Assembly (NCBI GenBank): GCA_026874595.1 | Contig: CM049306.1 | Location: 11,181,019-11,245,018, forward strand | Length of the DNA stretch: 64,000 bases | Direction: 5' to 3' | Source of the DNA: Sipunculus nudus | Lineage: Eukaryota > Annelida > Sipuncula > Golfingiida > Sipunculidae | In this document: piece after piece, positions 1-64,000 of the stretch | How positions within the stretch are numbered: the stretch's first letter is position 1 | Layout: each line of letters opens with the position of its first letter | The notes under the pieces: model-generated | What the model was told of the DNA's origin: nothing | Database searches by the model: none | Seen by the model: the letters and a program-made list of their open reading frames with translations, nothing else | Translations under genes and position numbers: made by a program

Positions 1-1305
<1,305 letters not shown>

Positions 1306-1472
1306 CTACAACAGAGCAAAGAACAGATTAATCTTTTTAAAAGCAGTTGTTTTTGAGACATCAATGCCATCGCTAAAGTTTTAAACAAGGTCAAGATCAT
1401 TTGATATATAGTGAATGATAAAGTTTGAGACTGAAAAGGTATCCATCTCACTGTGGGATAAAAAAACTACAA

Positions 1473-1510
1473 AACAAGGGACCCATGGTTCATGGCGCTC
1501 AGCAGATTGT
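1473..1510 (-). mobile_element. Family B 3'-end remnant
   Basis: AACAAGGGACCCATGG followed by GGCGCTCAGC resembles the family B left end, with a partly decayed palindrome. The interior to its right does not continue as a recognisable B element for long, so I call it a remnant. Orientation, as in all other copies, is hairpin end to the left. Confidence 0.55.
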
Positions 1511-1597
1511 AACAGTTATAACTGCATCACCATAGATTTTTTTGAAGTTGCAATATAAATACTATCTTCAGTGATGAGGAACTAGGGCTCAATGACT

Positions 1598-1598
1598 G

Positions 1599-1624
<26 letters not shown>
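1598..1624. repeat. Homopolymer G run (27 G)
   Basis: An uninterrupted run of 27 G. Its length may be affected by sequencing or assembly error. Confidence 0.9.
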
Positions 1625-1630
<6 letters not shown>

Positions 1631-1962
1631 TTTTTTAAGTTTATAAATTTCCTATATATTTACAGTATATCATATATATCTGAATATTTAAATTGATTCA
1701 CAAATCTAAATTGCACCAACATTTATACTTAATTTAGTCAGGTAACATCACATTATGCACACATTTGTATTTCTTTCTTTTTTTTATAAAATTAATTTTT
1801 TTAAATTTGCAAAGCAATAAATATATGAAAATAACACTCCAGAATTAACAAATTTAAATTGCACCTTAATTTATCCATGATTTGTTTCATATATTATCAA
1901 ATTATGCCTACTGATGGGTTAAATTATATTTTGTTTCATTATTTAAAAGGAAATAATTTCTT

Positions 1963-2850
1963 AACTAGGGTCCCATCGGTCTCGACGCTCACCTGCATTT
2001 GTCTATAAGGATATATGCCAATGAAATTTTCAAAATATTGGTCCTGTGATCAGTTTGAAGCCAACCAGTCTACCCAAACTAGAGTTATCATCCATAAACT
2101 AATTTATAAATTGATGGGCCCTGTGACCATAACCTTTGACCTTTTGACCCCAAAATCAAAAGGAAACTTCCCCTATTGGCAGATGCACCACATGTTGATG
2201 ATGGAAGGATTGAGATGAAAAGTTTGGCTTAAAATGCATCCACAATCTTTCTAAAGTAGTGGGTCCTGTGACCTTGACCTTTGATCTCATGACCCCAGAA
2301 TCAACAGTTCTTACTTTAGTGGTGGGCCATATATGAGTCAAGTTTGAAACCAATATTTCAAACTAAACTGGTGTTATCATCTGGAAACTAAAATGTGGAT
2401 TGATGGCCCCTATGACCTTGACCTTGTGACCCCAAAATCCATCAGTTACTTCCACTATTTGCAGGTGAGCAACATCTGGAAAATAGAATGTCTGGGACAG
2501 AAAGTCTGGCTAAAAATACATCAACAATCTTTTTAAAGAAGAGGGTCCTGTGACCTTGACCTTTGGCCTTATGACCCTAAAATCAAAAGGGTTCTTACAT
2601 TATTGGTGGGTCATATATAAGTCAAAAATGAAACCAATATGTCAATCCAAACTGGAGTTATCATCCAGAAACAAATATGTGGACAGATGGGCCCCTGTGA
2701 CAATGACCTTTGACCTCATGACCCCAAATCAATCAGTTTCTTCCACCACTGGCAGCTCAGCTATATGTGCAAGATGGAAGGTTTTGGATGAAAAGTTTGG
2801 CCTAAAATGCATCCACAATCTTTCTGAATAAGTAAAATCTAAGTAAATGC
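1963..2850 (-). mobile_element. Diverged family B-type end with TGACCTTTGACC tandem array
   Basis: AACTAGGGTCCCATCGG then GACGCTCACCTG at 1963-1995 is a diverged version of the family B hairpin plus inverted-repeat end. From about 2030 to 2831 it carries a tandem array whose period is about 284 bp, each made of two related halves of about 143 bp, with the repeated words CCTGTGACCTTGACCTTT and CATCCAGAAACAAAT-like segments. The same combination (B-type end followed by a 145-bp array) occurs at 61880. A matching right end was not found. Confidence 0.6.
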
Positions 2851-2925
2851 AGATAGCAAAAATAAGATGAATCCATCAACATTTGATATGTGACAGATAA
2901 TTGCATAACATTTGGGGATGGTAGC

Positions 2926-3173
2926 TCCTGCTATTCCTGAGAAATTATGAGTTAGTGTACAGATGCTATGTAATATCATAAATCTACATTGTTTAAAAGC
3001 TTTTAAAAACATTCTTGTCAATATTTTCCATAGATAACCTGAAATAACTTCCTGCTATTCCTGAGAAATTATGAGTTAGTGTACAGATGATACGTAATAT
3101 CATAAATCTACATTTTTTAAAAGCTTTTTAAAACATTCTTGTCAACATTTTCCATAGATAACCTGAAATCTAA
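2926..3173. repeat. 124-bp tandem duplication
   Basis: Two nearly identical copies start at about 2926 and 3050 (CCTGCTATTCCTGAG repeated with only a few differences). The second copy runs straight into sequence that matches the right-hand part of family A elements, so this looks like a local duplication inside an A-derived block. Confidence 0.8.
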
Positions 3174-4480
3174 ATGTCTAGAGGCATGATGTAATGGATG
3201 CTGATAAACTGGTGCTAGGCTAGATGTATCTGCTTCACACAGCTAACATATTTGGTAAAATGACTCAATTCAATCTTTATAATTCAGCCAAATTCATTTT
3301 TTTTAACCATAAAAGACAATTATTATAAGAATGATTCAGGGAATTATTCTTGCAAAATATTAAACAAATTGGCCTCAGTATCATCATCAGTCGAAAAACG
3401 TTTTGTAGGTTTATAACTCATATGGGAAAATACAACAATATGGCAAAGTTCAGCTTCCCATAACTCAGCCAAAAGTCACTGAACTGAGACCATTTGAACA
3501 AACTTGAATTATCAACATCTCAGGATAATTAATGTGTGAGATTTAAGAATTTGGCCCAGTGGTTGTTGAGAAGAAGATTTTTGTAGCCACTTAGCTAAAA
3601 TTGGCTGTTATGGCATATGACTAAATTCAGCTCCCTATAACTCAGCCAAAAGTCACTGAACTGAGACCATATTAACAAACTTGAATTATCAACATCTAAG
3701 GATAATAAATGTGTGAGATTTAAGAATTTGGCCCAGTGGTTTTTGAGAAGAAGATTTTTGTAGCCACTTAGCTAAAATGGGCTGTTATAGCATATGACTA
3801 AATTTAGCTTCCCATAACTTAGCCAAAAGTCACTGAACAGGGACCATTTGAACAAACTTCAGAAAGCACTACCCTAGGATCATTTCTGTGTGATATTAAA
3901 CAATTTGGCCATTTCGTTTCAGAGAAGAAGTTATTTGTAGCTGTCAGTGTGATACGGGCACTGATAACCCTGTACAAAAAAGGCCGTGCAGGTGGCGCCA
4001 CCAATACCTCAATTTCAGATATGACTCATGTGACCAACATTGGCATAAAATTTGGTGATGATAGCTCCAGCCGTTTCTGAGATTTAAATTTTAATATGCT
4101 TTTTTGCACAGTTAACAAAGTTCAACCTCCTGTAACTCAGCCAAAAATCTCCCAACTGGAACCATTCGAACAAACTTGAGAAAGATTGTTCCAGGGATCA
4201 TTTCTGTGAAATATTGGACAATTTGGCTGGACAGTTTCAGAGAAGAAGATTTTTAAAGTTTTTTTTAGCTTTTTCTCTATAAAATCTAAGAAAATGCAGT
4301 TAGAAAAAAAAATAAACAAAATCCGATATAGATTTTTTTGGATGACTGAATATTTGCAAAAAATTTGGTGATGCTAGCTCCTGCCGTTTTTGAGATAGCT
4401 ATGGTTAACATACAGACGACGCACGATGCACGACGCACGACACACGACGCCGCACCACAGCATAAGCTCACAGGTTCGCT
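3050..4480 (-). mobile_element. Family A element, right (5') portion
   Basis: This block is collinear with 14790-15957 and with about 24920-25985. It contains diverged tandem units of about 179 bp marked by AGCCAAAAGTCACTGAAC (near 3462, 3641 and 3820), a palindromic core AGGTGGCGCCACC at 3990-4002, a short (GACGCAC)n-like microsatellite at 4415-4450, and ends with GCATAAGCTCACAGGTTCGC at 4460-4479, the family A right terminus. The left terminus is not identifiable. Confidence 0.75.
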
Positions 4481-4512
4481 AAAAAATTTTTAAAATATTC
4501 CTTAAAATAACA

Positions 4513-4684
4513 AACAAGGCCTACAGGCCTAATGCGAACCTGTGCGGAGTTTGGGAGTATGAATGGAGGTTTAAAATTTAATATTGATCCTTTTAAGTCC
4601 TGCATATCTACCTTAGTCATTATGATTTTAGCAAAATGGACATTTCAGACCTGCAGGTTTCAGGACAGGACATTTTAAAACTAG
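4513..4684 (-). mobile_element. Family A element, left (3') portion, broken by a family C element
   Basis: It starts with the diagnostic AACAAGGCCTACAGGCCT hairpin followed by GCGAACCTGTG. The next 150 bp matches the complete short A copy at 58853-59316 (shared GGAGTATGAATGGAGGTTTA). The match stops at about 4684, where a family C left end begins. Confidence 0.75.
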
Positions 4685-6740
4685 AATATGGGTAGTCGAC
4701 AAGCGACTATGTGTATCCGCAGAAATCAGAGTGGGACAGATGAATTGAGGCATGGATTAAGTGGCAAGGGAAACAGAGTGAGGTGTGTTGCATATTAGCA
4801 TGGATGTCTGCAGCTTAAATGTGAATGTAGGTGGTGCCACCTGTCATAAAATCGAGAAAATTGTCCATGATGTATAAAGCTGCAAAATTACAGGTGGATA
4901 AGTCAAACCACTTCTGAGATATGAGTTATTTTATCCCAAGTCAGATGAACAGATGGACGCTGTGCATAAGTGGTTGTAGGTGGCGCCACCAGTTTTGCCT
5001 ATGATGAAGAGCTATGTGAGATCTATAAACATGCAAAATTTTGTCCCAATCGGTCAAACGGTTCCCGAGCTATGAGCTTGGATGTCAGCAGAGTAAACGT
5101 GAATGTAGGTGGCACCACCTGTCTTAAAACGAGAAAGCTGTCCAGGATGTATAAACCTGCAAAATTTTAGGTGGATAAGTCAAACCACTGCTGATATATG
5201 AGTGATTTTAGCCCAAGGCAGATGAACAGATAAGTGCTGTGCATTAATGGTTGCAGGTGGGGCCACCAATTTTGCCTATGATGAAGAGCTATGTGAGATC
5301 TATACACATGCAAAATTTTGGCCCAATCGGTCAACAGTTCCTGAGATATGAGCTTGGATGTCTGCAGAGTAAACGTGAATGTAGGTGGCGCCACCTGTCA
5401 TAAAATCGAGAAAGCTGTCCAGGATGTATAAACCTGCAAAATTTCAGGTGGATAAGTCAAACCACTGCTGAGATATGAGTGATTTTTAGCCCAAGGCAGA
5501 TGAACAGATGGGTGCTTTGCATGAATGGTTGCAGGTGGCGCCACCAATTCTGCCTATGATGAAGAGCTATGTGAGATCTATACACATGCAAAATTTTGGC
5601 CCAATCGGTCAACAGTTCCTGAGATTTGAGCTTGGATGTCTGCAGAGTAAATGTGAATGTAGGTGGCGCGTCCTGTCTTAAATCGAGAAACCTGTCCAGG
5701 ATGTACAAACCTGCAAAATTTCAGGTGGATAAGTCAAACCACTGCTGAGATATGAGTGATTTTAGCCCAAGGCAGATGAACAGATGGGTGCTGTGCATTA
5801 ATGGTTGCAGATGGCGCCACCAATTTTGCCTATGATGAAGAGCTATGTGAGATCTATACACATGCAAAATTTTGGCCCAATTGGTCAACAGTTCCTGAGA
5901 TATGAGCTTGGATGTCTGCAGAGTAAACGTGAATGTAGGTGGCGCCACCTGTCTTAAATTGAGAAACCTGTCCAGGATGTATAAACCTGCAAAATTTCAG
6001 GTGGATAAGTCAAACCACTGCTGAGATATGAGTGACTTTTAGCCCAAGGCAGATGAACAGATGGGTGCTGTGCATGAATGGTTGCAGGTGGCGCCACCAA
6101 TTTTGCCTATGATGAAGAGCTATGTGAGATCTATACACATGCAAAATTTTGGCCCAATCGGTCAACAGTTCCTGAGATTTGAGCTTGGATGTCTGCAGAG
6201 TAAATGTGAATGTAGGTGGCGCGTCCTGTCTTAAATCGAGAAACCTGTCCAGGATGTACAAACCTGCAAAATTTCAGGTGGATAAGTCAAACCACTGCTG
6301 AGATATGAGTGATTTTAGCCCAAGGCAGATGAACAGATGGGTGCTGTGCATTAATGGTTGCAGATGGCGCCACCAATTTTGCCTATGATGAAGAGCTATG
6401 TGAGATCTATACACATGCAAAATTTTGGCCCAATTGGTCAACAGTTCCTGAGATATGAGCTTGGATGTCTGCAGAGTAAACGTGAATGTAGGTGGCGCCA
6501 CCTGTCTTAAATTGAGAAAGCTGTCCAGGATGTATAAACCTGCAAAATTTCAGGTGGAAAAGTAAAACCACTGCTGAGATATGAGCGATTTTATCCCAAG
6601 GCAGATGAACAGATGAATGCTGTGCATAAGTGGTTGCACGTGGCGCCACCAGTTTTGCCTATGATGAAGAGCTATGTGAGATCTATACACATGTATGCAA
6701 AATTTTGGCCCAATCTGTCAAACTGTTCCCGAGAAATGCG
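4685..6740 (-). mobile_element. Family C element, right end missing, filled by a satellite-like array
   Basis: The left end has the hairpin GTAGTCGACAAGCGACTA and then GTGTATCCGC. The rest is the array described at 4800-6740. No right end (TTTTGGCGGATACA) follows. At about 6733 the sequence changes into family B core (AGTGGTTTTGATATTAGGCAG), so the element is truncated. Confidence 0.7.
4800..6740. repeat. Satellite-like array: 138-bp monomers, 277-bp dimers, 553-bp higher-order unit
   Basis: The word GCTTGGATGTC recurs at about 5076, 5352, 5630, 5906, 6183 and 6459, a period of 276-278 bp. Each unit holds two diverged monomers of about 138 bp, each starting with a form of AGGTGGCGCCACC and containing an ATGCAAAATTT-like segment and GAGATATGAG. 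Alternate dimers are more alike: those at 5352, 5906 and 6459 carry the intact palindrome, those at 5630 and 6183 carry GGTGGCGCGTCC and GAGATTTGAG. This gives a 553-bp higher-order repeat. Related monomers occur at 13330-14020, 22900-24120 and 51150-51840. Confidence 0.88.
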
Positions 6741-6797
6741 GGTTCCAGATGAGTGGTTTTGATATTAGGCAGAACCGAAGTGTTAAATTTAGGTTTT

Positions 6798-9064
6798 AAC
6801 AAGTGACCCAGGGGTCATGACGCTCAGCTGACTGACATGTTGACAATATGTCCCTGCATAGGGAACTAATTACGATAATGGAGGTGGCAACATCAATCAT
6901 GCAAGTAAGCTTAAGTTCATTAAGACGCATAAGCACACCAAATTTTAGGACAATCCATTCACCCATTCCTGAAGAATCTCGCAATTTGTGTGCTTTTTTT
7001 GCATTATTTTAGGGGTCTTCAAACATGCCGCAAAAATTAAAAAATATGGGTTATAGACACCTATAATTTCAAGTTTGCAAGGAGACTTATTATCGACCTC
7101 CCTGGATGTCAAATCAGAAGATTCTAGGTCCAATGGTTATGATTTGTGCACTGCTTTTGTTTAAAACTTTAAATTGTTTGAGGGCACTTTTGAGCGCCAT
7201 AGCTCAAATGGTATGGGTAAGAGAGACCTAATTCAGGTTTCCTTGAAGACTTTTCATGGACCTTCAAGGATGTCAAGTTGAAAGATTCTAGGTCTAATCA
7301 ATATGATTTGTGCCCTGTTAACAGATGACCTCATATCCTTGATCAATATCAATGCAAAGAATCATGATCAATGCATTAGTTGTTCAGATACTTGAGCTTT
7401 TGTTTCCAATTTTCCATTACTCTGGGGGTATTTCAGAGGTTTTGGGTAATAGAGACCTAATTTTAGGTTTCCTAAGAGACTTTTCATGGGCCTCCTGCTT
7501 TCATCTCCCCAGCCATAGTTAGGCTTGTTTATAATGCCTTTATTTTTAATGGACCAAGCCATTTTAATGGACCTCTCTGCATGTTAAGTAAGAAGATTCT
7601 AGATACAGCATTTACAATTTGTGCCCTGCTAACTGATGACCACATCTTTAAAGGTCTCAAAAATAAAGTTAAAAAAAAAATTATTAAATAAAAAAAATAC
7701 AGGTGGCACCACCTGTCTGCAGAAACTGATGAAACACTCCATGATAAAAGATCAAAGAATCATGGCGATCAATGCATTATTTGTTCAGATACTTGAGCTT
7801 TTCTATGAAATTTCCCATTATTCTGGCAGGTAATTCGCAGCCCCTTAGCTGGAAGAATATGGGTTACAGAGACCTAATTTCAGGTTTCCAAGGAGATTTT
7901 TCATCGACCTCTCTGGATTTCAAGTAAGAAGATTTGTGGTCCAGGGATTACGATTTGTGCCATGTTCACAGATGACACCGTCTTTAAAGGTCTCAAAAAT
8001 AGAGAAAAAAAAATTGTAAAAATAAAAAATATACAGGTGGCGCTTCCAGTTTGCAGAAACTGAAGAAACACTCCATGATCAATATCCATGCAAAAAATCA
8101 TGGTGACCAATGCATTAGTGTTCAGATACTTGAGCTTTTCTATGAAATTTTCAACTATTCTGGGGGGTACTTCACAGCCCCATAGCTGGAAGAATATGGA
8201 TAACAGAGACTTAATTTAAGGTTTCCAAAGAGGTTTTTCATTGACCTCTCAGGATTTTATGTAAGAAGATTCAAGGTCCAGCGGTTACAATTTATGCCCT
8301 GTTAACAGATGACAGCATCTTTAAAGGTCTCAAAAATAATAAAAAAAAATTGTGAAAATTAAAAAAAATACAGGTGGCGCAACCAGTCTGCAGAAACTGA
8401 TGAAACACTCCATGATCAATATCCATGCAAAAAATCATAGTGATCGATGCGTAAGTTGTTCAGATACTTGAGCTTTTGTATGAAATTGCCATTATTCTGG
8501 GGGGGGGGGGTACTTTGGAGCCCCATAGCTGGAAGAATACGGGTAACAGAGACCTAATTTCAGGTTTTCAAGGAGATTTTTATGGACCTCACTGGATGTC
8601 AAGTAAGAAGATTTTATGTCCAGCAATTACTATTTGTGCCCTGTTAACAGATGACAGCATCTTTAAAGGTCTCAAAAATAAAGAAAAAAAATTGTAAAAA
8701 TTCGAAAAAATACAGGTGGCCCACCAGTCTGCAGAAACTGATGAAACACTCCATGATCAAATCCATGCAAAGAATCATGGTGATCAATGCATTAGTTGTT
8801 CAGATACTTGAGATTTTGTATGAAATTTTCCATTAATCTGGGGGGTACTTCGGAGCCTCAGAGCTGGGTGAATAGGGTAACAGAGACCTAATTTCAGGTT
8901 TCCAAGGAGATTTTTCAGGGACCTCTCTGGATGTTAAGTAAGAAGATTCTAGGTCCAGTGGTTATGATTTGTGCCCTGTTTAAGGACAGACGCCAGGACG
9001 GCCAGACGGACGACGGACAAAGAGTGATTGCTAAAGCTCCGATGACTTACAGTCAGCTGAGCTA
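6798..9064 (-). mobile_element. Family B Helitron-like element, complete ends, 338-bp internal array
   Basis: The left end AACAAGTGACCCAGGGGTC plus GCTCAGCTGA and the right end CAGCTGAGCT bracket 2.27 kb. The flanks show it sits inside another family B core: the left flank ends AGGTTTT and the right flank resumes AATAAAAAATGGAGG, which are adjacent in intact copies such as 33505-33525. This gives exact ends and a T^A target with no target-site duplication. The interior is a tandem array (6990-8985) and a GGAC-type microsatellite next to the right end. No ORF suggests a Rep/helicase, so it is non-autonomous. Confidence 0.82.
6990..8985. repeat. Tandem array, ~335-340-bp period, inside family B element
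   Basis: TGCAGAAACTGA recurs at about 7719, 8052, 8389 and 8729, with partial diverged units to the left. Each unit carries ATACAGGTGGCGCCACC (variously degraded), CACTCCATGATCAATATCC, and GAGACCTAATTTCAGGTTTCC. One unit has acquired a G run at 8499-8510. Confidence 0.85.
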
Positions 9065-9290
9065 ATAAAAAATGGAGGTTTTTCCTTAATTTCTCCAAGG
9101 AACAAAGTTGCAAAGACCCAGTTTTCAGCTTGGTAGGAGATCTTGGGGACATCTAACATTATGGCGAATTTTGGATTCCTAGGTCTGATGGTTTCAAAAC
9201 GTTCCACATCTACGGACGAACGGATGGACAGACGATAGACAATGGACCACGACTATAGCTCAGATGACTTACATTATAGTCAGTTAGGCT
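9065..9290 (-). mobile_element. Family B right (5') end, interrupted by the 6798-9064 element
   Basis: Collinear with 27440-27641, 33510-33745 and 35130-35376: the segment from AATGGAGGTTTTTCC through CTTGGTAGGAGATCTTGGGG, a GGAC-type microsatellite, GGACCACGACTATAGCTCAG and a slightly altered terminus CAGTTAGGCT. Its left neighbour in the same ancestral copy is 6733-6797. Confidence 0.8.
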
Positions 9291-12990
<3,700 letters not shown>

Positions 12991-15957
12991 AACAAGGCCT
13001 ACAGGCCTAATGCGAACCTGTGCAATGAGATTACACCAGGTATAATGCTTCAATGCTGGACCATTACTTTTCAAGAACATGTGTAACATGTATATGAACA
13101 ATGCAAGTACTAATCACTTAGAACAAGAAACAATTAAACAAACATCACTGCTGCAATTCTGGCATGGGTGCACACAACACAAAAACTTTAATATGGGTAG
13201 TTAACAAGCGACTACGTGTATCTGCCAAAATCAGAGTGGGAATGGTGAAGTGAGGCATAGATTGAGTGGCAAGGGGAAATAGAGTGAGGTGTGTTGCATA
13301 ATAGCCTGGATGTCTGCAGCCAAAATATGTATGTAGGTGGTGCCACCTGTCATAAAATCAAGAAAGCTGTCCAGGATGTATACACATGCAAAATTCAGGT
13401 GGATGAGTCCAACCAATGCAGAGTTAGGAGTGTTTTTATCCCAAGGCTGATGAACAGATGGACGCTATGCAAAAATGGTTGCAGATGGCACCACCATTTT
13501 TAGTGTATGTTATAAAGATTTCCAAGGGCTACATTTGTGCAAAATCTTTAGCCTTATCGGTCAAACAGTTCCCGAGATATGTGGGTTTATGTGTGGAAAC
13601 AGACACACAAATGGATGCTCAGCAGAGAGGAAAGGTCAGAGGTCAACCAAAAATGAGGGCGCAGCAGTTCACATATGACCGATCATAATTCCGAATTTTA
13701 AAAAATTCTGCCCAGTGGTTATGGAGGAGTTCTCCGGAAACCTAAAACTCTGTTTTGGCGGATACAATGATTGTAGCTGGCACCACCAGTATGTCAAAGA
13801 AACCCCTCCTATGAAATAAGCAGGGACGTACACTGTGCAAAAATTATTGTACGTGGCGCCACCAGTTTTGTACACTATAAAGCTACCCGATATGTATATA
13901 CATGCCCAATTTTAGGCTGAAGTATAAAATTCCTCTGTAGAAATAAGCAGGCGCATACACTGCAAAAGTCAATGTTGGTGGCACCACCTGTCTTGTAAAT
14001 GAGAATGCCATCAAAGACGCATAGACAGGTAAAAATATCAATCCAATACATCAAACTTCCCCAGAGTTTGATGCACTGGGCTGACAAGGCTTAGGTGAGT
14101 AAGGCAGTTGCCCCCGAGTGACCTGTGACAAATTGCTGCCTCAAGCTACTGCACTGAGTGAACCCTTGACCTGCACCTGGCTAGACTGAGTGAACTTTTG
14201 ACCTGTACCTAGCTGCACTGAGTGAACTCTTGACCTGTTGCATAATCTGACACAGTTGGCAGTCTGCCAAAGCTATAAATAGATTCAGGCTGCACTTTGG
14301 TGCCAAATATGATGCAGTGAGCAGTCTACCAAAGCTATAAATAGAATGCAGCTACTGCACTGAGTGAACTCTTGACCTATACCTGGCTGCACTTCTTCCA
14401 ATCCTGGCACTGTGCCAAAACTATTTATAGAGCTGACATCATCTTGGCTAATGGCCAACATCAAGGCACTGGCAATCTGCCAATGGTAAACCAAGTGCTG
14501 CCATCTGTACACAAAAGTGGTCCCTACTTGTAATAACTTTGAAATTCATTTTCCCAATACAAAATGCTTTTCAGCTGACTTTTTATAAGAAAGAAATCAG
14601 GAATATATGTAAAATTATTATGGATACATACTGGATGCAAAATTAAAATACAGATATATCTCATTGATGGCAAATTCTTGAATTAAGTTGATTAGGGATA
14701 CCAATAATGTATAATCCACGTACAGTTGTCTCTATACAGCCACAGAGAACTGAATATCCATGATTGTAACATTGCTTGGTATGATGAATAACTTACATCA
14801 TAAATCTAAATTTTTTAAAAGCTTTTAAAAAAACTTTCTTTAACAATATTAACCAAAGATAACCTGAAAGCTAAATGTCTCGTGGCATGATGTAATAGAT
14901 GCTGATAAACTGGTGCCAGGCTAGATGTAACGGCATCACACAGCTAACATTTATGGTAAAATGACTCAATTCAAGCTCAATAATTCAGCCAAAAATCATT
15001 CATGGGGAACCATTAATGACAATTATTATAAGAATAATTGTAGGGATTATTCTTGTAAAATATTTAACAAACTGGCTTCAGTGGCATCAGTGGAAAACGT
15101 TTTGCAGGTTTATAACTCATATAGGAAGATGCAGCAAACTGGCCAAGTTCAGCTCCCGTAACTCAGCCAAAAAGCACTGAACCAAAACCATTTGAACAAA
15201 TTTGAATTATCAACATCTAAGGATAATTAATGTGTGAGATTTAAGAATTTGGCTAGTGGTTTTTGAGAAGAAGATCTTTGTAGCCACTGAGCTAAAATGG
15301 GCTGTTATGACATATGACTAAATTCAGCTTCCCATAACTTTGCCAAAAGTCACTGAACTGAGACCATTTGAACAAACTTCAGAAAGCACTACCCTAGGAT
15401 CATTTCTGTGCGATATTAAACATTTTGGCCATATGGTTTCAGAGAAGAAGTTTTTTGTAGCCCTCAGTGTGATACAGGCACTGATGACCCCGTACAAAAA
15501 AGGCCAATGCAGGTGGCACCACAAATACCTCAATTTCAGATATGACTTATGTGACCAACATAAGCTCCAGCCGTTTCTGAGATTTAAATTTTTTTATATG
15601 CTTTTTTGCACAGGTAACAAAGTTCAACCTCCTGTAACTCAGCCAAAAATCTCCGAACTGGAACGATTCGAACAAACTTGAGAAAGATTGTTCCAGGGAT
15701 CATTTCTGTGAAATATTGGACAATTTGGCTGGACAGTTTCGGAGAAGAAGATTTTTAAAGCTTTTTTAGCTTTTTCCCTCTGAAATCTAAGAAAATGAAG
15801 TTAGAAAAAAAATAAACAAAATCCAATATAGTTTTCTGGATGATTGATTATTTGCAAAATACTTGGTGATGCTAGCTCCTGCTGTTTTTGAGATAGCTAT
15901 GGTTAACGTACAGACGATGCACGACGCCGCACCATCGCATAAGCTCACAGATTCACT
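12991..15957 (-). mobile_element. Family A element with nested family C ends (A+C composite, copy 1)
   Basis: The left end AACAAGGCCTACAGGCCT with GCGAACCTGTG, and the right end GCATAAGCTCACAGATTCAC, bracket about 2.97 kb. From about 13192 to 13770 it contains family C material: a C left hairpin, satellite-type monomers, and TTTTGGCGGATACA. It then holds further monomers, a block rich in GAGTGAACTCTTGACCTG and TCTGCCAAAGCTATAAATAG (14090-14510), and the common A right part. Copy 2 starts at 22562. No protein-coding potential recognised. Confidence 0.8.
13192..13770 (-). mobile_element. Family C segment nested in family A copy 1
   Basis: The left hairpin reads GTAGTTAACAAGCGACTAC (one arm slightly mutated), followed by TGTATCTGCCAAAATC. 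The right inverted repeat TTTTGGCGGATACA lies at about 13753. Monomers with AGGTGGTGCCACC and TGGCACCACC lie between. Confidence 0.75.
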
Positions 15958-18107
15958 AAAAAACAATGTTCATAAAGAGTATAAAGATTCTTACACCTGT
16001 GAGGGTCATCACAGATTCCTGAAAGAAGGGAGAGCTGAGTGGTCTGAACACATATATGCTTGAAAAATCATTTCAGAATCACTGATTTTGCAAATTTTAG
16101 TGGTTCATTTACCTTGAGGGTTATGGAAAATTCATCTTAGCTGAGAAATCTCTTGAACACATTTATCCTGGATAAGAAATATACTGCATATTGTCAATAC
16201 CGTCAGAGGGTGACAACATACATTCAACCCCCCCCCTTCAGGCTACTTGGTTTTGTCACCTATAAAATATAAGACTTTTGTTCCATGTCACTGACTGGTC
16301 CAGACCAGATGCTGATTGGGATTTGGTTTGGCCAAAACCATAATCATTAACTTTTAGGAAAGAGAATGAGTTCCTGTTCAGTTCAGCACAGACCTTGATT
16401 CAAAGCATTCCTATATCCCTAACAGGATGTTTGAAATTATAACTAAAATGACAACTTTTTATTTAGTTTGTTGTCAGTGTTAATTATTCTACCTAAATAA
16501 CTTAACTAATATTTAAGTTTGAATTAAGTGATTATATTTATTTGAATTATTCAATTTATTATATAACAACTGAACTAGTTTAAGCTGACTCACTGTGTTA
16601 ATAAGTGTATATATTTGATGCGGTTTGAAGGTAAAATAAATTGTTAGATGGATGACATATATAAGAATATAAGTATCAAATGAAGTTTTCAGTCCCCAGT
16701 TTTCAAAAATGGATATTCTTAACTTGTATTGATTTATGAACAGCTTCCATTCAAGTGAAAAATCCTGATTTCATGAAAACCAACCATTTATAACTTCTCT
16801 TATCAACATTTTCAACTATATATACTTATATATTCATATTTTTATTATATATCTTAACATATAAAATAAAATTTTTCACACAACTTGGTTTATTATTTTC
16901 ATGTCTTAACCTTATGGTATATAATGTTTACTCTAAAAGCCTGCTCTAGTCTGCCATGGAATCTCAATCAGGAGGTGCTTCAGACTAGATCCAGATTGGG
17001 GTAAAGGCCAGACTGAATCCCGATCGGGAATCGGTCCAGCCCAGATCCTGATCGAGATATGGTCTGGACAAAACCCTGATCAGGATCTAGTCTGGACAAG
17101 GGCTGGACCAGATCCCGATTGGGGTTTTGGCCGAACCAAATCCTGATTGGGATCTGGTCTGGACCAATCGCCAATTGGTCCAAACTGGGATCTGGGCCTT
17201 GACATATACATGTATAGTAGATAAACTGTTATCAGCATCATCACTGGTAACATATCTGTACCTAAACCAGCCAGTTCAACTAATTAAGTCACATCATTTT
17301 CAACATGCTAATTACTGATAATATTCATCCATAGTATCTTCTCAAGTAGAAAGGCTATGCTTTCTCCCTGTTTGTGTGTTAGGATATTTTATCTGGCTGT
17401 GAGGGAGTGATCTATAAATCAAAGGCTGGTTATGTCACAAAGGAGTGGGTTTCTTAATAACAACATAACCATTTCTGAGCCAGATTTCTGCCTGTTAACT
17501 TCTGTTCTGGTTCAGATCAGTGTAAGGATATGATATGAAGCTGCCTTGATTCAATTATCTCAGATCCATTATATTCCTCTTTCTTACACATCATGTAGTG
17601 CTCTGTAAATAAGCTTGCTGACCATTGACAGTGCAAACAGTGGTCTGCTGTACCTGTGTTGTGAGTCTGACGAATAGTTTACTGCATGAGCAGGTTGTAA
17701 ACAGATTACTTATATGTTACTCTTGATTGTTACTACACAGAAATGCATGGTGCAAACTTACAAAAAGATTTATATATTCATAATCAGTATAATTAAATGA
17801 TTAAAATTGTACATTCAAAAAATTTTAAAATCTTTAATTTTTTAGGACCTCAAAGAAACTTCAGTCTACATCATATAACAATAAGCTAAAGAATTTTTTT
17901 GTCAACTTGACATGGAACATAAAAAAAAATTCCTATACTGAGATCATACTGATGTTGTGTCATGGATAACATTAGAACAGATCTGCTGAAGTTAATCCTT
18001 TTTTTTTATAAAATCTATATTACTCCATAAATATTATAATGCCATGTATAACCATGTTAAATCTGAAAGATAAAGTCTATTAATCAAAATTAATCATGTT
18101 ACATTTT
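15958..18107. other. Intron with a dispersed palindromic repeat at about 16930-17215
   Basis: Most is AT-rich and unassigned. At 16930-17215 there is a run of related short words (CTGATTGGGATCTGGTC, CCCGATCGGGA, CTGATCAGGATCTAGTCTGG) that form many small inverted repeats and end in TCTGGGCCTTGACATATA. A related block with the same closing words (TCTGGGCCTCGACATATA) lies at 39070-39390, so this is a dispersed repeat. A lone unit occurs near 16297-16335. Confidence 0.6.
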
Positions 18108-19517
18108 AACAAGGGACCCATGGGTCACGGCGCTCAGCTGAAGTTTGAAATTTTTGCAAATGCCATATATGCAAAATATTCTATTGTAATGTTTTTCATT
18201 TATATAAGCATATGAGAACCTACAAGGAAAGGGGCCCTCCTACTTGGTTTTAGTAAAGTTCTAAATATATGACTGCAAACTAATACTCTGACAAGACTGT
18301 CATGAAGAAAAACAGTAAAAGTTTTGAGATACTGTGATGCATATGAATGATTTACAGATGGACAGGCAAGTGGACAGAATGGACTAATACCTTTATTTCA
18401 CTTTCAAGGGAATAATGCATTTAAGTTTATATATAAGCCTACTTTTTAAAGCATATCCACTTTAGTCAATTTCACACCTGGTGAAGTTTTCACTCTTCTG
18501 AAGTAAGAATTTACTTATCTGATAAACATCTACACTTTCATAGCAATACACCACTTTGTGGACACAATTAAATGTGCACTTTAATCATTGTAACCCTGGT
18601 GGTACAATTCAAAATCTAAAATGTAGCATAGCCAAGAATAAAAGAAAATACAGAAAATTATAACATTCATCTAGTTAATGCACCATCTGGGGAGGGGGGG
18701 TGCAGGGCAGAGGGAAAGCCTGCTAGTAGTGGCCAAGCTGAGCCAAGGCAAGCTGCCTGGGGTGCGTTACATAATGCAAGTGAAGGCTGTGTTACTAGGT
18801 GGGCTAGATGTAAACAACACTTGACATGGTGTATGAAAACTTGAATAAAAGCTACTCTTTTCAATCAATTCCTTTGAAATAAATCAACAGTGCTTACAGG
18901 GAAAAAACGTGCCATAGCCAAAGTTGGACAAAATTTAAGGTATTGATTTTTTATTTATGCTAATAACTTGAAAAATTTGCAAAATTCTGATATAATTTTG
19001 GGTAAACTATTGAATCTTGATTAAATAATGTTATATTCCTGAAAAAAGTCTCCAGCTTCAGCAATTCTCATGTTAGGTGAGTAAATATATTTCCTAATTT
19101 TTTAAAAATTACATTATATTTTGGCCCATAACTTCAAAATAAAACCCAATACTGACCTAATTTTTGGTATGTTCATAGAAAATGTATGGAAAAATATGAA
19201 TACTAAATATGATCAAAAACAGATCAGTGGTTTTGATATTAGGCAGTCTTAAAGTGTAACAATGGCTTTTTTATGGAAAACGGAGGTTTTTCTTTAATAT
19301 CTTGAAGGAACGAAGTCCTAATGACCCAATTTTTGGTATGGTAGGAGATTCTGGGGACATCTAATGGTATGCAAAATTTTGGATTGGTAGGTCCAACGGT
19401 TTTAAAACGTGCCCTGTTAACGGATGGACGGCTGGACGGACAGATGGCCGGACGGACGGACAGACGACGGACTAAGGACCACGACTATAGCTCAGATGAC
19501 TTATAGTCAGCTGAGCT
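18108..19517 (-). mobile_element. Family B Helitron-like element, complete (1.41 kb)
   Basis: The left end AACAAGGGACCCATGGGTC plus GGCGCTCAGCTG and the right end AGTCAGCTGAGCT bracket the element. The left flank ends ACATTTT and the right flank begins AAAAACAGTG, again a T^A target without an obvious duplication. Inside are a block shared with 31970-32400, one unit of the family B core (GTGCCATAGCCAAAGTTGG to GGAGATTCTGGGGACATC) and a GGAC microsatellite at 19425-19470. No coding capacity is seen. Confidence 0.85.
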
Positions 19518-19539
19518 AAAAACAGTGTCATACCTCAAA

Positions 19540-20060
19540 ATTAACCATGTTTTGTCCCAAATATTCTAAAATGTCATATCTCTAGAATTAACAATGCTAT
19601 ATCTTAAAATACATGTAATAACCAAGAGTTAAGTATGTCATTAAATTCTAAATGCATGTCATATCTCTGAGTTACCAATAATATATATCTCAAAATCCAT
19701 ATAATTTCCCAGATTTAACCATATCATGTATATTTCAAAATTCATGCCATATCTCAGAGTTAAAAAATTATATATAACATCTCAAAATAAATGTCTTATC
19801 TCAGAGTTAACCATGTTATGTTTCAAAATCTTTGTTTACCTATCTTAGAGTTAACCTTGTCATATCTCAGAATCATCATAATATCATCTGAGTTAACATT
19901 TCATATTTCAAAATTCATGCAATATCTCAGAGTTAACAAAGTTATATGTTACTACTCAAAATAAATGTCTTATCTGAGATAACCATTTCATATCTCAAAA
20001 TCCATGTCATATCTCAAAATCCACAATGTATCTCAGCATCAGCCATGTCATACATTATAT
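19540..20060. repeat. Degenerate tandem repeat with ATATCTCAGAGTTAACCATG-type unit
   Basis: Variants of TCATATCTCAGAGTTAAC and ATCTCAAAATTCATG alternate across about 0.5 kb, roughly one unit per 35-60 bp. The array is old and heavily diverged. Confidence 0.75.
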
Positions 20061-21018
20061 TTACAGAATATGATCAGTTAATAAATCTTTTTATTTTGCA
20101 ACAAGTATGATTCCCCTTGCAAAGCCTTGACTTACATATCCCCAGAAATCCAGGCACACAAGGTTCATGTGGCACAGACAGTACAGGAAACTTTCAAAAC
20201 CTACCCGTTTCTCCTATTCCAGTATCAACAGTTTCAAATATCTGTAATTTTTTTTCTACAGATTGGACACAAACAAGCTTCTTAGGCACAGTCAGGTGGT
20301 TATTATTTAAAACAAATCCATGTGTATTTTACTTAGAAATATTTCCATGATACTTTATAGGAAAATTGAGCATATTACTATTGTTTGGCATTATAGAAAT
20401 AAGCATTCAAGACCTCATAACAAATTTTTTTCCAAACAAGATATCAGCGCCTGGGTGGCTGTGTCACTTGTATAAGGATTCTGAACGACACTGCATAATA
20501 TATGCCACAAGTAATACTCCTAAATTTCAGATTTTCAAAATAAAAACCTAGGAAAAAACAAGATGATGCCAAGGTAATGGAGACAGAATCAACCTTGACA
20601 GCACAGTTAATTTTCACCTGATGTATCCGGGGGAGGTTTGACATAAAGCAGTTACTTCTTCAGAGGTGGAAGCTGTTCTTCAGAACACTTGAAGATCCTG
20701 CACTCACAGACTGATATGTTGGAGCAAAATGCTAACAAACACATTCACATCATACAATCAGATCAACAGTATCAAAAGGAGAAAAATATGGGGTTTTTTC
20801 TATGAGACCCCTAGGTAGCATGAACAATAAACAACTTGATCTGAGCTGAACATTGCATACCTTACATGCCCCATTGGTTTTGTACCAGAATCAGACAGTG
20901 ATTCACTTGTTAAACTTGCCTGCGCTAGTAGGGATTAGCCTGTGCTAGTAGGGATTAGCACTACTCTTGATTACAAACCAAAGGTAAATAATTCTCTCTT
21001 TTTTTTCATGAATGGAGA
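20061..21018. other. Intron, unassigned
   Basis: No gene or element recognised. A short tandem duplication TGTGCTAGTAGGGATTAGC occurs at about 20920-20960. Confidence 0.45.
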
Positions 21019-21500
21019 ATGCTCACAGACTTCAATTTCAAATTAGAAATAAAAAGAAGAGCCCTTGATCAATTATTCAGTTCATGTTCATCTGCTGTGA
21101 GAATGTTCCTCTGCAAGGAGAATGCTCATTTTGTAATTTTATGTTTATCTGCTAGGACAGTTTTAATTATATATTCATCTGCAAATACTAAAATATTCCA
21201 TTTATCTACATAGCAAATGTACAGAGACTGTACTGTAATTTTCTGTTCTTCTGCAAGAATAACACTCCAAGATTTTAATATATTTTCTTCGAGGAGAATG
21301 TCAAGAAACAGTCAATATCTTTTGATCCAGGTTATTCAGACATTGTCATTCTTTTCAGTTTCTATAAAAGGAGAATGTTCAGATACTGTCACCAATATTG
21401 CTTTGTAAGGTGAATGTTCAAAGACTGTAATTTTATGTCAATCTGCAATGAGATGCTCAATGCCATTTTTATTTTTATTGAGAATGTTCAGTAACAATGA
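21019..21500. repeat. Degenerate tandem repeat (GAGAATGTTCA-type unit)
   Basis: Spaced variants of AGGAGAATGCTCA, GACTGTAATTTTATG and TTCATCTGC recur through the region with a loose spacing of about 50-70 bp. Confidence 0.6.
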
Positions 21501-21984
21501 GAGTGCACTGAAGGAGATTGGGATTGTGCCGCTTCATCAGTTCTTTTGATTCATTTTAATATGTTCATGTTTTCATATTGTACCCTGGTTTAAGCCATGT
21601 TCAATGCATATCTGAAAACAAAGGAATGGCCTTATACCAACATGATTACTGGCCTTGTTGTAAGCTAAATGTTTAATGGATGAAAAGGAGTTCCTAGTCA
21701 TAAACTGGCTGGTGTTTTCATGCATTGTTAATATTGGGTATTTAATTATGTACAATGTTACTCCTTGCCAGGCACCTATCTCTCTCTCGCTCTTTCCCAC
21801 TCTCTCCCTCACCTTAATTATCCTGCATCCATACACAGGTCGTCCCTAAATATATCCCTATTTACTTTGTTACTATAAAGAATGTCAAGGTAGCTTAAAT
21901 ACATCAACATAACATGAACTGCTACATATAAAGTATGGGGAATAAATGCATTACTTTTATGATGGCAAAAGAATTTCAAATATA

Positions 21985-22561
21985 AACAAGGCCTACAGGC
22001 CTTATGCAAACCTGTGCAATGGGATTTTCACCAGGTATAATGCTTCAATGCTGGACCATTACTTTTCAAGAACACGTGTAACATGTATATGAACAATGCA
22101 AGTACTAAACACTTTGAACAAGAAACAATTACACTAACATCACTGCTGAAATTGCTAGACTGAGTGAACTTTTGACCTGAACCTGGCTGCACTGAATGAA
22201 CTCTTGACCTGTTGCATAATCTGACACAGTTGGCAGTCTGCCAAAGCTATAAATAGATCCAGGCTCAACAATGGTGCCAAATCTGATGCAGTGGACAGTC
22301 TGCCAAAACTATAAATAGGATGTAGCTACTGCACCGAGTGAACTCTTGACCCGTACCTGGCTGCACTTCTTCCAATCCTGGCACTATGCCAAACTATTTA
22401 TAGAGCTGACATCATCTTGGCTAATGACCAACACTAAGGCACTGGCAATCTGCCAATGGTAAACCAAGTGCTGCCATCTGTACACAAAAGTGGTCCCTAC
22501 TTGAAATAACTTTGAAATGAATTTTCCCAAAACAAAATGCTTATCAGATGACTTTTTATTA
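21985..22561 (-). mobile_element. Family A left (3') portion, interrupted by the next A copy
   Basis: It starts AACAAGGCCTACAGGCC and ATGCAAACCTGTG, then runs through GATTTTCACCAGGTATAATG into the GAGTGAACTTTTGACCTG block. Compared with the copy at 12991 it lacks the nested C segment and monomers. It stops within GACTTTTTAT where a second A left end begins at 22562. Confidence 0.7.
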
Positions 22562-22761
22562 AACAAGGCCTACAGGCCTAATGCGAACCTGTGCAATGAG
22601 ATTACACCAGGTATAATGCTTCAATGCTGGACCATTACTTTTCAAGAACATGTGTAACATGTATATGAACAATGCAAGTACTAAACACTTAGAACAAGAA
22701 ACAATTAAATAAACATCACTGCTGCAATTCTGCCATGGGTGCACACAACACAAAACCTAGA

Positions 22762-23870
22762 ATATGGGTAGTCAACAAGCGACTACGTGTATCCGCCACA
22801 ATCAGAGTAGGAAAGGTGAAGTGAGGCATGGATTGAGTGGCAAGGGGAAATAGAGTGAGGTGTGTTGCATAATAGCCTGGATGTGTGCAGCCGAAATGTG
22901 TATGTAGGTTGCACAATATACCACAAAATCCAGAAAGCTGTCCAAGATGTATAAACATGAATATTTTTAGGCAGATATGTCAAACCACTGCTGAGATATG
23001 AGTGATTTTATCCCACAGCAAACAAATAGATGGACGCTGTGCAAAAATGATTGCAGGTAGCGCCACCAGTTTTGCGTATGATAAAGAGCTATGTGAGATC
23101 TATAAACATGCAAAATTTTTGCAAAATCGGTCAAATGGTTCCTGAGATATGAGCTTGGATGTCTGCAGCGTAAATTTGAATGTAGGTGGTGCCACCTGGC
23201 ATAAAATCAAGAAAGCTGTCAAGGATGTATAAACCTGCAAAATATCAGGTGGATAAGTCAAACCACTGCCGAGATATGAGTGATTTTATCCCATGGCAAA
23301 CAAACAGATCGACACTGTGCAAAAATGGTTGCAGGTGGCACCACCAGTTTTGCGTATGATAAAGAGCTATGGGAGATCTATACACATGCAAAATTTTGGC
23401 CCAACTGGTCAAATGGTTCCCGAGATATAAGCTTGGATGTCTGCAGCTTAAACGTGAATGTAGGTGGCGCCACCTGTCATAAAATCAAGAAAGCTGTCAA
23501 GGATGTATACACATGAAAAATTTCAGGTGGATAAGTCCAAGTAATGCAGAGATATGAATGTTTTTATCCCAAGGTAGATAAACAGATGGACGCTGTGCAA
23601 AAATGGTTGCAGGTGGCACCACTATTTTTAGTGCATATTATAAAGCTTTCCAAGGGCTACATTTGTGCAAAATCTTTAGCCTTATCGGTCAAACGGTTCC
23701 AGAGATAAGTGGGTTTACGTGTGGAAACAGACGCACAAATGGATGCTGGGCAGAGAGGAAAGGTCAGAGGTCAACAAAAAATGAGGGCGCAGCAGTTCAC
23801 AGCCCAGTGGTTATGGAGAAGTTCTCCGGAAACCTATGCGGCGATGTTTTGGCGGATACAATGATTGTAG
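22762..23870 (-). mobile_element. Family C segment nested in family A copy 2
   Basis: The left hairpin GTAGTCAACAAGCGACTAC is followed by TGTATCCGCCACAATC. Satellite-type monomers (about 23040-23640) follow, and TTTTGGCGGATACA at about 23847 is the right inverted repeat. It is larger than the copy at 13192-13770 because it has more monomers. Confidence 0.75.
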
Positions 23871-25986
23871 CTTGCACCACCAGTCTTATATACAACGAAG
23901 AGATACATATGCCCAATGTCAGACTGATATGTCAAACCCCTCCTGTGAAATAAGCAGGGACATACACTGTGCAAAAATTATTGTAGGTGGCGCCACCAGT
24001 CTTGTACACTATAAAGCTACCCAATATGTATAAACATACCCCATTTTAGGCTGATGTATCAAATTCAGCTGTAGAAATAAGCAGGCGCATACACTGCAAA
24101 AGTCAATGTAGGTGGCACCACCTGTCTTGTAAATGAGAATACCATCAAAGACACATAGACATATATCAGTCCAATACATCAAACTTCCCAAGAGTTTGAT
24201 GCACTGGGCTGACAAGTCTTAGGTGAGTAAGGCAGTTGCCCCCGAGTGACCTGTGACAAATTGCTGCCTCAAGCTACTGCACTGAGTGAACTCTTGACCT
24301 GCACCTGGCTAGACTGAGTGAACTTTTGACCTGTACTTGGCTGCACTGAGTGAGCTCTTGACCTGTTGCATAATGTGACACAGCTGTCAGTCTGCCAAAG
24401 CTAAAAATAGAATCAGGCTGAACTTTGGTGCCAAATATGATGCAGTGAGCAGTCTGCCAAAGCTATAAATAGAATGCAGCTACTGCACTGAGTGAACTCT
24501 TGACCTATACCTGGCTGCACTTCTTCCAATCCTGGCACTGTGCCAAAACTATTTATAGAGCTGACATCATCTTGGCTAATGGCCAACATCAAGGCACTGG
24601 CAATCTGCCAATGGTAAACCAAGTGCTGCCATCTGTACACAAAAGTGGTCCCTACTTGAAATAACTTTAAAATTTATTTTCCCAATACAAAATGCTTTTC
24701 AGCTGACTTTTTATAAAAAAGAAATCAGGAATTTATGTAAAATTATTATGCATGAATACTGAATGCAAAATTAAAATACAGATATATATCATTGATGGCA
24801 AATTCTTGAATTAAGTTGAGTAGGGATACCAACAATTTATAATCCACGTACAGTTGTCTTTATATAGCCACAGAGAGCTGTATATCCATGATTGTAACAC
24901 TGTCTGGTATGATGAATAACTTAAATCATAAATCTAAATTTTTTTAAAGCTTTTAAAAAAACTTTTTTGTCAAAATTAACCAACTATAACCTGAAATCTA
25001 AATGTCTAGTGGCATAATGTAATAGATACTGATAAACTGGTGCCAAGCTAGATGTAACAGCATCACACAGCTAACATATATGGTAAAATGACTCAATTCA
25101 ATCTCCATAATTCAGCCAAAAATCATTCATGTGGAATCCATTAATGACAATTATTATAAGAATTATTGTAGGGATTATTCTTGTAAAATATTTAACAAAT
25201 TGGCTTCAGTGGCATCAGTCGAAAAATGTTTCGCAAGTTTATAACCCATATAGGAAGATACAGCAAACTGGCTAAGTTCAGCTTCCCGTAACTCAGCCAA
25301 AAAGCACTGAACCTAACCATTTGAACAAACTTGAATTATCAACATCTGAGGATAATTAATGTGTAAGATTTAAGAATTTGGCCCAGTGGTTTTTGAGAAG
25401 ATCATCTTTGTAGCCACTGAGCTAAAATGGGCTGTTATGGAAAATGACTAAATTCAGCTTCCCATTACTTAGCCAAAAGTCACTGAAAAGAGACCATTTG
25501 AACAAACTTTAGAAAGCACTACCCTAGGATCATTTCTGTGCGATATTAAACATTTTGGCCATATGGTTAGAGAGAATAAGTTTTTTGTAGCCCTCATTGT
25601 GATACAGGCATTAATGACCCAGAACAAAAAAGGCCAATGCAGGTGGCGCCACCAATACCTCAATTTCAGATATGACCTATGTGACCAACATTGGCATAAA
25701 ATTTGGTGATGATAGCTCCAGCTGTTTCTGAGATTTTAAATTTTAATATGCTCTTTTGCACAGTTTACAAAGTTCAACCTCCTGTAACTCGGCCAAAAAT
25801 CGCCAATCTGGAACCATTCGAACAAACTTGAGAAAGATTGTTCCAGGGATCATTTCTGTGAAATATTGGACAATTTGGCTGGACAGTTTCAGAGAAGAAG
25901 ATTTTTAAAGTTTTTTTTAGCTTTTTCTCTATAAAATCTAAGAAAATGCAGTTAGAAAAAAAAATAAACAAAATCCGATATAGATT

Positions 25987-27641
25987 TATAACTAACAAAT
26001 TCCTTTTCTATTTTTCTTTAATTTGTTATTAAAAACCAATAAAAATTTATTAATTTATTGTTTATTGTTATGTTGTTGGTTAAAACTACTAGATGAGTTG
26101 GTTTGGACACCTGGATCAACTGTTGCTGGCCATTATATAATAAGCTGCCTGGAGCCCCAGTTTATGCCTCGCCTCAAGCATGCATAATTTGCTGAAAGTT
26201 CAACAAGGTCAACATACAGGTGACTCAAGAGGTGCTACAGAGAGCCAAGGTCTGACATGGTCTCATAAAAACATTAATAAAAGCTACAATTTTTGGCCAA
26301 TTTCTTTCAGCTTTTTAAACTAAAAAGCTGAAATCTTTATGTGTGCATGATATGAAAATTATATCAACAGTGCTCACAGGAAACAAACATGCCATGGTCA
26401 CAGTTGGGCAAAATTTAAGGTACTAATTTTATATTTATACTAATAACTTATAAAATTTGAAAAATTCAGAACTAATTTTGGGTATTCAATTGAATTTTGA
26501 TTAAATAATGTTACATCCCTGACAAAAAATCTCTAGCTTCAGCAATCCTCTTGTTAAGGGAGTAAATATATTTCTTGATTTTTTACAAAGTGCATTATGT
26601 TTGGGCCCATAACTTAAAACAATTACGCAATACTGACATCATTTCTGGTATGTGCATAGAGAATGTATAGAAAAATATGTATATTATATATGATCAAAGT
26701 CAGATCAGTGGTTTTGATATTAGGCAGTCTTGAAGTGTAACAATGGGTTTTAAATGGAAAAATGAAGTTTTTCATTAATATCTCGAAGGTGTTATGTCCT
26801 AGTGACCAAATTCTTGGCATGGTAGGGGATTTTGGAGACATCTAATTGCATGCCAAATTTTAGGAACTGAGAGCTGAAGCTGGGGAGCTGAGCTCTTGCA
26901 AACTGCATGACACTAGCTTGATGTAAACAATATGTTACATGGTGCTTGAAAACTTAATAAAATCTACAGTTTTTGATCAACTGGTTTCAAATTTTTTGGT
27001 GTTTACAGACAAAATGCTAAAAAAAAACATGCTGTGAAAATTAAATCCACAGTACTTACAGGAAAAAAACGTGCCATGGTCAAAGTTGGGCAAAATTTAA
27101 GGTACCATTTTTTTATTTTTGTTAATATTTTAAAAACTTTAAAAGATTTTGATCTAATTTTGGGTATACAATTTAATTTTGATTAATTAAAGTTATATTA
27201 CTGGAAAAAAAGTTTATAGCTTTAACATATTTAAGTGATCAAATATCTTTCCTGATTTTTACACAATGCATTATGTTTGGGCCCATAACTTTTTAACTTT
27301 TTATTTACATAATACAGACATAATTTATGGCATGTACATAGGAACTATATAGAGGAATAATTATGGTAAATATGAGGAAAAACAGATGAGTGGTTTTGAT
27401 ATAAGGCAGTCCATAAGTGTAAAAATAGGTTTTTAATAAAAAATTGAGGTTTTTCCTTAATTTCTAAAAGGAGCGAAGTCGCAAAGACCCAGTTTTCGGC
27501 TTGGTAGGAGATCTTGGGGACATCTAACATTATGCCGAATTTTGGATTCCTAGGTCTTACGGTTTCTAAACGTGCCACATCTACGGACGGACAGACAATG
27601 GACCACGACTATAGCTCAGATGACTTATAGTCAGCTGAGCT
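25987..27641 (-). mobile_element. Family B right portion, hairpin end missing
   Basis: It begins within B sequence (CTAACAAATTCCTTTTC, as at 29668 and 30685), contains two core units about 678 bp apart (GCCATGGTCACAGTTGGG near 26393 and its relative near 27071), a short GGAC stretch, and ends at the family B right terminus AGTCAGCTGAGCT at 27641. It lies inside family A DNA. Confidence 0.75.
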
Positions 27642-28216
27642 AAAAAGTACTCCCCTAGGATCATTTCTGTGGGATATTAAACAATGTGGCCATATGGTTT
27701 CAGAGAAGAAGTTCTTTGTGGCCCTCCATATGATACAGGCACAGATGGCCCCAGTACAAAAAAGGCTGCTGCAGGTGGCGTCACCAATACCTCAATTTCA
27801 GATATGATTCATGTGACCAACATTGGCATAAATTTGGTGATGATAGCTCGAGCTGTTTCAGAAATTTTAGTATGCTTTTCTGGACAGATGACTAAGTTCA
27901 ACCTCCTGTAACTCGGCCAAAAATCATGGACCTTAAACCATTAGAACAAACTTGAGAGAGATTGTTCCAGGGATTATTTCTGGAAATAACTGGACAATTT
28001 GGCTGGACAGTTTTTGAGAAGATTTTTTTAAGCTTTTTTAGTTTTTCCCTATAAAATCTAAGAAAATGCAGTTTGAAAAAAATAAACAAAATCTGACAGA
28101 GCTTTTTAGATGACTGATCATTTGCAAAAAATTTGTGATGCTAGCTCCTGCCATTTGTGAGATAGCTATGGTTTATGTACAGACCCCGCACCATCGCATA
28201 AGCTCACAGGTTCACT

Positions 28217-28510
28217 ATCAACTCAGTGATCAATGCCCAAAACAATATATGTGGAAAGAACGTGTTTTTTATTATGATGAAACCACCTAAGTTGGAAACC
28301 TCCCTTTACTCTGAATACATCATAAATATAAAATTTTCTTATAAAATTCTGCAAATGTAAATCCAGAATATTTACATATAACCTTTCAAAGCATGACCAT
28401 TTGATTTTAAAATGACATTTTGCCTACCAAGTAGTTCATTATGTTGTCATATTTTAATACAACAGCACATTTGGGACTTTGTACTGCTATATGATTTGCT
28501 TCATAACATA
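28217..28510. other. Short intronic gap between A copy 2 and the TIR element
   Basis: AT-rich, no feature recognised. Confidence 0.4.
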
Positions 28511-29719
28511 TACCGTATTCGACGTAATAAGCGCCCTGGGTGCTCTCAAAATTAAATTTTTCCAAATTTTTTTATACCCTAATAAGCCCCCCCCCCCCCC
28601 CCAACATCTGCCAACTTCCAAAGTGCATTACAATCCTCCAATTTAATACTGCGGCTTGTGTACACGTGTTTGACTTCACAGCACATTCAGGACAATTTAG
28701 AAACAAGGGACCTATGGGTCACGGCGCTCAGCTGATATATATGATAAAAAAATATGATTTAGAAATGAGGCACATGCTGGTTTTGTGTGGTAATAAAAAT
28801 AAGCTGTATTATGAGTTGTTGTTGTTAAGCTTATGTATGATTTTGATAGTACCTTTGGAGACAGAGAAGAGAATTGATTTCATTTATTTTATTAACAAAT
28901 GGAGTACTATTGTCACACAGATTTTGACTTGGCCATATAACTTATAAGCAGAACATATAATATAAGAGTTTAACTATTTATTAAAAAAAATTACAAATTT
29001 TGTCCCAGATATAATTTTTATTAAAAATAATAAGAGAATAGTATGATTTTTAAAATGAAATATAACTGAAATGATTATTAAAATAATATTAAAGAATATA
29101 TTCATGAATGCATTCATGAATACATTTGGAAAGTATTTGCACTGGTATTCATATACTTTCATATTTCCTGAATTCCCATTCTTTATGCAAGAAATTTTAT
29201 AATGGAGTACATATTCATATTCGTATTTAAATACAATTGCAAAGTATTCCCACCATGTCTGGTATTTATTCAGTTTTTACCAAACAATGGTGTTGAGAAT
29301 CCAGAATGTACAAAATTCACACATTTAAATAATGATCATAAGTACCTGGTTTTATGGCTTTTATTTATATTAAAAAAAAAAATAAATGTGATATATTTAT
29401 TTTGGACTAATTTCACATCAATGTACACACTAGACACAGTAGGAATCTAGATTAATATTATCAACTGCATCTTTGTCTATCATTAATTTCCTTCATATGA
29501 TCCCTAATGATTAGTAATGAATAATATGATTTACTTTTTTATTATTAAAATTGAACTGAAAAATGCCATAGGTGACTGCATGGTGTTATTTGGAATACGT
29601 GACATTCTATCCATCAATACAAGATTCTTATATCATCAGTAACTGCAAGTTATTTCCCTATTAATATAAACTAACAAATTCCTTTTCTATTTTTCTTTAA
29701 TTTGTTATTAAAAACCAAT

Positions 29720-32700
29720 AACAAGGGACCTATGGGTCACGACGCTCAGCTGTTATATATGATAAAAAATATTATTTAGAAATGAGGCACATGCTGGTTT
29801 TGTGTGGTAATAAATATAAGCTGTATTATGAGTTGTTGTTGTTTAGCTTATGTATGATTTTGATAGTACCTTTGGAGACAGGGAAGAGGATTGATTTCAT
29901 TTATTTTATTAACAAATGGAGTACTACTGTCACACAGATTTTGACTTGGCCATATAACTTATAAGCAGAACATGTAATATAAGAGTTTAACTATTCATTA
30001 AAAAAATTACAAATATTGTCCTAAATATAATTTTTTATTAAAAATAATAAGAGAATCATATGATTTTTTAAAATGAAATATAACTGATATGATTATTAAA
30101 ATAATATTAAAGAATATATTCATGAATGCATTCATGAATACATTTTGAAAGAATTTGCACGAGTATTCATATACTTTCATTTTTACCTGAATTCCCATTC
30201 TTTATGCAAGAAATTTTATAATGGAGTACACAATCATATTCGTATTTAAATACAATTACAAAGTATTCGCACCATGTCTGGTATTTATTCAGTTTTCACC
30301 AAACAATGATGTTGAGAAACCAGAATATACAAAATTCACACATTTAAATAATGATCATAAGTACCTGGTTTTATGGCTTTTATTTATATTAAAAAATAAC
30401 TGTAATAAATTCATTATGGACTAATTTCACATCAATGTACACACTAGACACAGTAGGAATCTAGATTAATATTATCAACTGCATCTTTGTCTATCATTAA
30501 TTTCCTTCATATAATCTCTAATGATTAGTAATGAATAATATGATTTACTTCTTTATCATTAAAATTGAACTGAAAAATGCCATAGGTGACTGCATGGTGT
30601 TATTTGGAATACGTGACATTCTATCCATCGATACAAGATTCTTATATCATCAGTAACTGCAAGTTAATTTCCTGTTATTATAAACTAACAAATTCCTTTT
30701 CTATTTTTCTTTAATTTGTTATTAAAAACCAATAAAAATTTATTAATTTATTGTTTATTGTTATGTTGTTGGTTAAAACTACTAGATGAGTTGGGTTGGA
30801 CACCTGGATCAACTGTGGCTGGCCATAAGCTGCTTGGATTCTTGCCTCAAGCGTGCATAATTTGATGAAAGGTCAACAAGGTCAACATACAGGTGACTCA
30901 AGAGGGGCTGGAGAGAGCCAAAGTCTGACAGGGTGTCATAAAAAAACATTAATAAAAGCTACAATATTTGGCCAATTTCTTTCAGTTTTCTAAACTATAA
31001 AGCTGAAATCCTTATGTGTGCATGATATGAAAATTATATCAACAGTGCTCACGGGAAACAAACGTGCCATGGTCACAGTTGGGCAAAATTTAAGGTACTA
31101 ATTTTATATTTATACTAATAACTTATAAAATTTGAAAAATTCAGAACTAATTTTGGGTATTCAATTGAATCTTGATTAAATAATCTTACATCCCTGACAA
31201 AAAAATCTCTAGCTTCAGCAATGCCCTTGTTAAGGGAGTAAATATATTTCTTGACTTTTTACAAAGTGCATTATGTTTGGGCCCATAACTTAAAACAATT
31301 ACGCAATACTGACATCATTCTGGCATGTGCATAGAGAATGAAAAATATGTATATTATTTATGATTAAAGTCAGACCAGTGGTTTTGATATTAGGCAGTCT
31401 TGAAGTGTAACAATGGGTTTTTAATGGAAAAATGAAGTTTTTCATTAATATCTCGAAGGTATTAAGTCCTAGTGACCAAATTCTTGGCATGGTAGGGGAT
31501 TTTGGAGACATCTAACTGTATGCCGAATTTAAGGAACTAAGAGCTGAAGCTGGGGAGCTGAGCTCTTGCAGACTGCATAACACTAGCTTGATGTAAACAA
31601 TATGTTACATGGTGCTTGAAAACTTGATTAAAATCTACAGTTTTTGATCAACTGGTTTCAAATTTTTGGTGTTAACAGTTGAAATGCTAACAAAAACATG
31701 CTGTGAAAATTAAATCCACAGTACTTACAGTAGAAAAAACGTGCCATGGTCAAAGTTGGGCAAAATTTAAGGTACCATTTTTTTATTTTTATTAATATTT
31801 TAAAAAATTTAAAAGATTTTCATCTAATTTTGGGTATACAATTTAATTTTGATTAATTAAAGTTATATTACTGGAAAAAAGGTCCATAGCTTTAACCTTT
31901 TTTGTGTTAAGTGATCATATATTATGCTAATTACAATCTAAGCTTTAATTTATTCCTGGAATTAATAGTCAATTTCACACCTTGTGAAGTTTTTACTCTT
32001 CTCAAGGAAGGAATTACTTATCTGATGAACATCCACACTTTCATAGCAATACACCACTTTGTGGACACAATTAAATGTGCACTTTAATCATTGTAACCCT
32101 GGTGGTAAATACAAAATCTAAAATGTAGCATAGCCAAGAATAAAATGAAATACAGAAAATTATAACATTCATCTAGTTAATGCATCATCTAGGGGGGGGG
32201 GGGGGGAGGGGAAGTGCAGGGCAGAGAAGAAGCCTGCTAGTAGTGGCCCAGCTGAGCCAAGACAAGCTGTCTGGAGTGGGTTACATAATGCAAGTGAAGG
32301 CTTTATACTACTAGGTGGGCTAGATGTTAACAACACTTGACATGGTGTATGAAAACTTGAATAAAAGCTACTCTTTTCAATCAATTCCTTTGAAATTTCA
32401 GATTTTAAAAGATTAAATCCTTATGTATATATGCTGTGAAAATTAAATCAACAGTGCTTACAGAAAAAAAACATGCCATTGCCAAAGTTGGACAAAATTT
32501 AGGGTATTGATTTTTTTATTTAAGCTAATAACTTGAAAAATTTGCAAAATTCAGATCTAATTTTTGGTACACAATCGAATTTTGATTAAATAAAGTTATA
32601 TTCCTGACAAAAAGTCTCCAGCTTCAGCAATTCTCATCTAAGGTGAGTAAATATATTTCTTGATTTTTAAAAAAGTGCATTATGTTTGGGCCCATAACTT

Positions 32701-33745
32701 TAAAAAAATACACAATACTGACATCATTTCTGGCATGTGCATGGCGAATGTATAGAAAAATATGTATATTATATATGATCAAAGTCAGATCAGTGGTTTT
32801 GATATGAGGCAGTCTTAAAGTGTAACAATGGGTTTTTAATGGAAAAATGAAGTTTTTCATTGATATCACGAAGGAATTAAGTCCTAGTGACCACATTCTT
32901 GGCATGGTGGGGGATTTTGGAGAAATCTAACTGTATGCCAAATTTAAGGAACTTAGAGCTGAAGCTCGGGAGCTGAGCTCTAGCAAACTGCATAACACTA
33001 GCAATATGTGGCATGGTGCTTGAAAACTTGAATAAAATCTACAGTTTTTGATCAACTGGTTTCAAATTTTTGGTGTTAACAGTTGAAATGCTAACAAAAA
33101 CATGCTGTGAAAATTAAATCCACAGCAGTTACAGCAAAAAAACGTGCCATGGTCAAAGTTGGGCAAAATTTAAGGTACCAATTTTTTATTTTTGCTAATA
33201 TTTTTAAAAATTTAAAAGATTTTGATCTAATTTTGGGTATACAATTTAATTTTGATTAATAAAAGTAATATTACTGGAAAAAAGTGCTTAGCTTTAACAA
33301 GTTTTGTGTTAAGTGATAAAATTTCTTTCCTGATTATTTACAAAATGCATTATGTTTGGGCCCATAACTTTTTTAAATTATATAATACAGACCTAATTTC
33401 TGGCATGTACATAGGAATTATATAGAGGATTATTTATAGGAAATATGAGGAAAAACAGATGAGTGGTTTTGATATTAGACAGTCCTGAAGTGTGAAAATA
33501 GGTTTTTAATAAAAAATTGAGGTTTTTCCTTAATTTCTCAAAGGAATGAAGTCGCAAAGACCCAGTTTTCGGCTTGGTAGGAGATCTTGGGGACATCTAA
33601 CATTATGCTGAATTTTGGATTCCTAGGTCTTACGGTTTCAAAATGTGCCACATCTACGGACGGACGGACGGACGGATGGACAGACGGACGGACGACGGAC
33701 AATGGACCACGACTATAGCTCAGATGACTTAAAGTCAGCTGAGCT
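29720..33745 (-). mobile_element. Family B element (inner), complete, ~4.0 kb
   Basis: Left end AACAAGGGACCTATGGGTC plus GACGCTCAGCTG; right end AGTCAGCTGAGCT. The first 1 kb is nearly identical to the first 1 kb of the outer element, so the two are close relatives. The interior has core units near 31063, 31741, 32475 and 33144, a spacing of about 670-735 bp. It also has a block shared with the element at 18108 (31970-32400), a G run at 32192-32206, and a GGAC microsatellite (33658-33700). The insertion site is T^A with no target duplication. Confidence 0.87.
31020..33740. repeat. Family B core tandem units (~670-735 bp)
   Basis: Successive units carry CATGGTCAAAGTTGGGCAAA, GGGCCCATAACTT, AGTGGTTTTGATATTAGGCAG and GGCATGGTAGGGGATTTTGG in the same order. 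Related units are at 18900, 26390, 27070, 34080 and 34750. Confidence 0.8.
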
Positions 33746-36700
33746 AAAAATTGATTAATTTATTGTTATGTTGTTGGTTAAAACTACTTGATGAGTTGGG
33801 TTGGACACCTGGATCAACTGTGGCTGGCCATAAGCTGCCTTGCTGCCCTGGTATCTGCCTCGTCTCAAGCGTGCATAATTTGCTGAAAGTTCAACAAGGT
33901 CAACATACAGGTGACTCAAGAGTGGCTGGAGAGAGCCAAGGTCTGACATGGTCTCATAAAAACATTAATAAAAGCTACAATTTTTGGCCAATTTCATTCA
34001 GCTTTCTAAACTAAAAAGCTGAAATCCTTGTGTGTGCATGATATGAAAATTATATAAACAGAGCTCACATTAAACAAAAGTGAAATGGTCAAAGTTGGGC
34101 AAAATTTAAGGTACTAATTTTATATTTATACTAATAACTTATAAAATTTTAAAAATTCAGAACTAATTTTGGGTGTTCAATTGAATCTTGATTAAATAAT
34201 CTTACATCCCTGACAAAAAATCTCTAGCTTCAGCAAGCCCCTTGTTAAGGGAGTAAATATATTTCTTGATTTTTTACAAAGTGCATTATGTTTGGGCCCA
34301 TAACTTAAAACAATTACGCAATACTGACATCATTTCTGGCATGTGCACAGAGAATGTATTGAAAAACATGTATATTATATATGATTAAAGTCAGATCAGT
34401 GGTTTTGATATTAGGCAGTATTGAAGTGTAATAATGGGTTTTTAATTGAAAAATGAAGTTTTTCATTAATATCTCAAAGGTATTAAGTCCTAGTGACCAA
34501 ATTCTTGGCATGGTAGCGAATTTTAGAGACATCTAATTGTATGCCAAATTTTAGGAACTGAGAGCCTAAGCTGGGGAGCTGAGCTCTTGCAAACTGCATA
34601 ACACTAGCCTGATGTAAACAATATGTTACATGGTGCTTAAAAAACTTGAATAAAATCTACAGTTTTTGATCAACTGGTTTCAAATTTGTGGTGTTAACAG
34701 ACAAAATGCTAACAAAAACATGCTGAGAAAATTAAATCCACAGTACTTACAGGAAAAAAACGTGCCATGGTCAAAGTTAGGCAAAATTTAAGGTACCATT
34801 TTTTTGTTTTTGCTAATATTTTAAAAAATTTAAAAGATTTTGATCTAATTTTGGGTATTCAATTTAATTTTGATTAATTAAAGTTATATTACTTGAATAA
34901 AAGTCCATAGCTTTAACAAGTTTTGTGTTAAGTGATCAAATATCTTTCCTGATTTTTTACAAAATGCATTATGTTCTGGCCCATAACTTTCTTAAATTAT
35001 ATAATACAGACATAATTTCAGGCATGTACATAGGAACTATATAGAGGAATATTTATGGTAAATATGAGGAAAAACAGATGAGTGGTTTTGATATTAGGCA
35101 GCCCTAAAGTGTGAAAATAGGTTTTTAATAAAAAATTGAGGTTTTTCCTTAATTTCTCAAAGGAACAAAGTCGCAAAGACCCAGTTTTTGGCTTGGTAGG
35201 AGATCTTGGGGACAGCTAACATTATGCCAAATTTTGGATTCTTAAGTCTTACGGTTTCAAAACGTGCCACATCTACGGACGGACGGACGGACTGACGGAC
35301 GGACGGACGGACAGACGGACGGACGACGGACAATGGACCACGACTATAGCTCAGATGACTTATAGACAGCTGAGCTAAAAAACAATGATCATTTAACAAT
35401 GGTTGTGTAATCCGATTTTATTTTGTGTTGCATGAGAGAATTGTCTGAATGACTACAGTTCGAGATTTCCTTTGCAGGTGAAGAGGAAAAATAAGGATGG
35501 TAATAAATGAACGTTTTTACAAAAGTCAACGCCTAATAAGGTAGCAGATTATATAAAATGTTCATATAAAAATATGTAAAACAGTATTTATTTGAATGAT
35601 GAAAAAAAATAATGCGGGACATCGGTACCCCGATTATGTCAGTCACCTTGCGCAAATACCTTTGACAGCTGAGCCGATTAATGACATGGAATGGCATCGA
35701 CAATAATTGTCTTTTTTGTCTTTCATTGTGCTTGATATTACATGCAAAAAACTGAAATACTGGCCCTCAGACTCCAGCATATCATATTTACTTCAGTGCA
35801 TATACGAACCAAATCCAGGGTTTTGTTTTAAAATTGTTAGGCAATTTGTCATATTTATATCCCGCGGAAACACGGTCCCTTTCTTGAACTTTGTTGACCC
35901 ATTATAAAACACACATTTCTCGACGTAGTCCAATAATTCAAGCTTGACAAACATTGTCACCTGAGGAAAGGCCGCTTAATATTTATAATTATAATGCGCT
36001 ACTGGTTGTCTTGTAATTGAAGTGCCATGAGTGAGTCTCCGTGTATGTCAGTGTGCAAGCCAGCTGACAGCGTCTGCATTCACTGGACTCGTGAACATTT
36101 TACGCAGTAAATGTGGCACCATATGAAAAATCATCCTTGTTTTAACATGCATATTACGTGCTACAGGATGGCACTTGGTTAGGCAAGTTCCCAGAATCCC
36201 TTGCGCGAGTGCTGTATACACACAGATTAACCCAGGGCACTGGGATCTTGAGTACACGGGTAAGCCCTGCAGGCTGTCAGCGGCATCGACAATTATATCA
36301 CTGTGTACATGTTTCAAGTGAATTGCCAAGATATTTTTTGGCAAAAAATACATTAAAACTTATAAATTATAAGGATTGGCAATTCCATTTTGGTCTGTCA
36401 ATTCCGCAATTCCGTCCGCGGTCGCGTAAATTCACTGGCTCTACTGTCAGAAGGGCTTTCATATATTGATTCAGTTAAAATCCCTGTGTCAATGCGGCAA
36501 GGGCAAACCTTTTCTTACCAATTGTTTAACTATGTGCACATGGAAATCTGATGTATAAACGATAAATTCAAACAAAAACAAAGCATTGTAATGTTCTTTA
36601 TTGAGTGTATATTACCACCATACGGACATGATCACTGATATTCACGGCGTCAAGTTCGGCCGACGTAATAATTCAAATTGCTGTAAATTATCCTTGGCGG

Positions 36701-37202
36701 TCCTGAGGACGCTGAGAAACTTGTACCAGTGTATAAGACGGCCGCCCTTCTTTGCCAATATTTTAAGATAAAATTTATCGTCCTTTCCACGAGCAAATAC
36801 GGTAAGTAATATATATTTCATTGCATAATACATCCACATACGTACCTGAATTCAGGTCACCCAATCAGCATGGCCACCTGCAGGGTCTGCCTGCACGGAC
36901 ATCGTCATTCAGTGTTATCTATGATACACTTGACCACTGATTCTGTTATGTGTAACTAATATTATTATTATATAAGATGATAAAGCTTAACGGAGATTGA
37001 ATAAAAACTGGTGGTAACTTTTATGCTTGGGGGGGAGAAATGAAAGCATTACGTTGTCCTGTGTTATATTGGCTAGGGAGAAAAGTGAGGTTAGGATGGC
37101 TCATCCTTAAGTTTCATAAAGTGATCTCCCAAATCCGGTGGGGGGGGGGGGGGGGGGGGGGGCGCTTATTACAGGAGGGGCGCTTATTACGTCAAATACG
37201 GT

Positions 37203-38203
37203 ATGTCACAGTGTACATGGGAATCCTGTGAGTTCCAAACTCAACTAGTTTAGATAAGAATTCCCAGGTCAACAGGTGAGATGGGAACAAGAATGAGGTT
37301 ATTTTTGCGATGCAAAAACAGATCTGTCTCCCCTCCATATGGGCCTCTTCTCCAAAAATTTGAGGGAACAAATAATTTCTATTCAAGCTGATTTGACCTT
37401 GAAGATGAAGGTCACTGGTTTCCTAACACTTCCAGGATTTTCCCAGAATCATTTCACATATCAAATTTCATGAAATTTATTGAGTGGTTCATAGTGAAAG
37501 TTTTAACAAAATATTTCTATTTCTGCTGATATGAACTTGACAATGAAGGTCAAGGTCACAGGTTTTGAACACATCTCAGATTTTGGTAGAAACATTTAAG
37601 GAGTCTAATTCCATGAAAATATACTGAGTGGTTCAAAAGTTAAAGCAATAATTTATATTCAGGCTGATTTGACCTTGAAGTTACATGTCAAGGTCACAAG
37701 TTTTCAAAACACTTTAAAGAATTTGGTTGAAACATTTAGTGTTTCAAAATTGAGGAAAAAATATGGGAAACTTAAAAAATTATTGGGTTCAAAAACAATT
37801 TCTATTTCAGCCTATTTGACCTTGATCATGAAGGTCAAGGGTCACCAGTTTCAGAACTCCTCGGAGCTACTGGTAGAAACAATTTAAATTTGAATTTTCA
37901 TGAAAAAATGTAGAGTTTTCCAAAAGTTATAGCATTCACAAATAATTTCTTTTCCAGCTAATTTGACCTTGAAGATCCAAGTCAAGGTCACTGGTTTTTG
38001 GACTCATCTGAAATACTTGTAGAAACAATTTAAATTTCTAATTTCATGTTGAGTCCTTCAAAAAGTTATGGCGTTCACAAGAAATGACAGATATGGATAC
38101 TGACTGTGGATGCTGACTATGCCAACAGACCAAGCACTATATGTCTCCCCCCAATCTCAACTAGTTGAGTTCCAAACTGAACTGATTCTTATGTTCACTG
38201 TGA
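37203..38203. mobile_element. TIR element (TCACAGTG ends) carrying a ~139-bp tandem array
   Basis: The left end TCACAGTGTACATGGGAATC and an inner GTTCCAAACTCAACTAGTT are matched in inverted order by GAGTTCCAAACTGAACTG and CACTGTGA at the right end (38153-38203). The middle (37377-38090) is a tandem array of about five units of about 139 bp, each with TTTGACCTTGAAG and AAGGTCAAGGTCAC. It starts within bases of the CCGTATT transposon's right end, so one was inserted at or next to the other. A related element is at 39391-40410. Confidence 0.7.
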
Positions 38204-38209
38204 CACATA

Positions 38210-38369
38210 CAGTGGAACCTCTCTGACAGACCACCTGTCTAATAAGACACCCTGTAGGTTAAGGGAAAGCATCCACACTGATTATAAATGACCAGTCTTA
38301 TAAGACCGCCTGTGAATTAAACCAGTTTTGGCCAGTTCCATGGGTGGTCTCATAACACAGGTTTTACTG
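38210..38369. mobile_element. 160-bp MITE with CAGTGGAACC ends and TA flanks
   Basis: CAGTGGAACCTC at the left and GGTTTTACTG at the right form imperfect terminal inverted repeats, with AGACCACC and GGTGGTCT further in also inverted. TA lies on both sides. CAGT-type ends plus a TA target suggest a Tc1/mariner or pogo/Tigger-type miniature element; that assignment is inferred from ends alone. Confidence 0.65.
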
Positions 38370-38760
38370 TACAGTAATATGACATAGGCTGTTTCACTTT
38401 AAATAAACCAAGTTAATTCTGTGTCTGAGACTAAGACAGAGAGGAAGGTGACTGAAGACACTGCTTCATGAACTTTGCAAAGCGAAGTGTTATTTATCAG
38501 TCATACATATATTAATTTCAACATTCTGAAAAGCAAACAAAGGGCATACTCTCTCAGCCAAAAATCCAATGAAGGCACAAAGAATTTTCTTTTAATTAGT
38601 CATAAAAGTACCATGTACTTTTTAAGTCACATATCTGGCATGAAAGCCAAATATTTGATTCCTGATTACAAATTACTAATACATGTATCTTTAAAGAAAT
38701 ATTTAATACCTTTTCATTAAATTCTTTATCTTCCTGTAAAACATTTGACCAAGCACAATG

Positions 38761-38960
38761 TGTATTCATATAGAGTGATCACAGGCCAGTAAAATGTATT
38801 CATATGGAGTGATCACATGCCAGTAAGGTTTATTCATATAGAGTGATCAAATGCCAGTAATGTGTTTTTATTTAGAGTGATCAAATGCCAGTAAATTGTA
38901 TTCATACAGTGATCACATGATCACACTATATGAATACACATTATTGGCATGTGTCAGTTT
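38761..38960. repeat. 34-bp tandem repeat ending in an inverted unit
   Basis: TGTATTCATATAGAGTGATC-type units start at about 38761, 38795, 38829, 38863 and 38897. After the last there is an inverted copy (GATCACACTATATGAATACA), making a hairpin of roughly 18-bp arms. Confidence 0.8.
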
Positions 38961-39069
38961 CCAAATAAACTAAATTCCTGAATGCAATATTGAATATATA
39001 TAATAAATTTATATCCAATCAATTATTATGGACTTAAAATATTTTGCAAAATATTTATTTTAACTGATT

Positions 39070-39390
39070 AAAGGCCAGCTAGGTCAATGTATCGTAACTG
39101 AAGCCAGCATATGAGTAGATTTGGATTCTGAAATGGGCTGGCCCAGTTTAAAATCAGTTTACCACAAGACTGTAATCTGGACTGGCCCAGATCAAATTTT
39201 TAATCTGTGCTGGTCAAGTTTAAAATCAGTCCAGACTAGATTTTAATCATGACTTCTTCACCACAGATGGCCCAGTTTAAAATTGGTCTGGCCCAGATTA
39301 AAATTTTGATCTTGGCCAGTCCATCAATGTTTTGATCTGGGCTCACCCACTTTTAAACTGGACAAGATTCTATTCTGGGCCTCGACATAT
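39070..39390. repeat. Dispersed palindromic repeat (TCTGGGCCT-ending)
   Basis: Repeated words such as CTGGCCCAGTTTAAAATC and TCCAGACTAGATTTTAATC are arranged in both directions, and the block closes with TTCTGGGCCTCGACATATA. It is related to 16930-17215. Confidence 0.6.
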
Positions 39391-40410
39391 AAGATGTCTC
39401 AGTGTACATGGGAGTCCAGTTTAGTTGGGAACTCAACAAGTTGAGATGCGAATTCCCAAGTCAACTGGTTGAGATACAAGGGAATTAATTCTCATGTAAA
39501 CTGGATAATATCCAGTTCACATATGAATTCCCATCTCAACAGTTGACATTAGAATTCCAATCTCAACTAGATTATTTGGTAATATTCTGAAGTCAACTGG
39601 TTGACATTTGGATATCCTGAAGTCAATCAGTTGACTTTGGAATATCCTTAAATATACTCTTTTACACTGGAATATCTAGATGATAAATCTAATTAGTTTT
39701 ACTCCTTATAACAAACTTGAAATACATGTGTTTAACTGATAAGGGGATAGTTTCATACATTGTTGTCATAAAATTATTGGAAATACATTCCCAAACCTTA
39801 TCCATGCATTCTCTCATTCAGGTAAATACTTAGCTAGCCAGTGTCCTGAGTTAGGCCCTGTATCATTCACACTTATTCAGATATTCTGGTATATACTTAA
39901 CAGAAAGAGGAGAAAGTTAAATCAACACTTCAATGATGACACAACATTGATAATTAGGAAATTAATGTATACGCATTTTGACAAAAGTGTAAAAACAGGA
40001 TTACATACATTTTTGACTCACCTGGAAAAGGGAATAAAACTTAAAATTTTTATGTATTTTTATTATTTATATAACAAAAATGTATGTACAAACTAGCCCC
40101 TTTATAAAACAATAAAACAGTTGAATTACCTGAATATTCTACAGTAAATTGGTATATTTCATGATATTCCAAAGTCATCTGGTTGACTTCAGGATATCCT
40201 AATGTCAACCAGTTTACATTCGAATATTCCAAACCCAACTAGTTGACATTGACTATTCCAATGTCAACCACTGATATGGGAATTCCCATGTAAACTGGAA
40301 GTTAACCAGTTTACATGGGTAATCCCGTCTCAACTAGTTGACTTGGGAATTCCTATCTCAACTAGTTGAGTTCTGAACATAACTGGATTCCCATGTGCAC
40401 TGTGAAAGAT
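39391..40410. mobile_element. Fold-back/TIR element with nested TCAACTAGTTGA palindromes
   Basis: The left 80 bp (CAGTGTACATGGGAGTCCAG, GGGAACTCAACAAGTTGAGA, GAATTCCCAAGTCAACTGG) is repeated in inverted order at the right end (40275-40405). Further in, both sides carry variants of GTCAACTGGTTGACATT and GGAATATCC. The terminal words match the element at 37203, so this is a second member of that family with longer inverted repeats. Confidence 0.75.
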
Positions 40411-42285
40411 ATATTAGTCACTGCCATGACACAGCTCACATAGTACAAGACAACTCATCCTTGATAACTGCTCAGTACTTCTGGAGTTCTGGCCAAACAC
40501 TTTTTTTTATTTCAACTCTTCTGACTCCACTTCCTCAGCAAAGTCAAATGATTTGGGTTTTTCACACATATATTTTGGACTAGCACTTGACCAATTAAGC
40601 ATTCACCATGTGAAAGGGAAAATGGTCTAACCCATACCAATCAGTAAAGCTCAAAGTCAGGTACTACTGGCCTAGATGTACTTTTAATTTCTTCAAATAA
40701 ATAAAACCTTGCAAGGGAAGATTTATGGTAGTAATTATTTTTATCTGGAGTTTAAGTAATGTAGTGATATTTCTCTTAAATTAACTTTTTTTCCCCGATG
40801 TAATAAACAAAAGTTGTCATTTAAAACCTCAGCTCCCAAGTTCTTCATTATATTATTCGTACATCAGTTTTCCCTGACTGACTATATATGACATCAATAT
40901 TCACGAAAACTTCATAAATTTGTAAATATATTCCACGATTAAGATGTTTCTCATAAATTTTCCAACAATTTAATATTTGGGAAGTAATCCAACTAATTTG
41001 AAAGGGATATATATATTCATTTCAAGGAAAATTAAATTGCTACATTTATTCATCACTATATAGATATTCAGCATTAGATCTTGTTTTTATACCATTATGC
41101 ATGTATTTAATACTATGAAATTTAAAAATATCTAACCACAAAAAATACTCTTAATGAAGTTACCGAGACCTGTTAAATAGACCATATTAAGTGGAAATTC
41201 CATGGAAAGGATGTAAGATATCTGATTTCATCCTTATATGCAATTTTCAGGTATAATTACAGCACTTACTGTAACTTTACACAATTATTTTTGTATTTCC
41301 TAATTTTGATGGTGATATATTTCATACTATGAAAATGTAAAGCTCAAGTCAAACTGTCATGAATGTGGGTACAGAGGGTGAAGGATGTTCCCAGATTGAA
41401 TGATCATTTACCGTCCCTGGGAAATGCACAATTTTCATACTGTAAGGGAAGGATTTCATGGTCTGAGTATGGCAGAATTGCTAACGGTACACGTTCCCAT
41501 GGCCTGCGAGGGCTTGCGCACAGCTATAATACAGTTTCATTGTGGCAAGATCAAGAACTGCGTGAGATACGTATGGTCGGCCACAAATCACATATGGATG
41601 GTGATGGAGGGAGTATGGATTTCATGGATGAGGGCGGTCTGAGTAGGGACTTTCATGTGTGCCATGAATTCTTAAAATTGGCCAAGCAGAACTGGTCAAA
41701 TCACAACCTTTCTGCAACACTGCACTCACATGCTCTTTCACCAGTGATCAACCAGTGAGGACCATGACCAATGACCTAGTAGTACCATACTACCTACACA
41801 CACAATAAGTGGGGACCTACGGATTTGTTCATCCATGGCAACATTTCAAACTCCTGTAGAGTTTAACTGACCATGAACAATGCTATGGATGATGAAAAAC
41901 AAGTCCAAGGACAAACCGCAGCGATAACCAGTGACAGATGACCGATCACCAGGGATGGTCCTTAATGGGCCATCCATGATGATCTGCTGTAACGGCCGGG
42001 GACTTAGGCAGTGGAACTCAGGCTTAAAAAATACACAACTATAAATAAATGTAAGGATTGCAAAATTTGAAAATTTAAACAGAAATGTCATATGCTGATA
42101 CCTTTAAGTGTTCCAATTATGTTAAAAATTACTTAGAACATTAATATATATGGTACCACAATATCAGAAATGTATGAGTTATGCCTAGCTGGAAACCTGC
42201 TGAAACTGTTAATACATACACACTTGAATGTCTGTAAACTTGGCTGACAAAAAATTTTCTGACAGAAGAGTTTAGGTGTACTTAC
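40411..42285. other. Intron, mostly single-copy
   Basis: No repeat family recognised. An open frame at 41363-41758 (131 codons, plus strand) lies in GC-richer sequence, but I recognise no domain in it. Confidence 0.45.
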
Positions 42286-42360
42286 AGTTCCATAACCAAG
42301 TAAACATAGGACTTGTCCTCATACACATCTGTTAGCTGAACTATGTTTGGATGTTTCAGC
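42286..42360 (-). CDS. CAMK1: CaMKI-type kinase, internal exon (N-lobe strand to hinge)
   Basis: A 75-nt minus-strand exon reading LKHPNIVQLTDVYEDKS then YVYLVMEL. KHPNIV is the N-lobe segment after helix C, and YLVMEL is strand 5 and the hinge, with Met as gatekeeper. The acceptor is a strong tttttttcag and the donor is a consensus GAACT|gtaagt. The first base finishes a codon begun in the preceding exon (expected Lys, as in human RK|IKHENIV), and the last two bases (CT) are completed by the A that opens the 11164 exon, so the frame is intact over a 31-kb intron. The glycine-rich loop and catalytic Lys (VAVK) exon should lie at higher coordinates. I searched 42361-64000 by eye for its conserved words and found none, so it is probably beyond the window or missed. 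Confidence 0.92.
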
Positions 42361-44770
42361 CTGAAAAAAAGGGAAACAAGTTTTATTTCACCCATAAATA
42401 TGATACAATCCATTCCTGAAAACTAACAGTCAATATTTATGGAAGCTGCATAACCTTGTAACATAGGTCGTTAATGGATTCTTTATACTTCAACATTAAA
42501 TGAAAACTGCTTGCCATAATGATCAACTGACAACTGCACCTGTATTTCTCTACCTGTTCTGTTATATCCAATATATACTAATGCAAACTTATCTATTATA
42601 CATGTTCATATGTCTTTTCATTGTTAGTTTAACTTGTTTTAAAACACAAGATGCAAAAAATGCCAGGGAATTTGTAAGAATGGACCTCTGGAACATGACC
42701 ATGAGATTTGTTTTTAATTTTGTAAGACAAGCTTCATTTACATTCTGCATATTTCTTTTATTTAAATTTAATGATATTCAGCCATATTTGTAAATTAATT
42801 TGTGATTAAATGTACCCTCCCAAGCTGACCTTCCCCATTTTTCCCCCAGTCTGAATCCATTGATCATCCATATAAACTCCATGTTTTTGCAATGACAATA
42901 AATTTTTTAATTATTTATTTCAGATTTATTTATTCTACATTTTCCTTGAGGCTTCTATAGGAATGATTCATTTAAGAAGTTTTCAAGGAAACTCATAAAA
43001 TTCAAAGACTTTTCTGAAAAAGAAACACATTTAGTATACTAAAGAAACAAACCATTGTGAGAGCATAGTAATTTTCCTAGAAGAATTGTAAAGAGATTAT
43101 GGGGAATACAGAGGAATCTCTAGAACCGTTTATGGGTCTGTTATATAAGGCATGCTTCCTCTCACTCCTTTAGTCACCTACATCTGAACTGCATGAAAAA
43201 TACCTGCAACTTTCACTGTAAATGATTGATAAATCTATCGAATAAGTACAATGCAGTTCACTGGATTTTCCATCAAGGAAAATAAATTAAAATAAGAACA
43301 GCCTTGGCCTTTTTTCGCTTGTGCAGTTTCTACTCAATCTAAAGACATGAGCTTTATGCTGTGTACCGTGTGGGTTCGATCTTATATCTTATGTATTATC
43401 GTGGGCCGGACAGCCCTACATTAAACACACAGGCTTATTCAGCCGACAGAGCCTGACCATACTTATCTCAAGTAAATCATAGTGATGTGAATAAATGTTT
43501 CCTGCTCAGCCTATAGAAGCATAACTCTGATAAAATGGACATTTATTTATAGATCCAGGTGAAAATCAGATTGAAATAACCTTAACTGCCACCATAAGAC
43601 TCTTATACACCCCTAAGTGTATTGGCTCTGTATACATTTATGATCTGACAACTATCTGAACCCAGGTTACTAATTTATAAAGAAAAACTTAAACCATATT
43701 TACCTATAGTACAACTGGTGGTACATATCCCACAATTTAGTTTTGATTATATTCTTGCAAGTACTTGGTTCAAACCTGATAACAATAAAAATGCAAGTTG
43801 GAATTTCAGCCAAAAAGCTTTCATAGAATGGTTTTTAATGCCAAATATGGATGAATCTCAGCTACATAATTTTTAGAATCAATAGGAAATACTTGGAAGT
43901 ACTCATAGATTAGCCAATCAGAGACAGGTGTTTATGGACATCCTGCCTATCACCAGGTGTAAATCTTGGAATCAGAAAGATCGAATTTGTTAACTTAATC
44001 CTGCATCTGATCCTGCATCTTCTCCAAAATTTAATTATGTAACACTAATCTTTGAAATCTTTTAATCATTTATACAAACAAACTAACAGACATACATAAA
44101 AACAGATATGTGTGAAAACCTTCGTTCTTCCTCCCAACTGGAGGCAAAAAGGGTTTTGTTTGGCCGCATGCTCAGAGCCATCTGCCATATAGTATTTGCA
44201 TGGCACCAGGCATTTTGTTTTTTACCTGACTCTGCTGAATCACAGGACCATGATTAGCCCATTGAGATTTACAACACCTGGAATGCTTGCAGAAACAGTG
44301 ATATAAACTATGGTGATCTCAGACATGGCACTAAAGGTGTGCAGACATGCAGCCCGGGGGCCCTCCAGGACCCCTTGCTAACACTCAAATTAACTCCTCC
44401 TTGCTAAAACAGAAATATTTAAAATATCACCATGCTTCTGGCATTGTATGTCCTTAACCAAGTTTAAAGCCCTCTATTTTGCAATGGTTATTTCTTTTAA
44501 CTGCAAAGTTTTGATCATGTTCCTTATATAAGCAGCTTAGGCTTGGAACTTTCTTGTGCATTTAGACCTTTCTCGAGCTTAAATTTATATGGAACTCAAA
44601 GAGTTAAAACAAAGTTCAGCACCTGGCATGCCTAGACAAACAATAATGGATTAGAATCTTGGGAACTCCTGCACACAACCTCGTATATGAAAGGGTTAGA
44701 GCCTGCTGTTCTATTAAGTATATCAATCATCAGTAGGAGATGCTGGACAGAGACTGAGACATTTATTAAC
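42361..44770. other. Intron upstream of the 42286-42360 exon
   Basis: AT-rich, no gene or element recognised. The glycine-loop kinase exon expected next was not found here. Confidence 0.45.
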
Positions 44771-46285
44771 TGGAATAAGGGTAGTCGACAAGCGTCTACG
44801 TGTATTCGCCAAAATCAGAGTGGAGTGAAGTTAGGCATGGATTGAGTGGCAAGGGGATATAGAGTGAGGTATGTTGCATATCAGCATGGATGTCTGCATC
44901 CTAAATGTGTATGTAGGTTGCACCACCTAGCACAAATGCAGAAAGCTGTCCAAATTGTATTCAAATGCAAAATTTTAGGCAGAAAAGTCAAACCACTACA
45001 TGTATATGAGTGATTTTATCCTACAGCAAACAAACAGAAGGACTTGTGCAACTAGAATATCAGCAGAAGCTGACAAAAGCCCTCAGCCAAAACAACAGTG
45101 TTTAGAGGTGGTAACAGTAACAAGTACCAAATATCTGTTCTCACATGGATGTATATCTGTACATGTCTCAGTTATAAATTTAAAATGGAGAGGTATGTAC
45201 CATGATTCATAACAATCCACCAAATGCTTCCTGAAAAATAAGCTTCTAAGTTTTATTCTATTATAAGCTCTGTGACCTTGAAAAGTAGGTCAAGGTCACC
45301 CATCTTCGAACTTGACCGAGATTTTGTAGATATACCTCTTCACCAAAGAAATAAAATTCCTCTTGTGAATCCTTTTAGAGATATCCCACTCACAAGGCCA
45401 AAGTTGAAAAATCCAAGAAAAATTCATTAAAAATCAGAAATTGCAGGTGGCACCCCCAAACTTGTGCAGCAGTTACAGACCATCAGTCCCTATGATCATA
45501 GTAAGAATTGTGAAAATCCACCAAATGGTTTCTGAGAAATAAGCTTCTAAATAATTTTTCTATAATCAGCTCTAAAACGTAGAAAAATAGGTCAAGGTCA
45601 CCCATCTTCGAACTTGACCGAGATTTTGTCAATATACATCTTCACCGAAAAAATAAAATTCCTACGGTGAATCCTTTTAGAGATATTCTGCTCACAAGCC
45701 CAAAGTTGAAAAATCCAATAACAATTCATTAAAAATCAGTAATTGTAGGTGGCACCACCAAACTTGTGAAGCAGGTACAGACTATCAGTCCTAATAATCA
45801 TAGTAAGTTTTGTGAAAATCCACCAAATGGTACCTGAGTAATAAGCATCTAAGTGTTTTTCTATAATCAGCTCTAAAATGTAGAAAAATAGGTCAAGGTC
45901 ACCCATCTTCGAACTTGACTGAGATTTTGTCGATATACATCTTTACAGAGGAAATAAAATTCTGACGGTGAATCCTTTTCAAGATATCCCGCTCACAAGG
46001 TAAAAGTTAATGGACGCCGGACGGACGGACGGACAGCTTGGGTGACGACAATAGCTTGTTTATGTATGGAAACAGACGCACAAATGGTCGCTGGCCAGAG
46101 AGGAAAGGTCAGAGGTCAACACAAATTGGTTACGCACCAGTTCACATGTGAACCAATAATTGGTGTAAGTTTCGGAAAAATCCGTCCAGTAGTCTCAGAG
46201 GAGTTTTCCGGGAATGAACGCAGCAGCGGCAGCGGAACCAGGTCAAAAACATAGTATCTGCAAAACTTCGTTTTGGCGGATACAA
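44771..46285 (-). mobile_element. Family C Helitron-like element with a ~302-bp array
   Basis: The left hairpin GTAGTCGACAAGCGTCTAC, followed by TGTATTCGCCAAAATC, and the right TTTTGGCGGATACA at 46270-46283 bracket about 1.5 kb. The interior has an array of about 2.7 units of about 302 bp (words ATCCACCAAATG near 45215, 45516 and 45818), each with AGGTCAAGGTCACCCATC and TAGGTGGCACCACC. A GGAC stretch (46013-46034) and a segment shared with 13590-13650 follow. This is the cleanest stand-alone family C copy. Confidence 0.78.
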
Positions 46286-46344
46286 TAATAGTATCATGTG
46301 ACATAAGGAAGGCACATCATTACCACTCTGAGTGCAAATAATTA

Positions 46345-47330
46345 TGTCTGACCTCACAGTGAAGCATCATGCTCAATGTCTCACAACATCATACCAGACA
46401 CACTTCTAACCTCACAGTGAAGCATTGTGCTCAGTGTCTCACATCTTACCAGACACACTTCTGACCTCACAGTGATGCATCGTGCTCAATGTCTCATAAG
46501 GTCATACCAGACACACTTCTGACCTCACAGTGATGCATCATGCTCAATGTCTTACAGCGTCATACCAGACACTTCTGACCTCACTGTGATGCACCATGCT
46601 CAATGTCTCACAGCGTCATACCAGACACTTCTGACCTCACAGTGAAGCATTGTGCTCAGTGTCTCACAACATCTTACCAGACACACTTCTGACCTCACAG
46701 TGATGCATCGTGCTCATTGTCTCATAAGGTCATACCAGACACACTTCTGACCTCATACTGATGCATCATGCTCATGTGTCTCACAACATCATACCAGACA
46801 TACTTCTGACCTCACTGTGATGCACCATGCTCAATGTCTCACAGCGTCATACCAGACATACTTCTGACCTCACAGTGATGCATTGTGCCAATGTCTCATA
46901 AGGTCATACCAGACACACTTCAGACCTCACTGTGATGCACCATGCTCAATGTCTCACAGCGTCATACCAGACACACTTCTGACCTCACTGTGATGAACCA
47001 TGCTCAATGTCTCACAGCGTCATACCAGACACACTTCTGACCTCACTGTGATGCACCATGCTCAATGTCTCACAGCGTCATACCAGACATACTTCTGACC
47101 TCACAGTGATGCATCGTGCTCATTGTCTCATAAGGTCATACCAGACACACTTCAGACCTCACTGTGATGCACCATGCTCAATGTCTCACAGCGTCATACC
47201 AGACATACTTCTGACCTCACTGTGATGCACCATGCTCAATGTCTCACAACGTCATACCAGACACACATCTGACCTCACAGTGAAGCATTGTGCTCAATGT
47301 CTCACAATGTCATACCAGACACACTTCTAC
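46345..47330. repeat. Minisatellite, ~58-bp unit, about 17 copies
   Basis: Units read CTTCTGACCTCACAGTGATG, CATGCTCAATGTCTCACA, CGTCATACCAGACACA. Several variant positions (CAGTG or CTGTG, CACAGCG or CATAAGG) recur in patterns, suggesting multi-unit amplification. Confidence 0.92.
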
Positions 47331-50300
47331 TAGTCTGACAGTCAGTTGGTATTGTTAACTAGGTTAGACTGATTAGTAATGGCTCTGAAGTTTCAAATCG
47401 CTTAAACTCAGTGTTTTTAATGATCATACCATTAAACAATGTTCCACACTATATGTATCAGCTGACTGAAATGTGAAAAACATGACTAAATAGATTGTTA
47501 ATGGTGTGTTCATGAAAAAAAGCTTTGATTTGAAAAACCATAGAAACTTATAGGATTCATACCAATATTGGTTCCATGCACTGCTGGGCGTTCATTATAA
47601 GAAAATGACTAACAGGTAACCTTGGAGACAAAAAAAAAGTGCTCACACAATCCAGCAGAAATGACAAGGCTGTATTAACAAAAACCTTTAAAACAATCTG
47701 AATTATTCTGTTTGGTGCATGAGCACTATTTCAAGGCTGTTACCAGCTAACTCTGATAAAATAAAAAAAACAAACAAATGGTGGAAAGAAACCCATTAAA
47801 TATATTGTTTGCTTCCATTAATAATACTACAAGAGTGTCACCTCCTACTCGGTCTAACCGGCTGATCATTTTTTGGTGCATGTGGACTTTTGGTTTAACA
47901 AGGTGAGAAACAGTATAAAGGTAGGTATATGTTTCTGAGGTAAAACTTGAAGGACTTCCATGTTACATTACTTGCAACACAGAAAGAAAAAATATATAAC
48001 TATTTGTTAAAGAAATAAGAGGAACTTATTGTAACCAGTGTAACTGAGTAATGGAGGTCACAGGATTCAATTACCGGGTAATGTTCATGTGGTTAGTCCA
48101 ACAGCCGTAAAGACAATGGATTGCAGTGAATGTTTTGGAAAGCTCTGGTTGGCTCTAGCTATTATCCTAGGTGGCACTGTTTAATGTTTAAGAATGTATA
48201 GCAAAATCTCACCTTATACTGAAAGTGCTGGTCATTTATTTTTTTATTCTAAATGCTAATTTGGTAAAATGTGGGACTGATTGGAAGGGTTATTTGGTTT
48301 CACTACATTCATTTGTGGACTAATTGGAACAGAGATACATAAAAGCCATCATTTTACTTTTTTCACCTTGCACAAATAACAAACTCAGAAACAAACATTT
48401 TATATTAGAAGTTTTACTGTAAAGCTGCAAAAAAAATGGCCCAGGTTTTATAATAAATTTAATACAACCTGCTGTCCTATAGATAGCCTGAAACCTAGCC
48501 ACTGTTCCCGAGGCCATATAAACTATATACCTGACCATTGCCTAGGTCAAACATCAAGCTGTTCCTCACTGTTATTCATTAGGATTGTTAAGCATTGACA
48601 AGGAAGAGAGTTATAAGTTATTTAGGAAAACAGCAGTATTTAATGTTAACCAAATTCATCATGCTGACTATAGCCCATTTAGAAGTCTTGTGAATGTCTG
48701 TCCACAACCCTTTGTTTTAATGTCTGTTCATAACCCTTTACTCAACTCATGAAAAAGTAAAATTTAAACCAAAACCTTTAAGAATTAAATCCATGAGGTC
48801 CATTGAATTAAGTTGATGTCAGATTTGAACCCATACATATCAGTGCACTAAGACAACCTCCACACAGAACAAATAATGCATACAGACCAGAACACCACTC
48901 AGCACCATGGTAGGAGGGAAATAAATCTGGATCCACAAGAAATTTTAACTGGTCGTCCTGACCATTATCCTATTACTCTGCAAAGTTTCATGGAAACCAG
49001 TTATGTAGTTTATGTGTAATCCTGCTATAAAACAGAGATAAATAAATAGACAAACACAATTAGGAGAAGGCATAACTACCATGAAGGAGGGGAACATGTG
49101 TATACTGTGTGTGTACAGACATGGGGGGAAAGACAAGGAACAAATATCAGATAAAATGAAGACTAGATGAAGAGAGGTCCTCCATGAAAAAGAGGCCAAT
49201 GAAAGCAGGATGTAAGGCATCTAGATATTGCATAATCAAGTCATTTGAGTGCACATGTTGCAATGTATGCTCTACATTTGTAGGAGGCTAGTTGTTACCA
49301 GACTAAACAAGCCGAGCTTTCATCAAGGTAATAACAAACACTTGTTGCTGTGTGTGGTGAAGTGTGATCATTCAGAAAATATGCAGTCAAGATTGTATCA
49401 AGAAAAACAATACAACAGTATTTTCCAGAGATCAAAATGCCTGGTCCTTGGTGTGAGAACCAGCATGTTTAGGCTTGGTGTCAGTGTGGCAGTTCCCTGA
49501 AGATCACTAAAACTCATGCTAACGCACACTGTCAGCTTTCCACACTTCATCTTCAGGGATATAGCTCCAAGTGGGAGGCTGGCAGCATCTTTTTATCATC
49601 CTCATAAACAGTGGAGAGGATGAGCTTGGTGACAACTAACATTTGTATATCAGCACGGCTGGTCAAAATCACCTTCTGGGAGTCTATTCATCCAGGTTTC
49701 CATGCAACATTCACCCTGTGGGATCTTTGGTTTAATCTGTATGATATCATGTTCTTTGATATATTTAGACTGCTACTTAGACTTTTTTTTCTTTGTTTGC
49801 TTGGCAAATTTCAAGAATTTTTATTGACCTTTATCATTTCTGAGTGTCCTATGGATTATTTACTGTCATATTAGTTTCCAAGGTAGGAAAATGTCAAATA
49901 CTACAAATGACACTACAAATCAAGTGAATGACAACCATGATGTAGGAAGTACTGCTAAATAGACTGAAATTATAGAGCTGATGGTAGTTATGAAACAATT
50001 ACACATGAGTGGACAGAGCTAAATGTAGAATATTATTCAATAATTAGAGTATATTAAGTTCCATCCAGTATGTACACAGGTGCAAAAAACTGCTAGATAT
50101 TAAAGCATGTTCCTTTTATCGTGCAAGCTTGACAAAACAACCCAACATACATTGTGCCATAGCAAAACCACCATAAGGAGGTGATACAATTGGTGTGTAA
50201 ATCATATATAATGGAGAAATGATACTAAATGCCACCAGATGATATATAGTCAGATCACACAATAAATGTCAGTCACAGTTTAGCATTGTCTGACAAAGAT

Positions 50301-51035
50301 AAAACAATGCAGTTTCACTTTCTATCATATAATCATCATTCTTCAGATTTGGTGAAAAATTTGCCTTTGTTTCTCAATATGCAACTATTTATGTTTCATA
50401 ACTTTTCAATAACCATGTCATGGTGTGACAAACTGATTATTCTGAAGTTAAACCTTGAAATATGTGGGAAAAAATGATAAACAGAGAGGAAATCTCTTGA
50501 TCAATGAAAAATCTCTGACTGTACATGAAAATTATCTGAATATGGCCATAAGAGGTGATTTAAACGTTCGCATTAATGTAAATCTGGCTGAACTAGGAAT
50601 AATTTCTCAGGCAAGATCCTATTGTTTGAATCAACTGCATTGCATTGAGTACATGTATTCAACATTTTAAGTCAATTTTCTGTAAGCGAATATTGAAAAT
50701 ATCTTATTATATAACAGACCTGTGAAAATCACCTGTTATTTGTTGAATTTGTCACAAAACCAAGCAATAAACTACAGGTGCTACTTGTATTTATTATAAA
50801 TCCACCATTTGGCACAAGGTACTATTCTTTAACATTAATTTGTCTGTCAGCAAATTTATGCAATTAGTTCAGAACAGATTTTGTAGAAATTTTGATGAGG
50901 TTTAGGAAAACACCAGTCTGTTAATGTCGGATGTTTGGATCACCTTACAAATTTTACTTGCTGCTTTTTCATTATAATAGAGCTGTTGATTGTTATTACT
51001 AATAATATTTATCATGATAACATTTATAAAACTGG
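47331..51035. other. Intron, mostly single-copy
   Basis: No gene or repeat family recognised in this AT-rich stretch. Several short open frames have no recognisable domains. Confidence 0.45.
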
Positions 51036-51840
51036 AATACGGGTACTCGACAAGCGACTACGTGTATCCGCCAAAATCAGAGAAGGACGGGTGAAGTGAG
51101 GCATGAATTGAGTGGCAAGGGGAAATACACATCACATAAACATGATTGTAGGTGGCGCCACCTGTTATTTGAACGAGAAACTATCCAAGATGTATACACA
51201 TGCAAAATTTCATGTGGAAAAGTCAAACCACTGCAGAGATATGAATGATTTTATCCCACAGCAGACAAACAGATGGACGCTGTGCAAAAATGGCTGCAGG
51301 TGGCGCCATCATTTTTGTGTATGTTATAAAGATATGGAAGGGCTACATTTGTGTAAATTTTTTTTCCTGATTGGTCATAGGAGTCCGGAGATATAAGCAT
51401 TAATGTCTGCAGCATGAACGTGAATGTAGGTGGCGCCACCTGTCATAAAATCAAGAAAGCTATGGGGGATGTATACGCATGTTGAATTTCAGGTTATTTA
51501 GTCAAACCACTGCAGAGATATGAGTGATTTTAACTCAAGGCAGACAAACAGATGGACGCTGTGCGAAAATGGCTGCAGGTGGCGCCACCATTTTTATGTA
51601 TGTTATAAAGCTATCCAAGGGCTACATTTGTGTAAAAAAATTTTCTGATTGGTCAAACAGTTCCCGAGTTATGAGCTTGGATGTCTGCAGAGTTAACGTG
51701 AAGGTAGGTGGTGCCACCTGTCAAAATCAAGAAAGCTATCTAGGATGTATATGCATGCCGAATTTCAGGTGAATTAGTCAAACCACTGCAGAGATATGAG
51801 CGATTTTAACCCAAGGCAGATGAATAGATGGACACTGTGA
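51036..51840 (-). mobile_element. Family C element, right end missing
   Basis: The left hairpin GTACTCGACAAGCGACTAC, followed by GTGTATCCGCCAAAATC, leads into satellite-type monomers of about 138 bp with TAGGTGGCGCCACC (51151, 51297, 51427, 51576, 51706). Similarity stops at about 51840 with no right terminus. Confidence 0.75.
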
Positions 51841-54374
51841 ATTATTGCTTATATTATCAGCATGTGGCTCGAAGAGCATCATGGCCTGGGTCTGATGTCT
51901 CCAACAACATCTTGTATTTCATGTGTACTTATGCAATTTGAATTTCTTTTTGATTCATATATAATATGATACCATCACCCTATTTTTATATTAAAGTAAA
52001 AACCACACCATCCAACTATCTCTTCATTACATTCTGACTGTAACATTGTAATACCATGTTTTAAAAGTAAGACATTTATTTAGATATTTTAAATCTCCAA
52101 TGCTCTGGAACTAATGTAAGTATAATTTACAGAGTAAGCTTAAAACCACTGTCACAATTGTGACACCATAATGATTATCTTGGTGACTTGGACATACTTC
52201 TTGACATTCACCAACATACCTCTTGACTTTATTAATATAGCTGCCCTGAAGTACTGCTTAAGTAAAACATTAACAGCAACATAGGAGGGAGGTATCACTA
52301 TAGCCAAGCAGACTCAGTCAGCTGTGATTAAGAACAGGTTTGACAGCAGCATTCACACACATTGACTATTGACTTTTTAAGCACAGACTGATACTGGTTC
52401 TGTTGTAATACTGGAGGCTAATCTACCATCAGAAGGACACAGAGTGCAAAAACAAAAGGTAAAAAAATAAAAGCAAGCCATGCTAATGGAGGCAAACCAA
52501 TTCTGAAATTTTCATATCAAGAAAACCATTGAGACCCGGCAGCTCTGATAGTCAGGAAGAGTAAATATCAGGCCCCATTAGGAGTCCTCCCTCTCATCAA
52601 AGGCTCCATTACCCACGGCTCTCCCACTCACACCCCCAGCACCGCCGGCATGATCTGCTGCTCTGTTCTGATATTTCCTGACCAATCAGATGAGAGTCCG
52701 GGATCATCGTTGTTTACGTTACACTCCCCTCACTCTGATCATTAAACACTGTAAATCTTCACCTGCTTCATTTTAATGCTCATCATCACCAAATGTATGT
52801 CATAACCAATGGTAACCAGTAAATCTTCTGGTCTTGAGGAAGGATTCATGTTAATGTTCACTCAGATGTATGAGCTTCACCCTTATCATTCATGAAATAC
52901 AGATACATATTTCAAAATTTAACTGATGCACACTTTTGTTTTGCAATTTACAAATAAAGGATGGTTACACTGTTGGGTGCTTTGACAAGAATTACCTTTC
53001 AAAAATGGTCAGTTTCTCCACTCTTCCGTAACTCCTTTTATCAAAGGATCATACTTGGTGAAGAAGACTCTGACAAAATATTTCACTGACAGGTGATAAT
53101 TGATATTCTGCTGGATTCATTTACATCTAATATTTTGACTGCCTATTTACTTCAAAGCAGTTAATTCCTTGGTAAATAAAATTATATTCCTAATTTAGTC
53201 AATTTACTATGGCAACCACCAATGCTACAAACCTGAGGGTTACCACATATTCATTTTATTTAATAAATGTCGTACAGCAACGTACCTGTGTCCTGGCTGA
53301 TAAATAATTTATTATTACTGATAACTATAACTAGGTAATATGTCTGGTATCACCACTGACATCACTTTCACTGACTTTACTTTATTCTCTCCTTCTTGAT
53401 CCATCCAGTTGATTAATTTTTTTCCATAATTAGCTCCATTGGTAGACATTCTAGGTTACAACACCAAAGGAGTGGTGTGAACCACTGGTGGAAAGATAGA
53501 GACTGATACTGCCCATACTATTACACAATCCTTGCATCTGCAAGACTGGCATATAAAAAGAAGACCTGCTCTACAGGGTATCATTTCTAATACAAACCAC
53601 GGCACTAACAGAACACTGGCTACCCTCCTGAAGAAACAAGCATATTATGAAACATAAACTACATTTAACTGGATAAGGTCAAGAGGAGATTTTTTTTATT
53701 TCCCTGTTTACACATGCTTACCATACAACAGGTAATCAACCTCACTTTATGAGGAGAAAACTCTCATATGGGTTTCATCTTAGCTGCCATCTGACCCACC
53801 TGACTTTACGAGGAGAAAACTCTCACATGAATCTCATCTTGGCTGACATCTGACAGACACCTGGCTCCTCACCAGGTTGATGTTTGTTGCCAGGTATATT
53901 CAACTATAAACAAAATGTTATCTCAAGGCTGGCCACTTGGTCTGACTGAGTATATACACGTGTAACTAATGTTCCAGGCATCAGTCTATAAAACCACCTA
54001 GAGCTAACATTCCTGGGACAATGTACCTTATCATCTGGATTCAGGGTCATTCAGTGAAAATCTCCAAAAGACTGGAAATTGAAGGAAGGGTATTACTTTA
54101 TTTCCCATTTAAAGGGGTGGGGGTTGTATAATGTAATTATTTTATTGTTAATGAAAAATTCTATTTTTCTGGTATTATCAGCAATACTTTATTTCATTAA
54201 ACATGGATGTATATAACTGTTTGCAAATTTGTGTCTTGAATTTAATAGTTATTATTTATATTTCTAAGCATTAAAATAAAAATTAAAATTTGTGTAAAAA
54301 CAGTGACCTAATGTTTATGTCATTGTGGAACTTCCAACATTTTCCAAAATAGAAAAAGTATCCTGTACATGTCT
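51841..54374. other. Intron with a GC-richer island at about 52530-52760
   Basis: Mostly AT-rich and unassigned. The island includes CACCCCCAGCACCGCCGG and CCAATCAGATGAGA; the latter 14-mer also occurs at 57992. Near 53740-53860 a segment (GAGGAGAAAACTCTCA, TCTTAGCTGCCATCTGAC) is repeated once in tandem, about 65 bp apart. Confidence 0.4.
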
Positions 54375-54960
54375 GCCAGAGCATGTTTATTCTGGCTGTG
54401 TCTGGGACTTGATCTCTTTAACATGTCTATTCCGGCTGTGTCTGGGACTTGGCTGTGTCTTCGACTTGATATCTCTTTTACATATCTTTCCCCGCTGTGT
54501 CTGGGACCTGATCTCTTTTACATGTCTATTCTGGCTGTGTCTGAGACTCGATTTCTTTTACATGTTAATTCCAGCTGTGTCTAGGACTTGGTCTCTTTAA
54601 TATTTCCCTTATGGCTGTGTCTAGGACTCCAGGTTTCTTTTATATGTCTATTCCAGCTGTGTCTTGGACTTGGTCTCTTTACATGTCTATTCCGGCTGTG
54701 TCTGGGACTTGATCTCTTTTACATGTCTATTCTGGCTGTGTCAGGGACTTGATCTCTTTTACATGTTTATTCCGGCTGTGTCTGGGAGTTGGTCTCTTTT
54801 ATATGTCCCTTACGGCTGTGTCTGGGACTTGGTTTCTTTGATATGTCTATTCCAGCTGTGTCTTGGACTTGGTCTCTTTCCATGTTTATTCTGGCTGTGT
54901 CTGGGACTTGATCTCTTTTACATGTCTATTTTGGATCTGTCTGGGACTTGACCTCTTTTA
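54375..54960. repeat. Minisatellite, ~47-bp unit, about 12 copies
   Basis: Units read GGCTGTGTCTGGGACTTG, ATCTCTTTTACATGTCTATT. Open frames through it (CLGLDLFYM-like) are products of the repeat and not genes. Confidence 0.9.
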
Positions 54961-57930
54961 CTGGATCCTGTCCATGTTGGTCTTCATGTAATGGCAGAAT
55001 AAGTGAATAATCTCATTAGATTTTTTACAGAAGGGTCAAAGGACAAGGCTTTAGAAGAGAGGCTATTATTTACTCTTAGTTATTATCTGTTGAATTAAAC
55101 TAGTCTGTGATAAGAAAGGCAATAAATTTCTGGTGTGGGATGAAGCTGTCAGCCAACAGAGTTTATGACTCCATACTGCTTTTTCACTTTTAACCCTTAC
55201 ACAATTACAACTTAATTACTGTGCAATAACATGAACAGCTCTTCAATTGCTTTTACTTTCTTGAAATTACTTTTTACACAAATCCACAATAAATTAATTC
55301 ATTCTAATCGTGCCACCTCCAATGTGGATTGCAAAGCAATTGCATTTTCCTATTATTATTGTCAGCTTGCATATCAAATTAATCAACATTTCATTCACAG
55401 CCTCGCAGACAGTACAAAATGAACTACTTGTCAGAATAACATTTGACATTAAATGTTTCATTCCCCTTTCAGATATATTGCATTTTAATTTGTTTGGTCT
55501 CTTTTTTAGTCAGCGATGGACAAAGAAATTAATTAAAGCTCATAATATTTATAAAATCAATTACAATACCAAAGCAATTATTTAACTTATGACATCTGTG
55601 AACAAGGAGCTTTTTCTATAAGAGCAGGGGGCTTATTCTATAGATGAGACTGCCCACTGAATATATTTAAAGCTATCACTTGAGGGGTATGGATGATAGA
55701 TTACTTAAGAGGCTTTGTATTTGAGGTGTATAATTAATAAATTATTCGTAGTTATAGGTTCATCAGGAGGAATGTAAGTCACTTGGTATAAATTTATTTA
55801 CATTTATTAGTTATTTTAGTGTTACCTAGCTACAAAATGTGAGCCCGGTGTAAGTCTTTTGCTTGAGTAACTTACAAAATGCTTTGGAACTTTAATTTTT
55901 CTAAGATGATTGTTTGGATGAGAAGGCCAATAATATACACTGCAAAGTTCAGAAGAGATCACTAATGATAGTGCTGAAGATTTTAGCATAATGACAATGT
56001 TACACTAATAATAATTCTGAAGATTTTTCCACAATAGTCCCGTTGCACTGATAATGATGCTCAAGATTTTATTATAATGATGTTAAGGCAAAATAATAAC
56101 ATAATGATGTTGACATTATACTGATGGTGAACAGTTCACTGCAAAGATATTGTAACTGAAACAAAGTTGGAAATTAAATCAACTTTTACCATTATGATAC
56201 AGATATCAACAAAATGTTGCTGAGGTTTTATCAGTAATGATGCTAACTTCATGATTCTGTGATTATTAATGATGTTTAAGACCTGATGTAGACTCATGAG
56301 TATCATGGTGACTGATCTGACATTGTCCTATGTCTTTGTCATGATCTCATCTGTAAATTAATAACCCCTGTTCTCCTCTTGATGATGAGAAATTACCCAT
56401 CTCCCCCTTGACTACAGCCAGGGGGTACACTCAGTAATGGCTGGAAGAGATGAGAGACAGAACTGGGCCAGTCAATCCTCAACCAGCCTACCAGCATGCA
56501 CTCTCGGCCAAACAGCAATCCATCTTTTCACACGAAACAGATGAAGAAATCAAGAGGCACATTCTTTTTTCATCCACATCTTCTGGGAAGCAAGGAAGTT
56601 CACTCAAAATTTAAGATTTTACAAATAAATACAATAAATTTGGAGTGAATTGATTTTCCCATGGTTTGATTTACAACTGGCCACATTTTGATGTTGGCAC
56701 AACTAAGATAACATCACTGAACATTATGTATGACTATAATATTGGCTTAATCATGCATAAATTATTCATACCTGGCTGATCAATCGAAAGTCTATTTCCA
56801 GGATACATGAGGATTATCATGAAATATTCAAATAATAATTTCCATCTCATAATAACCTTTCCACAAAAACATGGGATATTTTTGTAATGCAACAGAACAA
56901 AAGCACAGTGCTGAAGGAAATTTCAAGGAAATACTAAATTTTTAACCATTTTGCCAAGAACTCATGAAAGCACATTTAATTTGTACATCCATACACCAGT
57001 TGTTCCTTAGCGAATCCCTTGCCCAACACACCTTCCTCTGATAACCATTATTTACCTCAAACAGCACATTATGCCTGGAAAATTTGATAAATTGCTTTGA
57101 AAGAGTTTCATTAAGCCTTTACCATTCAGATTATTTTTTATGTATTCCTGTGGGTCTATATATTTAACTTGATTGCCATGGTCTGTACATGACATAATCA
57201 CAGAAAAATTCCTTTTCTTTTACCTAAACTTGAAATCTCTGCATTTATTGATAAAAATCATTTTATAAATTGCTTTGAAAATAGCTTTATTAAGCCATTC
57301 AGAATAGTTTTTAATGTATTCCTGTGGGTTTTTATATTGCATTGTAAGTGACAAAATCATTAATTTTTTTCATTTAAATTGAAATACATTTATTGATAAA
57401 AAAAATCATATACTTGTACTGTCTAAATCTTTATACATGTTAATACAGTATATAAGCACTGCCATAGTCACTTGAAATATGACTTTTATGTCAGATGTAG
57501 TTTAAATGAATAATAATATATTGTCAGTAAGCCAGCTCATAATAACAACACAGAACTTTACAAAGTGGAAAAATTCCAATGTATGTAAATGGTAAATCCA
57601 TCATGAATTGAAAATGAAAGTGTCTTCTCACAAAAAGATGGGTTTGGGTTATAAATTTTTCTGGTTGTTAAGGCTTGGTGAAAACTGTGACTTTTTTAAT
57701 ATTACAGGTTACAGACAAACCAGAGTTATACAAAGGGTGTTTCCAACAAGTGACCTTTCAGCTTCTGCACATGTGCAACCAAACTTTTACAGTTGCAAGA
57801 TTTTTCTGTTTGTTATTATGTATCATGTTTACTTTAAAAGCTTGTTGGTAAACAAGCAAATTCATAGGTCACAGAATACGCTCTTTACACCGCGCTTTAA
57901 CTATAGGCCTATACTCCCTATATCGTAAGC
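54961..57930. other. Intron, single-copy, AT-rich
   Basis: No exon or repeat family recognised. 55230-55590 is dense in TAATTA-like and CAATTA-like words. Two diverged copies of a segment containing AATTGCTTTGAAA, CATTAAGCC and GTATTCCTGTGGGT occur at about 57085-57155 and 57265-57335. Confidence 0.4.
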
Positions 57931-57939
57931 AATGTTTGT

Positions 57940-58560
57940 TATGACCTCGTATCCTGAATTGCTACACCAGAGGGAAGCACTGTATTTTTGTCCAATCAGA
58001 TGAGACCTTGTGCTGGAAGACACGGCCAAGCGAAGAATACACAGAGCCAATCATGTTCATTTCGTTTTGAGTGACAGCTCATCGCCCTGGTAACCATCTG
58101 AACAGGCCACAGGCTCAAAGAGAATTGCCCCAGACGTGGTATGCTTAGGGCCTTTGGCACATAGGATGCCCGGCCGGTGAGTTGTAATTCAGACGAAACG
58201 TAACAACAAAGGCTGCGTGCACACCTCGCTGGCTGGTTTCAGTTCTGCAGATAACAGATATATGGCTACACTAACACAGTCATAATGTCATAATTGAATC
58301 GGTCGATGATGCGAGAATACAGTGGGAGCCATAAAAATTTGACCGTTAACTCTCATCAAGCGGCGCTTGAAGCGCAGTTATGGGCAGAGCCAGGATGCCT
58401 GTCGAGTGTTTGTTTATTGGCATCTGATTGGCTGCTTGTCACATCATACGCACGTTTTTTTCAGCGGACAGCGAACTGCCATCTGGTGTCTAAATATATC
58501 ATAAACAGTCAAAGCTGGCAGCGTGAAAATCAGTTGCTTCTTTAGAAGGGCAAGATTTCC
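57940..58560. promoter_or_regulatory. GC/CpG-richer island, possible promoter or enhancer
   Basis: Against an AT-rich background this stretch has many CpGs, CCAAT-type motifs (57992, 58048 and inverted ATTGG near 58417 and 58428) and a CCCGGCCGG. It could be an alternative promoter or first exon of the kinase gene, or an enhancer. No TATA box or coding exon can be demonstrated, so this is inference from composition. Confidence 0.25.
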
Positions 58561-58852
58561 GCTGCCTCGGGAGCGTAGTCACAGAAGTGTTATATGAAAA
58601 TTTCTTAGTAGGAATTACCTACAGTTCATCACTATGTACACAAAGCCAGAAATCACATTCTACAGATGAGGCAGACAAATAGCTGAAGAGATTTTCACTG
58701 GATTTAGTTCTTAATTAGTTGGGGGAAAACAGCAGAAAAAAGTATCTGTAATCCTAGCTGGAAAAATTTTTCCAGGCTTGATTACCTTTTCTTAGTTCTT
58801 GGAAAATCTTGTGTCAGGGAGACCATTTCAAGTTGCATTGATAACAAAGCCT

Positions 58853-59316
58853 ACAGGCATAATGCGAACCTGTGCTAAGTTTGGGAGTATGAATGGAGGT
58901 TTATTTTTAAAATTTAATATTGATCCTCTAATGTCCTGCATATCTTCCTTAGTCATTATTATTTCTGCAAAATGGACGTTTTGGACCTGCAAGTTTCAGA
59001 CTAGGATATTTTAAAACTAGGATGTATCAGTCAGGATTTTTCGGATATGTTCTTTTTGCCAGGGAGGATTATTGGGACAGATGAACAGACAATTTGGCAG
59101 CATAGCTTTGGAGAAGAACATTTTTTAATGTTTTTTAGCTTCTTCCCTATAAAATCTAAGAAAATGCAGTTAGTTAAGAATTAAGCAAAATCCAATAGAA
59201 TTTTTTGCAAAAAAATTTGGTGATGCTAGCTCCTGCCCTTTTTGAGATAGCTATGATGCATGACGGTCGACGTAAGAAAGACAAAGCCATACCATGCATA
59301 AGCTTACTGATTCGCT
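58853..59316 (-). mobile_element. Family A element, short complete copy (464 bp)
   Basis: The left end AACAAAGCCTACAGGC plus ATGCGAACCTGTG and the right end CATAAGCTTACTGATTCGCT define it. Left flank ...GCATTGAT and right flank AAAAATGCAAACC give the same T^A insertion context as family B. It lacks tandem arrays and nested C, so it shows the minimal A layout. Confidence 0.82.
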
Positions 59317-59383
59317 AAAAATGCAAACCAAGTTTTTTCAAACAGTTAAAAGATATAGTTCCAATAGTTCTAATCTGGGCATT

Positions 59384-59456
59384 CTGCGTCTAGACAATGT
59401 GTCCAGACGTCTAGATGCTGTGTCTAGTCTTCTAAACACATTGTCTAGACACCAGA
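59384..59456. repeat. Inverted repeat hairpin (GTCTAGACAATGTGT arms)
   Basis: GTCTAGACAATGTGT and ACACATTGTCTAGAC are exact inverted copies, with the TCTAGA-containing CCAGACGTCTAGATGCTG between them. It could be a tiny MITE or a cruciform-forming site. Confidence 0.75.
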
Positions 59457-59749
59457 CAGAGCCAGGTCATTTGCCATGGTGATGTCTGGACCCCACCTGG
59501 TTGTACTGAGTGACCTCTTGACTTCTCTGCTGAATCTCGCATGTTTTCAAACACAGAAAGCCTTTATTCAATTGGCTACATTACTTTTTTAAAGCTGCAT
59601 TTTCCCAATTAATTCTAATAAAACTGGCAGAATCCTACCATAGAATAAGTCTTGTTAAGATTAAACCAATCAGCTTAACAGTTTCATCATAAAACATAGT
59701 ATAAGCTAGAAGGGTCTAAAATTACATTTTCGCTTGTAAAAAACAGATC

Positions 59750-60236
59750 AATGTAGGTGGCGCCACCAATACCTCAATTTCTTTTATGACATATGTCACA
59801 ACATTGGCTTAAAATTTTTTGATGATAGCTCAAGCCATTTCTGAGCTTGAAATTTTAGTGTGCTTTTTTGGACAGATGACCAAGTTCAACCTCCTGTAAC
59901 TTGGCCAAAAATCTCCAAACTGGAACCATTCAAACAAATTTGAGAGAGATTGTTCCAGGGATCATTTCTGTGAAATATGGGACAATTTGGCTGGACAGAT
60001 TCAGAGAAGAAGATTTTTAAAGCTTTTTTAGCTTTTTCCCTATAAAATATAAGAAAATGCAGTTAGAAAAGAAATAAACCAAATCCGATAGAGTTTTTCA
60101 GATGACTGATTATTTGCAAAAAAATTGGTGATGCTAGCTCCTGTGATTTTTGAGTTAGCTTTGGTTAACGTACAGACAACACACGATGCACAATGCCACA
60201 CCATCGCATACGCTCACAGGTTCGCTAATAAAGGTG
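59750..60236 (-). mobile_element. Family A element, right (5') portion
   Basis: From TAGGTGGCGCCACCAATACC to the terminus GCTCACAGGTTCGCT at 60236 it is collinear with 3985-4480 and 15505-15957. No left end was found. Confidence 0.72.
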
Positions 60237-60330
60237 CATAAAGATGCTCAAGTTGGCATTTTGGGAAGGGACAGTTAATTTGGCTGGTAAGATGGAGATA
60301 AAATGGTTTTATAGGGACAATAAACCTAGA

Positions 60331-60436
60331 AACCATATGCCATAAAATCAATTTAATAAGTCCATAAAGTTAATAAAATAACAACCATATGCCATAAAAT
60401 CAATTTAATAAGTCTATAAAGTTAATAAAATAATCT
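60331..60436. repeat. 52-bp tandem duplication
   Basis: AACCATATGCCATAAAATCA is repeated at 60331 and 60383 with almost identical following sequence. Confidence 0.85.
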
Positions 60437-61119
60437 ATAACCGAATAAAATTCAAAGTATAAAAGTAATGACACTTCTACAGTACCCCACATATTAATAA
60501 TTACCCGGAGTCACCCATCACAAGATCAAATTGTATTGGGAACAGATATTTTTTCCTTCAAAATTGTCAAGACTGTTAAGAGACTGACAAAGAATTATAA
60601 TATTCACATCAGGTTTTTTGTATCATAAATTTCTGACGAGGCTGTTCCAGTTATTACTGTAAATTGTATAAAAGGCTCTCCCAGAGATTCATGAGAGTGA
60701 AAATGAATACAAAGACAATGGCAAACAAACTAGATCATGTTTTTGACACAGTTATTAGTGAGGTTGCCCGGAGAAAGTGTAACAGATAAAAATATCATCC
60801 TGCAGGAGGCAGCCTGATCAGGTGACTCGTAAATTTTCCTGTCCGCAGGACGAGGAAGTTCACCAAGCTCCCCAGCTGGAGAATTCCCAACGTTTCATCA
60901 TGGTACCATACAGAGCCTAAACTGCTTGACCTTGCAGGTCTGTCACTTTTCCCTGAAGGACTCTCTTAATATAAGGGCAAAGTTGATCTGTGGAACAGAT
61001 CTGGTATGTCCCCCGTCTTATGTTGAAGTAGGTGGGAACAAAGCTTCTGAATAACTATATGAAATTTGTGACAGGTGTTTCCAATGGACTGATAAATGCT
61101 TGCAATAATTTGAAACTGA
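60437..61119. other. Intron, unassigned
   Basis: No gene or repeat recognised. Confidence 0.4.
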
Positions 61120-61520
61120 CCCAGTACTGCTGCAAGTTTAGTGACTGTCCCTTAAATTTTTTTTTTTTTAGTTATTGCATTAACATCGTTTTAGCATTAT
61201 TCTCTCTGTGACCTTGAAAAATGGGCAAAGGTCATCCATATTGGAACATCACCTAGCCCTTTGTAAGGTGCATTATTGCTGCATGTTTGGTGAGTGTCCC
61301 TCAAATTCTTGGTGAGTAGTTGCGTTAACATCGTTTAAACATTATCGTCTGTGACCTTGAAAAACACATCAGGGTCATCCATATTCGAACTTGAACAACC
61401 CCCCCATTTGCTGCATTATTGCTGCAAGTTTGGTATCTGTCCTTGAAAATCTGGATGAGTTATCATGTTAACAACTCTGTGACGGATGGACAGATGGACA
61501 GATGGACTGACACTCACCAT
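61120..61520. repeat. Diverged ~137-bp tandem repeat with a GGACAGAT tail
   Basis: Words TGTGACCTTGAAAAA, TCATCCATATT and GCATTATTGCTGCA recur two to three times, and the block closes with GGATGGACAGATGGACAGAT. The layout resembles the arrays inside the Helitron-like elements, but no element ends were found. Confidence 0.6.
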
Positions 61521-61879
61521 TTCTATGTCCCCCATCAATGGTGCCTTCTGTGATGGCAAGAGACAATAAACACGTCATCAATGGCACAGCTTACAAGGGT
61601 GACAGCATGTTAATGGCCAGTACACTCCAAAGGTTTTCTTCTGAGTAATTCAGGGACATAGTAAGGTTATTGTTTTGTTCCTACCATTAGTTAAAGCATC
61701 AAATAAGGCGCAAGAAGGCCATCCTCTGGATAATTCTTTCTGTCCAAAATTTTAGTTTTAAGATATGTTCAACTAATTTAAACAGTCTAATATATAATGT
61801 TATTGATGTAACATAGTGGTCAATTTATCACATTCACTGAGTGGACAATTAAAATTGAAGAGAAAAGTCCTAGTAACTG

Positions 61880-62660
61880 GAACTAGTGACCCATGGGTCA
61901 TGATGCTCAGCTTCAGCATCATACATACACTGTTTTTATCTGTTCAGTAAATAGACCTGTGGTAAAACAGGCTTTACTGAACTGAACATGCTGACACAGT
62001 ATATCTGACATTTAGACACAAGCTTGTCCAAGAAGTGGGTCCTGTGGCTGTGACCTTCGACCCCTTGAACTGAAAATCAATAGGGGTCTTTATCCATGAG
62101 TGGGTGAGCCATGTGTGAAAGATGAAAGGTTTTTGTCTAACAATCTGGCTTTAAATGGGTCCTAAAGCTTTCTTAAGAAGTAAGCCTTGTGGCCGTGACC
62201 TTTGACCCCAAGACCTCAAAATTGATAGGGTTCTTCACCTATGGGTGTGTGAGCCATATGTGAAAGATGAAAGGTTTTTGTCTAACAATCTGGCTATAAA
62301 TGTGTCCTAAAGCTTTCTTAAGAAGTGGGCCCTGTGGCCGTGACCTTTGACCATGTGACCTCAAAATTGATATGGTTCTTCACCTATGGGTGTGTGAGCC
62401 ATATGTGAAAGATGAAAGGTTTTTGTCTAACATTCTGGCTTTAAATGGGTCCTAAAGCTTTCTTAAGAAGTGAGCCTTGTGGCCGTGACCTTTGACCATG
62501 TGACCTCAAAATTGATAGGGGTCTTCACTTATGGGTGTGTGGGCCATATGTGCAAGATTAAAGGTTTTGGTCAAAAGGTTTGCCTTGAAATTGATCCACA
62601 AGCCAATTCCAGATGGACAGACAAACAGATGGACAGACCGACAGACGCACCAACAGAGGC
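61880..62660 (-). mobile_element. Family B-type left end with 145-bp tandem array
   Basis: AACTAGTGACCCATGGGTC plus ATGATGCTCAGCTTC at 61880 is a B-type hairpin end. A 145-bp array follows, with GTGGCCGTGACCTTTGACC near 62189, 62334 and 62479 and a first, more diverged unit near 62044. It ends in a GGACAGAC-type microsatellite (62610-62645). A right terminus was not recognised. Confidence 0.68.
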
Positions 62661-62734
62661 ATTTATACTATATCCCTTTCGCAACTTTGTTCAGTCCATG
62701 CCTGTCACTGAAGAGAAATCAATGACCCAGTGTT

Positions 62735-63705
62735 AATTTAATGTCACTTTATTTGGACATGACATATGGTAGGTCTCTGTTACCTTATATGACATGACTT
62801 GGTGTTACCAACCATCACCTTATTTGGACATGAACTGGTGTTACCTCTCTGTCACCTTATTTAACATATGACCTGGTGTTACCTCTCTGTGATTTTATTT
62901 AACACATGACTTGGTGTTACCTCTCAGTGATTTTATTTAACATATGACCTGGTGTTACCTTTCAGTCATCTTATTTAACATATGACCTGGTGTTACCTCT
63001 CTGTGATTTTATTTAACATATGACCTGGTGTTACCTCTCTGTAACCTTATTTAACATATGACCTAGTGTTACCTCTCTGTCACTTTATATGACATGACCT
63101 GGTTTTACCTCTCTGTCACCTTATTTGACTTATCATATATGACCTGGTGTTTCCTTTCTGGTACCTTATTTAACATATGACCTGGTTATTCCCGGTCACC
63201 TTATTTAACATATGACCTGGTGTTACCTCTGTCACCTTATTAAAAATATGACCTGGTTTACCTCTCTGTCACTTTATATGACATGATCTGGTGTTACCTC
63301 TCTGTCAACTTGATTGGACATGACCTGGTATTACCTCTCTGTCACCCTATTTAACATACAACCTAGTGTTACCTCTCTGTCATCTAATTTAACATATGAA
63401 CTGGTGTTATCTCTCTGTAAACTTATTTGGACATGACCAGGTGTAACCTCTCTGTCACCTTATTTGACTTATGACCTGGTGTTACCTCTCTGTCACCTTA
63501 TTTGACTTATGACCCGGTGTTACCTCTCTGTCACCTTATTTGACATATGACCTGGTGTTACCTCTCTGTGACATTATTTGACTTTTGACCTGGTGTTACC
63601 TCTCTGTCACCTTATTTGACATATGACCTGGTGTTACCTCTCTGTGACATTATTTGACACATGACCTGGTGTTACTGCTCTGTCATCTTATATGGGTATA
63701 TGGTC
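62735..63705. repeat. Minisatellite, ~42-bp unit, about 22 copies
   Basis: Units read GACCTGGTGTTACCTCTCTG, TCACCTTATTTAACATAT, with substitutions and small indels. Variant subtypes (ACATATG, GACTTATG, GGACATG) cluster along the array. Confidence 0.92.
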
Positions 63706-64000
63706 TGTTGTCAATGCTCTGTTTCATTATTTAAGCAGGGAGACAATTGCTATGATTTATTAAACTACTTTAAGATCAAAACATGCCAACAGTTACATTT
63801 ATTAACAGCCACTTCAAACAGTTCCGACAATGACATATATCATTTTCACTAAAAATTCATGTTTACATTACATTAATTAAACAGTTCTGACAGAATAACT
63901 GTTTGCATATGACAACATATCACTGCAAAGAAAACTAAAAAATATTCCAATGGCATGCCAGTTACATAACTCATAAACAAAACCAGATGTATGAGATTTA
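63706..64000. other. Unassigned AT-rich sequence to window end
   Basis: No feature recognised. Confidence 0.4.

Follow-up and report, generated by a model that had tools for sequence, protein, structure and literature searches.

Families A, B and C, the three repeat families described here from the peanut worm Sipunculus nudus, are, with a probability of about 0.92, non-autonomous rolling-circle transposons of the Helentron/Helitron2 type (HINEs), lying on the minus strand. As such they are unremarkable representatives of an element type already known, and what is new is the link between one HINE family and its partner, together with a local pattern of orientation. The two ends of family B, and part of its 5′ body, recur in a 14.9-kb Helentron found in the same genome. 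Along positions 0–25.9 Mb of chromosome C1, elements have a common orientation across families in blocks of tens of kb to about 1 Mb. This span includes the stretch of 64,000 nucleotides that was analysed (the window), which lies at C1:11.18–11.25 Mb in a genome of 1.43 Gb and 153 contigs.

The families and their copies in the window

The repeat words on which a preliminary description of this DNA had built the three families were found where it had placed them, all of them above the expectation from dinucleotide-shuffled sequence of the window. With at most one mismatch, GCGAACCTGTG has 8 sites against 0.27 expected, GGCCTACAGGCC 4 against 0.07, GACCCATGGGTC 6 against 0.03 and GCTCAGCTGA 19 against 2.33; TGTATCCGCCAAAA, with at most two mismatches, has 8 against 0.33. 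Genome-wide, there are 4,214 exact copies of a 27-letter 3′ end of A, 17,304 of a 30-letter 5′ palindrome of B and 3,303 of a 27-letter 3′ end of C, and the reversed-pattern control gave 0 for each. A 14-letter repeat of C has 13,081 exact copies, against 13 for its reversed control, and a 43-letter C pattern, present at 134 places, was too rare for use in determining orientation.

The preliminary description had also named the co-occurrence of paired ends at defined distances as a test, which the C word passes. Among its first 100 places listed there are 18 neighbour pairs at most 3 kb apart, and 14 of them read plus then minus, two plus–plus, two minus–minus and none minus then plus; 0 of 20,000 shuffles of the strand labels reached 14 pairs of the first kind.

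The following copies and parts of copies were recognized in the window, in order of position:

1474–1506, minus strand: left end alone, B-like; another, weaker, at 1970–1996
3086–4481, minus strand: right part of an A, with its right end at 4481
4514–6744, minus strand: A left end (4514–4684), then a C left end (about 4680) and a 276-bp array; right ends not identified
6799–9064, minus strand: complete B of 2,266 bp with a 337-bp array, inside another B; its 5′ part is 84% identical to the autonomous partner
12992–15958, minus strand: complete A with a nested C inside
13185–13766, minus strand: C nested in A
18109–19518, minus strand: B with both ends, 1,410 bp
21986–22562, minus strand: 3′-end fragment of an A, directly adjoining the next A
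22563–28217, minus strand: A with a nested C and a B piece
22756–23860, minus strand: C nested in A, with a 278-bp array
25988–27642, minus strand: B piece inside A, with its right end at 27642
28703–29720, minus strand: 3′ part of a host B, which continues at 33747–35377
29721–33746, minus strand: guest B within the host B, with an empty-site match at the junction
33747–35377, minus strand: 5′ part of the host B
44769–46284, minus strand: stand-alone complete C of 1,516 bp, with a 302-bp array and an ACGG microsatellite
51031–51844, minus strand: C left end and array; right end not found
58844–59317, minus strand: short complete A of 474 bp, reading ACAAAGCCTACAGGC...GATTCGCTA on the plus strand, with a TTTT target
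59739–60227, minus strand: right part of an A, with its right end at 60227 and a TTAT target
61882–61914, minus strand: B left end only

The copies had been taken as separate, which had to be revised, as several lie inside others (C in A, B in A and B in B). Two 3′ ends of one family stand directly in tandem at 21986–22563 of the window and at positions 1456–1553 of locus L048, as might result if a 3′ end was bypassed or gained. The window also contains arrays with units of 58 bp (46347–47328), 40 bp (54451–54961), 145 bp (62030–62572) and 38 bp (62774–63691), and these minisatellite or satellite arrays possibly belong to further HINE families. Three open frames of at least 120 codons are listed for the window, and searches for Rfam families and tRNAs gave no match.

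The plan that we propose for the elements runs, on the minus strand, from a 5′ end with a subterminal inverted repeat, which is palindromic in B and C, through a microsatellite and usually a tandem array to a 3′ subterminal inverted repeat, a 3′ palindrome and the end. If they follow the known Helitron mechanism, Rep would nick the 5′ end, replication would then displace one strand, which would end at the 3′ repeat and hairpin, and the freed strand would be joined into a T-rich single-stranded target.

Ends, insertion sites and element type

Both A and B, read on the minus strand, begin with TAGC and end with CTTGT (B also with CTAGT); the termini of A are TAGCGAACCTGTG...CTTGT, and C starts with TGTATCC and ends with CTAGT. 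The element borders, on which the preliminary description had made its reading depend, could be placed for B and C by three paralogous empty sites, one for a C in A and two for a B in B; there is none for A. For the C in A (L077/L078), the joined flanks equal an uninterrupted A of the window in 69 of 70 bases, with no gap. For the guest B at 29721–33746, the joined flanks align with two uninterrupted B copies; there is one mismatch and no gap around the junction, and a 7-base gap 12 bases past it. For the B in B at 6799–9064, one uninterrupted B matches, with a one-base gap in the T-run beside the junction, another gap about 20 bases off and several mismatches. No target duplication is present at the C-in-A and B-in-B empty sites.

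Insertion is mostly between TTTT and T (A and B) or between TNAT and T (C), without target duplication. The bases before 24 C 5′ ends (25 rows less L106, which reads as a 3′ end) are TNAT in 16, TTTT in 4, TNAG in 2 and TATT in 2, with T at position −4 in 24/24, and the C 3′ ends read CTAGT|T in 15/15. Since L074, L076 and L102 share host sites, as do L099, L100 and L104, the 24 ends represent at most 20 events. The 5′ flanks of B (n = 20, L118 and L122 being at a common host site) are TTTT in 17 cases, TTAT in two and TATT in one. Those of A (n = 10, with two near-identical A ends in L004) are TTTT in six, TCAT in two, TTAT in one and TTGA in one, the last of which we count against our reading of the elements' identity. 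From the counts for A, B and C we therefore derive a common T-N-A/T-T|T tendency, with preferences that differ by family.

A hairpin had been reported on the left (3′) side only. This is correct for A, whose right (5′) end has no palindrome (DNA fold −0.9, z 0.75), and incorrect for B and C, in which the right palindromes are the stronger ones (−10.7 kcal/mol, z −5.9 in B; −11.1 kcal/mol, z −7.5 in C). The left palindrome folds clearly in C (z −3.5) and weakly in A (z −1.4), and in B it is short and energetically weak, folding no better than shuffles (z +0.9). Between the 3′ repeat and the 3′ terminus, the sequence of a palindrome is present in all three families, with strong folding in C only. 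Palindromes at both ends, the 5′ one including the repeat, as is characteristic of Helitron2, occur in B and C and not in A. One pair of the left-end palindrome of B is A–T in 20 and G–C in 6 of 27 ends, a change that may be one event because all six ends come from one subfamily.

The asymmetric inverted-repeat word described for both ends of A, B and C was recovered in each family. The accompanying claim that the three are unrelated in sequence, having diverged completely, is too strong: of 46 left ends taken from the window and from 70 loci, 37 have the motif A|AC(A/T)AG at or near the start (A 5/6, B 24/27, C 8/13), and the right-end letters C-TA are common to A and B.

The minus-strand reading as Helitron2/Helentron-type elements agrees with the asymmetric subterminal inverted repeats at the two ends, the 3′ palindrome, the T-rich site without target duplication (seen from flanks and empty sites in B and C, from flanks alone in A) and the Rep/Pif1 Helentron that has the same two ends as B. 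Helitron1 was considered and rejected, as it requires 5′-TC and CTRR-3′ ends, an A|T target and a 3′ hairpin only, whereas the ends here are TAGC or TGTATCC and CTTGT or CTAGT, and the target is T-rich. MITEs, with terminal inverted repeats and target duplication, were ruled out by the ends, the target and the empty sites. A cut-and-paste origin as MITE-like elements bounded by terminal inverted repeats, which is how the bivalve Pearl elements used to be read, is hardly credible: the short inverted repeats near both ends, the high copy number and the lack of coding capacity would suit such an origin, but the repeats of A, B and C are asymmetric, the empty sites have no target duplication, and the ends of B flank a Rep/Pif1 gene.

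In those parts of the published accounts that were compared, Cg_HINE of the Pacific oyster and Pearl (PMC7492417) are similar in their 11–12 bp subTIRs, an inverted repeat beside the 5′ one, a GTCC-type microsatellite, a tandem array, a 3′ palindrome, a TT-rich target without duplication and several families unrelated in sequence. According to that account, the oyster elements could not be related to autonomous ones, unlike B here, and the compared part of that account, unlike our results, makes no mention of local orientation agreement. DINE-1/HINE elements and Helentrons (PMC4067079) share the plan, the T-rich TT target with variable Ts and a Rep/helicase partner with endonuclease, whose ends the HINEs share; unlike there, the four bases 5′ of the element here (TTTT/TNAT) fit the target and not the element in the empty sites found. 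Helitron2 of Chlamydomonas inserts at TTTT before T or C (PMC3627910) and FoHeli1/2 of Fusarium at TNAT before T or A (PMC5148889). Both have ATIRs with a 5′ palindrome and no duplication, as here, and the insertion sites in our material resemble one or the other; they differ in that here a single animal genome has both types of target and the partner of B has a weak endonuclease match.

The autonomous partner of family B

The preliminary description had proposed a search of the genome for an autonomous Helitron2 with the same termini. Helitron_like_N was matched 143 times in this genome and not at all in 14 control genomes, and a partner with Rep, a Pif1-type helicase and the same ends was found for B only. 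It is a Helentron of about 14.9 kb, in three copies (on C17, C10 and C5) that are about 94–99% identical in the stretches aligned in order. In all three, the 5′ 17-mer TTTTAGCTCAGCTGACT is exact at the start of homology, and the B 3′ end lies where homology stops, with different flanks beyond. The element has an open frame of 2,342 codons with matches to Herpes_teg_N, DUF6570, Helitron_like_N (Rep, HUH-type) and PIF1, and with a weak match to Exo_endo_phos (20.5 bits, under the Pfam cut-off of 24.5). Herpes_teg_N is the Pfam name for a protease-like domain and does not imply a virus. Over its first 730 bases the partner matches the window B at 9069–8355 at 84%, and the 337-bp array of this B has a match in the partner's 5′ array. 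As the copies on C17, C5 and C10 (L043/L045/L047) all hold a C at the same place in the 5′ part, this C was captured before the partner copies spread. One autonomous copy has, near its array side, a 367-codon open frame matching DDE_Tnp_IS1595 (L056, 5765–6865).

We examined 24 Rep loci, including those of C11, C13 and C17, with the 3′ side partly read. A B-type 3′ end in coding orientation stands at 11 of the 24, always beside C17-like coding sequence, and 11 of the 12 C17-like loci have one, the exception being L058. The search thus succeeded for B and not for A or C: in the limited 3′ stretches read at the 24 loci no 3′ end of A or C was seen, which does not prove that such partners are absent. 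Related Rep/helicase proteins, which the preliminary description presumed to recognise all three families, may do so; the partner found is that of B. Upstream of the Rep at C8:36.63M (L053) there is an A 5′ end, which was rejected as a sign of an A partner, as it belongs to an A element with a nested C. L068 and L069 are alike as far as a poly-T, and may reflect a local duplication. A second, larger clade of Helentrons (L039, L041, L011–L032) carries OTU, DUF6570, Rep, Pif1 and a clear endonuclease, with no A, B or C ends in the stretches read; the Exo_endo_phos matches of C11-type Helentrons are clear, at 50.1 and 48.2 bits.

Orientation along chromosome C1

All 17 left ends found in the window are on the plus strand (17/17). 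Beyond the window, our lists of places cover the first part of C1, to 4.5 Mb for B, 22.8 Mb for A and 25.9 Mb for C. The first 100 places listed fall into 26 strand runs for A (shuffled mean 50, minimum 30) and 15 for B (mean 37.5, minimum 22). Neighbours 5–200 kb apart agree in 47/57 cases for A and 63/72 for B, values that 0 of 20,000 shuffles reach; the baseline agreement of B is 0.635 because 76 of its 100 places are on the minus strand. With the three families merged, 156 of 174 pairs agree at 10–30 kb (65/69 between different families), 428 of 537 at 30–100 kb (161/211) and 431 of 566 at 100–200 kb (156/217). Agreement is 975/1,569 at 0.2–0.5 Mb and 1,518/2,453 at 0.5–1 Mb, and at 1–2 Mb it is about half (1,956/3,695).

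Cross-family tests were made on places at least 10 kb apart, with circular shifts of the labels as the null. A and B agree in 17/18 cases up to 30 kb and 25/26 up to 100 kb, and 0 of 26 shifts reach either. A and C agree in 14/17 up to 30 kb (reached by 1/99 shifts), weakening beyond this distance to 35/56 up to 100 kb (7/99). When the orientation of C was read from the sequence, it agreed with B in 11/12 cases up to 30 kb (0/17 shifts) and 16/18 up to 100 kb (3/17), and with A in 6/6 (1/24) and 16/20 (0/24), respectively. In the list search, C agreed with the nearest B in 5/6, which is not significant (523/5,000 shuffles). Orientation agreement is therefore strong for A and B and weaker for C. 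Neighbours of Rep domains, from 89 of the 143 matches, agreed in only 7/13. GC and AT skew outside elements (−0.03 and 0.00 in 34,151 bases) says too little, and a fragment of an LTR-type integrase was also found.

Our preferred hypothesis, to which we give a little less than even odds, is that replication forks would expose the target strand in one direction, as the lagging-strand template. Two rivals to it deserve serious weight. Transcription rather than replication might set the pattern, through insertion into, or survival in, strands determined by gene direction. Transcription also yields single-stranded DNA, and the orientation of elements within genes can be under selection; the blocks on C1, however, reach about 1 Mb (75 of 78 merged entries are on the minus strand at 0–1.25 Mb), which exceeds one ordinary gene and makes this explanation rather doubtful. 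The blocks could also be mere history without a strand signal, if new copies insert close to their source, or if source and copies are duplicated together in one orientation. Such local spread is compatible with the composites (C in A, tandem 3′ ends) and with the peak of agreement at short range, but we consider it unlikely, since the different families agree in those 65 of 69 pairs at 10–30 kb and only one pair is alike among 20 B flanks, from which it follows that most B copies are separate insertions.

The strand skew of the T-run target is a very improbable cause. The targets are T-rich, and in a control with CATTTTTGA (100 sites thinned to 51, tandem arrays dropped) ten consecutive sites at 0.35–0.97 Mb are on the minus strand, as are the local elements. 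Against this, the control has no excess agreement (8/20 at 5–30 kb, 26/47 at 30–100 kb, 39/67 at 100–200 kb, and 18/32 with the nearest B), and TTTTT occurs 243 times on the plus and 258 times on the minus strand of the window, in which every left end found has one orientation. Matches to CATTTTTGA are regularly spaced at C1:2.9–19 kb, 291–307 kb and 1.849–1.884 Mb, which suggests tandem arrays in these three stretches.

For exposure of the target strand by replication forks there is a bacterial precedent in the IS200/IS605 elements, which target the lagging-strand template and whose orientation follows replication, according to the part of the account compared (PMC5371812). IS608 and its relatives are alike in their HUH-type enzyme and in orientation along the chromosomal direction; they differ in an unrelated element plan and in that the link to replication is reported as experimental there, whereas we infer it here. 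Helitron transposition with one donor strand has been described (PMC5876387, in the part compared). Among the titles and abstract openings listed on Helitrons, orientation and replication, none describes orientation blocks of Helitrons. A wider proposal, which we offer tentatively and would sooner bet against than for, is that animal Helentrons insert strand-specifically at single strands exposed by forks, so that thousands of insertions would map germline fork direction as a eukaryotic counterpart of IS200/IS605, and that TTTT|T and TNAT|T would be two settings of one T-N-A/T-T|T rule of related Reps.

The results tie a satellite-carrying HINE family to an autonomous Helentron; the authors of the oyster study, in the part compared, report that they could not make such a link (PMC7492417). 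Since the partner itself holds an array of this type, the result is relevant to the origin of satellite arrays in HINEs. The orientation pattern deserves a genome-wide test: if the agreement between families holds across the genome and against a non-Helitron control, the use of fork strands by eukaryotic rolling-circle transposition would become testable from sequence alone.
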